From Mycobacterium syngnathidarum (GTDB taxonomy: Bacteria; Actinomycetota; Actinomycetes; Mycobacteriales; Mycobacteriaceae): DNA of 64,000 nt. Of the stretch, positions 1-64,000 are shown in pieces. The notes beneath the pieces were generated by a model, which did no database searches, was not told where the DNA came from, and saw only the letters and a program-made list of their open reading frames with translations. The stretch is from positions 62,001-126,000 of the forward strand of contig NZ_MLCL01000023.1 of the NCBI RefSeq assembly GCF_001942625.1. The letters are read 5' to 3'. Each line of letters begins with the position of its first letter. Position 1 is the first letter of the stretch. The translations under genes and the position numbers were made by a program.

Positions 1-141
1 CAGCCGACGTTCCGGCGCTCCGGTCCCCTCGACTTCTTCGGCCTCCATGCGCACGAGCCTAAAGCTTCGTTCGACGGGCTTCCCTGCCGCCGGGTTGAGC
101 GAGGTCCGGAACTTGTCGTACCCCTTTGTGATGATGGTGGT

Positions 142-1383
142 ATGTCTTCGGAGGCATCTTCTTTCGCCGCTGGGCCCGGCCCGGCGCGGCGGTTGGAGGT
201 GTTGTGCGATGAGTTGTCGCAGCTGTGCGGGCAGCGCAACGCGATCGATGGTCGGATCGTGGAGATCGTCGCTGAGCTGGAACGCGACGAGTTGTGCGGG
301 GCCACCGGGGCCCGCTCGATCACCGCGTTGGTGGCCTGGAAGACCGGTGTGGCACCGCGCCACGCCGAGACGATGGTGGCGGTGGCCCGCCGGCTCGGGC
401 AGTTCCCGCGCTGCGCTGAAGCGCTGCGTGAGGGCCGGCTCTCACTGGATCAGGTGGGGGTGATCGCCGAGAACGCCGCCGACGGATCTGATGCGCATTA
501 TGCGGAGTTGGCCTCGGTCGCCACGGTCAGGCAGTTGCGTACGGCGGTCAAGCTGCAACCGCGCCCCGACCCCGACCCGAAACCCGAACCCCGGCGGTCG
601 TTCACCCGGGTCGAGGGCAACGGATACACCACCTACCGGATCACCCTGCCGCGTCTGGACGCCGCCACTTTTGACGCCGCGTGCCAAGCCCATCACGACG
701 CGTTGGTCGCCGAATGGAAACGCGACCATGAGGCAGGCGATGAGCAGGCGCCGCCGTTTCCCGACCATGTCGATGCCTTCATGCGTCTGGTCGAGGCCGG
801 CTGGGATACCGAGGCCGCGCGGCGCCCCCACGGCCAGCACACCACCGTGGTGATGCATCTCAATGTCACCGACCGCGTCGCTGCCCTGCATCTGGGCCCG
901 GTGCTGACCGATGAGCAACGCCGATACATGTTGTGCGATGCCACCTGTGAGGTGTGGCTCGAACGCCAAGGCCAACCCATCAGCGTCGGTCGCGCCACCC
1001 GCACCATCAGCCGCCGACTGCGTCGGGCCTTGGAGCACCGTGACCGCTGCTGTGTGGTGCCCGGCTGCGGCGCCACCCGCGGCCTACACGCCCACCACAT
1101 CGTGCATTGGGAAGACGGCGGCCGCACCGACCTGGACAACCTGGTGCTGGTCTGCCCCTATCACCACCGGGCACACCACCAGGGCGGCATCACCATCACC
1201 GGGCCCGCGCACCGACTCGTCGTCACCGACCACACCGGAAAACCCCTCCACGGCGGATCGCTGGCCCGCCCACCGACCACACCCCCACCCCAGGTGCCAC
1301 CGTGCCCGGGACCCACCGGTGAACGCGCCGACTGGTGGTGGTACCCACCCTTCCAACCCGAACCCCCACCACAAGCCGCCTGA
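142..1383 (+). CDS. 13E12/DUF222 family protein with HNH nuclease domain
   Basis: This 413-residue protein has the layout of the mycobacterial 13E12 repeat family. A helical DUF222 region fills the first two thirds, and a C-terminal HNH endonuclease-like domain lies at about residues 300-355. The zinc and HNH signature is visible as CCVVPGCG, then HAHHI, then LVCPYHHRAHH. The last 50 residues are rich in proline. Members are common and often multicopy in mycobacteria, and their biological role is unsettled (mobile-element-like or DNA-processing). The ATG at 142 is preceded only by weak ribosome-binding potential. No partner gene is adjacent; the next gene converges on it. The family call is secure, the function is not. 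Confidence 0.85.
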   Translation: MSSEASSFAAGPGPARRLEVLCDELSQLCGQRNAIDGRIVEIVAELERDELCGATGARSITALVAWKTGVAPRHAETMVAVARRLGQFPRCAEALREGRLSLDQVGVIAENAADGSDAHYAELASVATVRQLRTAVKLQPRPDPDPKPEPRRSFTRVEGNGYTTYRITLPRLDAATFDAACQAHHDALVAEWKRDHEAGDEQAPPFPDHVDAFMRLVEAGWDTEAARRPHGQHTTVVMHLNVTDRVAALHLGPVLTDEQRRYMLCDATCEVWLERQGQPISVGRATRTISRRLRRALEHRDRCCVVPGCGATRGLHAHHIVHWEDGGRTDLDNLVLVCPYHHRAHHQGGITITGPAHRLVVTDHTGKPLHGGSLARPPTTPPPQVPPCPGPTGERADWWWYPPFQPEPPPQAA

Positions 1384-1415
1384 CCCAGCGGCCGCCTCCG
1401 CGAGATCGGCACGCG

Positions 1416-2108
1416 TCACGGGTCGTCGGAAACCACTTCCCGCAAGAACTCCCCGCCGTGGATGGCGGCCAGCAGCGAATTCTCCGAGGTGCGATTGGCG
1501 GTAAACAGCAACTCGTCGCCGGCTTCGAGCACGTCGTCGGGCTTGGGAAACCGCACCTCTTTGCCCCGGACGACGGTGACAAGCGCCGTGTCCACGGGAA
1601 GATCCAGCCGGTCCACCCGCTGACCGACCACCGGGTTGTCTTCCGGCAAGGTCAGTTTGGTCAGCTCCACCCGACCCCCACGTAGCGTCATCAAACGCAC
1701 CATGTGGCCGACGTCGATGGCGCCCTCGATGCCGGCCACCAAGGAACCGGGTGTCGACACCGCGACATCGATGCCCCACTCCTGACCGAACAACCACTGG
1801 TTGCGGATGTCGTTGATACGCGCCACCACCCGCGGCACTCCGAACTCCGACTTGGCCAGCAACCCGACCACGAGGTTGGACTTGTCGTCACCCGTCGCTG
1901 CGATCAGCACGTCGCCGGTTTCGATCCCGGCCTCCTCCATGGCGGACAGTTCGCAAGCGTCCGCCAGCAACCAGTCGGCGCCCGGCACCGTGCTCGGCTC
2001 GTATCGGCGGTACAGCCGCTCGATCAGCAACACCTTGTGGCCGTTGTCAAGCAACTCGGACGCAACGGAACGACCGACATTGCCCGCACCGGCAACCACT
2101 ACGCGCAT
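1416..2108 (-). CDS. ceoB: TrkA-type potassium uptake regulatory protein (CeoB-like)
   Basis: This 230-residue cytosolic protein binds nucleotide and gates a Trk/Ktr-type K+ channel. A Rossmann RCK_N domain occupies residues 1-120, with the glycine-rich dinucleotide motif VVVAGAGNVGRS at the very N terminus and an acidic residue ending strand two (LIERL). A TrkA-C domain follows at about 140-225. The protein closely resembles mycobacterial CeoB as I recall it. I chose the ATG at 2108 because homologues begin at this MRVVVAG; a GTG five codons upstream (2123) is possible. It diverges from an antiporter that also carries a TrkA-C domain. No second ceoC-like gene is in the window. Confidence 0.85.
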   Translation of the reverse strand: MRVVVAGAGNVGRSVASELLDNGHKVLLIERLYRRYEPSTVPGADWLLADACELSAMEEAGIETGDVLIAATGDDKSNLVVGLLAKSEFGVPRVVARINDIRNQWLFGQEWGIDVAVSTPGSLVAGIEGAIDVGHMVRLMTLRGGRVELTKLTLPEDNPVVGQRVDRLDLPVDTALVTVVRGKEVRFPKPDDVLEAGDELLFTANRTSENSLLAAIHGGEFLREVVSDDP

Positions 2109-2187
2109 ATTCCGTTCCGCCACTCAGTCATTTTCGCCTATTCGCACCGCACACTCGCGGCCCTTCGTCCTGATTAACTGATTCCCG

Positions 2188-3684
2188 ATGAGCCTGCACC
2201 AGCTGTACCTGACCTTGCTCACCGGCGGCATCGTGCTGCTGGCGAGCATCATCGGCACCCGCGTGGCGAGCCGGATCGGGTTCCCCAGCCTGTTGTTCTT
2301 CCTGCTGGTCGGCATGGTGCTCGGGGTCGACGGGATCGGGCTGGACTTCGACAATGTCGAACTGGCCCGCAACGTGTGCACCGCGGCGCTGGCGATCGTG
2401 CTGGTGGAAGGCGGCCTGACCACACGGTTCTCCGATATCCGCGGGGTGCTGGCGCCTGCCTCGGCGCTGGCCACCCTGGGTGTGGTGGTCAGCACCGCCG
2501 TCACCGCCGTCGGTGCGCACCTCCTGCTGGGCATGGACTGGCAACTTGCACTTCTGCTCGGCGCCATCGTCTCCTCCACGGACGCGGCCGCGGTGTTCTC
2601 GGTACTGAGGATCCTGCCGCTGCCCCGTCGGCTGGCCGGCCTACTGGAGGCGGAATCGGGTTTCAACGACGCGCCGGCCGTCATCCTCGTGCTCACGTTC
2701 AGCGTGGTGCCGTTCGTGTTCCACCCCGGAGGCGCCATCACCGACCTGGTCTACGAACTGGTCACCGGCGCCCTGCTGGGCCTGGCCGTCGGGTTCGCCG
2801 GCGCATTTGCCCTACGCCGCATCGCGCTGCCGGCCTCGGGTCTGTATCCCATAGCCACCTTCGGGCTGGGTTTCATCGCATTCGCCGCCGCCGGTAGTGC
2901 CCATGCGAGCGGTTTCATCGCCGCGTACTTGTCCGCAGTGGTACTGGCGAACTCCGGCCTGCCGCACAAGTCGGCCACCCGCTCCTTTGCCGAGGGGGTG
3001 GGCTGGCTGGCCCAGATCGGGCTGTTCGTCCTGCTCGGGTTGCTGGTGAACCCACACGACCTGGCCAGTGACATCATCCCGGCGATCGCCATCGGGCTGG
3101 TGCTGCTGTTGATCGCCCGGCCGGTGTCGGTGGTGCTGTCGCTGACCGGGTTCCGGATCTCGTTGCGCGAACAGCTTTTTCTGTCCTGGGCCGGGCTCCG
3201 CGGTGCGGTGCCGATCGTTCTGGCCACGTTCCCGATCGTCGCCGGGGTGCCCGACAGCTACCGGTTGCTCAACATCGTGTTCGTCCTCGTGGTCATCTTC
3301 ACCCTGGTGCAGGCACCCAGCATCCGGTTCGTCGCCAACGCGCTGCGGTTGGCCACCCGCGACGTCACCCGCGAGATCCAGGTCGAAGCCGCCCCACTGG
3401 ACGTCCTCGACGCCGAGCTGCTGACCACGACCGTTCAGCCCCATTCCCGGCTGCACAACGTCACGATCCTGGAACTGCGGCTTCCCGATCCGGCGGTCAT
3501 CACGCTGATCATCCGCAACGGCCGCACCTTCGTTCCGCTGCCGGACACCCGCCTCGCCGTCGGCGACGAGCTGCTCATCGTCACGACGAGCAAGACGCGC
3601 ACCGCGGCCGAGGCCCGCCTGCGCGCGGTGAGCCGCCGCGGCAAACTCGCCTACTGGTTCGACGAATACGGACTCGAGGACTGA
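2188..3684 (+). CDS. Cation/proton antiporter with C-terminal TrkA-C domain (NhaP2/CvrA-like)
   Basis: This 498-residue inner-membrane protein belongs to the CPA1/NhaP family of K+ (Na+)/H+ antiporters. About twelve hydrophobic segments span residues 5-390. They include the helix pairs SSTDAAAVF and ESGFNDAPAVIL, whose acidic residues are the family's ion-binding aspartates. A cytosolic TrkA-C domain (about 400-480) follows, as in CvrA/NhaP2. The gene is divergent from the CeoB-like regulator with only 79 bp between them, so a shared regulatory region and a common role in potassium or pH homeostasis are likely. The ATG at 2188 is the first methionine before the first helix. Ion specificity cannot be read from the sequence. 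Confidence 0.85.
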   Translation: MSLHQLYLTLLTGGIVLLASIIGTRVASRIGFPSLLFFLLVGMVLGVDGIGLDFDNVELARNVCTAALAIVLVEGGLTTRFSDIRGVLAPASALATLGVVVSTAVTAVGAHLLLGMDWQLALLLGAIVSSTDAAAVFSVLRILPLPRRLAGLLEAESGFNDAPAVILVLTFSVVPFVFHPGGAITDLVYELVTGALLGLAVGFAGAFALRRIALPASGLYPIATFGLGFIAFAAAGSAHASGFIAAYLSAVVLANSGLPHKSATRSFAEGVGWLAQIGLFVLLGLLVNPHDLASDIIPAIAIGLVLLLIARPVSVVLSLTGFRISLREQLFLSWAGLRGAVPIVLATFPIVAGVPDSYRLLNIVFVLVVIFTLVQAPSIRFVANALRLATRDVTREIQVEAAPLDVLDAELLTTTVQPHSRLHNVTILELRLPDPAVITLIIRNGRTFVPLPDTRLAVGDELLIVTTSKTRTAAEARLRAVSRRGKLAYWFDEYGLED

Positions 3685-3917
3685 CCGCTGCGGTTGTGGC
3701 GTCGCGCACATCCGCGCTTGTCGATTTGGAACGCAACCCTCCCCTCGGGGTAGAGTTGCCCAACGAAGCCGAGCATGGCGGCCTGAACGCCCCGACTCGC
3801 CAGTCTGCGATGGCGACCGATTCCATGTTCTGGCAATACTTTTCACGCAACGACGCGTGTATCGACTGTGCCCACATGTGCCCTCGCCGCGCCGAACGGC
3901 GCCGAAACGGAGTTGCG
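3685..3917 (+). other. 233-bp leader/intergenic region before the SulP gene
   Basis: No gene is supported here, although the SulP frame stays open through it. A weak sigma-A-like pair can be read (TTGGAA near 3725, TAGAGT near 3750), with a rather long spacer. No recognisable riboswitch fold was found by eye. Confidence 0.3.
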
Positions 3918-5423
3918 TTGAAACTATCGACCGATGCGGCGACACCGCACGAACAGCAATCGGTGCTTGCCGCGCTGCGTTCGCCACGCCGGCTACGAAC
4001 CGAGGCGCTCGCCGGCCTCGTGGTGGCGCTGGCCCTGATCCCTGAAGCGATCTCGTTCTCGATCATCGCCGGCGTCGATCCGCGGGTCGGCCTGTTCGCG
4101 TCGTTCACGATGGCGGTGACGATCGCGCTCGTCGGCGGGCGCCCGGCAATGATCTCCGCGGCGACCGGAGCTGTCGCACTCGTGATCGCCCCGCTGGTAC
4201 GCAGCCACGGCCTGGACTACCTGATCGCCGCGGTCATCCTGGCGGGCGTGCTGCAGTTGGTCCTGGGCGGCCTCGGCGTCGCCAAGCTGATGCGGTTCGT
4301 GCCGCGCAGCGTGATGGTCGGATTCGTGAACGCGTTGGCGATCCTGATCTTCCTGGCCCAGCTGCCTCACCTGCTCGGCGTGCCGTGGCTGGTCTACCCG
4401 CTGGTCGCGGTCGCCATCGCGGTCATCGTGGCGCTGCCGAAACTGAGCACTGCGATCCCCGCTCCGCTGGTGGCCATCGTGGTACTCACCGCGGCCACGG
4501 TCGTATTCGGATGGTCGATCCCCAACGTCGGGGATGAAGGGCAGCTGCCGTCGAGCCTGCCGTCCCTGCTGATCCCCAACGTCCCGTTCACCCTGCACAC
4601 CCTTGGAGTGATCGCGCCGTACGCGCTGGCCATGGCGGTCGTGGGCCTGCTCGAATCGCTGATGACGGCCAAGCTTGTCGACGACATCACCGACACCCAC
4701 TCCGACAAGTCCCGTGAGGCACTCGGCCAGGGGGTGGCCAACGTCGTCACCGGATTCTTCGGCGGCATGGGTGGCTGCGCCATGATCGGCCAGACCATGA
4801 TCAACGTGAAGTCGTGCGGTGCCCGCACCCGGATCTCGACGTTCCTGGCCGGCTTGTTCCTGCTCGGACTGGTCGTCGGCCTCGGCGACATCGTGGCCCA
4901 AATCCCCATGGCCGCACTGGTGGCCGTGATGATCATGGTGTCCGTCGGAACCCTCGACTGGCACAGCATCAACCCGAAAACGTTGCGGCGCATGCCCAAG
5001 AGCGAAACCGCCGTCATGTTGGCCACTGTTGCGGTCACCGTGGCGACCAGCAACCTGGCATATGGCGTCGCTGTCGGCACGTTGACGGCCATGGTGCTGT
5101 TCGCGCGACGCGTTGCTCACTTCACCGAGGTGGTCGACATCGACCACCCCGACGACGACACTCGCGTATACGCGGTTCGCGGCGAGCTGTTCTTCGCCTC
5201 CAGCAATGATCTGGTCTACCAGTTCGACTACGCCGGTGACCCCGACAACGTGATCATCGACATGAGCGACGCCCACGTCTGGGACGCGTCGACCGTATCC
5301 ACCCTGGACGCCATCACCACCAAATACGCTGCCAAGGGCAAGACCGTCAGCATCGTCGGGATGAACGAGAACAGCGCGGCGCGTCATGCTCGGCTCAGCG
5401 GTCAGCTGGCCGCAGCACACTGA
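3918..5423 (+). CDS. SulP family inorganic anion transporter with STAS domain
   Basis: This 501-residue membrane transporter probably moves sulfate, bicarbonate or a similar anion. The SulP signature starts soon after the N terminus (GLVVALALIPEAISFSIIAG). About 10-12 membrane segments follow to residue 400, then a cytosolic STAS domain at about 410-495 (VRGELFFASSNDLVYQF, then IIDMSDAHVWDASTVS). I chose the TTG at 3918 because GGAG lies just upstream at 3909-3912 and the conserved family start follows. The frame is open back to 3696, but that extension is Cys/Arg-rich and unlike SulP proteins. A MerR regulator starts 19 bp downstream on the same strand, suggesting co-transcription. The substrate is unknown. 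Confidence 0.85.
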   Translation: MKLSTDAATPHEQQSVLAALRSPRRLRTEALAGLVVALALIPEAISFSIIAGVDPRVGLFASFTMAVTIALVGGRPAMISAATGAVALVIAPLVRSHGLDYLIAAVILAGVLQLVLGGLGVAKLMRFVPRSVMVGFVNALAILIFLAQLPHLLGVPWLVYPLVAVAIAVIVALPKLSTAIPAPLVAIVVLTAATVVFGWSIPNVGDEGQLPSSLPSLLIPNVPFTLHTLGVIAPYALAMAVVGLLESLMTAKLVDDITDTHSDKSREALGQGVANVVTGFFGGMGGCAMIGQTMINVKSCGARTRISTFLAGLFLLGLVVGLGDIVAQIPMAALVAVMIMVSVGTLDWHSINPKTLRRMPKSETAVMLATVAVTVATSNLAYGVAVGTLTAMVLFARRVAHFTEVVDIDHPDDDTRVYAVRGELFFASSNDLVYQFDYAGDPDNVIIDMSDAHVWDASTVSTLDAITTKYAAKGKTVSIVGMNENSAARHARLSGQLAAAH

Positions 5424-5442
5424 ACCGTCACAGGGGGAACCG

Positions 5443-5832
5443 TTGAGCCAACAGGATCATCTGCAGATCGGCGAGGTCGCAGCCCGAACCGAGCTGTCCA
5501 TCAAGACGATCCGCCACTACGACGAAGTCGGTCTGGTCACCCCGTCAGCACGGTCTGCCGGCGGTTTCCGGCTCTACACCGCCGATGACGTCAACCGGCT
5601 ACTGGCGATCCGCCGCATGAAACCGTCGGGCTTCAGCCTCGACGAAATGCGCGAGCTGCTCGATGCCCTCGACACGCTTGACTCCCCCGGGGCCTCCGCC
5701 GCCCAGCGCGCCGAGGCGGCCGAGTATCTGGCCGAATGCCACAACCGCGCACAAGAAGCCTGCGTCAAACTGACCCGTCAGTTGGCCTATGCGCAGGAAT
5801 TGACCGAGCAACTCGCGCGCTACCGCAGCTGA
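5443..5832 (+). CDS. MerR family transcriptional regulator
   Basis: This 129-residue DNA-binding protein has an N-terminal MerR winged helix at residues 5-75, with the signature IGEVAARTELSIKTIRHYDE and VGLVTPSARSAGGFRLYTAD. A dimerising coiled coil fills the rest. There is no large effector domain and no metal-binding cysteine cluster of the MerR/ZntR type. I chose the TTG at 5443 because GGGGG precedes it at 5433-5437 and the family N terminus follows; an upstream in-frame start at 5386 would overlap the SulP gene. Its position 19 bp after the SulP gene suggests that it controls that transporter or its own operon. The inducer is unknown. Confidence 0.85.
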   Translation: MSQQDHLQIGEVAARTELSIKTIRHYDEVGLVTPSARSAGGFRLYTADDVNRLLAIRRMKPSGFSLDEMRELLDALDTLDSPGASAAQRAEAAEYLAECHNRAQEACVKLTRQLAYAQELTEQLARYRS

Positions 5833-5874
5833 CCTCGGCCGTTTCACCCGTACGTAGGCGGGTATACCGGGCGC

Positions 5875-6624
5875 ATGCCTATGTCGAGAGCTACCGCGGT
5901 TCTGTTCGACGTGGACGGGACACTCGTCGATACGAACTATCTGCACGTGCATGCCTGGGCGCGTGCGTTCCGCGAGGAGAACATCGACGTCGCCTCCTGG
6001 CGCATACACCGCAGCATCGGGATGGACGGCAGCAGCCTGGTGGCCAACCTGTCAGGGGACGCGAGTGATGCTGTGCAACAACGACTCAAGGACCGTCACA
6101 GCGACCTCTACAAGGACGGCGCAGACCTGATCGTGCGGCTGCCAGGCGCGCGCGAACTGCTACACCACCTCGCCGAGAACGGGGCACTGGTGGTGCTTGC
6201 CAGCTCCGCACCGGAAGACGAACTCGCCATCACCCGAAAGGTTCTCGACAGCGACGACGCCATCACGGCAGCGACGTCATCGAAGGACGTCGACACGGCC
6301 AAGCCCGACCCCGGGATCGTCGAGGTGGCGCTCAAGCGGGCCGGCGTGGCTGCCGATCGGGCCGTCTTCGTCGGCGACGCGGTGTGGGACGGGGAAGCCG
6401 CAACCCGCGTCGGAGTGCCCTTCATCGGTCTGCGATGTGGCGGAGTCGCGGACTGCGAACTCGAAAAAGCCGGCGCGCAAGCCGTTTTCGACGATCCGCT
6501 CGACCTGCTACGCCGGTTGCCCACCACCCTCATCGGCGCTCAACCTCCACGCGGACGACCACCCGACGACGTAAGCCCGACACAGCGCGTCGACTTGACC
6601 ACAGGCGTCGAACGTGTGTTCTAA
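5875..6624 (+). CDS. HAD superfamily hydrolase (phosphatase/phosphoglucomutase-like)
   Basis: This 249-residue protein is a cytosolic haloacid-dehalogenase phosphohydrolase. All four motifs are visible: motif I FDVDGTLVDT at about residue 11, motif II in VLASSAP, motif III lysine in KPDPG and motif IV in VGDAVWDGEAA. A helical cap sits between motifs I and II, as in Gph or beta-phosphoglucomutase relatives. The C-terminal 25 residues extend past the domain. The natural substrate cannot be inferred. The gene stands alone, 42 bp after the MerR gene. A second ATG lies two codons in (5881). Confidence 0.85.
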   Translation: MPMSRATAVLFDVDGTLVDTNYLHVHAWARAFREENIDVASWRIHRSIGMDGSSLVANLSGDASDAVQQRLKDRHSDLYKDGADLIVRLPGARELLHHLAENGALVVLASSAPEDELAITRKVLDSDDAITAATSSKDVDTAKPDPGIVEVALKRAGVAADRAVFVGDAVWDGEAATRVGVPFIGLRCGGVADCELEKAGAQAVFDDPLDLLRRLPTTLIGAQPPRGRPPDDVSPTQRVDLTTGVERVF

Positions 6625-6677
6625 TGTCTCCGACCGCCAGCCCGCTCAGTGCAAGCGATGTTCAAAAGGAGTTCTCC

Positions 6678-7106
6678 GTGACGATGACTGTAGACGCTCA
6701 GGCACCAGAAACGCTGACCATCAACTCCGACGCCCCCGACGATGTGGCCACCTCACCTGAGAGCACCACTGCCACCCCCGAAGCCTCTGCCGACGAGAAG
6801 CCCAAGAAGGCGCCGGCCAAGAAAGCCCCCGGCAAGAAGGCCAAGACCATCGAGCTCACCCTCACCGTCACCGGCACTGCCGACGGCGAGTGGCACGCCG
6901 AGCTCAAACAGGGCACCACCTACCTGGCTCGCAACGTCGCCGTCGCGGCCGCTGCCGTCTCTCGTGCGGCCAAGGAACTTCACGAGGACCTCTCCACTCC
7001 GATCGATGAGGTGATCGAAGAGGCGCGCTCCCAGCAGGCCGCCAAGGTCGCCGCGCTGGAAGCCGAGCTCGAAGCGGCCCGAAAGGTTTTGTCTGACTTG
7101 GAGTAA
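6678..7106 (+). CDS. DUF6319 family protein, Lys/Ala/Pro-rich N terminus
   Basis: This is a 142-residue mycobacterial/actinobacterial protein of unknown function. Residues 1-55 are low complexity and histone-tail-like (KPKKAPAKKAPGKKAK). Residues 56-105 form a compact domain (IELTLTVTGTADGEWHAEL), and the last 40 residues form a charged helix or coiled coil. I chose the GTG at 6678 because AAAGGAG sits six bases upstream at 6665-6671; the ATG at 6684 is the alternative. The basic tail suggests nucleic-acid or cell-surface contact, but that is inference. It is the last core gene before the island. Confidence 0.7.
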   Translation: MTMTVDAQAPETLTINSDAPDDVATSPESTTATPEASADEKPKKAPAKKAPGKKAKTIELTLTVTGTADGEWHAELKQGTTYLARNVAVAAAAVSRAAKELHEDLSTPIDEVIEEARSQQAAKVAALEAELEAARKVLSDLE

Positions 7107-7138
7107 CACGCAGGCCCGGAGCGTCCGATCAAAGTCGC

Positions 7139-7522
7139 CTACCCGTAGGCAGGATAGCGATTTTCCCAGATCGCGAGTTGCTCCGCGCGGTGCCGGCGGA
7201 CGATTCGAGTCTCGGGGCCCAGCAGCATCGTGGGCCCGCCGACCCCGTCGTAGTGCTCCCATGGCACTCCTCCACGAACGAACTCCAGCCACAGTTGCTG
7301 GACTGCATCCGACATCTGGCGGGCCGCCTCGTCGGCACCGGCCAGGGCGGGCGCGGCGTCCAGGGTGCCGAACAGCAAGGGCAGACACGAATCGTGGCAG
7401 GCCCCGAACCCGGCACGCGGAGACGGCCACTGCAGTTCGTAGCGAAACACCGGGTTGCCGCGCTCAGCGTGGGCCCTGACGAACTGCTCGGTAGGCGCGG
7501 TGAAGTGGTTGCGCCTCCATCG
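7139..7522 (-). pseudogene. C-terminal remnant of a type B carboxylesterase
   Basis: About 125 codons match the end of a carboxylesterase (PnbA/type B family). The catalytic histidine region is recognisable as FGACHDSCLPLLFGTLD, followed by the C-terminal WLEFVRGGVPWEHYDG and the closing R-x-x-AEQLAIWE region. The N-terminal some 370 residues, with the oxyanion and serine motifs, are absent. The frame continues to 7543, but esterase-like sequence stops at about 7515, next to the AbiEi start codon on the other strand. The gene appears to have been cut by the arrival or rearrangement of the neighbouring island. Confidence 0.7.
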
Positions 7523-7523
7523 T

Positions 7524-8120
7524 ATGAAGCCGTACGGGATCATTCTCGCCGCTACGGCCGTGTATCCACACCCCCGAGCCCAGCTCGCGCGTCTGGCCGA
7601 GCGCGGATTGCTGCACCGCCTCGCAGACGGCTACTACGCCGTGGTGCCCCAAGACATGGTGGGACACAAGTGGATGCCCGGCCTGGAAGCTGCCGCCGCC
7701 GGAATCGGCGCAGCGGTTTACGGAGCGGACGACGTCGTTGTGATGGGTATCAGCGCAGCGCGTCTACACGGGGCGATTCCGCGGGCACTGGCGACCGCGA
7801 TCATTGCAGTGCCACAACAACATCGGCCTATTACCCTCGCGGACCGGCCGGCGATCGTGCGATTCGTCAAACGCCAGACCAGCAAGCTGGACGCCGAGCT
7901 CATTCGCACCGAGCTTGGGTCGACATTGGTGACCACGCCGGAGCAGACCGTGCTCGATCTAGCGCATCGCCCAGGTCTCGGCGCTGCGGAAACCGACGTT
8001 CCTGCAGCGGTTACCGCGCTGTATGCACGCAGCGATAAGACCCGACTACGGACATTGGCAACCGAACAGCGTCGGTTAGCGCCCCTGCGTCGGGCCGAAG
8101 GCTGGGCACTAGCAAGATGA
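7524..8120 (+). CDS. AbiEi-like type IV toxin-antitoxin antitoxin
   Basis: This 198-residue protein resembles the antitoxin and autorepressor of AbiE/MenAT systems. It has an N-terminal winged helix (residues 10-50, ARLAERGLLHRLADGYYAVV) and a C-terminal AbiEi domain (ISAARLHGAIPRAL, then TTPEQTVLDLAHRPG). The ATG at 7524 begins right at the edge of the carboxylesterase remnant. It overlaps the next gene by four bases (ATGA), the usual coupling with an AbiEii nucleotidyltransferase toxin. Because that toxin is truncated here, the antitoxin is probably an orphan. Confidence 0.75.
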   Translation: MKPYGIILAATAVYPHPRAQLARLAERGLLHRLADGYYAVVPQDMVGHKWMPGLEAAAAGIGAAVYGADDVVVMGISAARLHGAIPRALATAIIAVPQQHRPITLADRPAIVRFVKRQTSKLDAELIRTELGSTLVTTPEQTVLDLAHRPGLGAAETDVPAAVTALYARSDKTRLRTLATEQRRLAPLRRAEGWALAR

Positions 8121-8353
8121 TGAACCTCGACGAACGCGACGCGGTGGCAACACAATTCGGTGTCGCCGCCGAACAAGTCGAACGCGATCACTTGATCTCG
8201 CATCTGCTGGCGGTCCTGAGTCGACAGTTCGGTGACCGGATCCAATTCATTGGCGGGACGGCGCTGGCCCGCACGCATCTCCCGGATGGACGGCTTAGTG
8301 AGGACATCGACCTCATCGCCCTGGGCGACCGCAAGCCGGTCTTGGCCGGTTGA
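8117..8353 (+). pseudogene. Truncated AbiEii/MenT nucleotidyltransferase toxin (N-terminal part)
   Basis: Only 78 residues remain of a protein that is normally about 200-300 residues. The nucleotidyltransferase core is intact, with GGTALARTHLPDGRLSEDID giving the GG motif and the paired acidic residues. The frame then ends after LIALGDRKPVLAG. No continuation is recognisable in another frame over the 206 bp before the insertion sequence. Loss of the C-terminal ATP-binding and helical part should inactivate the toxin. Start ATG 8117, with an alternative at 8120. Confidence 0.7.
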
Positions 8354-8500
8354 CCCCCGTGGAATTCGAAGCATCATGAGCGCACCGGCCAGTCAGGCCT
8401 CGTGACCGAAACTGTCACCTGATCGTGCATCCGACCCAGACGTTGCCTGCTCCGATGATTCCGGCAGAAACAGTCCGGTGGCAGAAAACCTAGCTGCCCG

Positions 8501-8520
8501 ACCGATGATGGCTCATCGGT
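8501..8520. repeat. Perfect 8-bp hairpin next to the insertion sequence
   Basis: ACCGATGA (8501-8508) and TCATCGGT (8513-8520) form a perfect inverted repeat with a 4-base loop in the gap between the truncated toxin gene and the IS element. It has no T-tract, so a terminator role is uncertain. Confidence 0.4.
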
Positions 8521-8613
8521 CCTGTGGCCCTGAGCCCGTAGTGGCGTGTTCCCCTTGAATGAGTCCGGCTTGTTTTAGAGTCCTGTGGCCCCGAGGTCGG
8601 GCCGGAAGGGACG

Positions 8614-8904
8614 ATGAAACACATGGCTGGTCGCAAGCGGCATTCCGCGGAGGACATCGTGCGCAAGCTGCGCCGCGCCGATGAGCTCGCTGCCGAGGGT
8701 AAGACCGGTGAGGAGATCGCCGCCGAGCTGGAGGTGTCGCCGGCCACGCTCTACAACTGGCGCCGCACCTACGGCGGGATGGACACCGACGCCGCCAAGG
8801 AGCTCAAGGAGCTGCGCGAGCAGAACGCGCGCCTCAAGAAGCTGTTGGCCGAGGCCGAGTTGGAAAAGGACGCGCTGCGGGAGGTCGCCAAGGGAAAATT
8901 CTGA
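8614..8904 (+). CDS. IS3-family transposase OrfA
   Basis: This 96-residue protein has an N-terminal helix-turn-helix at residues 8-50 (AEDIVRKLRRADELAAEGKT, then VSPATLYNWRRTYGG) and a leucine-zipper coiled coil at about 60-90. It binds the IS ends and is the N-terminal half of the OrfAB transposase. It ends at TGA 8902-8904. The upstream GGGAAAATT would let ribosomes slip one base back into the orfB frame. Confidence 0.85.
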   Translation: MKHMAGRKRHSAEDIVRKLRRADELAAEGKTGEEIAAELEVSPATLYNWRRTYGGMDTDAAKELKELREQNARLKKLLAEAELEKDALREVAKGKF

Positions 8905-8927
8905 GCCCAGCTGCCAAGCGCCGCGCT

Positions 8928-9767
8928 GTGGACATGCTCAAGGACGTTTTGGGCATGTCGGAGCGGTTGGCGTGCAAGGCCGTTGGGCTGGCCCGCTCCA
9001 CCTACCGCCGGCTCCCGCTGGCTCAGACCCCAGAGGATCCTGACGCCGGCATGAGGGCCTGGCTGCGCGCCTATGCCACCAAACATCCCTGCCATGGGTT
9101 CCGCCGTGCGTGGGCGGCGTTGCGCTACGACGAGCGTCGTGAGGTCAACAAGAAGAGGATCCACCGGCTGTGGCGCGAAGAGGGCCTGCAGGTGCGGGTG
9201 CACAGCCCGCGCAAGCGGGCCGGGGTGTCCTCGATCCCGCCGATCGTCGCGGATGCACCGAATGTGGTGTGGGCGATCGATTTCCAGTACGACTCCACCG
9301 TCGACGGCAAGGCGATCAAGATCGCGTCGATGATCGACGAACACACCCGCGTTTCGCTGCTGAATGTGGTGGAACGCTCGATCACCGCCGACCGGCTCGT
9401 CGACGAACTCGAAGCCGTGTTCGCGGCGGCCGTCGGGCCGCCGAAAGTGCTGCGGATGGACAACGGACCAGAGTTCATTTCCCAAGCGCTGCAACAGTTC
9501 TGCGAAAACAGGGTCGGCATGGTCTACATCCCGCCGGGCACGCCGTGGAACAACGGCCACATCGAATCGTTCAACAACCGACTACGCAAGGAGTGCCTCA
9601 ACCGCAACCACTGGAACACCCTGCTCGAAGCCCGAGTGGTCATCGGCGACTTCAAGCACGACCACAACCACCGCCACCGCCACTCAGCCCTGGGCTACAT
9701 GACCCCGGCCGAGTACGCTGCGGCATGCAGGCACACCCACACCCCGATGGCCTGCCAGATCAACTGA
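8928..9767 (+). CDS. IS3-family transposase OrfB (DDE integrase)
   Basis: This 279-residue frame contains the IS3 helix-turn-helix region (HGFRRAWAALRYDERR) and an rve integrase core. The DDE triad is visible as the first Asp in WAIDFQYD, the second in RMDNGPEF and the Glu in HIESFNNRLRKE. The frame extends upstream without a stop through ILSPAAKRRAV to the frameshift site at 8895-8898. The functional product is therefore probably the OrfAB fusion, with GTG 8928 an alternative independent start. Confidence 0.85.
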   Translation: MDMLKDVLGMSERLACKAVGLARSTYRRLPLAQTPEDPDAGMRAWLRAYATKHPCHGFRRAWAALRYDERREVNKKRIHRLWREEGLQVRVHSPRKRAGVSSIPPIVADAPNVVWAIDFQYDSTVDGKAIKIASMIDEHTRVSLLNVVERSITADRLVDELEAVFAAAVGPPKVLRMDNGPEFISQALQQFCENRVGMVYIPPGTPWNNGHIESFNNRLRKECLNRNHWNTLLEARVVIGDFKHDHNHRHRHSALGYMTPAEYAAACRHTHTPMACQIN

Positions 9768-9933
9768 ATCCGGATCAACAAACCCGACTCTGAAACCGGG
9801 TGGACTCAGTAACGGGGACTCGCCAGTAGCTTGCGTTGTCAGCGTGCCCAGGTAATGTGGTTGCACCGGACAACGCCCTGGCCTGCAACAACGTCATCGC
9901 AAACGGCATCGGCACCGAACTCGGGGCGGTTCA

Positions 9934-12879
9934 TCAGCCCGCCTTCTTCTGGTACGTGGCTTTGAAGACAGCCTCTTCGAGCCAGCGTTTGAAGCTGTCA
10001 TTGTCCTGGAACGCCTTGAACAACTGGGTCTCGTCGGAGATCAAGCCAAACATGGCATTGCTGAGCGCCCGATTCATCTCGACGCGAGCGTTCACCGGGT
10101 CATCATTGGCCTGTGCGTGCCGGTAGGCCTCATCCTCGGCAACGATCCGCGGGATCTCTTCGGTAATGCGGCGCTGAATGCGGTCCTTGTCTTCCCACGC
10201 GATGCTGCCGAAGTGGTCGTTGAAGCTCTTCACAATCTCCGACAGCTTCTCCAGCTCAGGTTCAGCTTTGTGCCCCCCGCCGGCGCTGGGAGCAGGTTCG
10301 AGGGAACCGTCCTCGTCCTCGAGCACGATTTTCATCGCAATCTGTTTTTCTGCGCGGTACGACTCCAGGTCAATGTTCTCTAGAATCCCCGCGGCAAGGT
10401 CGTCTTCGGCCGGCGCTGGGATCTTCGGCACGAGATTGTCGAGGAAGATCGCACGCTTTTCCCACTCGACACTGCCATACGGCAGGACCGCCGACAGGAA
10501 GTTGTATGTGCGCAGGAACGCCTTAGCGTCACCCTTGAACTTCACCTGGTCGTCTTCATCCAGAAGTTCGATGTACTCGGCTACGCACTGGTCGAGGATT
10601 GGGTCAAGTTCGTCGCGCCCCGCGCCGTCGAGATAACGGGCAACGAATGTGTCGACGTGCTCGGATGTATACACGGCGAAGCTGTCGAGGTCGTTGACGA
10701 GGTCGTGAAGCTTATTGGGGTCGGTCTCTTCCGCGAGCACAGTGGTCCGGTAGTACGGGTCAAAGGAACTCTTGATGATCTCGGCGTCGTTCGCGAAATC
10801 GAAAACGAAGGTGTCGCGCTTCGCGGGGTGTGCTCGGTTCAGACGCGAAAGCGTCTGCACGGCAAGCACTCCCGACAGCGTCTTGTCGACGTACATCGTG
10901 TGCATCAGCGGCTCGTCATAACCCGTCTGAAACTTGTTGGCGACGACAAGGATTCGGTACGGATCTTCTTTGATCTTCCCGGCAATAGCGGCTGAGGGGA
11001 AGCCGTTCAGACTGGATTCAGTGGCCTTCTCGCCCAAGTAGTCATGTTCGCCGGAGAAGGCGACGATGGCCTGATACGGGCTCCTACGGGCGGCCAACGC
11101 AGCGCGGATCGCGTGGAAGTACTCGATGCAACGCTCAATCGACGAGGTCACGATCATGGCGCGTGCTTGGCCACCGACTTTCTGCTTGGCGATCACCTGA
11201 TCGAGGAAGTGCTCGACCATGATCTGCGCCTTCTGCGCTATCGCATGCTTGTTGCCCTCGACGTACGCTCGGAGTTTTTTGGAGGCACGCTTGGTGTCGA
11301 ATTCTGGGTCGTCGTCGACGGTCTTCATCAACTTGTAGTAGCTACCGACCGGGGTGTAGTTAGCCAGCACGTCCACGATGAAGCCCTCTTGGATGGCTTG
11401 TTTCATCGTGTACGAGTGGAAGGGTTTGTGGCCGACGGTGCCATCTGGGTTCTGAACGGGCTCGCCGAACATCTCGAGTGTCTTGTTCTTGGGCGTGGCA
11501 GTGAAGGCGAAGTAGCTTGCGTTGGGCAGCATCTTCTTGCTGTCGATGATCGCGTTGATCTGGTCTTCGAAGGTGATCTCATCATCGTCGTCGGAACTCC
11601 GCACCCCGGCGAGCGCCCGTGACACCGCCGCCGAGGTCTTGGAGCCCTGCGAAGAATGCGCCTCGTCAATGATGATGGCGAAGTTCCGGTCGCGGTGCCC
11701 GGCCCCAATGTCGTCGAGGATGTACGGGAACTTCTGCACCGTGGTGATGATGATCTTTTTCCCGGCGGTGATCGCGCGGCGCAGATCACCGGAGCGGTCG
11801 GCATGCACCACGGTCGAACCGACCTGCAGGAATGACTTGATGGTCTGGGTGAGTTGGCTGTCGAGGATGATTCGATCGGTCACAACTATGATCGAGTCGA
11901 ATGCCACCTTGTTGGCGTATGTAGCTTCGGTGAGCTGGTGGGTGAGCCAGGCGATGGAGTTTGACTTGCCGCTGCCCGCCGAGTGCTGGATCAAATATCG
12001 GCGCCCCGCACCATGAGTCGCAACGTCGGCGAGAAGGCTGCGGACGACGTCGAGTTGGTGGAAGCGCGGAAAGATCGCCTTCCGCGCTTTCCTGCCGGTT
12101 TTCGGGTCCTTCTCCTCAACGATGTGCGCATAGTTCTCGATGATCCCGGCGAGGCGGTCCGGCGCGAGGACGCGTCGCCACAGGTAGTCCGTCTTGAGGC
12201 CATCGGGGTTCGGTGGGTTGCCTGCGCCATCTTTGTAGCCCTGGTCGAAGGGCAGGAACCACGACGACTTGCCCTTGAGTTCGGTGCAGAACTTCACCCG
12301 TTGGTCGTCGACAGCGAAATGGGCGATGGTGCGCCCGAATCCGAATAGTGGGTCGCGCGAATCACGGTGGCGCTGATACTGCTGGACAGCGTCCTCCACA
12401 GTCTGCTTGGTGATGTTGTTCTTCAGCTCGAAGGTAAAGATCGGCAGTCCGTTGACGAAGGCGACCAGGTCGACCGCGTCACCCGGGTTGCTGACACTGT
12501 GGTGCACCTGCCGGGTGATGACGAATCGGTTGGCCGCGAACAGTTCTGCGGCCTTCACGTTCCCGCCGGTCGGTGTCGGGTAGTAGAGGTCGAGGTGGTG
12601 ACCAAGGTGGTCGACGCCGTTGCGGAGCAGATGCACGACGCCACGTTTGGTGATCTCGCCTTGGAGCCGGGCCAGGAACTTATGATGAGCCGACGAGTCT
12701 TCTGTAAGCCCAAGTGCCTCAACGAGGTAGGGCTGAGTTGCCGCAACGAAGGACGCCAGCGCGCCGATGTCGAGGGCATATGAGGCGTTGAAGTCGGCAG
12801 GCCGACCCTCGCTCCAGCCGCCGTTGGTCATCTGGTCGACGATGAGCGTTTCCAGGCTCTCCTCGTTGAGTCTCCGCAC
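9934..12879 (-). CDS. hsdR: Type I restriction enzyme R subunit (RM1 HsdR)
   Basis: This 981-residue protein is the ATP-driven translocase/nuclease of the resident RM1 system. The N-terminal nuclease domain shows the PD-ExK-type segment FTFELKNNITKQTVEDAVQQ. The helicase motor has Walker A HSAGSGKSNSIAWL, the DEAH box IIIDEAHSSQG and the motif TATPKNKT. A C-terminal helical region follows. I chose the GTG at 12879 because a GGGGGAG ribosome site lies within the end of higA, one base upstream of the start. It looks intact. Without a whole HsdM1, however, it should not form an active type I complex. It is the last gene of the RM1 operon. Confidence 0.9.
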   Translation of the reverse strand: MRRLNEESLETLIVDQMTNGGWSEGRPADFNASYALDIGALASFVAATQPYLVEALGLTEDSSAHHKFLARLQGEITKRGVVHLLRNGVDHLGHHLDLYYPTPTGGNVKAAELFAANRFVITRQVHHSVSNPGDAVDLVAFVNGLPIFTFELKNNITKQTVEDAVQQYQRHRDSRDPLFGFGRTIAHFAVDDQRVKFCTELKGKSSWFLPFDQGYKDGAGNPPNPDGLKTDYLWRRVLAPDRLAGIIENYAHIVEEKDPKTGRKARKAIFPRFHQLDVVRSLLADVATHGAGRRYLIQHSAGSGKSNSIAWLTHQLTEATYANKVAFDSIIVVTDRIILDSQLTQTIKSFLQVGSTVVHADRSGDLRRAITAGKKIIITTVQKFPYILDDIGAGHRDRNFAIIIDEAHSSQGSKTSAAVSRALAGVRSSDDDDEITFEDQINAIIDSKKMLPNASYFAFTATPKNKTLEMFGEPVQNPDGTVGHKPFHSYTMKQAIQEGFIVDVLANYTPVGSYYKLMKTVDDDPEFDTKRASKKLRAYVEGNKHAIAQKAQIMVEHFLDQVIAKQKVGGQARAMIVTSSIERCIEYFHAIRAALAARRSPYQAIVAFSGEHDYLGEKATESSLNGFPSAAIAGKIKEDPYRILVVANKFQTGYDEPLMHTMYVDKTLSGVLAVQTLSRLNRAHPAKRDTFVFDFANDAEIIKSSFDPYYRTTVLAEETDPNKLHDLVNDLDSFAVYTSEHVDTFVARYLDGAGRDELDPILDQCVAEYIELLDEDDQVKFKGDAKAFLRTYNFLSAVLPYGSVEWEKRAIFLDNLVPKIPAPAEDDLAAGILENIDLESYRAEKQIAMKIVLEDEDGSLEPAPSAGGGHKAEPELEKLSEIVKSFNDHFGSIAWEDKDRIQRRITEEIPRIVAEDEAYRHAQANDDPVNARVEMNRALSNAMFGLISDETQLFKAFQDNDSFKRWLEEAVFKATYQKKAG

Positions 12880-12880
12880 G

Positions 12881-13960
12881 TCACTCCCCCTTCTTACCTG
12901 CGTCCCACTCCAGGGTGATCTTGAGTTCATGCCCCCATTTGAAATCACCTGTAAGACGTTGCGCCTGGCCGAGCACGATGCTCGGCGCAATGCCGAGTTC
13001 ACTGGCGAGTTCGCGTATCGCCATGATGTTGCGGTCCGTCGGCAGCCGGTCACAGTAGGCCTCGGGGACTAGAGTCCGTGACGCAAATTCGTCGGCTTCG
13101 TCTTCGGCCGCATTGTGCGTGCCATCTTTGCCCTGCAGAAAGACCGTCTTGTGACCATGCAACAAAACGTGCCCGAGTTCGTGGAACAGGGTGAACCAGA
13201 GCTGATCATCCTTCTTGCCACGCACGGAAAGCTGCACGACCGGATGGCCGGCAATCCATCGGGTCGCACCGTGCACGCCGAATCCTGGGATCGGAGGTAT
13301 AAGGCACAGCGCAACACCAGCTTCATGCAGCAGCCTTTCAGCCTCGGCGATCGCCGCGACCGGGTTTGACTGCGCCGTTAGCGAACGCAATTGCGGGACC
13401 AGCGCTTCGAGTGCAGCCTTGTTGAAATCAGGCAGATCGTCGATCTTGACGAGCCGCTCCCCGAGCGCGAGCCACGTTGCACGCTCGTAGGTCTTGTCAT
13501 TTTCGAGGGCGGCCTTGCGGTAGGCGACTTTGGCGTGCACCCAGGTCGCATTGAACGCGTCGAGGTGCCCTATGCCGAGGATCGGTAGGAGTTCGCGGAC
13601 CGTGCCTGCCTTGTCCCGGGCGGACGCGGTGATGAACTTCCACTTGCGCAGGTATGCCAGCGGAAAGCCCTTCGCTTGCTCGTACTGGGCGGCGAGTTTG
13701 TCTTCTTCTGCGAGGCGGGCCAGATCTTCGCGATACCCGGCCTCGAAACGATTCCAGATCCTCGCCGGGATACCAGTGACCCGCTCCAACCCGAGCGCGA
13801 CAGTCGCAGACAGCGGAGCCTTGCCGGACAGCAGTTCGGAGACATGCTTGGGGGTGACGTCGAGCCGACGTGCGAGCTCGGCGGCGTTGATGCCGTGCTC
13901 GTCAAGCCACTCCTCGATGTGCTCACCGGGAGCAACGGCGTAATTCGGTAGAGCGGTCAT
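12881..13960 (-). CDS. higA: HigA-family antitoxin fused to an ImmA/IrrE metallopeptidase domain
   Basis: This 359-residue protein has an N-terminal XRE/HigA helix-turn-helix at about residues 10-70 (EEWLDEHGINAAELARRLDV, then HVSELLSGKAPLS). A C-terminal ImmA/IrrE (M78-like) domain follows, with the zinc motif HELGHVLLH near residue 260 and a downstream EDEADEFA glutamate. It is probably the antitoxin for HigB just upstream and a repressor of their shared promoter. I chose ATG 13960 because GGGAG sits upstream; a start at 14011 would overlap higB by 20 bp. The peptidase domain could link antitoxin stability to a signal, which is inference. Confidence 0.8.
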   Translation of the reverse strand: MTALPNYAVAPGEHIEEWLDEHGINAAELARRLDVTPKHVSELLSGKAPLSATVALGLERVTGIPARIWNRFEAGYREDLARLAEEDKLAAQYEQAKGFPLAYLRKWKFITASARDKAGTVRELLPILGIGHLDAFNATWVHAKVAYRKAALENDKTYERATWLALGERLVKIDDLPDFNKAALEALVPQLRSLTAQSNPVAAIAEAERLLHEAGVALCLIPPIPGFGVHGATRWIAGHPVVQLSVRGKKDDQLWFTLFHELGHVLLHGHKTVFLQGKDGTHNAAEDEADEFASRTLVPEAYCDRLPTDRNIMAIRELASELGIAPSIVLGQAQRLTGDFKWGHELKITLEWDAGKKGE

Positions 13961-13991
13961 GGTCGGCTCCCTTCGTGCATTGTCGTGGTTG

Positions 13992-14288
13992 TCAGCGCTT
14001 GTGGTAGTCAACGATCTCGACGACGAGAACCGTGATGGCTTCGTCGACAGGTTCGACTATGAGCCGCCAATTCCCGGTCAGCCTGCCCGACCACTGTCCG
14101 ATGCGGTCAGCGGACATCGCTTCCCATCTGCCAGCGAGGAACAGCAAGTCGCCCATCTCGGACACCTGACGCAGCTCATTGATGCGCAAACGGAGCGCCT
14201 TCGCCATCTGCGCACCCAGCTTGCGCTGCATATAACGTTCGTCAGTGCATCGACGCTCGAGCTCATTGTCCGCATAACGCAGCTCCAT
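13992..14288 (-). CDS. higB: HigB/RelE-like toxin
   Basis: This 98-residue protein has the RelE/HigB fold signature, with basic residues through KLGAQMAKALRLRINELRQV. The family ending is GRLTGNWRLIVEPVD and IVDYHKR. HigB toxins cut mRNA on the ribosome. The order toxin-then-antitoxin is the higBA arrangement. The pair sits between hsdS1 and hsdR1 inside the RM1 operon. It has its own palindromic operator over the start codon, so it is probably transcribed independently of the broken hsdM1. Confidence 0.8.
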   Translation of the reverse strand: MELRYADNELERRCTDERYMQRKLGAQMAKALRLRINELRQVSEMGDLLFLAGRWEAMSADRIGQWSGRLTGNWRLIVEPVDEAITVLVVEIVDYHKR

Positions 14289-14312
14289 AGTGTTACCTAA
14301 ATCGTAACACTA
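14288..14312. promoter_or_regulatory. Palindromic operator of higBA
   Basis: TAGTGTTAC (14288-14296) and GTAACACTA (14304-14312) form a perfect 9-bp inverted repeat with a 7-bp spacer overlapping the higB start. It lies in the 51-bp gap after hsdS1. This is the place and shape expected for HigA autorepression. Confidence 0.65.
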
Positions 14313-14339
14313 ATGCCCGTCGGCGGCGAGCACGAAAGA

Positions 14340-15731
14340 TCACTCATCGCCGCCCTCAGCCACCTCATCCAGCTCGTCATCGGAATCCGCGGCAACGGCG
14401 ACGACCGCCTCGCCGGCATCCGGCAATGTCGCGGCGATCGCCCGCACGTCGACCTGACCAGTCACCACGTCGGCGACGAGGCAGGTGCGGAATTCTTGGA
14501 GCAGAGCAATTTCACTCTGTGCCTGCGCTATAGCGGCATCAGAAGGAGTGATCTCTTCTTCGATCGCTTTGACGAGCTGGGATTGCCGTAGTAGAGGTGG
14601 AACGAGTATCACAAGTGACCGGACGTCCTCAACATTGATCCTGCGAAATGTTGATCCTACGAGGATAAGCTCAAGCTGTGCTCTCATAGCATTCGATTGC
14701 AGGTAGTGGTTCAGGAAGTACGGGTTCTGGTCCTTCGAACGCAAGAGGCAAACATCCTGTCCCATCGCGAAAGTTTCGTCTGTATCCACTACCGCGGCTG
14801 CACCAACGCCAACATTCCTGCAATAGATAAGATCGCCACGTCGCGGCTCGCGGCCACCCTCGATCAGGCTTTCGAAGCTTGCCTTATCCGTTCTCTTTGC
14901 GTCTGAGAGGTCAAGCAGAAAGCGCTGCGCCTGCGAGACACTCGCCAGTGGGATCCCCTCATCCACAAAGGGCACGGTGAGGTGCTTGCAGTCGGTGACA
15001 GACCAGTACCGTTTAAGCGGCGCGACATCCCAGCCGCGTGGAACGTCTCCGAGCCACGGGACCCCGGATGCAACGAGTTCCGACTGCCCAACTCCTTGAG
15101 TCACGATCGCATTTGCAACGCTGCGCTTCTGCTCATTTAGGAGTCCGACGAGACGACGTTTGGCGGCGATGGCCTTGTCGATGCGGGCGTTCGCGTGCGC
15201 GAGATACTTCACGATCGCTGCCTGCTCTTCGGCCGGTGGGACCGGAAAGCGGACCATCTTGAAGTGTTCCGGCCGAAGACTCCACTGGTCCGAGGTGATC
15301 CCGTACGACCAACGCTCAGCCTCCTTCGCGAACATCGGCGTTCGGACGACATGATGGAAATAGTCGCTCAGGCCCGACCTCGGCGTCATTACGACGTATG
15401 CCGGACTGACGATTCCCCGATAAGCCGACCTACCCGCGGCGCCCTGCCATGCGCGCATCTTGTTGTAGACGACATCACCGGGTTCAACGAGCTTGTACTT
15501 GGACTTGTCCGCGTTCGATGAGTCCTTCTTTGCAGTTGTCGAAAGCAGATCAGCTTGACGGATGACTCCTCGGCCAATTGTGACTGACAGCATTTCCTCG
15601 TCTACGAAACCAGCTTGCTTCCGTTCGGCAAAAATCGTCCGTGCCGGCTTCCAGCTCCAATTGGCGGGGACTTGAGTTACCCAATTACCTGCGGGCGCAT
15701 AGGCCTCGTAGCGCGGCAGATCTCGAAACAT
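14340..15731 (-). CDS. hsdS: Type I restriction-modification specificity subunit (RM1 HsdS)
   Basis: This 463-residue subunit reads the DNA target for the RM1 complex. Two variable target-recognition regions (about 1-190 and 220-400) are each followed by a conserved helical spacer. These are seen as IVKYLAHANARIDKAIAAKR and LLNEQKRSVANAIVTQGV after the first, and IAQAQSEIALLQEFRTCLVA near the end. The start ATG overlaps the hsdM1 stop by four bases (ATGA), so translation was coupled to HsdM1. The gene is intact. Its partner methyltransferase is split by the 16.9-kb element, which probably makes it silent. The acidic tail is unusual but harmless. Confidence 0.9.
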   Translation of the reverse strand: MFRDLPRYEAYAPAGNWVTQVPANWSWKPARTIFAERKQAGFVDEEMLSVTIGRGVIRQADLLSTTAKKDSSNADKSKYKLVEPGDVVYNKMRAWQGAAGRSAYRGIVSPAYVVMTPRSGLSDYFHHVVRTPMFAKEAERWSYGITSDQWSLRPEHFKMVRFPVPPAEEQAAIVKYLAHANARIDKAIAAKRRLVGLLNEQKRSVANAIVTQGVGQSELVASGVPWLGDVPRGWDVAPLKRYWSVTDCKHLTVPFVDEGIPLASVSQAQRFLLDLSDAKRTDKASFESLIEGGREPRRGDLIYCRNVGVGAAAVVDTDETFAMGQDVCLLRSKDQNPYFLNHYLQSNAMRAQLELILVGSTFRRINVEDVRSLVILVPPLLRQSQLVKAIEEEITPSDAAIAQAQSEIALLQEFRTCLVADVVTGQVDVRAIAATLPDAGEAVVAVAADSDDELDEVAEGGDE

Positions 15732-16795
15732 CAGTCCTCACCTGCGATCTCAGCGATCAGATCTTCGGTCTCGACTTCCAGAGCCCGGATGTCGGCCTGG
15801 ATCTCGGCGAGAGTCCGCATCGGTGCGGGCTTGTAGAAGTGCCGGGTGAAAGAGATTTCGTAGCCGATCTTGGTCTTCGACTCATCGATCCAGGCGTCCG
15901 CGGCGTAGGGCGTGACCTCGCGACGGAAGAACGCCTCGATGCCGTCGGCGTACTCACCGGGTGCTTCGGTGAGCGGCACCTGCTCCGTGTCCCGCAGTTC
16001 GGTGTCAGGCTCGTACTCGACTACGCGGGTGCGTCCGTCGATCACGGACTCGTAGCGGCCATGCAACGGATCGGGTTTCGCAGCATGCGGCAGTGCCTTC
16101 TTGATGATGGGAGACGCGGACTCGTCGCGAATACCATCTTCCTTGAGCGCCTTGATCTCCTTGGCGGTGTATACCTTGTTCGGGTCGACACCGCGGATCC
16201 GCAGTGGACGCTCGACCGTGATCTTCGAATAGCCGAATTCGATACCGTCTAATACCTTCGAGTGGTCGGGGTCTTCATACTCATCGAACGCCGTAAATGC
16301 CTCGAGGACCTTGTTGGCGTCGGTAGGACTAATCTCAACACCCTTCTCCCCGAGGTTTTTCCGAAGTGGGGTGGACCATCCGGTGGCGTCGATGAGTTGC
16401 ACTTTGCCCTTGCGGCGCTCCTCCTTCCGGTTGGTGAGCACCCATACATAGGTAGCGATGCCGGTGTTGTAAAACATCTTCAGCGGCAACGCGACAATCG
16501 CCTCGAGCCAGTCGTTTTCGATGATCCAGCGGCGCATGTTGCTCTCGCCCTGACCCGCATCACCGGTGAACAGCGAAGAGCCGTTGTGCACCGAGGCGAT
16601 CCGCGAGCCGCGCGGGGTGTCCCGCTTCATCTTCGAGATCAGGTTCGCCAGGAACATCAGTTGGCCGTCGCTGCTGCGGGTGACGAGCGAGTATTCGCTG
16701 TCGCCGTCGTGCGTGACGACGAAGCGCGGGTCGATGATTTTCTTCGCGCCACCGAGCCGGTCTTGGTCGGCCTTCCAGCTCTTGCCGTAGGGCGG
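15731..16795 (-). pseudogene. hsdM: RM1 HsdM, C-terminal fragment (from the NPPY motif onward)
   Basis: This is the 3' part of the resident type I methyltransferase gene, separated from its 5' part by a 16.9-kb insertion. The open frame enters from the element and becomes HsdM sequence exactly at CCG CCC TAC, reading PPYGKSWKADQDR. It continues with RSSDGQLMFLANL, HNGSSLFTGDAGQGESN and WVLTNRKEERR to a stop overlapping hsdS1. From TAC 16789 there are 352 codons before the stop. An internal start (M at 16657) might yield a useless fragment. It lacks the SAM-binding motif I, which is in the other half. Confidence 0.9.
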
Positions 16796-16820
16796 TTCCG
16801 TACAGGGTTTCGGCGTGTTG
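16789..16820. other. Left att junction (attL) and left terminal repeat of the 16.9-kb element
   Basis: Host sequence ends in CCGTA, followed by the 6-bp core GGGCGG (16790-16795). The element then begins with TTCCGTA (16796-16802), followed after seven bases by TCGGCGTGTTG (16810-16820). The same two blocks occur inverted at the right end (33687-33709). Confidence 0.8.
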
Positions 16821-16937
16821 CAAAATCCGGTGTGAGGAAGCCTTGGTAGTGACGCCCCTCAAGTTTGAATCCGTTGTAGTGATGAATAATCGATGGATCA
16901 CCCGCGCAAGGCTGTCGAGTAGTCGTAGCGTTCTGTC

Positions 16938-17885
16938 ATGTCCGAAACTCCCGACGTGAGCGTCCCGGCCAGCGAGCGAACCGTTGCTGCGATGCTCCCG
17001 CGAGAGTCGGTCCGCTCGGTCTACATCGACATGGTGTACTGCCCCGACGGCCCCGTTGCTACCAAAGGAAGCGAACTCCGTGAACTTGCCACAGGGACCG
17101 CGTTCTTCTATGAATCTGACGGGGCCAACTACCTCATCACGGCCTGGCACAACGTGACCGGTAAGCACCCGGAAACTGGTGAGTACCTCGGGGAGTACGC
17201 TGTATCGCCAACCCATTTCAGGCTGACATTCCTGGCGCCTCCTCCGACTGAGGCAGGCTGGCAGCTCACGGCATCGCCGGGCAACCCGACCACGGCGCAG
17301 GTACAGATGCCGATCAGTCAGTATCTGCTGCCGTTGCTACGTGAGGATTGGAGTCCCGCTTGGCTAGAGCACCCGGCACTCGGAAAGAGCATGGACGTTG
17401 TCGCGCTGTCGCTTGCGCGTCTCCCCGCACGAACGGTGTTGTCGAGGTGGAATGAACCTCGCACCGGCGTTGACATGTCGCAAGAGATCGAATGGCCTCG
17501 TTTGAGCGCCGGTGCTGACGTTTTCATCGTCGGATTCCCGTATCGCATTTCCACTGGGCCGTTCCTCCCACTGTGGATTCGCGGAACGATCGCATCCGAA
17601 CCGACATTCGGCCATATGCGCAACGGTGAGATCCTGCCACTGATGCTCGTCGACGCGCGTACGCGCAAAGGCCAGTCAGGATCACCGGTAATCCGGCATG
17701 TCCCGATGCGACAGTTTGTGATAGCCAAGGACGGGAAACCGGGTCTGAGCACCGGGAATCATTCTGAACTTGTTGGTGTGTACTCGGGACGAACAAGCGA
17801 CGAGTCCGACCTTGGATTCGTTTGGTTCGTTGATCAGATCGACGAAATCGTGAAGCAGGATCGGGAAGATTCCTCAGTGGACTAG
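16938..17885 (+). CDS. Trypsin-like serine protease (element cargo)
   Basis: This 315-residue protein has no signal peptide, so it probably acts in the cytosol. The chymotrypsin-fold triad is readable: His71 in LITAWHNV, Asp153 in KSMDVVAL and Ser247 in RKGQSGSPV. No C-terminal PDZ domain is seen. It is the only plus-strand gene in the element, 142 bp in from the left end, and converges on the ApeA-like gene. Trypsin-like domains occur as effectors in several bacterial defence systems, so a defence role is plausible, but no target can be named. The ATG at 16938 begins MSETPDVSV. Confidence 0.8.
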   Translation: MSETPDVSVPASERTVAAMLPRESVRSVYIDMVYCPDGPVATKGSELRELATGTAFFYESDGANYLITAWHNVTGKHPETGEYLGEYAVSPTHFRLTFLAPPPTEAGWQLTASPGNPTTAQVQMPISQYLLPLLREDWSPAWLEHPALGKSMDVVALSLARLPARTVLSRWNEPRTGVDMSQEIEWPRLSAGADVFIVGFPYRISTGPFLPLWIRGTIASEPTFGHMRNGEILPLMLVDARTRKGQSGSPVIRHVPMRQFVIAKDGKPGLSTGNHSELVGVYSGRTSDESDLGFVWFVDQIDEIVKQDREDSSVD

Positions 17886-17974
17886 CCGACCACCGCGGCG
17901 ATGCTGGGCAAAGCGACTCTCGACACCGAACGGGGCGCTACGGAGCGGAAGGCTGACCATCGTCGAGGCGCGCC

Positions 17975-19423
17975 TTAACCTGCGAAAATCCGTGGCCATT
18001 CGTGTGTCCAATTTGCACACTGATTGCTGAAGCGTTCCGACTGTCCGGTCGCGGCCGCGAGCACAGAATCCTGCACTCCCGCCTCGATCAACAGACGAAG
18101 TGTCAGCATCCAATGCAGCGACTGGTTGAGGGCGAGCATTTGGCGGAGTCTTTCGACGCTGAGGCCATTCTGCCCGAGCCCGTGGGCTAAGGCGATGCGC
18201 TGATCGACAACTTCTTTCTTCCATCGTCCCAGACGTCCAACGCAGGCTGGAACAGCTTGGACAACCGGGGCGGCCAGCGCCGCTACCCGCTGTGGGTAGC
18301 TGCACTCGTGCCAATAGTTGCGTAGTGCCGACGAGAAGCTGTCGGCGATCTCAGAGGGTATATCTGATGAAGCTACCGCCGACAGCGATGCGTCGATTTG
18401 TTCGGTGCTGAATCGGCGAGCGTCGCAGTGGAGGGTCCGGTGGAGCGCCTCGACGGCAGTGGCTAGGGATAGCGCATCGGACTCAACTGTAGGGAATTCG
18501 TTTCGGATCACGGCGGCAAGAATCTGCGGCACCGGCGTTGTACGACGATGTATCTCAAGCCATCGAGGAAGAAACTCGAGGCCCACCTCCAGCCGCGTGA
18601 AAAGTAGCTCGCCTGCCGTCTCAGGGGCAGAGGGGTCGATGCGGTAGCCATGCACCGAACACCATTTGCCTGCCCAAACGTCTAGCGACCGTATGGAGCA
18701 TGGTTTGCCTGAGATTAGGGTCATAAGGTCGGCGAGCGGATTCAGGACACGTACCCCCACGTCAGTAATGCTCCAACCGCGGAAGAGTTCGAACTCCAGC
18801 TGGCTGGTGGCCTTGACATGGAAGCCTCGAATGTCAGGGGGCCGGTGCGTCACGGAAGGACCAAGCGTGACATAGCCTGCGCCACCGTCGAGTTCAGCAT
18901 CCAGCGACTTGCCTCGCAGGTCCATGTGCCAGTCGAGCTTCAGCCGATCATCGAGATGAATCGTTGTTGAAAGGGAGGGGATGGCGGCCCATTCACCGAG
19001 GTTCGTGACATCAGGGCGGATTCCCTGCACGAGGACGTCAGGATCGGGTAGGTGTTCGCCGACGACGCACCACGTGGCCGCAAGCCGTTGCATGGAAGGG
19101 TCGGTGTTAGGCCTACCAAAGAAGAGCCCGCCGACTGACCTGCGATGGGTTGTGTACGCGTCCCATAGGGTTATCTTGCTCGGGCGTAGTGGGATGGATC
19201 CGAAGATGACCATGTCGTCAGGATCGTCACGCACCTTCATCGCTGCGCTGCCGGGCCCGGTCTCTTCTATCGAAAACCGTGGTGTCAGTTCGGGGCTCAC
19301 CTCAAGGCGTACTTCGGTACCGTCCACCTCAAGCATTCCAGTCACACGTGAATCACTGAGGTCAGGTAACCAGAACTGACCAAGCGAACTCGCTGTCTGT
19401 GCGGGAAAATCATTACTGGCCAT
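17975..19423 (-). CDS. apeA: ApeA-like HEPN-domain abortive-infection protein
   Basis: This 482-residue protein has the two-part architecture of ApeA anti-phage proteins. The N-terminal domain opens GQFWLPDLSDSRVTGMLEV and extends to about residue 290. A helical Apea-like HEPN domain follows, with the catalytic R-x4-H motif as RIALAH (Arg409, His414). HEPN domains of this kind are metal-independent RNases, and ApeA is reported as a single-gene phage defence. It lies 66 bp downstream of the YgjP-like gene on the same strand, so it may be the end of the RM2 operon. The ATG at 19423 is the only good start. Assignment rests on motif recognition. Confidence 0.72.
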   Translation of the reverse strand: MASNDFPAQTASSLGQFWLPDLSDSRVTGMLEVDGTEVRLEVSPELTPRFSIEETGPGSAAMKVRDDPDDMVIFGSIPLRPSKITLWDAYTTHRRSVGGLFFGRPNTDPSMQRLAATWCVVGEHLPDPDVLVQGIRPDVTNLGEWAAIPSLSTTIHLDDRLKLDWHMDLRGKSLDAELDGGAGYVTLGPSVTHRPPDIRGFHVKATSQLEFELFRGWSITDVGVRVLNPLADLMTLISGKPCSIRSLDVWAGKWCSVHGYRIDPSAPETAGELLFTRLEVGLEFLPRWLEIHRRTTPVPQILAAVIRNEFPTVESDALSLATAVEALHRTLHCDARRFSTEQIDASLSAVASSDIPSEIADSFSSALRNYWHECSYPQRVAALAAPVVQAVPACVGRLGRWKKEVVDQRIALAHGLGQNGLSVERLRQMLALNQSLHWMLTLRLLIEAGVQDSVLAAATGQSERFSNQCANWTHEWPRIFAG

Positions 19424-19489
19424 GCGATGTCATGTTTCGTAATAGCGCGGCAATCCTGCGCCCTGGACTTGCCTCGCTCACCCCGCCCA

Positions 19490-20212
19490 CTACCCCCACT
19501 TCTCATCGGCCAGCGGAGCATCGTTGAGTCGATCGCGTCGGGTTCGCCAGTCGGGCATCGCGTCATCCATGAGCTTGGTGAATTGGTCGCCGTGGTTGCG
19601 CTCGAAGTAGTGCATCATCTCGTGAACGACGATGTACTCCAAGCAATCCGGATGTTTCTTGGCGAGTTCGACATTGAACGTCAGCCGCCGGGTTTCTCGG
19701 TTGCAGGTTCCCCATTTGGTGCGCATGCGACGGATGATCCAGTCCGGTACCCGGGTGTCGAGCTTTGACTCCCAGGTTGAGATCAAACCGGGGATGGCCT
19801 CGCGCAACTGCGTCCGGTACCAGGTGTCGAGGACCGTGCGGCGCTGCTCGGCGTCACGGTCAGACGACACGTACAGGATCAGTCGGTCACCATCGACCTC
19901 CACGTGGGCACGGCCCGGCCGTTCAACGACTTTGAGCCGGCGACGCACACCCCAGACGTAGTGCGATTCTCCGGTAACCATCTCGCGCTCAGACTGCCGG
20001 TCGGTCGAACGGAGTTGCGCGCGTTGGCGTTTGATCCACGGCAGTCGTTGGATGACAGCGAGACGCACTTGGTCGTCGCCGAGTCGCGTCGGCGCGGCCA
20101 CCCGCACGCGGCCCATCGGTGGATAGACGCCGATGTGCAGGTTCTTGATGTCCTTGTAGATCACGTCGACGTCGATGCCACGGATGGTGAGGTAGGCGTT
20201 AGCGGTACTCAT
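19490..20212 (-). CDS. YgjP-like (DUF45/M48-type) metallopeptidase
   Basis: This 240-residue protein contains the zinc-peptidase motif HEMMH at residues 197-201, with a third ligand at about His207 (NHG). It is preceded by the family signature WGTCNRETRRLTFNVELAK. YgjP-like genes are frequent companions of hsdR, for reasons not understood. Here the start overlaps the hsdR2 stop by 14 bp, indicating translational coupling to the RM2 operon. No signal peptide is present. Possible roles are regulated proteolysis of the restriction complex or of a phage protein; both are inference. Confidence 0.8.
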   Translation of the reverse strand: MSTANAYLTIRGIDVDVIYKDIKNLHIGVYPPMGRVRVAAPTRLGDDQVRLAVIQRLPWIKRQRAQLRSTDRQSEREMVTGESHYVWGVRRRLKVVERPGRAHVEVDGDRLILYVSSDRDAEQRRTVLDTWYRTQLREAIPGLISTWESKLDTRVPDWIIRRMRTKWGTCNRETRRLTFNVELAKKHPDCLEYIVVHEMMHYFERNHGDQFTKLMDDAMPDWRTRRDRLNDAPLADEKWG

Positions 20213-23200
20213 CGCGTGCCTTTACCAGTTCAAACAGTTCATCGAGTCGGTCGAAGTCGTCGGGCAGTGTGCGGCTGATCGCCCGCTTGACGACTTTCTC
20301 CTTCATCGTGTTGCCAACCCAGTCGTGCGGCTTGCTCGTCAGGATCGCGGTGTCCACTTGGATCGGCATCGTCGGGTCAGGCCATCCGAAGTCGATCAGA
20401 GCGCGGCGTGCGCCGTTGTCGGCCCAGTTGGGGTATTTAGTGTCGGATTCCTTACTGCCGAGCTTCTGGGCGGCGTCGAGCAGCTTGGCCAGGTACTCCC
20501 GGTAGTCGATGGCCTGCTGGCGGCGCTGTTCGATAATGGCGTCTAGCAGTTCGCTCATCTTGTCGTAGTACTTCGGGTTCATCGCGTGCTCGTCGATGAT
20601 CACCTTGCGCATGTTGTTGGTGATGGTCGCGGCGACCGCCTCGGGGTCGTTCTTGATCCCGGTGGGGAGCTTGTCGATCGCCCCGGCGCCGAGTTCGACG
20701 ATGAAGTCGATCAGTCCGGTGTCTTCGAAGTCGGAGACGACTTCCGACGCGCCGGCCTGGATGTAGGTGTCGAGCAGGAACCGCATGCCGGCTTCGTACT
20801 GCTTGAAGTCGACGTCTTCGCCCGCACCGAGTTTCACCTCAGCGCGCACGTCGACGTAGTGTGCGATCTCGGACTTGATCGCTTCTGCCTCGGCCGCGCT
20901 GTAACCAGCGGTGGTCATGTCGTTGGCGAGGTTGGCGTAGGCGCGGGTGACGGCGGCAACGGCTTTGTACAGCTCGACACGCTTGGGCTCGTTGGCCTTC
21001 AACTGTTCGGTGTTGCCCTGCTCGACGGCGCAGAAGTACTGCTGGTACTGCAGCGTGCTTTTCGGTGGCGCAACGGGTTCGACCAGGGCGCGGATATGTT
21101 CGAGCGCTTCATCGAGGTTTTCGCGGGCCTTCTCGATGCGGTCGGAGAGCAGTCCCTCGATGTCTTTCTTCTCGTAGCCGTCCAGTGCACCGGAGGTGTA
21201 GTCGGAGATCGCGGCTTTGAGCGAGTTGAACAGATCCTGGTAGTCGACGATGTAGCCATAGTCCTTGTCGTCGCCGTCGAGCCGATTGACGCGGCAGATG
21301 GCTTGGAAGAGGCCGTGATCGCGCATCTTCTTGTCGATGTAGAGGTAGGTGGCACTCGGGGCGTCAAAGCCGGTCAGCAGCTTGTCGACCACGATCAGCA
21401 GGCGCATCTGGCCGGGGTTCTCGATGAACTGCTTCTTGACTGCTTTCTCGAACTCTTCGACCTTGCCGACGGCGGCATCTTCGGGTTCGTCGAAGTAGTC
21501 GCCCAGCATCTTGCGGTAGATGTCGTACTGGCGAATCTTCTCGGTCTTGCCTTCGCCGGAGTCTTCTTTGGCAATGTCACTGGCGTTGGGGATGTAGCTG
21601 GTGACGATGGCGCACTTGCCCTTGAAGCCGGCGTTGCAGAACAGCTCGTAGAACTTGCAGGCCTGGTAGATGGATGAGCCGACGAGCATAGCGTTGCCGC
21701 GCCTGTCCATCAGGCGGGGCTTGGTCTCCATGTCGAGCAGGATGTCGTTGACGATCTGCTTGGCGCGTGGCTCACTGGAGACGACCTTCTTCATGGTGCC
21801 CCAACGCTTTTTGAGCTCAGCCTTAGACAGATCGGTCATGCCCTTGGTCTTGACTTCGAACCACTTGTCCACCAGCTCAGGTGACATCAGATCCTGATCG
21901 ATGTCGCGGGCCTCGTACTGCAAGTCGAGCACGACACCGTCGGGGACGGCTTCATTCAACTTGTACGTGTGGATGAACGTGCCGAAGGTCTCGATGCTGG
22001 TGGCTTTGTCGGCCTTGAGTAGCGGGGTGCCAGTGAAGCCGATGAACATTGCCTCGGGCAGCAACGCCTTCATGGCGGTGTGCATCTTGCCGGACTGGGT
22101 GCGGTGGGCCTCGTCAACAAACACGAAGATGTTGCCCTTGGCCTTGAAATCCTTCGGGACCGTGGCCTGCAGCTGCTTGATGAACTCGGCGGTCGCCTCG
22201 TCGTCATCCGTATCGCCGTCGGCGGCGCGGAACTTGTGCACTAGCGAACAGACCAGCCATTCCTCGCTGGCGTTGAGTGTGCCGATCAGGTCGGCGCCGC
22301 TCGTGGTGCGGTAGATCTGCTCGTTGACGCCACCAAACACCCTCTCGATCTGTTCATCGAGCTCCGTGCGGTCAGTGATCAACAGCACCCGCGCATCGGG
22401 CTGGTTCTCACGAATCCACTTGGCCAGCCACACCATCGTCAAGCTCTTGCCCGAACCCTGGGTGTGCCAAATGATGCCACCCTCACGCTTGGCTATGCGC
22501 TCCTGCGCCGCCTTTACGCCGAAATACTGATTGTGACGCGGGCACTTCTTGACACCCGCGTCGAAGACGACAAAATCGTGGATCAATTCGAGCAGACGCG
22601 GTTTGCTACACATCTGGAGCAGCGCTCGGTCGAGTGGATCCTCGACGTCGGACGGTTCTTTCCATTCCAGCCAGTACTTCTCCGGTGTGTCGATGACGCC
22701 GTAGCGTAACCCTTCGACGTCGTTGCCGGCGAAGACGAACTGCACGGTCGAGAAGAACGAGCGGATGAACTCCGGCTTCTGATTGCCGATGGTCTGTCGG
22801 ATACCTTCGGACAGAGCAACTTTGGAGCGTTTAAGTTCCAGCGTCGCGAGCGCCAGTCCGTTGACGTACAGCACCACATCGGGGCGCTTGGTGTGGTGGC
22901 CGAGCACCGTAACTTCTTCGACCACGGCGAAGTGGTTGGCGTCCGGGTTCTTCCAGTCAATCAGCCAGACCGTCTGGCTCTGTTCGCCCACGCCGGGCTT
23001 GACCTTCACGCCGTAGCGCAGCAGGCCGTAGACGTCCCTGTTGGCCTCGTAGAGGTCGTGGCCGGCGCCGACAGAGGCAGCTTTACCGAGTTGATCGAGG
23101 GCGCGGTTGATCAGGTTGTCGTCGTAGCCGCGAGCGCGCAGGTTCTGCACCAGCAGCTCAGTCTCGACGTTCGCGTTACCCTCGCGGTACCCCCAATTGC

Positions 23201-23285
23201 CGAGGTAATCGTAGCCGAGCTGGTCGCGGAACAGCGCGACTATGCGGTTTTGGGCTTTGCGCTCGACTTGGCCGACGTCGCTCAT
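20199..23285 (-). CDS. hsdR: Type I restriction enzyme R subunit (RM2 HsdR)
   Basis: This 1028-residue nuclease/translocase belongs to the element-borne RM2 system. The N-terminal endonuclease domain shows VVLYVNGLALATLELKRSK (Asp...ELK catalytic pattern). The motor has Walker A HTQGSGKSLTMVWL, the DEAH box VFVDEAHRTQSG and GFTGTPLL. A long C-terminal helical domain follows. It resembles a different HsdR subfamily from RM1 HsdR and is not a duplicate of it. The start ATG overlaps the upstream HEPN gene stop by four bases. It looks full length and intact. Confidence 0.92.
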   Translation of the reverse strand: MSDVGQVERKAQNRIVALFRDQLGYDYLGNWGYREGNANVETELLVQNLRARGYDDNLINRALDQLGKAASVGAGHDLYEANRDVYGLLRYGVKVKPGVGEQSQTVWLIDWKNPDANHFAVVEEVTVLGHHTKRPDVVLYVNGLALATLELKRSKVALSEGIRQTIGNQKPEFIRSFFSTVQFVFAGNDVEGLRYGVIDTPEKYWLEWKEPSDVEDPLDRALLQMCSKPRLLELIHDFVVFDAGVKKCPRHNQYFGVKAAQERIAKREGGIIWHTQGSGKSLTMVWLAKWIRENQPDARVLLITDRTELDEQIERVFGGVNEQIYRTTSGADLIGTLNASEEWLVCSLVHKFRAADGDTDDDEATAEFIKQLQATVPKDFKAKGNIFVFVDEAHRTQSGKMHTAMKALLPEAMFIGFTGTPLLKADKATSIETFGTFIHTYKLNEAVPDGVVLDLQYEARDIDQDLMSPELVDKWFEVKTKGMTDLSKAELKKRWGTMKKVVSSEPRAKQIVNDILLDMETKPRLMDRRGNAMLVGSSIYQACKFYELFCNAGFKGKCAIVTSYIPNASDIAKEDSGEGKTEKIRQYDIYRKMLGDYFDEPEDAAVGKVEEFEKAVKKQFIENPGQMRLLIVVDKLLTGFDAPSATYLYIDKKMRDHGLFQAICRVNRLDGDDKDYGYIVDYQDLFNSLKAAISDYTSGALDGYEKKDIEGLLSDRIEKARENLDEALEHIRALVEPVAPPKSTLQYQQYFCAVEQGNTEQLKANEPKRVELYKAVAAVTRAYANLANDMTTAGYSAAEAEAIKSEIAHYVDVRAEVKLGAGEDVDFKQYEAGMRFLLDTYIQAGASEVVSDFEDTGLIDFIVELGAGAIDKLPTGIKNDPEAVAATITNNMRKVIIDEHAMNPKYYDKMSELLDAIIEQRRQQAIDYREYLAKLLDAAQKLGSKESDTKYPNWADNGARRALIDFGWPDPTMPIQVDTAILTSKPHDWVGNTMKEKVVKRAISRTLPDDFDRLDELFELVKARDEYR

Positions 23286-24007
23286 GGAACGGCCTCCACG
23301 TCAGACTGATCGACCCAGCGACCCAGCACACTAAGTGCCGCGAGGTACTCCAGCGCCTCCTGCTCGCTCAGTTCCTGGTCGACCTCATGACTCAGTGGAT
23401 TGCGGATACCAGCGAAGATGCCTTCGGCCAGGCTCATCGCGCCACGCTGCACCGATTTGTAGGTGTCGCTGCCATCATCTTTGACTCGACGCAGACGTGA
23501 CTTTCCAGGTTTTGGCTCGTCCAAGGAGAACACTTGTTTGAACAGGTCAGTCTCGCTCACATCACGGCGACCGACCTTGTTCTGCGTCTCGGCGTTGAGC
23601 TTTCGAATCGCGCCACCGACCGCTTCGCGATAGTGGCCAGACTGCCAAAGCGACTTGGCGCCTTCCCAAATCCACGCATGAAGCTCCGCCGCAGAAAGTT
23701 CTGGCGCGTTCTCACCGAGGTTCTCCCGGACTTCCTCAGCGCGAACAAGCTCCTCACGAGCTCGAATCGAGGCCTCGTAGTGGACTGACCACTTCTGACG
23801 ATCCTTCTTCTTGATCTCGCTTCGCCAACCCGGAACAACTCGATCAAGAATCTGCTCAATAACCTGGGCACGTTTGACGACTTCGTCCTCAGGGATCGCT
23901 GTCTTATAGCTATGGAAGCCGATCGAGTTCGGCGGAGAAGGGACATAAGTCACGGTCGTGGCCCTGATGAATTCGTCGAGTTGCTCGATAGCCCATTCGG
24001 TGTTCAT
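23282..24007 (-). CDS. Ymh/TIGR02391-like HEPN protein embedded between hsdS2 and hsdR2
   Basis: This is a 241-residue protein with a C-terminal Ymh-type (TIGR02391) domain. The stretch AELHAWIWEGAKSLWQSGHY through SLAEGIFAGIRNPLSHE is typical, and RNPLSH (Arg202, His207) is an R-x4-H HEPN RNase motif. The N-terminal 100 residues are charged and partly helical. It overlaps hsdS2 and hsdR2 by four bases each, so all three are translated together. In EcoprrI the anticodon nuclease PrrC occupies the same position between hsdS and hsdR and is held silent by the RM complex. A similar guard role is an attractive inference, not shown. Confidence 0.72.
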   Translation of the reverse strand: MNTEWAIEQLDEFIRATTVTYVPSPPNSIGFHSYKTAIPEDEVVKRAQVIEQILDRVVPGWRSEIKKKDRQKWSVHYEASIRAREELVRAEEVRENLGENAPELSAAELHAWIWEGAKSLWQSGHYREAVGGAIRKLNAETQNKVGRRDVSETDLFKQVFSLDEPKPGKSRLRRVKDDGSDTYKSVQRGAMSLAEGIFAGIRNPLSHEVDQELSEQEALEYLAALSVLGRWVDQSDVEAVP

Positions 24008-25239
24008 GACGCTGCCTCCAAAGGCAGGCGGACGCGGCCAGTCAGAAGCTGCTGCATCATGCCGTCTTTGATGGCGCGCGCCTTGGCGAGTCGCCTATCG
24101 AGTGCGTCAAGTTCATCATCTACGTCCCGAATTGCCACACCGATCGCAGCCTGCTCTTCGAGGCTTGGCTGATCCAATGGAATCGCCGAGACCTTGCTGG
24201 CACTGATCTCAAGGAACGTACTGCCAGCTGCGCGAGACTCAAATTCTGATCTGTTCTGCTGAGTCCAGTAGTAAAGAAACCAAGTTGAGCGCGGGTCTTT
24301 CGGGATCATCGATGCGAAACCCTGGTTTGTCGTCACCGGCACCGCCGCAACGGCACAGTTGCCGATGCTTGCACGTGAAGTCACCAATACGGTTCCCGCG
24401 GGCAGCAAGGACGCTGCAGAGCAGGCAAGTCCTTCTGCAGTGATGGTTCGTGCCGAGTGAGACACAAGACCCGAACCATTTGAGCGAATCTCCGCAGGGG
24501 TAAACCACGGGATGCGCCCACCCCAGTATGCATTGATACCGGTCGAGGGAGTCCCACCACCCGTCACTCGTGCAAGACCTCCAAGGGTAGATTCTCTCCA
24601 GTCGTCCTCAAACCCTGGCAGGCGCGTGCGGCCAGTCAGGAGCTGCTGCATCATGCCCTGCTTGATCGCCTGCTTCTTGGCGATGAGGCGTTCGAGGGAG
24701 GCGATTAGGCCGTCGGCATCAGCAAGCGCTTGTGCGATGGACTCTTGCTCAGCTTTCGACCGTGGAAAGTGAACGGTCAGGGATCCGAGTGAGCGCTGAT
24801 TAATGTTCGTATTGGCGCTCACCGTGCTCGCACTGATAACCCGAGTACGAAATCCCGCCTCAGAGAACAGATATGCCTTAAATGAGTTGGCCAACCGGCC
24901 ATCGCTGCGAAAGCGCAACAGAAACCCGCTGAATACGGTGTCGGGCAATGAGCTGGTGACCAAAGTGGCGAGGCCGACCCCACTCGGCTTTACCGACGAG
25001 CGGACGAACAGAACGTCACCTTCGCGAAGACCATAAGTTCGGCGCTCGGCCTTCGACGAATCGATCAACCCCAGCGTAGTCGCTTCACCTATCGCGGCGA
25101 CTCCGAACACGTCCATAAGATTCACGAACGGGAAGCCATGGCCGAACGAGTCTGAACCCTTGTTGATCCCGTTCTTGAAAGCACCAAGCTCAGTGAGAGT
25201 GGCCTCACTCCAATCCTTCGGCAATAGGGACTTACTCAT
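24004..25239 (-). CDS. hsdS: Type I restriction-modification specificity subunit (RM2 HsdS)
   Basis: This 411-residue subunit directs RM2 to its DNA target. Two target-recognition domains (about 1-150 and 215-360) are each followed by a conserved helical spacer. Both spacers end in near-identical text: IKQGMMQQLLTGRTRLPGF after the first and IKDGMMQQLLTGRVRLP at the C terminus. The first domain begins LPKDWSEATLTELGAFKNG. The gene overlaps hsdM2 and the Ymh gene by four bases each. Its sequence is visibly richer in A+T than the flanking chromosome, as is common for hsdS genes that move between hosts. Confidence 0.92.
   Translation of the reverse strand: MSKSLLPKDWSEATLTELGAFKNGINKGSDSFGHGFPFVNLMDVFGVAAIGEATTLGLIDSSKAERRTYGLREGDVLFVRSSVKPSGVGLATLVTSSLPDTVFSGFLLRFRSDGRLANSFKAYLFSEAGFRTRVISASTVSANTNINQRSLGSLTVHFPRSKAEQESIAQALADADGLIASLERLIAKKQAIKQGMMQQLLTGRTRLPGFEDDWRESTLGGLARVTGGGTPSTGINAYWGGRIPWFTPAEIRSNGSGLVSHSARTITAEGLACSAASLLPAGTVLVTSRASIGNCAVAAVPVTTNQGFASMIPKDPRSTWFLYYWTQQNRSEFESRAAGSTFLEISASKVSAIPLDQPSLEEQAAIGVAIRDVDDELDALDRRLAKARAIKDGMMQQLLTGRVRLPLEAAS
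24034..24063. repeat. Internal repeat of hsdS2 (copy 1)
   Basis: These 30 bp match 24628-24657 at 29 of 30 positions. They encode the MMQQLLTGR segment that ends each conserved spacer. Such repeats can support exchange of target-recognition domains by recombination. Confidence 0.75.
24628..24657. repeat. Internal repeat of hsdS2 (copy 2)
   Basis: This is the direct-repeat partner of 24034-24063, differing at one base. It lies at the junction between the first target-recognition half and the second. Confidence 0.75.
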
Positions 25240-27665
25240 TTGACCCCCATATCGGTCAAATGACCCGCCACCTTCGCCTCAAGATCGGCTAGTTCGGATT
25301 CGAGTGCACCAACGGTCGATGCGTAGCGTTCGCCTAGTAGCTGGATGCGCGCAACAAGGTCGAGCGTGAGCGCTTCGACTTCACCCGCGACACGTCGCAC
25401 AACGGTTGCCTGCCATTTGTCATCGAGCACGAGTGTCTTGATCTCGACTTCGGTCAGCTCGCCGTACTTCTTGAGGGTGGCCAGGTCGAGTTTGGTCTGG
25501 GCGTCCTTGACCGCCTTCTTGGCGGCCGCTTCGGCGTTGAAAAGCTTGGTGGCATGCTGCAGGGCCTTGATCTCGTCCGGATCGCCGCCGGATTTGATCG
25601 CCTTCAGTCGCGCAGCAACGAGCACCTTGGAGATCTTGTCTTCCTCCATGGCATCGGCGAGCAGCCCGTCTTCGACGCCGTGTACCTCGACGTATTCCTC
25701 GACGGCGCGGGTAGCCTCCTCGGCTGCAGCAGCGAGGTCGTCGACCTTGGCCTGCTCGTTGGCGAAGTAGCGCGCAACGATCAGTGTGGGTGGAATGAGG
25801 TCCATCTTGTACTTGGTGGCGCTACGTCCGGAACCGACCACGAGGTCTGGGGTTTCGGTGAGCTTGCGCTCCTTGTCTTCGATGGTCTTTCGCGGCTTGG
25901 CGGCATCCTGCCAGCCGTCGGCCATGATCAGGTAGACGTCGTCGTGCATGGTGCCGTGCCAGTAGGTCATGAGCTGTTCGTAGACGTCGTACTCGTTGAG
26001 TAGCGGCATTGGCTTGAAGCGTGCCAGCAGGTCGTCGCTGATAGTGGCGATGAGCTCGTTCGGCGTGGTGTTAGGGGTGATGCCGGCCAGAGTGTCGCGG
26101 TACGTGGTGAGCCAATCCGCGACGATTCCGGTGGCTTCGTCACGGAGCTTGTGGAAGCCGGGTGCGTCGAAGATGGCCTGCTGCACGGCGCTGACGTCGA
26201 TGGCGAGGTCGCTGTAGCCGGGGCGGTTCGGGGTGAAGATCTGACTACGGAGCTGCGGGAAGGCGTCCCAATAGCTTTGCAGGGCATCGAGGTCGCGGTC
26301 GGGGATGCCGCCGTGCAGGTGGGCGGACAGGTCTTGCAGATCCTCAGGTTCGGATGAGTCGATGTAGCGCGGGATGTTGAGGTTGTAGTCGTTCTTGGGG
26401 TCGGCGATCTCGCTCATCGGCACCATACGTGAGTAACGGTCGATCTCGATCTGCTTGTTGAAGGTGTCAACGACCTTGTGGATATCCTGGCTACGGAGGC
26501 GGTTCTTGTTGCCGTCCTTCATGAAGCCCTTGGATGCGTCGATCATGAAGACGCCCGTGCGTCCTACCGCGTTCTCCTTGTCGAGGATCACCACGCAGGC
26601 CGGGATGCCGGTGCCGTAGAACAGGTTTGCCGGCAAACCGATGACCCCCTTGATGAAGCCTTGCTTGAGTAGACGGGCGCGGATGGTGGCTTCGGCGTTG
26701 CCGCGGAACAACACGCCGTGCGGCAAGATAATCGCGGCCTTGCCGGTGCTCTTGAGCGAGGTGAGGGCGTGGAGCAGGAAGGCGTAGTCCCCGTTCTTCT
26801 CCGGTGGGCGGCCGTATTCGAAGCGGCCGTAATCGTTCTCCAGGCCGTTGTTCCACGACTTCACCGAGAATGGCGGATTCATGACGATGTAGTCGAACGT
26901 TCGCAGGTGGTCACCCTTGGTGAACTTCGGACTGGTGATGGAGTCGCCCTTTTCGATATCGGCGATCTCGTTACCGTGCAGGATCATGTTCATCTTGGAC
27001 AGCGCCCAAGTGGCATTGTCCTTCTCCTGGCCGTAGATCGTCATGCCGCGTGGCGCTTCGGCGGCAGCCTTGAGGAGTAGTGAACCGGAACCGCAAGCGG
27101 GGTCGTAGACAGTCTGGTCTTGGCGGGTGTTCGGCCCGATCCCGACCACTTTGGCGAGTATGCGGGAGACCTCAGCGGGCGTGTAGAACTGACCCTTGCT
27201 CTTGCCTGATTCGGTGGCGAAGTGGCGCATCAGGTACTCGTATGCGTCGCCGAGCAGATCGTCGCCTTCGGCGCGGGAACCGCGGAAGTCCAGATCGTTG
27301 AAGATGGTGACCAGCTTGGAGAGACGGTCTTGCATTTCCTTGCCGTTGCCGAGCTTCTCCTTGTCGTTGAAGTCAGCCTGGTCGATGACGTTGCGCAGAT
27401 CGTTGGCTTCGGCCAGCCGGGCGATGATCTTGTTGAAGCGGTCGCCGATCTCCTTGTCGCCCTTAGCGGCGAGCATGTCGTCGAACGACCCGCCCGCAGG
27501 TACCTCGATGAGGCTGTTGGCGTCCGTCTTGGCCTTGTCGGAGACGTACTTCACGAACAGCAGCGTCAGGATGTAATCCTTGTACTGGCTGGCGTCCATG
27601 CCACCGCGCAGTTGATCACAGCTCGCCCACAGCGATGAGTAGAGATCCGACTTCTTCAACGCCAC
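25236..27665 (-). CDS. hsdM: Type I DNA methyltransferase subunit (RM2 HsdM)
   Basis: This 809-residue N6-adenine methyltransferase belongs to RM2. The N-terminal helical HsdM domain (DLYSSLWASCDQLRGGMDAS) is followed by the SAM-binding motif YDPACGSGSLLL and the catalytic motif MNPPFS. A long C-terminal extension of about 300 residues, much of it coiled coil, is typical of one HsdM subfamily. I chose the GTG at 27665 because AAAAGGAG lies eight bases upstream (27674-27681); the frame runs open to 27767 without homology. It is the first gene of the coupled RM2 operon. Its catalytic codons read CCGCCA TTC, not the CCGCCC TAC that the element used as target. Confidence 0.92.
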   Translation of the reverse strand: MALKKSDLYSSLWASCDQLRGGMDASQYKDYILTLLFVKYVSDKAKTDANSLIEVPAGGSFDDMLAAKGDKEIGDRFNKIIARLAEANDLRNVIDQADFNDKEKLGNGKEMQDRLSKLVTIFNDLDFRGSRAEGDDLLGDAYEYLMRHFATESGKSKGQFYTPAEVSRILAKVVGIGPNTRQDQTVYDPACGSGSLLLKAAAEAPRGMTIYGQEKDNATWALSKMNMILHGNEIADIEKGDSITSPKFTKGDHLRTFDYIVMNPPFSVKSWNNGLENDYGRFEYGRPPEKNGDYAFLLHALTSLKSTGKAAIILPHGVLFRGNAEATIRARLLKQGFIKGVIGLPANLFYGTGIPACVVILDKENAVGRTGVFMIDASKGFMKDGNKNRLRSQDIHKVVDTFNKQIEIDRYSRMVPMSEIADPKNDYNLNIPRYIDSSEPEDLQDLSAHLHGGIPDRDLDALQSYWDAFPQLRSQIFTPNRPGYSDLAIDVSAVQQAIFDAPGFHKLRDEATGIVADWLTTYRDTLAGITPNTTPNELIATISDDLLARFKPMPLLNEYDVYEQLMTYWHGTMHDDVYLIMADGWQDAAKPRKTIEDKERKLTETPDLVVGSGRSATKYKMDLIPPTLIVARYFANEQAKVDDLAAAAEEATRAVEEYVEVHGVEDGLLADAMEEDKISKVLVAARLKAIKSGGDPDEIKALQHATKLFNAEAAAKKAVKDAQTKLDLATLKKYGELTEVEIKTLVLDDKWQATVVRRVAGEVEALTLDLVARIQLLGERYASTVGALESELADLEAKVAGHLTDMGVK

Positions 27666-27806
27666 CTGGTGCGCTCCTTTTCCTGCGATCTCGGCCGGTG
27701 CTCGGGGTCTGATGCGTACCCGCCCCGGCCCGACAAGTCTGTCAGCATCAAGACCATTTCTGGGCAAGTCGGGCCACGCGCGCCCCGCATACCGCTGGAC
27801 ATGGCG
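27666..27806 (-). other. Promoter-containing gap before the RM2 operon
   Basis: This 141-bp gap lies between the recombinase module and hsdM2. It should hold the RM2 promoter. No confident -35/-10 pair or operator palindrome was recognised by eye. Confidence 0.3.
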
Positions 27807-28220
27807 TCATGAGCCGCCGCCGGTTCGCAGCGGTACGACTTTGCGCAGGCCCGGGTCGCTTGACCGGAGTTGCTGGTTTTCCAGCGCCAGGACCTGGATG
27901 ATCCGCTCCAGCTGATGAATGGTCGAGGTGAGCGCCGTGACCTCGGCGGTGAGTTCTTTCACGCGCTTCTGAGCGTCGGTCTTCTCCTCGCGGAGTGCCT
28001 CCAGGATTGGGGGCTCGGTGTTGGTGCTGGCGATCCGGGCACGGAACTCGTCCTGGAGGTCGGTGTGCCGGTGGGTGAGCAACCAGCGCTTGACGCAAGC
28101 CTCGACGGCGAGTGACTTCACGGTGAGTTTGCCGTCGGAGTGCAGTGGGCTGTCGGCGATAAGCCGGTCCATCGCGTCGCGGATCGCGCGGCGGACCTGT
28201 TCATCAGCCTGCTCGGTCAT
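27807..28220 (-). CDS. Small coiled-coil protein of the recombinase module (DUF6262/TnpC-like)
   Basis: This 137-residue protein has a helical N-terminal half (DEQVRRAIRDAMDRLIADSP, then TVKSLAVEACVKRWLLTHRH). A strong coiled coil runs from about 75 to 120 (REEKTDAQKRVKELTAEVTA, then LENQQLR). It begins ATG at 28220, overlapping the stop of the third recombinase by four bases. In Tn554-type transposons a small TnpC protein takes this same last position after the recombinases and affects transposition efficiency and orientation. An equivalent accessory role is likely here. Confidence 0.7.
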   Translation of the reverse strand: MTEQADEQVRRAIRDAMDRLIADSPLHSDGKLTVKSLAVEACVKRWLLTHRHTDLQDEFRARIASTNTEPPILEALREEKTDAQKRVKELTAEVTALTSTIHQLERIIQVLALENQQLRSSDPGLRKVVPLRTGGGS

Positions 28221-30361
28221 CGCGGCTTCCCATCGTTCTGATGCTCGTCGACGAGGGCTTGAAGGGCGATGATGCGTTGTTCGAGCCGGCCGCGCAGCGG
28301 TATCGGCGTTGTGGGCGAGGCGATCTCGGCCTGGTGCCGAGTGACTGCGTCGACGATCTGGGCGATGTTCTGGTCGGTTCGGGCGATATTGCCGCATCCG
28401 GGTTGACAGTGCGAGACATCAGGTGATCGGTGCTGGCTTGCCGTGATCTGCCGGTCGGGGTGGCACAGAGCCTTGGACTGGTCGTAGCAGCAGGTGACGA
28501 ACTGTTGCGGGTTGTCGTAGATGCGCAGCTGGGGATTGGCGCGCAGGGCAGCTGCCTGCTTGTTGCTCATGTAACGGCCGCGGAATTGCCGGTCGAAGGT
28601 GTGGATGGCCTGGGTGTATCGGCCGGCGGCTGGGCCGCTGACCTGCTCACCGCTTTCGAGGCGTTGATGTGCGTCTTCGAGGTAGTCGGCTCGGGCGAGG
28701 GCCTCCTCCATCGGAAAGACGTCTCTGAGACCGCTGGCGACCCGTGATCCGTAGCCATCGGTGGTGTAGCCGCGTAGGTGCCCGTACTGCACGCCGAGGG
28801 CCACTCGGCCGCCTGGCTTGCGGTAGATGAACCAGGCCAGCGTGCGCCTGAACCGCTTGACGGTCACGGCTTCCTCGGGATCGGCGGGGATCACCTCGTG
28901 GGGACGTTCGAGCCTCACGGCGGCGCGATTGCTCCAATCGATCAAGTCCTGGATTCGGTCCCGGACCATGCGGGCGTGCACGGCTTTCCCCGCGTTGACA
29001 CCGCAGGGCCATAGCGAGAACGCGTCGATCGGAAACAGAAGTTGAGAAGTGGGGTTCAGTGCTTCCATCACGGCAACGGCTTTCGCCACCGGCGCGATGG
29101 CCAGCCAGGGTTGTTCCCGTTCGACGCCGGCGGGTATTGCGTTGCCCGACTTATCAAGTGCACCTTTGAAGGTTCTGCCGTGAAGACGGTAATGGAGTTG
29201 CCCGGTCGCGGGATCGGTGTGGGTTCGGCAGCCGCCGCGCTCCAGTGCGCGGCACTCCTCGCCCCGCATCCCGGTCAGGTAGGCGATGACCACGAACGCG
29301 GCGGTGGCCAGATGGCGGCATAGCTCCTCGACCTCGTAGAAGTTGATCGACGGGGTCCAGTCCATTCCGTCGACGGAGGCGGTGATCGGCATGGGCAGAT
29401 GCGCTTCGTCGCTGGCGCTCAGGCCGGCTATCGGCCAGTGCGAATTCATCACCTGTGTCTCTTCGGGAGACAGGCCCAACTGCCAGCCGATGAATCCCTT
29501 TGCCAGAGAACGCATGTGCGGCCGATTGGAAGCTACCCACCCAGGCACCGTCTGTGAATCCCGACGCCGCTCTTCAACATACGCGCGAAACCGTTGATAG
29601 GGCGTCAGAGCCTGGAGGCTCGCCGGAACATCGCAAGGTGTCGCTTTCAGTGCCATTGCGGTCAGGATGTCGTCGCTGAAGTCGGTGACGAAGCGCAGCG
29701 CCCAGACCAGAAGGCCGGCCATCGTCTGCGGGTGGATGGGGGCGGTCTTGTTCTCACTGGACCAGTTGGCGGGGCCGAGCACCGAGGTGCGTCCGATATG
29801 GCTGTTCTCCCATGGTGGGCGTGCGAGACGGTCGGCTTCGGGGAGGTAGGGAGCGTAGAGCCAGGCACGGGTGACGGCGAAGAGTATGTTGCCCACGTTC
29901 TCTCGTGAGCCGCGGTGTCGTTTGAGATGCTCCGCATATTCGTCGTAGATGGCATCGGTGACCGCGCTGAACTCGTGAATGTCCTTCTCTGCCAGCCACG
30001 TCATCCACTGCCGCAGGAATCGCGCGAACGTGCAAACGGTTACCGGCGCGAGTTGACTACGCGCCGCCGAGGAGCGCTCCAGATCCTCGACCGGTGTCGG
30101 CTTGTTGATGCTCGCCCAGATCAATCGCTTGGCCGTGGCGACATAGTTCGGCGGGAAGGTGTCGAAGGCGATGCTCAACTTGCCCGACACGGTCTGTTTC
30201 TGCACCAACGGTGTGAGATCCCATCGGTTGGCGCCCACGGTGGAGAGATTTCCTCGCAGTGCTTCAGGCACGCGCTCAATGTCGGCGATAACAGGTTCGG
30301 CGTCGTCAAGTTCGAGCTGACCAGTCTGTGGTGACCACGAGTTGGCTGCTGCGGTGCTCAC
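28217..30361 (-). CDS. Tyrosine recombinase C of the element (714 aa)
   Basis: This is the third of three overlapping recombinases. The C-terminal catalytic domain shows the first arginine in AYLTGMRGEECRALE. A second-arginine block is present as KRFRRTLAWFIYRK. The GH-to-Tyr block reads VQYGHLRGYTTDGYGS. A long tail beyond the catalytic tyrosine contains a Cys/His cluster (CCYDQSKALCHPD, then HCQPGCG) that could bind zinc. The N-terminal 280 residues include a core-binding domain. GTG 30361 overlaps the previous gene by four bases. It is probably needed with recombinases A and B for integration and excision. Confidence 0.82.
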   Translation of the reverse strand: MSTAAANSWSPQTGQLELDDAEPVIADIERVPEALRGNLSTVGANRWDLTPLVQKQTVSGKLSIAFDTFPPNYVATAKRLIWASINKPTPVEDLERSSAARSQLAPVTVCTFARFLRQWMTWLAEKDIHEFSAVTDAIYDEYAEHLKRHRGSRENVGNILFAVTRAWLYAPYLPEADRLARPPWENSHIGRTSVLGPANWSSENKTAPIHPQTMAGLLVWALRFVTDFSDDILTAMALKATPCDVPASLQALTPYQRFRAYVEERRRDSQTVPGWVASNRPHMRSLAKGFIGWQLGLSPEETQVMNSHWPIAGLSASDEAHLPMPITASVDGMDWTPSINFYEVEELCRHLATAAFVVIAYLTGMRGEECRALERGGCRTHTDPATGQLHYRLHGRTFKGALDKSGNAIPAGVEREQPWLAIAPVAKAVAVMEALNPTSQLLFPIDAFSLWPCGVNAGKAVHARMVRDRIQDLIDWSNRAAVRLERPHEVIPADPEEAVTVKRFRRTLAWFIYRKPGGRVALGVQYGHLRGYTTDGYGSRVASGLRDVFPMEEALARADYLEDAHQRLESGEQVSGPAAGRYTQAIHTFDRQFRGRYMSNKQAAALRANPQLRIYDNPQQFVTCCYDQSKALCHPDRQITASQHRSPDVSHCQPGCGNIARTDQNIAQIVDAVTRHQAEIASPTTPIPLRGRLEQRIIALQALVDEHQNDGKPR

Positions 30362-32178
30362 GCGTCGAGATTCCTTCCGATGAGCGCAGTGACGACTTCG
30401 CGATCAGCGTCGGTGACATGGCGGCGGGCATCGCCGATCTCGGCGTTGGTCGCGTTCTGTTCGAGAATCGCTTGCAGTCGGGCGTAGTGGTCTCGGTAGT
30501 CCGTCTCCCATCGGGCCGGGGCAACGAGGGTGGCCACGTTGTCGAGGGCATCAAGCAGCGTGACCAGACGCGGCAGATGATCGGGGGTGATAACCGCGTT
30601 CGTGCAGGTAAAGCAGGCGAAGAATGAGGCCGGGCACGGTTCGCCCGCGGTGGCCGCGAACGGGCTGTTCAAGAAGTCGGTGCACGCGGTGGTGGCGGTG
30701 TCGAGGTGTCCCGCAAGCAGTAGCTTCAGTGTCGGCACCGGGATACCCAGCTGTGTCGCGGCGGTGTCCGGATCTCTGCGGGCGGCAATCACCTCGGCGG
30801 CACTCAGCGAGCGGATCGCGACCGTGGCTCTGGCGTGAGCCACAGCATCGGCCTGTCCGTCAATGATGGTGTCGGCAGCCTCGTCTGCAGTGGCCGGGTC
30901 GGGGCTGCGGTAGGTGTCTTCGCTGACGGATTCGCTGTTCTGCCGGGCATGTTGGTTCAACACCTGCTCGGACAATCGCAGCCGTCGCAGACTCACCCGC
31001 AACGGTGTGCCGTCGTCTGCCAGCAGGCCGGCATCGGCCATGTAGTGATCGCCGATTCCCGCGGTCAACCATTCCTGCCGGAACGGGCCATCGTCGGTGA
31101 GGTTCTTGTGCCGGTGGGCGATGAGCAACTTCTCCGACGGGGTTCCGAGCTGTGCAAGTGCGGTGCGGCATGGCTCGGTCAAGCGGAGAGCGTTCTCCCA
31201 GAGCTTTCCGGCCTCGCCGGCGAGGATTTCGGCGCTGTAGCGCTTGGTTCCTCTTCTCGGTTTGTCGGTGTTGACGGTGTATACCGAGTCTTCACCGGCA
31301 CCGTCGGATGCCCTGAACGACGTCACGGTGAGGTTGTCCATGACGGAGAGGTTGAACCCTCGCTCGCACACGAGAAGTACCATCAAGCAATAGATTTCCC
31401 GTATCGACGGGAACAGTGCCTGCGCCGGATTGGACACACCGGCCAGATCGAAGCAGCCCTTGAGGACCACCCGGTTGGCGAGGTACTGAGTAGGAAGCAT
31501 CCCGTTTCGCGACAGATACTCCAGCAGGGATCCTGTGCTCCACCGCTCCCCGCCGACCTTGAACGTGATTCCGTCACCGACATCACCAACCGCGCGGTAC
31601 TGGTACAGCCTCTCGGTGTTGGTCCGGATTCTGCGGAGCGCTTGGCGTACCTCGCCCTTGGCGGCACTGCGGATCCGCCCGAACTCGTCGCGACTGTAGG
31701 AATCATTCTCCGGTAGGCGTTTCCGAGGCTTCACAGCCTTCGCGCGCATCGCCTTCCGTGTGGTTTCGGAAAGTCGTGGGGACTCCGACAGCACGGCCCG
31801 CATGAGATTCACTTGCCCCGGCCAACGGGCCTGGCTTTCCTTGACAGTCCGCCACGCCCACCACACCTCGGGCCCGAAATCGGCGATCGAGTGGACGTCG
31901 GGGAACTCCGTCCCCAGGTAGGTGATCAGTTGCCGCGCGGCGCCCACCGCCGCGTCGACGGTCGCCATTGTGCGCCAACGGCCACCGGATTGGGACCCGT
32001 TTGCCAGCGCGGTGACGAGGTCGTCGATCAGTTCAGCGGGCCCGTGGACGTCATCGAATGAGAATGTCTTCGTGCGTCCCGCCTCGTCGGTGAAGCAGAG
32101 CTCTCGAAGCTCAGGGTCCACTGCTGCGGGTCGGGCGTACTTGCCGGTGGGGAGTGCCGCTGTCCTACGCGAGGCCAC
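30358..32178 (-). CDS. Recombinase B of the element, divergent tyrosine-recombinase-like (606 aa)
   Basis: This is the middle gene of the trio, with GTG 32178 three bases after recombinase A ends. A recombinase-like catalytic region is suggested by LRVSLRRLRLSEQVLNQHA followed by NSESVSEDTYRSPD, where the tyrosine would be the nucleophile. The usual LLGH box is not evident, so activity may be reduced or structural. A CPASFFACFTC cysteine cluster lies in the C-terminal part. Its position and size recall the middle member of recombinase trios, which can be catalytically divergent. The assignment to the family rests partly on context. Confidence 0.65.
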   Translation of the reverse strand: MASRRTAALPTGKYARPAAVDPELRELCFTDEAGRTKTFSFDDVHGPAELIDDLVTALANGSQSGGRWRTMATVDAAVGAARQLITYLGTEFPDVHSIADFGPEVWWAWRTVKESQARWPGQVNLMRAVLSESPRLSETTRKAMRAKAVKPRKRLPENDSYSRDEFGRIRSAAKGEVRQALRRIRTNTERLYQYRAVGDVGDGITFKVGGERWSTGSLLEYLSRNGMLPTQYLANRVVLKGCFDLAGVSNPAQALFPSIREIYCLMVLLVCERGFNLSVMDNLTVTSFRASDGAGEDSVYTVNTDKPRRGTKRYSAEILAGEAGKLWENALRLTEPCRTALAQLGTPSEKLLIAHRHKNLTDDGPFRQEWLTAGIGDHYMADAGLLADDGTPLRVSLRRLRLSEQVLNQHARQNSESVSEDTYRSPDPATADEAADTIIDGQADAVAHARATVAIRSLSAAEVIAARRDPDTAATQLGIPVPTLKLLLAGHLDTATTACTDFLNSPFAATAGEPCPASFFACFTCTNAVITPDHLPRLVTLLDALDNVATLVAPARWETDYRDHYARLQAILEQNATNAEIGDARRHVTDADREVVTALIGRNLDA

Positions 32179-32181
32179 CGC

Positions 32182-33687
32182 TCACTGCTCCTCGGTGTCG
32201 ACGATGCCGGGAGCCGCCGTCGCGATGTGTGTGATGAAGTCGGCGATCGATGCGTCGTCGGCCATGTCGTCATTGAGGAACAGGTCGACCTGCAGGCCCG
32301 ACACCGGTTCGAGATAGCAGTCCCGCGTAGTTTCCAGGTTCGCGTGGCCAAGTAATGTTTGAACCAAAACCCAAGGGTCCCCGAAGATGTGGCGATACTC
32401 GCGCCGTTCGGCAGGGGTGATGCCCATCTTGCGTTCGTGTGCGTAGATCAATATGACCAACATCCTCAGGGCGAACGAGTGGCGCAGCATATGCGGGTGA
32501 CAATGGATGTCTACCCCAAGGGTCTGACACCGATCGTTGGCCGTGGAGAAGATCGCCTCCCAGGTGCGGTAGGGCAACGGCAGGCCGGCTTCGGACAGCC
32601 AGACCATCCAGGGTTCATTCCCGTGATCAGTGGTGATGTAGAAGTTGAGTCGATCATTCGCGTCGAGACTGTCCAGCGGTACTGTCCCCTTACTGCCGTC
32701 CCGGTTGGTGAAGTGGACACGGCGGTGATGGTCCACCGTGTCGACGATTTTGATGTCGGTCAGTGCGTCGTAACGACCTTCGGAGCGGGCTCGGTGAACT
32801 GCCGCGGCTCGGGTTGAAATCCGGTAGTTGTCAATGTGTTTCAGTGCTGCGGTGCTGATCCAGAAATCGCGGCCGCGACCTTTCGCGACGGCTTGGCCGA
32901 CTCGGGCCTTGGCGTAACGCACTTGGCTGTCAGCGTTGGGGATTTCTCCCAGGACGAGTGTTCCGGCTTCACGCAGTCGCAGTCCGCTCGACCACAGCAC
33001 TTCGGCGAACGCCAGATTACGGCCGTCGTTGCGTCCTCGCCACGTCGCATCCCGCCGCCCGTCGCCGCGGTAGCCGCCGAGGCCGACGTCGCGCCAGCGC
33101 TTGTATGCCCGGGGCGTCAGCCACTTCAATTGGACCGAGCGGACAGCACTCGGGTGCAGCCGCGTGAAGTCCGAGTCCCCGGTCGAGTTGGGCTTGTGCA
33201 GGGCTACAGGAGAAACAGCCACGTTGCCGCGCCACTGCTGCCAGTCGTAGAACTTCTTGATTGCGGCCAGATCCCGTGAAAACGTGGCCGCACCAACACG
33301 ATACGGGTTCTTCTGGTCGCGTCGCCGCCAGAACTCATAGTCGGCAAGATGCTCGAACGTCGCCGTTCTCCAGTCGATGCCTTGAACGGACAGGAAGGAG
33401 AGAAACAGCTGGATGTCCGGGGCGTAGGCCTCCTGCGACCCGGCCGCCAACGATTGGAACGCTGCCGAGCGGAAGAATTCCAGGGCCTCAACGTCCGGTC
33501 GACCATCGGGCATCAGGAGAAACGGCTGCCCCGGGCGGATTCCGAGCGCAGCCTCACGCTCGGCTAGATCGGGGAAGTCTGCAAGGACATCGGACCTCGC
33601 GGTGTACGGCCGGTTAGGCTGCCGCGCCCAACACAACCTCCAGCGGGAGTCGTCGTCGTGTTGTTCCACAGCAACAGAACCTGCCAC
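32182..33687 (-). CDS. Tyrosine recombinase A of the element (501 aa)
   Basis: This is a canonical tyrosine recombinase. The catalytic set is visible as Arg in SSGLRLREAGT, the box HPHMLRHSFALR and TLLGHANLETTRDCY, with Tyr458 as likely nucleophile. A SAM-like core-binding domain fills about residues 70-190. The start is GTG 33687, only 22 bp inside the right end of the element and within its terminal repeat. There is therefore no room for its own promoter in the integrated state. Transcription probably enters from the hsdM1 promoter outside, or across the joined ends in a circular form. Confidence 0.88.
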   Translation of the reverse strand: MAGSVAVEQHDDDSRWRLCWARQPNRPYTARSDVLADFPDLAEREAALGIRPGQPFLLMPDGRPDVEALEFFRSAAFQSLAAGSQEAYAPDIQLFLSFLSVQGIDWRTATFEHLADYEFWRRRDQKNPYRVGAATFSRDLAAIKKFYDWQQWRGNVAVSPVALHKPNSTGDSDFTRLHPSAVRSVQLKWLTPRAYKRWRDVGLGGYRGDGRRDATWRGRNDGRNLAFAEVLWSSGLRLREAGTLVLGEIPNADSQVRYAKARVGQAVAKGRGRDFWISTAALKHIDNYRISTRAAAVHRARSEGRYDALTDIKIVDTVDHHRRVHFTNRDGSKGTVPLDSLDANDRLNFYITTDHGNEPWMVWLSEAGLPLPYRTWEAIFSTANDRCQTLGVDIHCHPHMLRHSFALRMLVILIYAHERKMGITPAERREYRHIFGDPWVLVQTLLGHANLETTRDCYLEPVSGLQVDLFLNDDMADDASIADFITHIATAAPGIVDTEEQ

Positions 33688-33715
33688 AACACACCGACAT
33701 TCTACGGAAGGGCGG
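33687..33715. other. Right att junction (attR) and right terminal repeat of the 16.9-kb element
   Basis: CAACACACCGA (33687-33697) and TACGGAA (33703-33709) are the inverted counterparts of the left end. They are followed by the shared core GGGCGG (33710-33715) and host hsdM1 sequence. Joining right end to left end gives TACGGAA-core-TTCCGTA, a perfect 7-bp inverted pair around a 6-bp core. Confidence 0.8.
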
Positions 33716-34621
33716 GTTGGAGAGCATGAAGTCGAACTCCTGCCCGGCGAAGGCGTCGTTCGACAGGGTCGAATACTCCGGGCCGCCTTTGATGTTGTCG
33801 GCGGCCGAGCCCTCGCCCTTGAGGATCAGGTCAGCTTTGGCGATCGCGTAGGTCTCGGCATTGATCTCCTGGCCGTACAGGTGGGTGGAGATCTTCTTGC
33901 CAGCAGGCTCAGTGAGGTCTTTGAGGGTCTCTTCGGCAACGGTGAGCATGCCACCGGTGCCCATCGCTCCGTCGTACAAGCGATAGGTGCCCGACGGGAT
34001 CGCATCGGCGATCGGCTCGAACATCAACCGGGTCATCAAGCGCACAGCATCGCGAGGGGTCCAGTGCTCACCGGCCTCCTCGTTGTTCTCCTCGTTGAAA
34101 CGGCGCACCAGCTCCTCGAACACCGTGCCCATGCCGTGGTTGTCCAGACCGGCCGGGGAGAGGTCGAGGTCGGGCTGAAGGAACTTCTCGATCAGCGCGC
34201 CAAGGGCGTCAGCCTTGGTAAGTCGTGGAAGTTGGTGTCGCAACTCAAAATTGTCGATGATCTCCTGCACGTTCGGCGAGAAGCCGTCGAGGTATGCCTC
34301 GAAGTTCTGGCGCAACCGGGTCGAGTTCGCCGTATTGCGGAGATCTTTCAGTGTGAAGCCGGAGTGGTTGTAGAAATCCTGCCCGGCCGCCTGCCGCAGC
34401 GGACCGTCCTGGTTGGCGATGTTCGCACCGTCGAGGGTTTCCTTCATCTGTTTTACCGCGTCGCGGGTGGGCTCCAGCACGCTGTCGAGGCGACGCAGCA
34501 CGGTGAAGGGCAGAATCACATCCCGGTATTTGCTACGCACGTAGACATCGCGGAGAACGTCGTCGGCGATGCCCCAAATGAGGGCGACGATCCGAGAATG
34601 GTTTATGGAGCTGTTCGGCAA
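33710..34621 (-). pseudogene. hsdM: RM1 HsdM, N-terminal fragment (codons 1-304)
   Basis: This is the 5' part of the resident type I methyltransferase gene. It has the N-terminal helical domain (IVALIWGIADDVLRDVYVRS), the HWTPRDAVRLM region, the SAM motif YDGAMGTGGML and the catalytic motif up to DFMLSNPP. After Pro304 the frame runs into the element (FRRMSVCCG) and stops near 33614. I chose the TTG at 34621 because AAGGA lies about nine bases upstream. Together with the downstream fragment it would make a 656-residue HsdM, a normal length. As it stands it lacks the substrate-side half of the catalytic domain. Confidence 0.9.
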
Positions 34622-34669
34622 CGGTCACGTCCTTCGGTTGCGGCTCTCGACATGCTGGCGACGAACACG

Positions 34670-34707
34670 ATCACATGTCCCCTCACGATCGTGAAGGGAC
34701 ATGTGAT
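34670..34707. repeat. 38-bp near-perfect palindrome upstream of hsdM1
   Basis: ATCACATGTCCC (34670-34681) is mirrored exactly by GGGACATGTGAT (34696-34707). The centre TCACGATCGTGA (34683-34694) is itself a perfect palindrome. Only one base pair (34682/34695) breaks the symmetry. It lies about 50 bp upstream of the hsdM1 start. It could be an operator for the RM1 operon, a strong hairpin or a recombination relic. Confidence 0.7.
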
Positions 34708-34863
34708 GCCGTGCTTCACCGGTGACGGTAACGTCAGCGACTGACCGTTCCTCCCAACACCCACCAACTCGCTCTGGCGTGTCCCTGGCGCAGGGGTGCA
34801 TCGTCTGAGCCCCCGACGGATCGGCGCCCGGCAAGCGCGACAACGCGGACCCGACAGCAAACG

Positions 34864-34891
34864 AAAAAACCCGCCCCAACCTCGTGGTCGG
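34864..34891 (-). terminator. Rho-independent terminator after tRNA-Ala
   Basis: Read on the minus strand, CCGACC and GGTTGG form a 6-bp stem with a 4-base loop. GGCGGG and a run of six T residues follow. It lies just downstream of the tRNA gene. Confidence 0.55.
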
Positions 34892-34908
34892 AACGGATTT
34901 CTCAAACG

Positions 34909-34981
34909 TGGAGCTAAGGGGACTCGAACCCCTGACCCCCACACTGCCAGTGTGGTGCGCTACCAGCTGCGCCATAGCCCC
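34909..34981 (-). tRNA. tRNA-Ala (anticodon GGC)
   Basis: This 73-nt gene folds as a standard cloverleaf. The acceptor stem pairs GGGGCTA with TAGCTCC and has discriminator A. The D arm is GCGCAGCTGGTAGCGC, the anticodon arm CCACA-CTGGCAG-TGTGG gives anticodon GGC, and the T arm is AGGGGTTCGAGTCCCCT. The terminal CCA is not encoded. It marks the right-hand border of the island. No duplicated tRNA 3' end was found at the far side, so a role as attachment site is unproven. Confidence 0.95.
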
Positions 34982-35036
34982 GTTGTCGTGCTCAACGAAG
35001 TTACACCACAGTGGCCGTCTAACCCAAAACGGCAGC

Positions 35037-36274
35037 TCAGGGCAGTTCATCGGCGGAATCGGGTCCGAGCGGACGGGCCGGGGTGTGCTCGTGCGAAGCC
35101 GTCGGACGGGTCTCCGGGGCGAAGACCCACCCGACCGCCGCGGCCAACATGATGACCCCCGTGGTGACGAACGCGACCGCGAAGCTGACGTGCAGGGCGA
35201 TCTGGCCCACGGCGAAGGACCCGACGATCGCGCCCAGGTCCGACATCATCTGGAAGGTGGCGACCGCCGTCCCGCCCCGCGCCTTGTTGCCGACGACGTC
35301 GGCCACCGCGGCCTGCTGGGGCGAGACGAACATCCCCGTCGCCGCACCGGTCACATAGGCGCACACCAGAAACAGCGGCAGCGAGTTGCTGAAGCCGACC
35401 GCCACCGTCGCCGCAGCCGAGACCGTCAGCCCCACGATCACCAACATCCGCCGCCCGACCCGGTCGGAGAGGTAGCCGCTGGGCACCACCGCCGAGACGT
35501 TGCCGATCGCGAATGTCGCCAGCGCCAGGCCCGCCGCACCCGCGCTGCGCCCCAGCACGTCGACCACGAACAGCGGTACCAATGCGATGCGCAGTCCGAC
35601 CGAGGACCAACCGGAGGCGAAGTTGGAGAACAGCGCCGCACGATAGGCACGATGCCGCAGCACCGCCCGCATCGATACCTTGGGCAACTCGTCGACGGCC
35701 GGGGCGGCCAACTCCGAGTGCCGCAGGCTGACGAACACCACCGCGGCCGCCACCATCAGCGCCGCGCCGTAGATCAAGAACGGTGCCGACAGTCCGAAGC
35801 CGGCGGTCAAGCTACCCAGTACCGGACCGCCGACCGAGCCGACCAGAAATCCGGAGGCGAACAGCCCGGCAACGCGGCCGCGGGCGTCCGGCGGCGAGAT
35901 CCGGATCATCAGGCCCAGTGAGGACACGGTGAACATCGCCGAGCCCAGTCCGCCGAGCGAGCGGAACAGCAAGAGTTGGGTATAGGTCTGGGCGAACGCG
36001 CAGGCCCCGGTGGACACCGCGACGATCAGCAGCCCACTGATGTAGACCCGCCGCTCCCCCAGCCGTTGCACCAGGGCCCCTGCGGGCGGCGCGCCCACCA
36101 GACGCATCGCCGCGAAAGCGGTGATCACGAAAGTGGCCGCGGCGATACTGACCCCGAAATGGCGGGCGTAATTCGGAAGTACCGGCGCTACGACGCCGTA
36201 ACCGAGTGCGACCACCACGTTCGCGCAAACCAGCAGCCAGACCTCGCGGGGCAGGCTCTGCGTGGTCTTGACAG

Positions 36275-36278
<4 letters not shown>
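35037..36278 (-). CDS. MFS transporter
   Basis: This 413-residue protein has about twelve hydrophobic segments. The major-facilitator loop motif appears between helices 2 and 3 ([16 protein letters not shown]) and in the symmetric position between helices 8 and 9 ([16 protein letters not shown]). It is probably a proton-driven drug or metabolite exporter, with no visible substrate clue. GTG 36278 overlaps the pgm stop by four bases (GTGA), so it is co-transcribed with pgm, although a functional link is not obvious. The C-terminal 25 residues are cytosolic and proline-rich. Confidence 0.85.
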
Positions 36279-37909
<1,631 letters not shown>

Positions 37910-37979
37910 GGATCCGATTGTGCTCCCGATCGGATGTCGGTGCCCGGCACTCGCCCGCCAGACGCCATACTTTTACTTC

Positions 37980-38378
37980 ATGTTTGGCCATGACCCCCGA
38001 GAATTGGCCGCAGTATTCGTCGGCGGCGCCCTCGGCACGCTGGCGCGCGCCGGTCTGGCGGTGCTCGGGGCCCACAATCCGCATCAATGGCCTTGGCCGA
38101 CGTTCATCGTGAACATCGTCGGCGCCTTCCTGCTGGGGTACTTCACCACGCGACTGCTGGAACGGCTGCCGGTCTCCAATTACCGCCGTCCGCTGTGGGG
38201 TACCGGGTTGTGCGGCGGGCTGACCACCTTCTCCACAATGCAGGTCGAGACGATCACCATGATCGAGCACGGTCACTGGGCGCTGGCCGCCGGCTACACC
38301 GCGGCCAGCATCGCCGCAGGCGTGGTCGCGGTCGCGATCGCGACCGGGCTGGTCCGACGGGCCGCGGTGCGCGGATGA
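37980..38378 (+). CDS. crcB: Fluoride ion channel CrcB (first of two)
   Basis: This 132-residue, four-helix membrane protein exports fluoride as part of a dual-topology dimer. The family signature is clear: [13 protein letters not shown], then [15 protein letters not shown], then [14 protein letters not shown]. The ATG at 37980 gives the usual length; an in-frame start at 37899 would overlap pgm and add an unlikely leader. It overlaps the second crcB by four bases (ATGA). Paired crcB genes encode the two opposite-facing subunits of a heterodimer. No fluoride riboswitch was recognised upstream. Confidence 0.9.
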
Positions 38379-38752
38379 GCGCGCCGATGACCGCCCTGGT
38401 GTGGACCGGTGTGATGCTGCTCGGCGGCATCGGGGCGGTCTGCCGGTTACTCCTCGACCGCGCGGTGTCCGCCCGCCACACCCGTGGCTTCCCGTTCGGC
38501 ACCCTGGCGGTCAACCTCAGCGGCGCGTTTCTGCTGGGCTTCCTCGGCGGCCTGGCCCTGGACCGTCACGCCGCGCTGCTGGCCGGCACCGCGTTCGTCG
38601 GCTCGTACACCACGTTCTCCACCTGGATGCTGGAAACCCAGCGCCTCGGCGAGGAGCGCCGGATCTGGCCCGCGGTGGGCAACATTGTCGTCAGCGTGGC
38701 GCTCGGGCTGATCGCGGCGTGGCTGGGGATGACGGTCGGGAGCCGACTGTGA
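38375..38752 (+). CDS. crcB: Fluoride ion channel CrcB (second of two)
   Basis: This 125-residue CrcB family protein has the matching signature [34 protein letters not shown] and [17 protein letters not shown]. Four membrane helices are present. It is coupled to the first crcB gene and to the following DUF190 gene by 4-bp overlaps, so all three are made together. It is probably the partner subunit of the first CrcB in a heterodimeric channel. Confidence 0.9.
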
Positions 38753-39822
38753 CTACCACCGATTACCTCAAGCTGACCGCGTACTTCGCCGAGAGACTGC
38801 GCCACGACCAACGTTTCGTCGCCGATGCGCTCCTGGATCTCTACGGCGGCAGCGACATCGCGATCAGCGTGATGCTGCGCGGGATCTCCAGCTTCGGCCC
38901 GCGCCATCACCTGCGCACCGACGAGACACTGACCGCGTCGGAGGACCCCCCGATCACCATCGCGGCCGTCGATGCGGCCGACAAGATTTCCGCGCTGGCC
39001 CGACACACTGTCGAGCTGGTTCCCCGTGGCCTGATCACCCTGGAGCGGGCCCAGCTGATCCGCCGCCAGTCGCCGGAGCCAACCGTCACCGACGTCTGCA
39101 AGCTCACCGTGTACGTCGGCCGCCACCACCGGGTGAGCGGCGTCCCGGCCTACCGTGCGGTGTGCGACCTGCTGCACCGGCGTGGCTTCGCCGCGACGAC
39201 GGTGTTCCTCGGCGTGGACGGCACCGCGCATGGCCAGCGTCGCCGCGCCGCGTTCTTCAGCCGAAACACCGAGGTACCGCTGATGATCGTCGGGCTCGGG
39301 ACCGGAGCCCAGCTGAATGCCGTCCGCGCGGAACTCACCGAATTGCTGGAGAACAACCCCCTGCTCACCGTCGAGCGGGCGCAGCTGTGCAAGCTGGGCG
39401 GCCTACTGCTGACCCGGCCGGCCGAGCTGCCCGGCACCGACGGCCAGGGCCGCCCGCTGTGGCAGAAGCTGATGGTCCACACCTCCGAGACCGCACAGCA
39501 CGACGGGGTGCCCATTCACCGGGCCATCGTGCGCAGGCTGATGCAGACCGGCGCGGCAGGCGGTGCCACCGTGCTGCGCGGGGTCTGGGGCTACAGCGAC
39601 GGGCAAAAACCACACGGGGACAGGCTGTTCCAGCTCGGCAGGCACGTTCCGGTGACCACCATCGTGGTGGACACCCCTGAACGCATCGCGGCGTCCTTCG
39701 AAATCGTCGACGAGATCACCCGGGAGCACGGCGTGGTCAGCGCCGAGCTGGTGCCTTCGGCAACCGTGGTCGAGGCCGGGCACCGGCACGGCGGTACCGA
39801 TCTGGCCCGCTTCAGTTACTGA
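38749..39822 (+). CDS. Protein with three tandem DUF190 domains
   Basis: This 357-residue cytosolic protein is built of three DUF190 units, each about 105 residues. They start near YLKLTAYFAERLRHD, CKLTVYVGRHHRVSGVPAYR and LWQKLMVHTSETAQHDGVPI, and each includes a GxxxxTVLRGI-like strand. DUF190 proteins are ferredoxin-fold, PII-like, and often accompany crcB. Three in one chain would form a built-in trimer, like a PII trimer. Start GTG 38749 overlaps crcB by four bases (GTGA). A regulatory role for the fluoride channel is inference. Confidence 0.8.
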   Translation: MTTTDYLKLTAYFAERLRHDQRFVADALLDLYGGSDIAISVMLRGISSFGPRHHLRTDETLTASEDPPITIAAVDAADKISALARHTVELVPRGLITLERAQLIRRQSPEPTVTDVCKLTVYVGRHHRVSGVPAYRAVCDLLHRRGFAATTVFLGVDGTAHGQRRRAAFFSRNTEVPLMIVGLGTGAQLNAVRAELTELLENNPLLTVERAQLCKLGGLLLTRPAELPGTDGQGRPLWQKLMVHTSETAQHDGVPIHRAIVRRLMQTGAAGGATVLRGVWGYSDGQKPHGDRLFQLGRHVPVTTIVVDTPERIAASFEIVDEITREHGVVSAELVPSATVVEAGHRHGGTDLARFSY

Positions 39823-39839
39823 CCTCACAGCCGGCCGGG

Positions 39840-39858
39840 TAAGGCTAGCCTATCTTTC
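39840..39858 (+). promoter_or_regulatory. IdeR-like iron box upstream of mbtL
   Basis: TAAGGCTAGCCTATCTTTC matches the mycobacterial IdeR consensus at about 13 of 19 positions, with the central GCTAGCC intact. It ends 24 bp before the mbtL start, so iron-loaded IdeR would repress mbtLMN. Confidence 0.7.
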
Positions 39859-39882
39859 CTCCGCCGTGTACCGTGCCACCCC

Positions 39883-40152
39883 ATGCAGTCGACTACATCC
39901 GAAGCGGTCAGTGCCGCCCTCACCGAGATCCTTCGCGACGACATGAACGTCGATGTCCGCCGGGTGACCAGTGAGTCACGACTCATCGACGACGTCGGAC
40001 TGGACTCGGTGGCGTTCGCAGTCGGCATGGTGGCGATCGAGGACAAGCTCGGTGTCGCCCTGTCCGAGGAAGACCTGCTCAGCTGTGACACCGTCGGCGA
40101 CCTCGAGGCGGCCATCCTGGCGAAAGTACCTGCCGCGCAGAGCAGCCAGTGA
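39883..40152 (+). CDS. mbtL: Mycobactin acyl carrier protein MbtL
   Basis: This 89-residue acyl carrier protein holds the fatty acyl chain that is placed on the lysine side chain of mycobactin. The phosphopantetheine attachment serine is Ser42 in [10 protein letters not shown]. It is activated by MbtM and its acyl chain desaturated by MbtN, the next two genes. The gene overlaps mbtM by four bases (GTGA). An IdeR-like box just upstream indicates repression by iron. Gene order and size match the mycobacterial mbt-2 cluster. Confidence 0.9.
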
Positions 40153-41723
40153 GCGTGCTGGCCACGGCGCTGTCGGCGTCACTGACCACCACCGACGCCG
40201 ACCTCGTGGTGTACGACCCCGGGACCGGCACCTGGACCCGCCATCCGTGGGGGCAGGTGTACGCGCGCGCCGAGAACGTCGCCGAGCAGATCGGCCAGGA
40301 CGCTTCGACGGCGGTGGGCGTGGTCGGTGAGCCCACCGTGGAGAGCATCGCGACGGTCCTCGGCGCCCTGCTGGCCGGCGCGGCACTGTCCGTTCTACCC
40401 GGCCCGATCCGAGGTGCGGACGCCGATACCTGGGCACAATCCACCGTGAACCGGTTCTCCGGCATCGGCGTCGGCACGGTGTTCAGCAACGGCGGCTACC
40501 TGGACCTGCTGCGCACGGTCCAGACCGACCTCAAGATCCACGACGACGCCATCGTCGCCCACCCTCAACGCTCCACCACCCTGCCGCTGGGAACCGGCCA
40601 GTTCGCCGTACTTCAAGGCACCGCCGGTTCAACCGGCACGCCCCGCACCGCACAGCTGACGCCGGACGCGGTGCTGGCCAATCTGCGTGGACTCAGCGAT
40701 CGAATCAGCCTGTCGCCCAGTGACATCGGATGCTCGTGGCTGCCGCTGTACCACGACATGGGACTGACCTTCCTGCTGGCCGGAGCGCTCGGCGGTATCG
40801 AGGTGTGGCAGGCTTCGACAATGGCCTTCGCGGCCTCGCCGTTCAGCTGGGTGCGCTGGCTGACCGAGAGCCGCGCCAGCCTGACCGCCGCCCCGAACAT
40901 GGCCTACGGCTTGATCGGCAAGTACTCCAAGCGCCTGACCGATCTGGACCTGTCGGCCGTTCGGTTCGCGCTCAACGGAGGCGAGCCGGTGGATTGCGAG
41001 GCCACGAGCCGGTTCGGCACCGAACTGTCCCGGTTCGGCTTCAACCCCGGCGCACTCTCACCGTCGTACGGCATGGCCGAATCATCGTGCGCGGTAACCG
41101 TTCCGGTTCCGGGACTCGGGGTGGTTCTCGACGAGATCACCGTCACGACGGACGCCGGGTCCAATCGGCAGCAACTCGCGGTCCTCGGCGACGCCATCCC
41201 CGGGATGGAAGTGCGCCTGCGCCCCAGCGAAGACAACGCCGGCATCGTGGGCCGCGAGGTGGGTGAGGTCGAGATTCGCGGCACCTCGATGATGTCGGGC
41301 TACCTGGGCCAGACACCTCTGGAGCCCGGCGACTGGTTCGCCACCGGCGATCTCGGCTATTTCGTCGACGGCGGTTTGGTGGTCTGCGGGCGCACCAAGG
41401 AACTGATCACGGTGGCCGGACGCAACATCTTCCCGACAGAGATCGAGCGGGTTGCCGCTCAGGTCAAGGGCGTTCGTGAGGGCGCCGTCGTGGCCGTGGG
41501 TGCCGGTGAGAAGTCGGTCCGCGCCGGCCTGGTGATCGCGGCCGAGTTCCGTGGCGCCGACGAGGCCGACGCCCGCAGCCAAGTGATCCAGCAGGTGGCC
41601 TCCGAGTGCGGCATCGTGCCCGCCGACGTGGTGTTCCTGGCACCGGGATCACTCCCCCGCACCTCGTCGGGCAAGCTGCGCCGCCTGGAGGTCAAACAAC
41701 AATTGGAGACAGCGAAGTCATGA
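40149..41723 (+). CDS. mbtM: Fatty-acyl-AMP ligase MbtM (FadD33)
   Basis: This 524-residue adenylating enzyme activates a long-chain fatty acid and loads it onto MbtL for mycobactin acylation. AMP-binding motifs are visible: [15 protein letters not shown], then [13 protein letters not shown], then [10 protein letters not shown] with [16 protein letters not shown]. The C-terminal [10 protein letters not shown] includes the catalytic lysine. The start GTG 40149 overlaps mbtL and the stop overlaps mbtN (ATGA), so the three form one coupled operon under the upstream IdeR-like box. Confidence 0.9.
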
Positions 41724-42895
41724 CCGCGCTCACCCCTACCCCGGCGCCGGCAACCACCACCATCGACGAGTACCGCGACCTGCTGGATCGGGTGTTCGAC
41801 GACCAGGTCAAGGCATGGACCACCGAAGCCGAGGCGACCGAGAGCTTTCCGCGTCAGCTCATCGAGCACCTCGGCCGCAACGGGGTGTTCAGCGAGAAGT
41901 GGGGCGACGGACAGCAACCCGACGTGGCCAAGCTCGTAGAGCTGGCCTTCGCGCTGGGCCGGACCGGCTCGTCGGGCATCGGAGTGGGTGTCAGCCTGCA
42001 CGATTCGGCGATCGCCCTGTTGCGCCGCTTTGGCAAGTCCGACCATCTGCGCACCATCTGCGAGCAGGCTGTCCACGGCGACGCCGTGCTGTGCATCGCG
42101 GCCTCCGAGGAATCCGGCGGTTCGGACCTACAGATCGTGGAGACCGAAGTCCGCACGGCCCGAGACGGATTCGAGATCAAGGGCGTCAAGAAGTTCGTTT
42201 CGCTGTCGCCGATCGCCGATCACATCATGGTGGTGGCCCGCAACGTCGACCACGACCCGAACAGCAGGCACGGCAACGTCGTCGTCGTCGCGGTCCCGAC
42301 CTCCCAAGTCGAGATCCAGACGCCCTACCGCAAGGTCGGCAACGGGCCCCTGGCCACCGCAGCGGTGCACATCGACACCTGGGTTCCCGCCGATCATCTC
42401 GTCGCTCGCGCCGGCACCGGGCTGGCGGCGATCTCCTGGGGCCTGGCCCACGAGCGGATGTCGATCGCCGGACAGGTGGCCTCCGGATCCCAACGAATCC
42501 TCGGGATCACGTTGGCGCGCATGATGAAACGCCGCCAGTTCGGCCACACCCTCTATGAGCACCAGGCGCTGCGGATGCGGATCGCCGACCTGCAGGCCCG
42601 CGTCGATCTGCTGCGCTATGCGCTGGCCGGGGCGGCCGCTGCGGGCAAGCTCGATCTCCGGGCCGCCGCGGCCTTCAAGGTGACCGCCGCGCGCCTGGGC
42701 GAAGAAGTGGCATCGGAGTGCATGCACATCTTCGGCGGCTCCGGCTACCTCGTCGACGAGACGCCGCTGGGCAAGTGGTGGCGCGACATGAAGCTGGCCC
42801 GTGTCGGTGGCGGCACCGACGAAGTGCTGTGGGAGTTGGTGGCTGCGGCCATGAAGCCCGACTACGACGGCTACGCCGAATTCGCCGGAGCCTGA
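41720..42895 (+). CDS. mbtN: Acyl-ACP dehydrogenase MbtN (FadE14)
   Basis: This 391-residue flavoprotein of the acyl-CoA dehydrogenase family introduces the double bond into the mycobactin acyl chain while it is held on MbtL. Family features include [14 protein letters not shown] (FAD/substrate loop), [20 protein letters not shown] and [20 protein letters not shown] near the C terminus. ATG 41720 is coupled to mbtM by a 4-bp overlap; the frame extends upstream but without homology. It converges on mbtK with five bases between stops. Confidence 0.88.
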
Positions 42896-42900
42896 ACCGG

Positions 42901-43542
42901 TTACCCGGCGGCGCCGAAGGCGTCGCCGGGTGTGCGCGGCAGCGCGTAGAGCGCCATCTTCCGGTTGGACATCTGGTGTTCGCCCAGGAATTCGCATCCC
43001 GCCCATTCACACACCCGACGGGCGCCGGTGTTGCGATGGTCGGGATCGAACATGATCCGCCGGCAGTTCGGTTCGAGTTCGAACACGTTGGCCACGATGC
43101 GCGGCAGCAGGATCGGGCCCATGCCCCGGTTGACGAATCTCAGATCCGCGATCGCGGCGTGCATGCCGACGTCGTGCGGTTCGGCGGCGTAGCGCGGTGC
43201 GATGGAATCCTTGGCCGCCCGGTACAGTTCGATGTAACCGACGGGCTTGCCGCGGAAGCTCGCGATGAACGGCCGTGAATACTCACCGTCGAGCTGAGCC
43301 TGCAGGTAGCGCCGCCAGCGCTCGGGCTCCCAGTCGTACTCCCAGGCTTCCACCAGATGTGGGCGGTTCATCCACTCCGACACCAACTCGGCGTCAGCAC
43401 CGGCATCGGCCACCCGGATGTCGTATGGCTCGGCCAACATCGGGGTGGGCGGAGCGTCGACGGCGCGGACCGCATCGGTGATGTCGGTCAGCTCGCGCTT
43501 GAGTACGGGCAGTTCGGTCACGTCGGTATCGATATCGCTCAT
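42901..43542 (-). CDS. mbtK: Mycobactin lysine N-acyltransferase MbtK
   Basis: This 213-residue GNAT-family enzyme transfers the acyl chain from MbtL to the epsilon-amino group of mycobactin lysine. It resembles IucB/AcsA-type siderophore acetyltransferases, with [39 protein letters not shown] and the cofactor-binding stretch [20 protein letters not shown]. It lies opposite mbtLMN, tail to tail, as in other mycobacterial mbt-2 clusters. An imperfect IdeR-like site lies upstream. Confidence 0.9.
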
Positions 43543-43568
43543 TTGAGCGCCGAGCCTACCGTAGCGAG

Positions 43569-43590
43569 TGAGGGTAGGTTTACCTTCCTC
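43569..43590 (-). promoter_or_regulatory. Probable IdeR-like iron box upstream of mbtK
   Basis: TGAGGGTAGGTTTACCTTC matches the IdeR consensus at about 12 of 19 positions and contains the symmetric AGGTTTACCT. It lies 27 bp upstream of the mbtK start. Confidence 0.55.
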
Positions 43591-43603
43591 CCGCCGTACG
43601 AAC

Positions 43604-43963
43604 TCAGGTCAGCAGGGCGGCCAAGACGGTCAGGTGGCTGAGTTCGACGTCACGGGTGGCAGTCACCAGGGTGACCGGGCCCTCATCGACCAAGGACCGC
43701 AGTTCATCGAGGGCCGCAGCCTCCTCCCCGGACTGCAATTCCTGGGTGTAGCGCGCGGCGAACTCGTCGTAGCGTTCCGGCTTGTGGTCGTACCAGTGCC
43801 GCAACTCAGTCGACGGGGCAACCGCGGGCAGCCACTGCCCGACCCGCGGGTCGGTCTTCTTCACGCCCCTGGGCCAGAGTCGGTCGACGAGGACTCGCTG
43901 CCCCTCGCCGGATTCGGGTTCGGTGTACACCCGGGCCAGCCGCACGCGGTGTTTCTCGGCCAT
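43604..43963 (-). CDS. DUF488 family protein
   Basis: This 119-residue protein is typical of DUF488, with [16 protein letters not shown] near residue 25, [19 protein letters not shown] in the middle and the C-terminal [19 protein letters not shown]. The biochemical role is unknown; some members are linked to heme or stress, which I would not extend to this one. The ATG at 43963 fits homologues; the in-frame GTG one codon upstream is equally possible, and the frame extends to 44035 without homology. It lies downstream of a divergent small gene. Confidence 0.8.
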
Positions 43964-43983
43964 CACATGCCATGGTAGGAGGC

Positions 43984-44193
43984 ATGGGCGTGGATCGGGT
44001 GGCAGATTTGCAGCGCTGGGAGGATTCCGGCGCACACTGGCGCGTGCTCACCCGCACCACGGACAGCCTCACGATCGCGTTGCTGCGCTGCGACGGCGGC
44101 GAGGAAGTGGACCGGTTCACCTCAGCCGATCCGCGCCTGCTCGATTTCGTGGGTGCCCGCAGCTCCAGCGAGGACCCACCACACCTCGGCTGA
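43984..44193 (+). CDS. Small conserved-type hypothetical protein
   Basis: This is a 69-residue acidic protein beginning MGVDRVADLQRWEDSGAHWR. It has a short beta-rich centre (VLTRTTDSLTIALLRCDGGE) and the end VDRFTSADPRLLDFV. No domain is recognised. AGGAGG at 43977-43982 is too close to ATG 43984 but well placed for GTG 43990, so the true start may be 43990 (67 residues). It ends where the LuxR-type regulator ends on the other strand. Codon use is like the chromosome, so it is probably real. Confidence 0.6.
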   Translation: MGVDRVADLQRWEDSGAHWRVLTRTTDSLTIALLRCDGGEEVDRFTSADPRLLDFVGARSSSEDPPHLG

Positions 44194-46824
44194 TCAAGTC
44201 GCCGGGCCGAAGCGGGCCAGCCGGGCCAGATGATCACGGTCGTCCACATCGAGTTTGGCGAACATGCGGTAGAGATGCCCGTCGACGGTGCGCACCGACA
44301 GGCACAACTTGTCGGCGATCGCGCGGTTGCTCATCCCGACCCCGACGAGGTTCGCGATCTCCCACTCGCGCTCGGTCAGCGGCAGTGGATCGCCGGCGCA
44401 GCGCAAGGCCGGCGTCCGCGCGCCACTGCGACCCGCCAACCACAGTGCCCGGGCGACGGACTCCAATTCGCCACCACGGCAACCACTCTGGGCAAACTGG
44501 CGGGCCGCATGGGCGGCCGCATCGGCCGCCAACGCCAGCGCCCCGATCGCCTCGAACCGGTCGGTGGCCGCGACGAGTTCATCGGGATCATGCCGGGCCA
44601 GACCGATGCTCTGCGCGGTGATGGCCTCGGCCATCGGGCCCCCGAGGCATCGCGTCAATTGCCGGATTCTGCCGTGACCTGAAGTTTTCCCGAACCGCAG
44701 CGCGGTGTGCAGGGCCGTGAGCTCGACCGCGTCCATCCCGTGCGCCTTGGCAGAGGCTGCCGCCCGCGCAGCGTGGCCGATCCCCACCTTCGTGTCGCCG
44801 TTGGCTGCCGCCGTCCAGGCTCTCGCCAACTCCAGTTCTGACCGGAACACCTCGAGGGACCCGACAGCGGCGGCCTCGGCGCGCCGCAGAGCGGCGCCCG
44901 CAGCGGGGCCGTCCGCCCTCATCCCCTCGGCCTGGGCCAGCCACGCCGCGACCACCATGAGCCACCCGGGCGGGAGTCCCGGAGGTGTCGCCCATACCGC
45001 GGCCTGCAGCGCTTCACACGCCGATGACAGGTGGCCGCGGGCCAATGCCACCCGTCCACTCAGCGCGGTGACGACGGCCTCGGCCTGCGCGGAACTCCCG
45101 GCCGGCACGGTATAGCGGTCACACACCCGCTGCGCCCGGGCCAGCTCTCCCGCTGCCGCGGCCGCCGACACCTGTGCGAAGGCCAGCCAGTAACGCAGCG
45201 GACCCGACTCGCAATCCTCGGCAACCCGTTCGCCCGTCTGCGCGACGGCAGCGGCTTCCTCCCAGCGTCCGGACAAAGCCAAAGCGCTCGAGGAGGCCAG
45301 GGCGGCCCACACTTTCGCCGTCGCCGCATTCGACGACGACAGGTCCGTGCCGAGCATCTCGGTGCTCAGTGCGATCGCCTCTCCGGTCTCGCCGAGGAAG
45401 AACGCGAACACCGCCTCCATCGCCGCGACCAGGCTCACCGTCTGGCGGCAGTGCAGCTGCCTGCGGACCATCGCAAGTACGGAACGCGCGGCATCAGGAC
45501 GCGCACACCCGAAGAACAGGTTGGAGGCCCGCAGGCAACCCCAGCGCGCGAGCGTCGGTTCGTCCTCCTCCGGCGGCACCGTCCGGGCCAGCAGGTCCTC
45601 GGCCTGCTCGCCACGACCCTGCCAGCTCATCGCCTCAGCCAGCACGATCGCCGCAGGCGCCCCGGCGCCGTGGTTCACGGCGTATCGCGCGAGCTCCTCT
45701 CCCAGCGCCAGATTGGACATCGTGACCGCACTGGCCGCGGCATCGGCGATCACGCCCGCATCCGCCGGACCATCGCCTCCCGCCATGAACCGAGCCAACT
45801 GGATTCGCCCCCGCACGTCAGCCGGCCCGCCGTTGTTCGGCGAGGCCAGGTGCTCTCCCAACAGCACGGCCAATTGCGTATTGATCTGCCGGGAACGGGT
45901 TTTCGAGCATCGGCTGCGAGCCACCTCCCCGATGATGGGATGGCCGGGCTGCACGAGGGTGTAGGCCGCATCGTTGAGCACCTGGATCGCGCCCCGGCGC
46001 TCGACCCGGCCGATCGCGTCGAGGTCGCAGGCTGCCACCAGCACGTCCCAGTCGATGACCTCAGCGGTGGAGACCACCTCGACGACATCGAGCTCATCCG
46101 GCGTCAGGGTGTCGAACCTGGACCCGATCAATGCATGCAGATCGGCACTGGCCCGCAGCCGGCCGCGCAGCCGCCATCGCCCCTGATCGCAGACCAACAC
46201 GGCATCGCCCAGGGCCGCGTTGAGCGCACCGCGGAGGTAGAGCGGACTACCCGAGGAGAACCGGTGCAGTTCTGCGACCGCGCGATCGTCGACCGCACCG
46301 CTCAACACCGCGGCTGCCAACTCGGCCGTCTGCTCCCGGGTGAAGGGTTCGAGGTCCAACCGTAAAAGCAGCTGTTCTTTCCACAGCGCCGTCACCGCAT
46401 CGGAGGCGACTGCGCCGTTGCCGATGGTGACGATCAGTCGCGGTGAGCCGTGCACCGCCAATTGCTGGATCAACAGCGCCGACAACGGATCGAGATGCTG
46501 CGCGTCGTCCACCACGATGACCACGTCGGGATCGGCGGCCAACATCTCATGCGCCGCGCCGAGCATCACCGTGGGGTCACGCGCATCGGCGAGGGTGAGC
46601 GCATGCCGAAACGCGCCGAGCGGCACCGCCTGAGCGGTCTCGGTTCCGAGGACGAACCGCACCGGGCAACCCTCTGACTCCAGGCCCTCTGCCAGCACCC
46701 GGGCCAGCGCCGACTTGCCCACTCCGGTCTGGCCGGCCAGAACCACCCCGCGGGAACCGACCCGCAGCGCTTGCGCGGCTTCGTGCAGTTCCACGTTCCG
46801 TGCGACGAACGGCCAGTCCGACAA
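44194..46824 (-). CDS. LuxR family regulator with N-terminal AAA ATPase (LAL type)
   Basis: This protein of about 876 residues has an N-terminal ATPase domain and a C-terminal LuxR DNA-binding domain. Walker A is VVLAGQTGVGKSALARV and Walker B VIVVDDAQHL. A long helical, TPR-like middle region follows. The LuxR helix-turn-helix lies in the last 60 residues (LTEREWEIANLVGVGMSNRA, then LCLSVRTVDGHLYRMFAKL). I favour TTG 46824 because GGGGG lies six bases upstream and the domain starts there; the frame is open to 46992. It follows nagA on the same strand and might respond to sugar or cell-wall signals, which is inference. Confidence 0.8.
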   Translation of the reverse strand: MSDWPFVARNVELHEAAQALRVGSRGVVLAGQTGVGKSALARVLAEGLESEGCPVRFVLGTETAQAVPLGAFRHALTLADARDPTVMLGAAHEMLAADPDVVIVVDDAQHLDPLSALLIQQLAVHGSPRLIVTIGNGAVASDAVTALWKEQLLLRLDLEPFTREQTAELAAAVLSGAVDDRAVAELHRFSSGSPLYLRGALNAALGDAVLVCDQGRWRLRGRLRASADLHALIGSRFDTLTPDELDVVEVVSTAEVIDWDVLVAACDLDAIGRVERRGAIQVLNDAAYTLVQPGHPIIGEVARSRCSKTRSRQINTQLAVLLGEHLASPNNGGPADVRGRIQLARFMAGGDGPADAGVIADAAASAVTMSNLALGEELARYAVNHGAGAPAAIVLAEAMSWQGRGEQAEDLLARTVPPEEDEPTLARWGCLRASNLFFGCARPDAARSVLAMVRRQLHCRQTVSLVAAMEAVFAFFLGETGEAIALSTEMLGTDLSSSNAATAKVWAALASSSALALSGRWEEAAAVAQTGERVAEDCESGPLRYWLAFAQVSAAAAAGELARAQRVCDRYTVPAGSSAQAEAVVTALSGRVALARGHLSSACEALQAAVWATPPGLPPGWLMVVAAWLAQAEGMRADGPAAGAALRRAEAAAVGSLEVFRSELELARAWTAAANGDTKVGIGHAARAAASAKAHGMDAVELTALHTALRFGKTSGHGRIRQLTRCLGGPMAEAITAQSIGLARHDPDELVAATDRFEAIGALALAADAAAHAARQFAQSGCRGGELESVARALWLAGRSGARTPALRCAGDPLPLTEREWEIANLVGVGMSNRAIADKLCLSVRTVDGHLYRMFAKLDVDDRDHLARLARFGPAT

Positions 46825-46963
46825 GAACGACCCCCGGATACTCTGTGGGCTTACCCGGTTGACGGTACGCCGGTGCAAGAATTGGTAACGGTCGATTCTC
46901 GCCGCCGCGACACGAATTGTTGCGTCAGAAAACACTTCTCGGACACCGGCGACGCGGGACGGC

Positions 46964-48109
46964 CTAGTCCTCCGATCGCGGCTCCCACACACCTCGACGC
47001 ATCACCGCGGTGACCGCCAGATCCGCGTCCAACACCGCGAGATCGGCTGCGGCACCTGGGATCAGGCCGCCACCGGGAAAACCCAGCGCACGCGCCGGGT
47101 TGAGCGAGGCCTGACGAACGACCAGCGGCAGCGCCTCCTCGCGGGACAAACCGCAATGGGCCACAGCAAACCGGACCACGCGGTCCATGGTCGCCGTGCT
47201 CCCCGCGATGGTGTCGGTGCCTCCGACGAGCGCGACCCCGTCCACCACGTCGACCTGCACCGGCCCCAGGTGATAGCGCCCGTCGGACATTCCGGTGGCC
47301 GCCATCGCGTCGGTGATCAGCGAGACGCGATCCGGGCCGACCGAACGCGTGACATGCCGGTAGATGGCCGGATCGATATGAACCCCGTCGGTGATGAGTT
47401 CGACAGTGACAGAGGGATCTTCGAGCAGCGCGATTGCCGGGCCCGGCTCACGCCGGTCGATCGGGCGCATGGCGTTGAACAGGTGGGTGCCCACCGTGGC
47501 CCCGGCCGCGATCGCGGCGCGGGTCTGATCATAGGTCGCCTCGGTATGCCCGACGGCAACCACCACACCGGCGTCCACCAACTGACGGATCGCGGCCGGC
47601 GCACCATGACGTTCGGGTGCGATCGTCACCATCCGGATCGTTCCCGCAGCGGCGGTGAGCAACCGCTCGATCTCTGCCGGATCCGGGTCGCGCATGAGCG
47701 CAGGTTGATGTGCCCCGCACCGTACGGTCGACAACCACGGGCCCTCGAGGTGAATACCGTCGAGGTGGCCGGCCCGAACCGCCTCGGCGAGCGCGCCGAC
47801 CTGACGCAACAGATCGTCGGGGCTCGCGGTGACCAGGGAGGCGATCATGCTGGTAGTGCCGTGCCCACGGTGTAGCGCCACCGCGGCCGCTGTGTCGGCC
47901 TCCGATGCGGCCGAGAAGCTTCCACCGCCGCCACCATGCGTATGGGTGTCGACGAAACCCGGCACCACCGTCACCGAACCGAGATCACGATCAGCGGGCC
48001 GGGGCGGCGGGCCCGCACCCATGGCCCGCACCAGACCGCCTGACACGTCAATCCACCCGGGCTGCAACAGATCGGCGCCGGGGCACACCGAATCCGCGGT
48101 CAGCAGCAT
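46964..48109 (-). CDS. nagA: N-acetylglucosamine-6-phosphate deacetylase
   Basis: This 381-residue amidohydrolase removes acetate from GlcNAc-6-P. Metal and active-site features are GFVDTHTHGGGGG, LEGPWLS, GHTEATYDQ, GTHLFNAM and the catalytic aspartate in SLITDAMAATG. It comes after nagB and crr on the same strand and opposite the PTS permease gene. The locus therefore encodes uptake of N-acetylglucosamine and its conversion to fructose-6-phosphate. Length is normal. It starts at ATG 48109, just after nagB. Confidence 0.93.
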   Translation of the reverse strand: MLLTADSVCPGADLLQPGWIDVSGGLVRAMGAGPPPRPADRDLGSVTVVPGFVDTHTHGGGGGSFSAASEADTAAAVALHRGHGTTSMIASLVTASPDDLLRQVGALAEAVRAGHLDGIHLEGPWLSTVRCGAHQPALMRDPDPAEIERLLTAAAGTIRMVTIAPERHGAPAAIRQLVDAGVVVAVGHTEATYDQTRAAIAAGATVGTHLFNAMRPIDRREPGPAIALLEDPSVTVELITDGVHIDPAIYRHVTRSVGPDRVSLITDAMAATGMSDGRYHLGPVQVDVVDGVALVGGTDTIAGSTATMDRVVRFAVAHCGLSREEALPLVVRQASLNPARALGFPGGGLIPGAAADLAVLDADLAVTAVMRRGVWEPRSED

Positions 48110-48895
48110 TCAGAAGCCCTGCCAATCCGGTTTTGACCGGTAAGTCTCACGGTAGTAGTCGATGAGTTGAAGTCGTTGTGCCGCAGCATCGTCGAGCAGC
48201 ACAGTGACATGAGGGTGGTGCTGCAGGATGGTCGCCGGCCACATGGCACTCACGGCACCCTCCACGAGGTGGTGCACAGCTTCGGCCTTGCTGCGGCCGA
48301 GTGCCACCAGGATCACGTGCCGGGCCGCCATGATGGTGGCCAAGCCCTGGGTCAGGCAGTGCGTCGGCACCGCGTCGAGGTCGTCCCCGAAGAACCTGGC
48401 GTTGTCGAGGCGGGTCTGCCGCGTCAGCGTCTTGATGCGGGTGCGTGATGCCAGCGAGGACCCCGGCTCGTTGAACGCGATGTGCCCGTCGGTGCCGATT
48501 CCGACGATCTGCAGATCGACACCGCCGGCGGCCCGAATGGCGTCCTCGTATGCCGCACACGCCGCTGGAATGTCGGTCGCCAGGCCGTCGGGACCCAACA
48601 CGGTGTCCGGGCCGAAATCGACGCGGGAAACGAAGACGGTGTCGATCACATTGCGGTAGCGCTCAGGGTGATCAGCGGGCAGGCCGACGTATTCGTCGAG
48701 CGTGAACGCCCTGGCCTGCCGGAAGGAAATCCGCCCCGCGGCATATCGCGCAGCCAGCTCATCGTAGATCGCCAGCGGCGACGAGCCGGTGGCCAGACCG
48801 AGGACCGCATCGGGTTTACGGTCGAGCAGCGCGGCGACGGCGTCGGCGGCCGTGCCGCCGATGGTGGCCGCGTCGGGCAGGATAACGACTTCCAT
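48110..48895 (-). CDS. nagB: Glucosamine-6-phosphate deaminase
   Basis: This 261-residue enzyme turns glucosamine-6-P into fructose-6-P and ammonia. Family motifs are LGLATGSSPLAIYDEL near residue 35, the catalytic stretch FTLDEYVGLPADHPERY, IGTDGHIAFNEPGSS and VALGRSKAEAVHHLVEG. It is immediately followed by nagA and preceded by crr with no gap, forming one operon. Confidence 0.95.
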   Translation of the reverse strand: MEVVILPDAATIGGTAADAVAALLDRKPDAVLGLATGSSPLAIYDELAARYAAGRISFRQARAFTLDEYVGLPADHPERYRNVIDTVFVSRVDFGPDTVLGPDGLATDIPAACAAYEDAIRAAGGVDLQIVGIGTDGHIAFNEPGSSLASRTRIKTLTRQTRLDNARFFGDDLDAVPTHCLTQGLATIMAARHVILVALGRSKAEAVHHLVEGAVSAMWPATILQHHPHVTVLLDDAAAQRLQLIDYYRETYRSKPDWQGF

Positions 48896-49366
48896 TCAAG
48901 TGCTCGCCGTGAAAAGCTCTGCGCCCGAATCGATGTCGACTCCGGAGACAACCGCGGCGGCTACGGCAACGTTATCGGGCTCACGCTCGTCCATGACCAC
49001 CACCGGCACAATCGGATTGAGCCCCTTGGCCTCGACCGCCGGCACATCGTAGGTGATCACCACCTGGCCCACATCGACCTGATCTCCCTGACTGACGTGC
49101 GTGGTGAATCCGTCACCATTGAGCGCGACTGTATCCAACCCGAGATGAACCAGCACGCCCACGCGGTCGGCCGTCAAGATGACGTACGCGTGCGGCATCA
49201 GCTTCAACAACTTGCCGCTGACCGGGGCGATCGCGTCGATCACGCCACGCGGCGGGTCCACGGCGGCGCCGTACCCCACCATGCCGGCCGAGAACACCGG
49301 ATCCGGCACATCCTGTAGTGCCACCGCGCGCCCGGCAACGGGGGCGAGAACTCGGGTGCTGCTCAC
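48896..49366 (-). CDS. crr: PTS glucose/N-acetylglucosamine IIA component
   Basis: This 156-residue stand-alone EIIA(Glc)-type protein passes phosphate from HPr to the IIB domain of NagE. The phosphorylated histidine is in [10 protein letters not shown], with the partner histidine in PHAYVILT. I chose GTG 49366 because AAGGAG lies eight bases upstream. It is the first gene of the crr-nagB-nagA operon and is divergent from the permease gene it serves. Confidence 0.9.
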
Positions 49367-49513
49367 TGTGCTGGCTCCTTACCGGCGCGGGGCGTTCGTG
49401 TCCCCAACAATACGAGTGTGACCGGAAGACGGCCGCGAGTTCACAGGTTCTCGTCTAAGCTTCCGCACAGCTTTACGGCGGTTCACCCCGGGTGGCCAGG
49501 AGGACGGTGGGCG
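49367..49513. promoter_or_regulatory. Divergent promoter region between crr and nagE
   Basis: These 147 bp must contain both promoters of the GlcNAc locus. AGGAGG at 49498-49503 serves nagE. I did not recognise a clear GntR/DasR-type operator by eye. Confidence 0.5.
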
Positions 49514-51085
49514 ATGAGCGGTACGACGAAAACTGAAGGTACACAGGAGAAGTCCGGTCTGAGCATACCCGCTTTCGCGCAACTGCAACGGCTCGGCAAG
49601 AGCCTCATGCTGCCCATCGCCGTGTTGCCCGCCGCGGGCATCCTGCTGCGGCTGGGCCAACCCGACCTGCTGGGCCGCATCGACTCCCCCGTCATCGGCC
49701 CGTTCTTCAAGGCGATGAGCGCGGCCGGCGACGCCCTGTTCACCAATCTGCCCCTGCTCTTCGCGGTCGGCGTCGCGATCGGCTTCGCCCGCAAGGCCGA
49801 CGGCTCGACGGCCCTGGCCGCAGTGGTCGGCTACCTGGTGATGTCCGCGGTGTTCAAGACGATGTCTCCCATCGTGCTGGCCGGCGAGGTGGACAAGGCC
49901 GGCGACCAGGCTCAGATCAACTACAGCGTGTTCGCCGGCATCGTGGTGGGTCTGGTGACAGCGTGGTTGTTCGACCGGTACCACACCATCCAATTACCCT
50001 CCTATCTCGGATTTTTCGGAGGGCGCCGATTCGTGCCGATCGTGGTGTCGCTGGCGAGTTTGTTCATCGCCTTCCTGATGAGCTACTTCTATCCGATCTT
50101 CGATGCCGGGCTGACCGGGCTGGGCCGGTTCATCGGCGGCAGTGGCGCACTGGGCGCATTCGTCTACGGGTTCGCCAACCGCATGCTGATTCCCCTGGGC
50201 CTGCACCACATCCCGAACTCATACGTGTGGTTCATCTACGGCGACTATCAGACCGCCGACGGCAACGTGGTCACCGGCGAACTCACGCGGTTCGCGGCAG
50301 GCGACCCGTCCGCGGGCATCCTCACCTCGGGGTTCTACCCCATACTGATGTTCGGATTGCCTGCCGCGGCGCTGGCGATGATCCTCGCCGCCAAAAAGAA
50401 GCAACGCAAGGTTGCGTTCGGAATCCTCTCGGCGGCCGCGCTGACGGCATTCCTGACCGGTGTCACCGAACCGCTGGAGTTCGCCTTCATGTTCGTGGCG
50501 TTCCCGCTCTATGTCATTCATGCGCTCTTGACGGGGCTGTCCCTGGCGATCGCTTACCTGCTCGACATCCACCTGGGATTCTCGTTCTCGGCCGGCCTCC
50601 TCGACCTGCTGCTCTACGGCGGTGCGCCCGCTGCGCACAACATCTGGCTCCTGATCGCGGTGGGAGCGGTGTTCGCCGTCATCTACTTCGTGTTGTTCTA
50701 CGTCGCGATCACGAGATGGAACATGCGCACGCCTGGACGTGAACCCGAAGCCGAGTTCGAGGCCGAGGAGCAAGCCAACCTCGGCCAGGACGCCGAGGCC
50801 ACGACCGCCATCACCGCCGGCGGCACCGGCACCCTCACCGCACCTGCGCGGCCCGACACGCAGGTGGAGCAGCTCATCGCCGCGTTCGGCGGACGGGAGA
50901 ACCTCGTCAACGTCGACGCCTGCATCACCCGGCTCCGTATGGAGGTCGCCGACACGAGCAAGGTCGACCAGGACCGACTGAAGGCCCTCGGTGCCGCAGG
51001 TGTCATCGAAGTGGGCAACAGTGTTCAAGCGGTGTTCGGCACCAGCTCCGAGGCACTGAAGAACGCCATCGTCGACAGCTTGTAG
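49514..51085 (+). CDS. nagE: PTS N-acetylglucosamine permease IICB
   Basis: This 523-residue membrane permease phosphorylates its sugar during uptake. The IIC domain (about 20-400, ten or so membrane segments) opens with [18 protein letters not shown] and contains [16 protein letters not shown] and [14 protein letters not shown] linker leads to the IIB domain (about 450-523), whose phosphorylated cysteine is in [11 protein letters not shown]. The IIA function is supplied by the divergent crr gene. Neighbouring nagA and nagB make GlcNAc the likely substrate, with glucose as the alternative. ATG 49514 lies ten bases after AGGAGG. Confidence 0.9.
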
Positions 51086-51174
51086 ACAGCAGGCTCACAC
51101 CGACAGCAGGCGCTGGAAGAAATCGCGGTAGCGCGTGAGAGCCACGCGAAGGTCTTGGGTTTACCCCCCAGAGG

Positions 51175-51819
51175 TCATGCTCGCGCCTCTCGCTCGTGCT
51201 TTCCCGCCTCACGCTGGACAGGAGTGGCGTGTTCGGCCCGGGTGTCGGCGGCCCGGGTGTCGGTGGCCGGCTGGGTTCCGGGGACCGCACCGACCAGCTG
51301 CTCGAACAGCGCGCGATAGTGCACGATCGCCTCACGTTGCGCCTCGGTACCGATCTCGCCCTGATCCTGGGCAAGGCGCAGGATGTGGGCGGCGCGGTAA
51401 TGCTCGACCACCTTGGGATGGTCCACCGAGATGTCGGCCGCGCGTTGCTCGAAATCGTCGACCGGATATCCGCGTTCCCGCAAGACCTCGGTCACCAGGC
51501 GATCCGCTTCGCTGACCGACTTCGACGGATCGTCGACGAATCCGGCTTGGGTCTGGCCCCACGCTTCGACGTAGCGCGCCCGGGATTCCGGCGTCAACTC
51601 ATTGATCTTGAGCTTGTTGTGTTTCCGTTCGCGGGCAAGCAATTCCCGCTCCGCGGCACGTTGACCGCCTGCCGATTCGACCGCGTGCTCGTACTCCGGC
51701 CCGAACTGTTCTTTGAGTCGTTCACTGCGCTTCTGACGCATCATCGCGGCGACCACGACCACCGCGAGCACGATGATCACGGCAACGAAGACGATGACGA
51801 TCCAACTCCATGTAGGCAT
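51175..51819 (-). CDS. Membrane-anchored hypothetical protein
   Basis: This is a 214-residue protein with one N-terminal membrane helix (WSWIVIVFVAVIIVLAVVV). A soluble region follows that contains FGPEYEHAVES, ELTPESRARYVEAWGQTQ and a helical stretch rich in charged residues. The last 30 residues are disordered and charged. GGAGG lies just before ATG 51819. Similar proteins are common in actinobacteria and carry no assigned function. The soluble part likely faces the cytosol because the helix is followed by MMRQKR. Confidence 0.75.
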   Translation of the reverse strand: MPTWSWIVIVFVAVIIVLAVVVVAAMMRQKRSERLKEQFGPEYEHAVESAGGQRAAERELLARERKHNKLKINELTPESRARYVEAWGQTQAGFVDDPSKSVSEADRLVTEVLRERGYPVDDFEQRAADISVDHPKVVEHYRAAHILRLAQDQGEIGTEAQREAIVHYRALFEQLVGAVPGTQPATDTRAADTRAEHATPVQREAGKHEREARA

Positions 51820-51892
51820 TTCCTGACCTCCTGCGGCCATGGATACCCGCCTGATGTCGACAGAAACGTCAATACCCGGATGTGGTGGCTGG

Positions 51893-52447
51893 TCAGCGGC
51901 AATAGGACCGAGTGGCGTGCTCCAGCGCCCGCCGATACAGCGGATCCAGATGTCGCGCCGCGGCCACACCATCGACCGCGCTCGCCAGGTCGGCCGGGCA
52001 CGACGGTGAGTGCAGGGTCGGCCACTGGCTGGCGATCTCGTTCACCATCGTGTGGTTGAGCCCGTCGATGGTGGTTCTCGACGCAGCCAGGTCGGGGGCG
52101 CTCACCGGAGCAGCGGCCGGATCCAGCTTCCACTGCGAGAACAGCCCGTACTCCACGGCCACGGTCGCGTCGATCTGATCCCGGAACACCCGGCCCACGT
52201 AGGCCGGGTCGAGGTGACGGCCGACGGCCTCGGCAGCGGTCGCGTCGATCACCTGCTGCTCGCGGCGCGGGTCTTCGATCGTCCCACCGGTGCGGAACTT
52301 GCTGGCCGCCACCGGGTCTGCTGTTTGCAGGCGTTGGGCAGCGGTATCGACCAGCGGGAGCAGCGGGCTGGGATCCTGGGCCCGGGCCAGAGGTGCGCAC
52401 AGCGCCGCGAGCGTCAGTGCAGTGGCCACCGTGATCCGGGTACGCAT
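51893..52447 (-). CDS. Secreted chorismate mutase (AroQ gamma class)
   Basis: This 184-residue protein has a signal peptide with a cleavage-like site ARAQD near residue 24. The exported AroQ-gamma fold follows, with two mixed helical halves (LLPLVDTAAQRLQTADPVAA, then RHLDPAYVGRVFRDQIDATV). C-terminal cysteines lie in SPSCPADL and TRSYCR and could form the disulfide known in exported mycobacterial mutases. It converts chorismate to prephenate outside the cytosol; the reason is unclear. It overlaps the upstream LmeA-like gene by an ATGA. Confidence 0.85.
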   Translation of the reverse strand: MRTRITVATALTLAALCAPLARAQDPSPLLPLVDTAAQRLQTADPVAASKFRTGGTIEDPRREQQVIDATAAEAVGRHLDPAYVGRVFRDQIDATVAVEYGLFSQWKLDPAAAPVSAPDLAASRTTIDGLNHTMVNEIASQWPTLHSPSCPADLASAVDGVAAARHLDPLYRRALEHATRSYCR

Positions 52448-53448
52448 CAGAGCTTGGCGAAGCAGGCGTCGTCGGCTTCATCGCCGGGAATGGACGCGTT
52501 CTGGCTGGAGAACTTGCCCACCACCCCGGTATCGGTCACCGCGACGCTGTCGGCGTGAATACCCAGCGGGTAGGCGTCGTTCAGCTTCGTCGTGAGGCCG
52601 TCGAGAGCGGCCTGCACAGTGTCCTTCTCGAACGGACCGCTGACATCGGTGACCTGCAGATCGAGGTTGCCGTTGGTCACCACCGGCTTCGCTGTCACCT
52701 TGGTGTTCCCCACGGCCTGCAGCGTGATGGTGCCCGCCGCCGGGTCCGTGCTGACGTCGGAGACCAGTGCGCCGACCCCCGGCAGATTCTCGGCCACCGT
52801 GTCCTTGATACCGGCCGAGGTCCAACTCAGGGTGGCGCTCAACGATCCGATGGTGCCCTTGGAATCCTCGGTGCCCTGCAACCGGATGTCGGACAACGCC
52901 ACATCGGCAGTCATCCCCTTGGCGGCCTGCACCTGCTTACCCGCGGTCTGCACCGAGATGTTGGTGTAGTGACCGTTGATGTGCTGCCACAGGAACGGCG
53001 GTTTGACACCGAAAGAGACCGAGGCGTTGTCCTCCACCACGCACTCGGCCACCGCGACGAGTACCGAGCCCGCCTTGTGCCGGGCGTACAGTTCGGCACC
53101 GGTCAGCCCGATCACCACGAGTGCGACGACGATGACCGCGGTCAGGATCATCCCCTGCGGGCTGCGCCACCGAGACGACGGCTTCGTCGATTCGGGTTCG
53201 CCACGACCGGCAACAGACGGTTGTGGCGGCGGTGGCGGTGGTCCCGCCGGCCGAGGAGCCACCGGCGGACGCCTACGCATGATCTTCTCGGTGGCGGCCT
53301 CAGGCGGCTGAGGGCGGGCCCGGATCTGTTCGGTCGGCGCCTCGCCCCGTCGTGAACGGGGCAGCCGCCGGGTGACCGGGTCGGGCGGCGGCACGGGACC
53401 CCTGCCTCGCCGGCCGGGGTCGCCAGGGTATTGCGGCGGTGTCGGCAC
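52447..53448 (-). CDS. DUF2993 (LmeA-like) phospholipid-binding protein with Pro-rich N terminus
   Basis: This 333-residue protein begins with about 90 disordered residues rich in proline and arginine. One membrane helix follows (GMILTAVIVVALVVIGLTGA), then an exported DUF2993 domain (about 130-330). LmeA in M. smegmatis is a DUF2993 protein needed for lipomannan elongation, so an envelope lipid role is plausible. The gene is coupled to the chorismate mutase by a 4-bp overlap. GTG 53448 has a GGAGG directly against it, so the exact start is uncertain. Confidence 0.78.
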   Translation of the reverse strand: MPTPPQYPGDPGRRGRGPVPPPDPVTRRLPRSRRGEAPTEQIRARPQPPEAATEKIMRRRPPVAPRPAGPPPPPPQPSVAGRGEPESTKPSSRWRSPQGMILTAVIVVALVVIGLTGAELYARHKAGSVLVAVAECVVEDNASVSFGVKPPFLWQHINGHYTNISVQTAGKQVQAAKGMTADVALSDIRLQGTEDSKGTIGSLSATLSWTSAGIKDTVAENLPGVGALVSDVSTDPAAGTITLQAVGNTKVTAKPVVTNGNLDLQVTDVSGPFEKDTVQAALDGLTTKLNDAYPLGIHADSVAVTDTGVVGKFSSQNASIPGDEADDACFAKL

Positions 53449-53510
53449 CTCCGCAATTCTGCCGCATCGTCCGGCGCGTCAGTTGCGTGCCGCGCCTGTG
53501 GGTTCGCTGC

Positions 53511-54677
53511 TCATTCCGGGTTGCCGGCCGTGACCGACGGCACCGCGTCGGGCTGTTGTTGCAGGCCGGCGGGATTTACGGTCGCCGCCGCAGCGATCGA
53601 CAGACCGGCGATCACCAGGCAGATGACGGTGTAGCCGAGGCTGCCGATCGGGTCGCCGGAGGCGGTCCAACCGTCGACTGCGCCGAAGTAGGCCGGCAGC
53701 GCCGTCAACCAAAGGACCGTCATGACCGCCAGATACACCACGGCATAACGCAGGATCAGCGGGTTGGAGTAGCGCACGGTGGTCGTGTCGCTGTCCTTGC
53801 GCAGGCTCGACCATTGACGGAACAGCACCGGGATCGCGACCACGGTGAGCACGACGAGTTCGGCGGCATAGACCACCCCGCCCACCGTCGTACTGCCCGA
53901 GATCGATGCGGCAAGGGTGGCGGGCAGGGGCAGCACCGCAGTGCCGATGGACGCCAAGACGCCGACGACGATCGTGCGGCCCAGGATCTGCAGCCCGGTG
54001 AAGGTCTTACCGTCCTGGACGTGGCGCCCGACGAAGAGCTGCACGCAGAAGGCCAGGGACATCGGCCACAGCGCAGCGAACACCACCACGCTGGGCAAAG
54101 GCACCGAATCGAAGAACGGCTGGTTCATCGGGTGGTCCAGAGTCCACTCCCACCACCGCAGCTGGGGCCCGAGGTGGTCGAAGATCTCGTAGAACGCATG
54201 GTGGACGAACCCGACGCAGATGGCGCCGATCAACACACCGCGGCGACGGAAAACACCGAGGATCCGGACGATCTCGTACGCGACCGTCGCCATCATCGGG
54301 TAGATCGCGACGATGTAGAGCGGCAGCCGGCCCCACAGGAAGTCGACGGTGAACACGTTGTGCGCGAACATCGTGTCGACGTGGTCGGCGATCCCGAACG
54401 CGCCGGGGAAATACAGCGGCGGTTCGATGATCAGCAGATAGGCGATGGCACCGAACCACAGCACCAGGTTGGTCGGGTCGTTGTGCCGGCGCAGCCGCAC
54501 GATCGCGTACACCAGGGCCAGCACCGCACCCACGATCACGGTGGCTTCCAGCACCGGAAGCGTCCAGTTCTCCAGCCCGAACGGGTTGCGGAACTCGACC
54601 AGCCCACCGGCCGTGTCACAGGAAAAGCCCAGGCGCTCCGCCAGTCCCGAGAACGTCGGGGTACACAGGTCAGACAT
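53511..54677 (-). CDS. Polytopic membrane protein of unknown function
   Basis: This is a 388-residue protein with about ten hydrophobic segments, for example LPVLEATVIVGAVLALVYAI and LVLWFGAIAYLLIIEPPLYF. Histidines and acidic residues in HHAFYEIFDHLGPQ and QLRWWEWTLDHPMNQ suggest a metal or substrate pocket. No family name is recognised with confidence. It overlaps the upstream metal-dependent hydrolase gene by eight bases, so the two are co-transcribed and probably work together. They may be repressed by the divergent TetR regulator. Confidence 0.7.
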   Translation of the reverse strand: MSDLCTPTFSGLAERLGFSCDTAGGLVEFRNPFGLENWTLPVLEATVIVGAVLALVYAIVRLRRHNDPTNLVLWFGAIAYLLIIEPPLYFPGAFGIADHVDTMFAHNVFTVDFLWGRLPLYIVAIYPMMATVAYEIVRILGVFRRRGVLIGAICVGFVHHAFYEIFDHLGPQLRWWEWTLDHPMNQPFFDSVPLPSVVVFAALWPMSLAFCVQLFVGRHVQDGKTFTGLQILGRTIVVGVLASIGTAVLPLPATLAASISGSTTVGGVVYAAELVVLTVVAIPVLFRQWSSLRKDSDTTTVRYSNPLILRYAVVYLAVMTVLWLTALPAYFGAVDGWTASGDPIGSLGYTVICLVIAGLSIAAAATVNPAGLQQQPDAVPSVTAGNPE

Positions 54678-55620
54678 TGGCCGCGCTCGCCTTCTTCTCG
54701 GTCGCCTCACCGGCGGTGTACCACTGCGTGACCTCGTAACCGTCCTCGTAGCGCCGGAACCACTCGTCGGCCAATGCCGGCAGTTTCTCGTGGGCCGGAT
54801 TGTGGCCGGGTACCTGGCTGCGCACGACGCCGGCCAGTGCGGTCAGCATCTCGCGTACCGGCAGATGCGCGAACGCGTTCTCCACCGGTCCGTCATACGG
54901 AGTCTTGGTGAACGGAAGCTTTTGCAGCAGGGTCTTTTTCCGCGCCTGCATACCGAACATCGACATCGCGTCGATCTTGCGTTCCTCCAGTGGCACGTGC
55001 TTGTTGAAGCCGTCGCAGGCCACCTTGAGCACCGCCCACACGTGTTTGAAGATCGACGGCGCGACCCGCATCCGGTACCACGGATCGTCGACTACCGCGT
55101 CGTAGATGATCAGCGCCGAGCTGCGATGCTCGACCTCTTCGACGAAGTGCCACAGGAACAGTGACGCCACCCGGTCGTCCCCCGGCGCGAACAGCGTGTC
55201 GTCATGGTCGAGCATCAATTTGAACACCGGGGTGAACGTCGCCTCCAGATCGGCGGTGTAGGCCAACCGGTACTTCAGTGGTGTCTCGGCGGTCAGATCG
55301 TCGAACGCCTTGACCACCTCGTCGAGGGTCTCCTTGAGACCCGGATAGGTCTTGATCAAGCCCTTGGCGTGCTGACGGTGGGCCATCGCGTGCTGGCCTT
55401 CCTGCCGCACGAAGGCCTGGGCTTCCTCGGCCACCTCGGGGTCGGTGATGAACGGCATGGCCTCGGTGATCATGTGGCCGATCATCTTCTCGAAGGCGAT
55501 GGCCAGGAACGACACCGCGTTGGCCATCGACGAGAACGCCGGGTTGGTCTCGTTCCACAGGAACGGGACGCGGTGGTCCGCGAAAGCGAACCTCATCTTC
55601 CGCACGATCAGATCCGTCAT
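54670..55620 (-). CDS. Predicted metal-dependent hydrolase (COG3687/PF10118-like)
   Basis: This 316-residue helical protein has a di-metal-like set of acidic and histidine residues (FVRQEGQHAMAHRQHAKG and LWHFVEEVEHRSSALIIYD). It matches the predicted metal-dependent hydrolase family related to ferritin-like di-iron proteins. The substrate is unknown. ATG 55620 is chosen because the family start MTDLIVRKMRFAF follows; the frame is open ten codons further. It is divergent from a TetR regulator across a clear palindrome. Confidence 0.8.
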   Translation of the reverse strand: MTDLIVRKMRFAFADHRVPFLWNETNPAFSSMANAVSFLAIAFEKMIGHMITEAMPFITDPEVAEEAQAFVRQEGQHAMAHRQHAKGLIKTYPGLKETLDEVVKAFDDLTAETPLKYRLAYTADLEATFTPVFKLMLDHDDTLFAPGDDRVASLFLWHFVEEVEHRSSALIIYDAVVDDPWYRMRVAPSIFKHVWAVLKVACDGFNKHVPLEERKIDAMSMFGMQARKKTLLQKLPFTKTPYDGPVENAFAHLPVREMLTALAGVVRSQVPGHNPAHEKLPALADEWFRRYEDGYEVTQWYTAGEATEKKASAANV

Positions 55621-55644
55621 CGGTGCCACCTCGCTTGTCCGAGC

Positions 55645-55676
55645 AATCATACAAATAACGCCTTAGTTGTATGATT
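55645..55676. promoter_or_regulatory. TetR-type operator between hydrolase and TetR genes
   Basis: AATCATACAA (55645-55654) and TTGTATGATT (55667-55676) are perfect 10-bp inverted repeats with a 12-bp spacer. They sit in the divergent promoter region between the hydrolase gene and the TetR gene. Confidence 0.75.
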
Positions 55677-55751
55677 ACTACACGCGGCGTCGGCCCGTCA
55701 ACGACGGGTGGCGATATCCTGCAGATATGTTGCCGGCCGAGAATCCCGACG

Positions 55752-56369
55752 ATGGCGCGTAGACGCGGATGGGACGGGCGACCGCCCGGCAGCGACGAAG
55801 AGGCCTCCGAACGCATCGTGGCCGCCGCGGTGCAGTTGATCGCCGAGACCGGCACCGGGATCAGCATCGCCGACGTGGCCGCATCGCTCGGCGTCATCCG
55901 CCAGACCGTCTATCGCTACTTCCCCACCGCCGAATCGCTGATGCACGCCGCGGCCATCGCCACGGTCGACGGCTTTCTCGACCGGCTCGCCGAGAGCGTG
56001 CGCGGCATCACCGACCCGGCCGAGGCGATGACCGAAGGCGTCATGTTCACGCTGGAAGAGGTCGCCCGCGTACCGCATCTGCGCATCATGCTGTCGGGGC
56101 CGCAGGCCGCAACCAGCTCAGTGAACGTCGCCTCTGACGAAGGTCAGGCGTTCGGCATGCGGATGATCACCCGCTTCGATGTCGACTGGGAGAAGTACGG
56201 ATACGACGAGGGCGCCCTGCGTGAGCTGGTGGAATTCACGCTCCGCATGATGCTGTCGTTCTTCGTCGCGCCCAACGATCCCGCCCGCGGCCGCGACGAG
56301 TTACGGGGCTTCGTCAGACGGTGGCTGGGTGGATCGATTCTGGCCCAACCGGTCGATGAGCAGCGATGA
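55752..56369 (+). CDS. TetR family transcriptional regulator
   Basis: This 205-residue protein has an N-terminal TetR helix-turn-helix (ISIADVAASLGVIRQTVYRY at about residues 35-55) and a helical ligand-binding C-terminal domain. It probably represses itself and the divergent hydrolase/membrane-protein operon through the palindrome at 55645-55676. ATG 55752 begins MARRRGWDGRPPGSDEEASE; earlier starts would overlap the operator. Its 3' end overlaps the converging alpha/beta hydrolase gene by 56 bp. Confidence 0.85.
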   Translation: MARRRGWDGRPPGSDEEASERIVAAAVQLIAETGTGISIADVAASLGVIRQTVYRYFPTAESLMHAAAIATVDGFLDRLAESVRGITDPAEAMTEGVMFTLEEVARVPHLRIMLSGPQAATSSVNVASDEGQAFGMRMITRFDVDWEKYGYDEGALRELVEFTLRMMLSFFVAPNDPARGRDELRGFVRRWLGGSILAQPVDEQR

Positions 56370-57327
56370 CATCACCGAACACCGCAGGTAGCAACCGGTT
56401 GAAGATGTCCGCACGTTCCCATTGCAGGAAGTGACCGGCCCCCGGAATCACCAGCGGCCCAATGCGATCGAGAAACGCTCGCTCGGCGCGGGGAACGAAA
56501 TCCTCGCCGACCACATGGTCGTCGGGACCGTAGAGCACCAGGGTGGGCACCTGCACGGCATCCATCAGCGGGATCTCGGACATGGCGCGGCCGTAGGCGA
56601 GTTGGTAGGACGCCCAGCCGGCCCGTAGCCGTGCTTCGTCGGCGAACGGCTCGGTCATGAAATCCACGTCGGGCTGGGCGAACGCATAGGCCGAGCCCCA
56701 CAGCCGATTGGTGTACATCGCGGCCACCCACTGCCGACGCGCCTCCGGCGTGGGCAGCATCGCGGCGAGCTCGTCGGGGAAGGCGCCCTGCATCCAGCGG
56801 TAGTCGCCGGTCGGGTCGGCCGCGCCGCCGACGAACCCCGGATGCCGGGTGCCGATCCCCGAATAGTCGACCCCCATGGGCGGCACGGTGTTGAAAACAC
56901 AGAAACCCGTGACGAACCCGGGGAACCGGTGGATCAGGTCGGTACTCACCACCGCCCCGACGTCGCTCGCCGCGATCAGGCAGGAGTCGTGGCCCAGCTC
57001 GTCATGAACCAGCGCATACAGATCCCGCGAGTAGGTGACGATGTCGTGTTGATCGTCGGGCGGGATCGAACTGTCCCCCATCCCGCGCAGGTCGGGCACG
57101 ATGACCTCGAAGCCGGCCGCCGCCAGGGCCTCGATGTTGCGCCACCAGATCCGCTTCGTCTCGGGATAGCCGTGTACCAGCAGAAGTGGCACGCCGCCGA
57201 CGCCCTCGCGGACGAACGCCAGCGAAACCCCTTCAGCGACAACCGCAGAGTGGATGGTGAACGCGTCAGCGGCCGGTGCCGGAGGCTGCGCGGGCCGCTG
57301 ACGCGGGTCGTAACGGAAATCCGCCAT
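56314..57327 (-). CDS. Alpha/beta hydrolase (epoxide hydrolase-like)
   Basis: This 337-residue enzyme has the alpha/beta hydrolase layout. The oxyanion motif is LLVHGYPETKRIWW, followed by VIVPDLRGMGDSS, and the nucleophile elbow is ASDVGA with aspartate as nucleophile. A late VLYGPDDHVVGEDF leads to the catalytic histidine in IPGAGHFLQWE. An Asp nucleophile suggests an epoxide hydrolase or dehalogenase rather than an esterase. It lies downstream of the amidohydrolase gene on the same strand and may belong to the same catabolic cluster. Confidence 0.85.
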   Translation of the reverse strand: MADFRYDPRQRPAQPPAPAADAFTIHSAVVAEGVSLAFVREGVGGVPLLLVHGYPETKRIWWRNIEALAAAGFEVIVPDLRGMGDSSIPPDDQHDIVTYSRDLYALVHDELGHDSCLIAASDVGAVVSTDLIHRFPGFVTGFCVFNTVPPMGVDYSGIGTRHPGFVGGAADPTGDYRWMQGAFPDELAAMLPTPEARRQWVAAMYTNRLWGSAYAFAQPDVDFMTEPFADEARLRAGWASYQLAYGRAMSEIPLMDAVQVPTLVLYGPDDHVVGEDFVPRAERAFLDRIGPLVIPGAGHFLQWERADIFNRLLPAVFGDVIAAHRPVGPESIHPATV

Positions 57328-57345
57328 GGCGAAAGACCCTACAGA

Positions 57346-59106
57346 TCAACGAGTCCCGCGCACCAGACGGCCCGGACGAGCCCCGGTGTCGACACCGTGA
57401 CGGCGGGTCACCGCGCCGCTGACAATCGTCGCGTCGTAGCCACTTGCACCTTGCACCAACCGCTTTCCGCCGGCGGGCAGGTCATACGCCATCCTCGGGG
57501 CGTGCAGGGTCAGCGCATCCAGGTCGATGACGTTGACGTCCGCCTTCTTGCCCACGCTGATCACGCCGCGGTCGGACATGCCGTAGAGCTGCGCGGTGTC
57601 GTGCGACTGCTTACGGATCACGTACTCCAACGGCAGCTTGTCGCCGCGGTGGCGGTCGCGGGCCCAGTGCGTCAGCAGGAACGTCGGATAGGAGGCGTCA
57701 CAGATCATGCTGCAGTGCGCGCCACCGTCGGACAGGCCGAGCACACCCGCCGGATGGGTGAGCATCTCGCGGATCGCGTCGTGGTTGCCGTCGGAATAGT
57801 TGAACATCGGGTACATCAGCATGGCACCGGCATCGGACTCGAGCATCAGGTCGTACATCGCGGCCAACGGGTCCACCCCGCGCTGCTGGGCGATCGCCGC
57901 GACCGTGCGCTCGTCGGTCGGCTCGTAGTCTGGCGGTTCCCCGATGTGGTACAGCCGGTTTGCCGCGTTCTGCGCCAACATGAACATCCCGTCGAACAAC
58001 TTGTTCGGGTCGATCGGCAGATCTTCCTCGGCCAGGATCGCCGCACGCACCTTGGGGTCCGCGAGCCGCTCGGCGAGTTCCTCGCGGGTGCATTCGGCCT
58101 GCAGGCGCCGGTAGGTCGGGCGGTGGGTGAAGGCGTGATGGCCGGGAAAACCGAGCAGCATGCCGAACGGTCGCGCGGCCACCTGCGGGAACAACCGACT
58201 CCCGGCCTGATGCGCGGCAGCCGACAGATCGAGCTGTTCACGCCAGAGATTGGGATCGGCGTCGACCTGGATCAGGGCGAAGCTCAGCGCACAATCGACC
58301 TCCTCGCCGAGCCTGCGCATCCATTCGAGTTCCGTCTTGGGTGCAACGATGTCTTCGCCGGCCGCACCCTGCGGAGCCAGCTCGAACACCGCCGCGCCGC
58401 CGGCTGCGGTGGCCCGGCCCAGGGCGAACAGCTCGTCCTCTGCGGCGAACGTGCCGGGCACCGGCTCACCGTCCATGGCGCGGTGCGCCAGCGTCCGCGA
58501 AGACGAAAAGCCGAGCGCACCGGCCTCGATGGCCTCCTGCACCAACTCGGCCATGGCCTTGATGTCATCGGCAGTGGCCGGTTCGTTGCGGGCTCCGCGT
58601 TCTCCCATCGCATAGGCCCGCACGGCGCCGTGGGCGACCTGGGTGCCCATGTCGACAGCCAACTCGCGCTTTCCGATCACGTCGAGGTATTCGCCGAAGG
58701 TTTCCCAGCCCCAGGTGATGCCCTCGGTCAGCGCCGTGCCAGGGATGTCCTCGACACCCTCCATCAACTTGATCAGCCAGTCTTCCTGGCCGGGCCGGAC
58801 GGGCGCGAAGCCCACGCCGCAGTTCCCCGCCACCACGGTGGTGACGCCGTGATTGCTGGACGGTTCGAGCACAGCGTCCCAGGAGACCTGGCCGTCGTAG
58901 TGCGTGTGGATGTCGACGAACCCCGGGGCGACGACCTTGCCTGTGGCATCGATGGTTTCGGCTGCGTCGCCGGCCAGCGCCGGGTCATTCGGGCCCCGGC
59001 GATGCACCTCGACGATCTGACCGTCCTTGATCGCGACGTCGGCGGTGAACCGGTCGGCGCCGGTCCCGTCGACCACGGTGCCGCCGGTGATTTTGAGATC
59101 GAACAC
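57346..59106 (-). CDS. N-acyl-D-amino-acid deacylase family amidohydrolase
   Basis: This 586-residue zinc amidohydrolase has the N-terminal metal site APGFVDIHTHYDGQVSWD, and GVTTVVAGNCGVGFAPVRP is typical of D-aminoacylases. A later metal or substrate region is HPAGVLGLSDGGAHCSM. It acts on N-acylated D-amino acids or a related amide; the true substrate is not clear. It is divergent from a Rieske oxygenase gene across a perfect palindrome and is followed by the alpha/beta hydrolase, so the three may share one catabolic pathway. Confidence 0.85.
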   Translation of the reverse strand: MFDLKITGGTVVDGTGADRFTADVAIKDGQIVEVHRRGPNDPALAGDAAETIDATGKVVAPGFVDIHTHYDGQVSWDAVLEPSSNHGVTTVVAGNCGVGFAPVRPGQEDWLIKLMEGVEDIPGTALTEGITWGWETFGEYLDVIGKRELAVDMGTQVAHGAVRAYAMGERGARNEPATADDIKAMAELVQEAIEAGALGFSSSRTLAHRAMDGEPVPGTFAAEDELFALGRATAAGGAAVFELAPQGAAGEDIVAPKTELEWMRRLGEEVDCALSFALIQVDADPNLWREQLDLSAAAHQAGSRLFPQVAARPFGMLLGFPGHHAFTHRPTYRRLQAECTREELAERLADPKVRAAILAEEDLPIDPNKLFDGMFMLAQNAANRLYHIGEPPDYEPTDERTVAAIAQQRGVDPLAAMYDLMLESDAGAMLMYPMFNYSDGNHDAIREMLTHPAGVLGLSDGGAHCSMICDASYPTFLLTHWARDRHRGDKLPLEYVIRKQSHDTAQLYGMSDRGVISVGKKADVNVIDLDALTLHAPRMAYDLPAGGKRLVQGASGYDATIVSGAVTRRHGVDTGARPGRLVRGTR

Positions 59107-59140
59107 GTTTTTGCTCCCTTGAGGCGTTCAGGCCGCTACG

Positions 59141-59169
59141 GTCGCAATGTAACACCGTTACATTGCGAC
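59141..59169. promoter_or_regulatory. TetR-type operator between the amidohydrolase and Rieske oxygenase genes
   Basis: GTCGCAATGTAAC (59141-59153) and GTTACATTGCGAC (59157-59169) are perfect 13-bp inverted repeats with a 3-bp spacer. Both divergent genes start within 40 bp of it. The TetR regulator co-transcribed with the oxygenase (60545-61207) is the likely binder. Confidence 0.8.
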
Positions 59170-59204
59170 GTCCCGAGATTCTCCTTCTCAGCGGGAGGTG
59201 TCCC

Positions 59205-60548
59205 ATGACCCACAGCTCAACCCACACCTGCACCGACAGTCCGCGACGTGCGGATGCGATCGGCGACCCGCCGGCGCGCCCGACGCTGGTGCCGGCCGAC
59301 CGCTACATCTCACCCTCTTTCGCCCGCCTCGAAGTCGAACGGATGTGGCCCCGGGTGTGGCAACAGGCATGCACCGTCGACCACGTTGCCGAGCCAGGCG
59401 ACTACTTCGAATACCGGTGCGGCCCGTACTCGGTTCTCATCGTCCGCGGCGAAGACGGCGAGCTACGCGCCTTCCAGAATGCCTGCCGCCATCGCGGCAA
59501 CGCCCTGTGCAGCGGCACCGGTTCGTCGCTGCGAGAACTGAAATGCGGCTATCACGGGTGGACCTGGGACCTGGCCGGCACGCTCAAACGGATCCCGAAC
59601 CGCAAGGGTTTCGGGACGGTGCACATGTCGGAGTTCCCGCTGGCCCCGGTACAGGTCGACACCTGGGAACGGTTGGTCTTCGTCAACCTCGACCCCGAGG
59701 CCATGCCACTGGCCGACTACCTGGAGGCGGTACCCGGCGACATCGCCTGGTGCGGGCTCGGCGACTTCCGTTGCTACGCAACGATGACCATCGACGTCGA
59801 CGCCAACTGGAAGACCATCGCCGACGGCTACAGCGAGACCTACCATGTCCAGACCCTGCATCCCGAACTGCACCGGTGCATGGACGACGTGTACGCGCCC
59901 CAGCAGATCTGGGGACACACGGGCAAATCCGAATCGCTCTACGGAGTTCCGAGTCCGCGACTGGCAGGCGCACTGAGCGACGAGGAGGTCTGGGACGCCT
60001 ACGTCTACACCCAGGGCCCCCTGATGGGTGTCGCCGAAGACACGCCATTTCCGCGTGAACGGCAGACCGCCGGGCAAACCGTGGCCGACGTGATCGCCAC
60101 GCAGATCAAGGAATTCGCCGCCGGACGCGGCGTAGACATCGGCTGGGCCAGCACCGACCAGGTGATGTGCCTGCACCAGTACAACATCTTCCCCAACCTG
60201 ACACTGTTGGCCAGCGCCGATCATCTGACCGTGATGACCTCGTTGCCCGGGCCTGACCCCGACCGCGGCCAACTCGTAATGACACTGATGACCCGGATGC
60301 CCGCGCAGGCGCCGCGGGTCAGTCCGACGGATGTCCGGATGAGCGCCGAGGATGCTCATCCCGGCGTGGTGATGAGCCAGGACATCGCCGTACTGACCGG
60401 CCTGCAGCGCGGTTTGCACCAGCCCGGCTTCACCCATCTGGTGCTCTCCGCGGAGGAGCGCAGAATCATCAACATGCACCGCAATCTCGAGCGCTACCTC
60501 GACCTGCCCGAGCCTGAGCGCATCTGCGAGGCGGAACCCCGCGGATGA
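59205..60548 (+). CDS. Rieske aromatic ring-hydroxylating oxygenase, alpha subunit
   Basis: This 447-residue oxygenase has a Rieske [2Fe-2S] site (CRHRGNALCSG, then KCGYHGWTWD). A mononuclear iron site lies in the catalytic domain (ADGYSETYHVQTLHPELH). No beta subunit or dedicated reductase gene is adjacent, so it is probably of the alpha-only type and borrows its electron donor. The start ATG 59205 lies 36 bp after the palindromic operator. It overlaps the following TetR gene by four bases (ATGA). The substrate is unknown. Confidence 0.88.
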   Translation: MTHSSTHTCTDSPRRADAIGDPPARPTLVPADRYISPSFARLEVERMWPRVWQQACTVDHVAEPGDYFEYRCGPYSVLIVRGEDGELRAFQNACRHRGNALCSGTGSSLRELKCGYHGWTWDLAGTLKRIPNRKGFGTVHMSEFPLAPVQVDTWERLVFVNLDPEAMPLADYLEAVPGDIAWCGLGDFRCYATMTIDVDANWKTIADGYSETYHVQTLHPELHRCMDDVYAPQQIWGHTGKSESLYGVPSPRLAGALSDEEVWDAYVYTQGPLMGVAEDTPFPRERQTAGQTVADVIATQIKEFAAGRGVDIGWASTDQVMCLHQYNIFPNLTLLASADHLTVMTSLPGPDPDRGQLVMTLMTRMPAQAPRVSPTDVRMSAEDAHPGVVMSQDIAVLTGLQRGLHQPGFTHLVLSAEERRIINMHRNLERYLDLPEPERICEAEPRG

Positions 60549-61207
60549 GTCCGAAGGCAAAGCCGATCGACGCCGACGTCATCCTCGACGCGGCAGCTAC
60601 CCTCATCGAATCCGATGGGGTGGAGGCCTTCTCGATGCGCGCGCTCGCCGAGCGGATCGGCGTGGCCGTCACCTCGATCTACTGGCACGTCGGCGGCCGT
60701 GACGCGCTCTTCGACAACCTGGTCGACCGTCTGATAACTGAGATGGCCGGATTGCCGATGGAAGGCGACGCTCCCGTGGATCGGATTGCCTCGCTGGCCC
60801 GCAACCAGCGCGGTCTGCTGATCCGCCGCCAGCACCTGCTGGCCATCGCCCACGAGCGGGACCGCACCCCGACGCTGTTCCTGCCGGTCCAGCAGAAGCT
60901 TGCCGCCGAGCTTGCCAAGGCCGGGGTGACCGGGGCGCACGCCGCGCTGGTGCTCCGGGCCGTGCAGGTGCACGTGACCGCCTCTGCGGTGATGTTGTTC
61001 TCAGCCGTGCGCGGGCCGGCGCACGACGAGGAGGACCCCTCCTTGTGGACCGCCGACTGGCCTGATCAGGCACTCGTCGCGGCCCTGCAGTCGCCCACCG
61101 ACTACGACGCGGTGTTCGAGTACGGCCTCGAGGCGATGTTGGCTCCGGTGGCTGCGCTGCGGCACGTCAACGGTCGGGTCAAGGCAACACGGTCTTCATC
61201 AACATGA
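60545..61207 (+). CDS. TetR family transcriptional regulator (TetR-C type)
   Basis: This 220-residue regulator has a TetR helix-turn-helix (FSMRALAERIGVAVTSIYWH) and a helical effector domain. It is translated with the oxygenase through a 4-bp overlap, so it is autoregulated if it binds the palindrome at 59141-59169, which is the simplest reading. It would control the oxygenase and the divergent amidohydrolase operon together. The last 29 bp overlap the converging DUF4185 gene. Confidence 0.87.
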   Translation: MSPKAKPIDADVILDAAATLIESDGVEAFSMRALAERIGVAVTSIYWHVGGRDALFDNLVDRLITEMAGLPMEGDAPVDRIASLARNQRGLLIRRQHLLAIAHERDRTPTLFLPVQQKLAAELAKAGVTGAHAALVLRAVQVHVTASAVMLFSAVRGPAHDEEDPSLWTADWPDQALVAALQSPTDYDAVFEYGLEAMLAPVAALRHVNGRVKATRSSST

Positions 61208-62618
61208 CGTTGTAGGCCGACCACAGCGACAGGTTGTAGTACAGCTCCTTGCCCGTCGACCACGGGTGTAGGTACGGCGCGTAGATGCCGCCAGGGATCT
61301 GCGACGAGGGCGCGATCAACTGCTCGGGGCCCCAAGGGCCCTGCGGTGCCGGTGCGGTGCGCATCACGACGTCGTTGGCCCCGTTGCCGTACAACACCAG
61401 GTACTGCTTGAGATACGTGTTGTACTGGGCCGACATTTCGCTCACCGGGCCGGGGATGACCGGTGTCGCCGCGGCCGGATTGCCCGGCACCCAGGCGTTG
61501 CGGTCGGCGTTGAAGTACTCGTATTTCGTGAGGTCCGGGATGAAGGCCGGCGACACCCGGGCGATGTAGGCAGAACCGCCACGCCCGTTCGGGGTGCCGA
61601 ACGTGTAGATGTAGGGATCGCCCGGACCCGGCTTGAGAAAAGCCCCCATCTGGAAGTTTTCGTTGCCCCCACCGGGCGTACGAATGGTGCCCGGATAGAC
61701 ACCCCAGTTCTCACCGTTGTCCGGTGACATCGCGATCGCGGAGAAATTGGTCGACCACGCACCCGGGCTGTCCCAGTTCCGGATCGACATGAAGTTCAGA
61801 TACTGATTGCGTCCGACCGCGATTCCCGCGGTCGGGATGATCCCGGTCTCCTCCGGCGCCCGGCCGATGCTGTTGATGATCTGTTTCGAAATCCCTTGAC
61901 GCCAGACGGGCGAACCGGAGTACTTGTTGGCCACCACGCCGTCGGGTACGGCGATGGTGCGAGACAGCGAACCGTCCTGGCTGCGGAACAGCGCGTTGTA
62001 CCGCCATTGCTTGCCGGGAATGCCGCAGTACCCATTGGTGTCGCCGAAGGCCATCAACACCTGGCGGTTCACCGGATCACCGTTGTCCCACATGATTCCG
62101 AGGTCGGTTCCGGTGATGGCGAACCGCTTGATCGTCTGGTTGGGGCTGTCGGGACCAGTGACCCACCCGACGATCGACGTGCCCGGAGGCGCGCCCGGCG
62201 CGGGTTGTGCTGCGGGCGCCGGGGCGGGAGCCGCCGCTGCCGGGGCTGGAGCGGGCTGCGCCGCATTCGGGACAGGCTGGGCACCACCGGGATTGGGCGC
62301 CGGCACGACGGCGGCCTTCTGCCTGACCTGCCCGGTGTTGGGGATCAGCGCCTTGAGAAGGGCCAACGGCAACTGCCCGAGTCTCGGCAAGGGCGCCTGG
62401 TCGTTGGCCCCGACCGGCTTGTGCCCGATCGGACGGTTGAGCGGCGCGAGCCGGGACGGCTTGGGGATCTGAAAGGCCTGATGCGGCAGGGGTTGCGCGG
62501 CCGCAGCGGCACCTTCGCAGGGCTCGGCCGATGCCGCGGGCGCCACCCCGACGGCCACGACAAGCCCGATTGCGGCCGCCGCAGCCATCGTCGAAGCACC
62601 TCGAGGACGTCGCGACAT
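61179..62618 (-). CDS. Exported DUF4185 protein (possible GH183 endo-D-arabinanase)
   Basis: This 479-residue exported protein has a signal peptide (about residues 1-31, ending ASAEP), then a Pro/Ala-rich linker (about 90-140). A DUF4185 beta-propeller-like domain follows, with VTGPDSPNQTIKRFAITGTD, WDNGDPVNRQVLMAFGDTNG and YAPYLHPWSTGKELYYNLS. DUF4185 proteins have been reported as endo-D-arabinanases (GH183) that cut mycobacterial arabinogalactan or lipoarabinomannan. This one may remodel the cell wall, though not every member need be active. ATG 62618 is the start just before the basic signal-peptide region. Confidence 0.8.
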   Translation of the reverse strand: MSRRPRGASTMAAAAAIGLVVAVGVAPAASAEPCEGAAAAAQPLPHQAFQIPKPSRLAPLNRPIGHKPVGANDQAPLPRLGQLPLALLKALIPNTGQVRQKAAVVPAPNPGGAQPVPNAAQPAPAPAAAAPAPAPAAQPAPGAPPGTSIVGWVTGPDSPNQTIKRFAITGTDLGIMWDNGDPVNRQVLMAFGDTNGYCGIPGKQWRYNALFRSQDGSLSRTIAVPDGVVANKYSGSPVWRQGISKQIINSIGRAPEETGIIPTAGIAVGRNQYLNFMSIRNWDSPGAWSTNFSAIAMSPDNGENWGVYPGTIRTPGGGNENFQMGAFLKPGPGDPYIYTFGTPNGRGGSAYIARVSPAFIPDLTKYEYFNADRNAWVPGNPAAATPVIPGPVSEMSAQYNTYLKQYLVLYGNGANDVVMRTAPAPQGPWGPEQLIAPSSQIPGGIYAPYLHPWSTGKELYYNLSLWSAYNVMLMKTVLP

Positions 62619-62811
62619 GTCACACCTTCCCAATGCAGGGACGTCGACATGACGTCACAGTTGGCTGATGTGACGTTAGTGATCAATGTTGCCGATGTGG
62701 CTACCGATGCATTGATAGGTACCGTCCCGTGACCGTGTCGCAACCATGCGCGGCGTGTTGCGGCTACGGTGGGAGCCGGTGGAACGATCGAACCGAACGA
62801 GAGGGATCACC

Positions 62812-62910
62812 GTGGCAGGAAGCTTCGATCCGAAGAAGGGCGGCAAGTTCGAGCCGACCACGAAGGCCAAGCCGCCGCCACCTCCGCGGCCTGGGGGCAA
62901 CAAGAAGTAG
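62812..62910 (+). CDS. 32-residue Lys/Pro-rich peptide
   Basis: This short gene starts GTG 62812 after GAGAGGG and ends at TAG 62908-62910. The peptide begins MAGSFDPKKGGKFEP and continues with a short polyproline run and a basic end (GGNKK). It is divergent from the DUF4185 gene and followed by a strong terminator hairpin, which supports a real transcript. No function is recognised. It is too short for most gene finders. Confidence 0.5.
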   Translation: MAGSFDPKKGGKFEPTTKAKPPPPPRPGGNKK

Positions 62911-62920
62911 TCAAACGAAA

Positions 62921-62959
62921 CTGCCCGTGTGCGAGCGTTTTCAGCTCCCACACGGGCAG
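62921..62959. terminator. Bidirectional terminator between the small peptide gene and mmpL
   Basis: CTGCCCGTGTG (62921-62931) pairs perfectly with CACACGGGCAG (62949-62959) around a 17-base loop, between convergent genes. T-runs are short, as is common in mycobacteria. Confidence 0.7.
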
Positions 62960-62961
62960 CT

Positions 62962-64000
62962 TCATATCCCGGCGTTGAATGTGCGCTCGCGCCGGATCGC
63001 TGCCAGCCGCCGCTTGGACGCCGCCGACTGCACGACCTGCGGCCACCAGAACCACCGGCCCAGCATCGCCGCGATCGCCGGGGTCATGAACGACCGCACG
63101 ATAAGAGTGTCGAACAGCAGACCGAGCGCGATGGTGGTGCCCACCTGTGCCATCACCTTGAGATCGCTGAACGCGAACGACGCCATGGTGAAAGCGAAGA
63201 CCAATCCCGCCGACGTCACCACCGAACCGGTTCCGGCCATCGCCCGGATGATGCCGGTCTTCAAACCGCCGGCGAGTTCTTCCTTGAACCGGGACACCAA
63301 CAGCAGGTTGTAGTCGGAACCGACCGCCAGCAACAAGATGACCGACATGGCCAGCACCATCCAATGCAGTTCCAGACCGAGGAGGTGCTGCCAGACGAGC
63401 ACAGACAATCCGAAGGACGCGCCGAGGGACAAGAGCACCGTGCCAACGATCACCGCCGCAGCCACCACGCTGCGCGTAATGAGCAACATGATGATGAAAA
63501 TCAGCGATACCGCCGCGATTCCGGCAATCAGCAGATCGTAGAACGACCCGTCCTTCATGTCCTTGTACGTCGCCGCAGTACCGGCCAGATAGATCTTGGA
63601 ACCTTCCAGCGGCGTGCCCTTCAGCGCTTCTTTGGCCGCCAGCTTGATCGGGTCCACATGGCTGACGCCTTCCGGCGTCGCGGGATCCCCCTCGTGGCTG
63701 ATGATGAACCGCACCGACTTTCCATCGGGCGAGATGAAGTTCTTCATGCCACGCTTGAAGTCCTTGTTGTCAAAGGCCTCCGGCGGCAAGTAGAACGTGT
63801 CGTCATTGCGGGCATCGTCGAAGGCCTTGCCCATGGCCGTCGAATTCTCCTGCATGGCGGCCATCTGATCCTGCTGACCGGCCTGCGTGGACCGCTGCGT
63901 CAGCATCATCGTCTTCATGGTCTTCATGGATTCGATCTGCTGGGGCATCAGCGCGACCAACTGCGGCATCAACGAATCCAGCCGCTCCAGCTCGGGTACC
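62962..64000 (-). CDS. MmpL family RND transporter (C-terminal part, cut by window edge)
   Basis: About 346 codons of the 3' end lie in the window; the gene continues beyond 64000. The piece holds the end of the second periplasmic loop ([19 protein letters not shown], helical) and the second group of membrane helices. The family proton-relay segment is [20 protein letters not shown], followed by [20 protein letters not shown] and [20 protein letters not shown]. MmpL proteins export envelope lipids or siderophores. The sequence is of the MmpL4/5 kind, but the substrate cannot be settled from this fragment. Confidence 0.88.

Follow-up and report, generated by a model that had tools for sequence, protein, structure and literature searches.

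The window, the whole 64-kb stretch of DNA analysed, contains a type I R-M locus whose methyltransferase gene, hsdM1, is split at its NPPY codons by a 16,914-bp element (length without the cores). On the minus strand, HsdM1 reads ...FDFMLSNPP up to a CCGCCC core at 33715-33710, which corresponds to the two proline codons of motif IV. The element runs from 33709 (TTCCGTAGAATG...) to 16796 (...CCCTGTACGGAA), and it is followed by a second CCGCCC at 16795-16790 and then by TACGGCAAG (PPYGKSWK). Fusion of the hsdM1 flanks at a single core gives 657 codons free of stops. An earlier note on this DNA, which had placed the insertion exactly at the NPPY codons and CCGCCC at both junctions, is thus correct to the base. 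The termini of the element are imperfect inverted repeats with TTCCGTA at each, and the reading frames of HsdS1 and HsdR1 in the interrupted locus are both open. Two copies of RAYCCNCCNTWY are found in the window, one at the hsdM1 junction and one in motif IV of the cargo protein HsdM2 (Table 1).

Table 1 Features of the interrupted locus and the inserted element.
Feature	Coordinates	Strand	Remarks
HsdM1 N-terminal part, type I R-M methyltransferase, ends SNPP	33710..34621	-	N6_Mtase 6e-22, HsdM_N 1e-21
attL core CCGCCC, covering both motif IV Pro codons	33710..33715	-	
Left terminal repeat TTCCGTAGAATGTCGGTGTGTTGTGG	33684..33709	-	conserved in relatives
Recombinase A, 501 aa, tyrosine recombinase	32182..33687	-	
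Protein B, 606 aa, tyrosine-recombinase fold (residues 39-418), putative recombinase (Tfp/GinC-like)	30358..32178	-	
Protein C, 714 aa, large tyrosine recombinase	28217..30361	-	
Protein D, 137 aa, small coiled-coil-like protein in srap/ginD/tnpC position	27807..28220	-	weak matches
HsdM2	25236..27767	-	
Motif IV of HsdM2, AATCCGCCATTC, candidate target for a further element	26868..26879	-	
HsdS2	24004..25239	-	
Hypoth_Ymh protein	23282..24007	-	
HsdR2	20199..23285	-	
YgjP/SprT-like metallopeptidase	19490..20212	-	
ApeA-like HEPN protein, candidate phage defence	17975..19423	-	
Trypsin-like peptidase-domain protein	16938..17885	+	
Right terminal repeat ...CAACACGCCGAAACCCTGTACGGAA	16796..16821	-	
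attR core CCGCCC	16790..16795	-	
HsdM1 C-terminal part, begins PPYGKSWK	15731..16795	-	
HsdS1, interrupted locus	14340..15731	-	
HsdR1, interrupted locus	9934..13053	-	

Four genes, A to D, make up the recombination machinery. In recombinase A, residues R237, K269, H399, R402, H448 and Y458 are invariant across 23 aligned sequences. Protein C has R366, K399, R503xxR506, H528 and Y537, with an Arg replacing the first His of HxxR. Recombinase folds were assigned to both B and C, with Foldseek matches that all lie above E 0.001, and a counterpart of B is present in relatives as well as in the window. At one locus, L001, an annotated ORF is as long as protein D. With a tyrosine recombinase, a recombinase-fold protein, a large tyrosine recombinase and a small coiled-coil protein, the machinery belongs to the GInt/SE kind. 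Defence-type cargo was found in all eight elements inspected, which come from the set of 19 described below.

The Tn554 family (TnpA-TnpB-TnpC) has a single conserved target gene, radC. As described in the available part of PMC10214605, it resembles the present element in its 6-bp footprint, its ordinary and large recombinases and its small TnpC, but it has no counterpart of B; since B is present here, the element lies outside this family. RIT (recombinase in trio) elements share the three adjacent recombinases. However, the RIT archetype given in the same text has three coding regions for proteins of 315-410 aa with the catalytic tyrosine in all, whereas the proteins here are of 501, 606 and 714 aa and are accompanied by D.

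The element resembles SEs at the left end, where their intA-tfp-intB-srap order is found, as order and kind rather than homology; imperfect terminal inverted repeats, a donor-imported 6-bp core, few preferred targets and variable cargo are further points in common (PMC9345347, PMC10214605, available parts). According to that text, Tfp and Srap are found only in Gammaproteobacteria. The present element differs in being actinobacterial and in having as its target a protein motif common to several gene families. In tblastn searches against plasmids, no gammaproteobacterium was named for protein B among the 40 of 210 matches listed, and one (Klebsiella, E 5e-3) was named for protein C among the 40 of 273 matches listed. 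GInts (ginABCD; Bardaji 2017, PMC5385486) also carry three recombinase-like genes and a small fourth at one end with cargo behind, again a likeness of gene order and kind, and they are site-specific, with a 6-nt staggered exchange, att variants and R-M genes among their cargo. In GInts, however, the protein without some of the recombinase features is the third (GinC), whereas here it is the second (B), and C keeps R, K, RxxR, H and Y. GInts are located at the ends of ssb and other genes, which they probably do not fully inactivate, and the available part of PMC5385486 describes no motif-wide target.

Relatives of the element were collected from several samples. A protein search with recombinase A gave 370 homologues at E ≤ 0.001. 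The class-level sample (394 genomes, query P0085) returned the known G002 and two matches at 43% and 37% identity, while 10 genomes at E ≤ 1e-60 were found in the order-level sample (397 genomes) and 47 in the genus-level sample (396 genomes). Plasmid relatives were followed for the 40 of 200 matching records that were listed, and no relative was found in the viral contigs and phage records searched.

Among relatives with recombinase A about 50% identical or more, a sample of one clade, mainly from Mycobacteriaceae, in which several targets are related genes, 17 of 19 left ends that could be read immediately follow an in-frame [N/D]PP in a gene for an adenine methyltransferase. One of the remaining two is at an [N/D]PP motif with an irregular core (L037) and the other is intergenic (L005). 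Orientation of the counted loci was taken from tblastn; L057 and L072, in which the start of A is lost at a contig end, were not counted, and repeats of counted loci (L054, L013, L047-L051, L056) were left out. L010 and L011 have a common flank and core, and without L011 the result is 16/18 perfect, one irregular and one exception. As a control, the 150 bases upstream contained an in-frame [N/D]PP in 0/25 evaluable diverged relatives (at most 47% identical), a set that includes near-duplicates (L065-L067, L019-L021, L060/L061). A chance coincidence of insertion and conserved codons in one genome, for which nothing speaks beyond the single locus, is refuted by the agreement of 17-18 of the 19 left ends and is barely conceivable.

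The target genes, about 14 in number, encode type I HsdM, ISP/IIG, type III Mod, HmaB and DrmMI-like proteins. Nine of ten N-terminal halves match methyltransferase, R-M or related defence-methylase models (PADLOC, E ≤ 1e-10), and the tenth, a 59-aa fragment, has an Eco57I match in Pfam below the cut-off. The recombinases of L002 and L003 are identical at 425/430 aa with ISP and HsdM genes as their targets, and those of L006 and L046 are identical at 487/501 with HsdM and ISP targets; L002 is an element on a Rhodococcus plasmid. Such near-identical recombinases in different methyltransferase families indicate that the motif itself is the target, and the clade with motif IV specificity has a support of 100/99. 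The earlier note had proposed motif IV as attB and had asked whether most relatives disrupt hsdM or other NPPY-type genes at these codons; 18 of 19 left ends (17 perfect, one with an irregular core) do so, and the spread over several methyltransferase families supports the proposal.

Integration into hsdM has already been published for streptococcal ICEs that carry serine-integrase triplets (Ambroset 2016, PMC4701971, available part), which likewise disrupt hsdM and have three recombinases and 2-8 bp repeats. The present element could by analogy be an ordinary ICE/IME-type integrase island with hsdM as a gene-specific attB. However, those ICEs have serine recombinases, conjugation modules and other targets (mutT, traG), and no relaxase, Xis or conjugation gene was recognised among the element ORFs put through Pfam. 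The targets found here belong to the type I, ISP/IIG, type III, Hma and DISARM-like methyltransferases and share the motif; this range contradicts a gene-specific attB, as does the presence of near-identical recombinases in different families. An island of this type is therefore very improbable.

Uninterrupted genes provide a view of the site before insertion. The sequence is continuous across the site in 26 of 30 listed hsdM relatives and in 5/5 ISP relatives. One hsdM allele is found with two elements of different cargo inserted at the same base, with 600 bp identical on each side. No match to the right flank of the window's hsdM1 was found in plasmid records, and an M. vanbaalenii plasmid matches part of the ISP left flank only. 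At L053, little of the hsdM frame is left immediately before the site, the remainder of the gene being located 2.7 kb upstream, which means that this target was disrupted in a second way as well. As judged from sequence, these elements recur at one position in several methyltransferase families, insert precisely and have conserved inverted-repeat termini.

The motif is not obligatory, since L005 (recombinase A 93% identical) is intergenic, after mobF. An M. dioxanotrophicus plasmid was considered as its empty site and rejected, the junction being too divergent to decide the native core. In the diverged relatives (47% identity or less), other conserved coding motifs serve as sites. A 400-kb portion of one host genome contains six copies of RAYCCNCCNTWY (about 15 per Mb); two are within open frames, neither recognisably of a methyltransferase, and four are outside frames open over 100 codons on either side. 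At this density the 12-mer alone is insufficient to account for the preference, and extra bases or insertion survival must contribute. Survivorship might even explain the pattern as a whole, if the recombinases accepted many sites of loose similarity and the insertions in methyltransferase genes persisted because the host can do without such genes or gains from losing them. Other sites exist and are usable, as the motif density and the intergenic insertion indicate. Random insertion would, however, scatter along the gene, whereas the same base and the same codons are hit in unrelated methyltransferases, and although the four sampled sites outside long open frames suggest that insertions may often be tolerated, only 1/19 left ends is non-coding. 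We consider this explanation quite unlikely.

The two 6-bp cores differ in six of the eight elements for which both ends were found, and the differences, eight bases altogether, are all at positions 3 or 6, where the Pro codons have their wobble bases. An uninterrupted allele, 99% identical, has the native core CCGCCT, which equals attR (CCGCCT) and not attL (CCGCCG). In the allele pair whose flanks match at 600/600 bp on either side, the attR cores agree and the attL cores differ. Thus, from one intact allele directly and from one allele pair indirectly, the A-distal (attR) core is apparently native and the A-proximal (attL) core imported. This polarity is opposite to that of SEs, for which the available text of PMC9345347 and PMC10214605 puts the imported 6 bp beside C' (attR) and the native 6 bp beside C (attL). 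The published rule might nonetheless hold here, with the reversal due to a later exchange or mutation, as the gene order is the same and the 6-bp footprint is as in those papers. This is unlikely, given that the intact allele carries the attR core and that it is the attL cores that differ between the two insertions with identical flanks.

We therefore regard it as highly probable that the insertion is an integrative four-gene multi-recombinase (GInt/SE-like) element that recognises motif IV DNA, with a 6-bp core phased on the Pro codons, and swaps defence systems. In the proposed mechanism, the recombinases would recognise the motif IV codons (N/D-P-P-Y/F) in genes for adenine DNA methyltransferases, with strand exchange around the core, in phase with both proline codons, and a circular intermediate would bring the 6-bp core from its former site to the A-proximal end. 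As the circulating cores would all be CCN-CCN, the swaps would be synonymous, and excision would restore a working motif whichever core remains. Insertion is expected to destroy the resident methyltransferase. In type I, III and ISP/IIG systems the nuclease needs the methyltransferase subunit or domain, and self-restriction would accordingly not be expected when the system is lost. The element would supply its own R-M or other defence cargo, with the effect that one defence system is exchanged for another. We lean slightly towards the fuller reading, in which a catalytic motif as att site, synonymous cores, functional excision, defence replacement, nesting via the cargo target and a wider family with other motifs all belong together.

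Integrases as a rule have one conserved gene as their target. A short catalytic motif recurs across defence-gene families, so an element that uses it can enter whichever adenine-methyltransferase system its host has. The earlier note saw in this a target in almost every bacterial genome; the placed members are all Actinomycetota, and near-universality is thus a potential only. No description of motif IV codons as an integration site was found among the titles and abstract openings listed from the open-access literature, and GInt/SE-kind machinery in Actinobacteria is not reported in the available parts of PMC9345347, PMC10214605 and PMC5385486. The findings point to SE/GInt-like multi-recombinase elements in Actinobacteria, with the core rule apparently reversed, and to a recombinase set with a testable sequence rule (wobble positions tolerant, others strict). 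They would also explain some split methyltransferase genes and offer a concrete route for defence-island turnover and nesting. If the proposal is true, resident restriction and other methylation-linked defence would be replaced by the element's own, the cargo methyltransferase would carry the next target site, such that elements can nest, and the wider family would extend the principle to other conserved coding motifs as sites.

On the minus strand of the window, hsdM1 upstream of the element stops at TCC AAC CCG CCC (SNPP), and the gene resumes after the element's right end with CCG CCC TAC GGC AAG (PPYGK). The junction positions claimed by the earlier note, at the proline codons of the catalytic N/D-P-P-Y/F motif (motif IV) of N6-adenine methyltransferases, are thus borne out. 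The left end, proximal to recombinase A, reads TTCCGTAGAATG from 33709 and the right end CCCTGTACGGAA to 16796; without its cores the element is 16,914 bp long. The termini form imperfect inverted repeats (TTCCGTAGAATGTCGGTGTGTTG versus, reversed, TTCCGTACAGGGTTTCGGCGTGTTG). Fusing the hsdM1 flanks at a single core gives 657 codons with no stop. The downstream HsdS1 and HsdR1 reading frames are still open, which suggests that the insertion is recent. Between hsdS1 and hsdR1 lies a gene for an HTH and IrrE-peptidase protein (12881-14011, minus strand).

Relatives of recombinase A were drawn from plasmid records, GTDB genome contigs and whole-genome searches (L- and G-numbers denote loci and host genomes). 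In nearly every relative the start of A lies 22 bp in from the left end, so the bases upstream of A reveal the target. For elements whose A is about 50% or more identical, 19 left ends were readable, and 17 of them come directly after an [N/D]PP read in the frame of a methyltransferase gene, the outcome that the earlier note named as support. Of the other two, L037 has an irregular core and lies behind the GNP of a type ISP gene, whereas L005 follows a mobF gene with core CCGCCT and no methyltransferase gene. At L053, the hsdM frame before the site is only short, and the gene's remainder matches 2.7 kb upstream. In a tree of 39 recombinase A sequences, which did not include L011, L037 or element 2 of L007, a branch supported at 100/99 separates the 15 rows with motif IV specificity and the exception L005 from the rest.

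None of 25 evaluable diverged relatives (A at most 47% identical, near-duplicates included) has, in the 150 bases upstream, an open frame with an in-frame [N/D]PP. Left ends of L058 and L059 (A about 40% identical) follow ...ITVYTKPACVQ, which we take to resemble the active-site CxxC of an NrdH-type redoxin; this looks like another catalytic motif used for insertion. Those of L016 and L065-L068 lie inside a membrane permease gene, presumably PstA, at ...RIVIPTA (the L065 piece matches Pfam BPD_transp_1). The left ends of L019-L021 interrupt a gene for a Y-family DNA polymerase at ...LSPLVEPVSI, presumably near its catalytic motif (the L019 piece matches Pfam IMS at 2e-27). In L014 and L015 (A about 46% identical) the left ends lie at ...LV[IV]PEDIEF, in a dprA-like gene; the L015 piece gave no Pfam match.

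Counted by flank identity, family and sequence, there are 14 distinct target genes; Pfam and PADLOC were run on 10 N-terminal halves.

Target genes of the element and its relatives, with the basis of each assignment
Target	Loci	Basis
Type I MTase	window, L003, L006	Pfam/PADLOC
Type IIG/ISP	L001, L002, L012	Pfam/PADLOC
Type III MTase	L004	Pfam/PADLOC
HmaB/DUF1156	element 2 of L007	Pfam/PADLOC
DrmMI/IIG	L055, read from L082	Pfam/PADLOC
59-aa fragment	L008	Eco57I match in Pfam, below cut-off
hsdM	L009, L053	flanks; outside Pfam/PADLOC set
Gene similar to the L002 target	L052	77% DNA identity to L002 across 333 bp; outside set
Type ISP	L037	far-side record annotation; outside set
Alleles of genes already listed	L007 element 1, L010, L011, L046	outside set

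L002 (a Rhodococcus plasmid element) and L003 share 425 of 430 A residues and are found in an ISP gene and an HsdM gene; L006 and L046 (487 of 501 residues identical) likewise occupy one HsdM and one ISP gene, indicating that the target is the motif itself. Unrelated enzymes are entered in exactly the same register, base for base, which argues for recognition of the sequence. A 400-kb sample of one host genome contains the 12-mer RAYCCNCCNTWY 6 times and AAYCCNCCN 95 times. Extrapolated from this sample, the 12-mer alone predicts some 60 sites per 4-Mb genome, so on these counts additional bases or survival must contribute to the preference. Two of the six sites lie in frames open for >100 codons on either side, and neither of these two looks methyltransferase-like. 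The sole further RAYCCNCCNTWY match in the window is motif IV of the cargo methyltransferase HsdM2. Nesting is seen in G003, where another element (A 62%) sits inside the first, at motif IV of an hmaB-like gene of the first element's cargo.

Among 30 hsdM relatives listed, 26 are uninterrupted across SNPP, as are 5 of 5 ISP relatives at the site. The other four hsdM relatives are the known G002 and G003 insertions, L100 (an upstream portion, now separate, of the G556 gene holding the L053 element) and L095, broken in another way. The hsdM breaks in L095 and L100, just upstream of motif IV, are caused by unrelated sequence and are possibly further insertions in the same region.

Defence-type genes lie behind the recombinases in all 8 elements inspected of the 19 (window; L001, L002, L004 and L037, from record annotations; G002, G005 and G556). 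Seven carry a methyltransferase gene; G556 gave a helicase-type match only, among two ORFs analysed. For L002, L004 and L037, whose right ends were not found, cargo means whatever follows the recombinase genes. In the M. poriferae element (L001), an IS21 pair sits between recombinases A and B (18092-20513), so this copy may be inactive.

Left-end cores (n = 18, L037 left out) and right-end cores (n = 8) vary at positions 3 and 6 only. Where the core lies in a methyltransferase gene, both are wobble positions of the proline codons, and all variants therefore still specify Pro-Pro. L005, the eighth element with both ends, lies outside methyltransferase genes, yet its cores have the same form. 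Left and right cores are unequal in six of these eight, with 8 base differences, all at positions 3 and 6. The M. poriferae element has CCGCCG on the left and CCGCCT on the right, and uninterrupted alleles of its target (99% identical on both sides, and 94%) both carry CCGCCT. G002 and G003 have identical hsdM flanks across 600 bp per side and different cargo; on the left their cores read CCGCCG and CCGCCT, respectively, and on the right both read CCTCCG. These comparisons, of only two alleles, point to a native right core and an imported left core in both cases. This polarity is opposite to that of SEs, for which the right core is reported as imported and the left as native (PMC9345347; PMC10214605).

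The gene order (catalytic A, fold-only B, large catalytic C, small D) is like that of SEs. The definition of GInts is three recombinases plus one small protein, and in them the incomplete recombinase stands third; here the fold-only one stands second. We therefore use the label GInt/SE-like and claim membership of neither family. Idola et al. report tfp-srap from Gammaproteobacteria only (PMC9345347, PMC10214605). Bardaji et al. describe GInts in Proteobacteria, Bacteroidetes, Firmicutes and Verrucomicrobia, with the expectation that they are more widely distributed (PMC5385486). hsdM is a known target of streptococcal ICEs with serine integrases (PMC4701971).

The most economical reading of the sequences is a GInt/SE-like element with a circular form that carries the 6-bp core and integrates at motif IV. 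A circle would form with the core between its joined ends and would then integrate at the motif. Owing to the CCN-CCN phasing, core exchange would be silent, and excision would thus give back an intact motif every time. In type I, III or fused enzymes, insertion in the methyltransferase abolishes nuclease activity along with methylation; the host would therefore tolerate loss of the resident system, and the element would supply its own.
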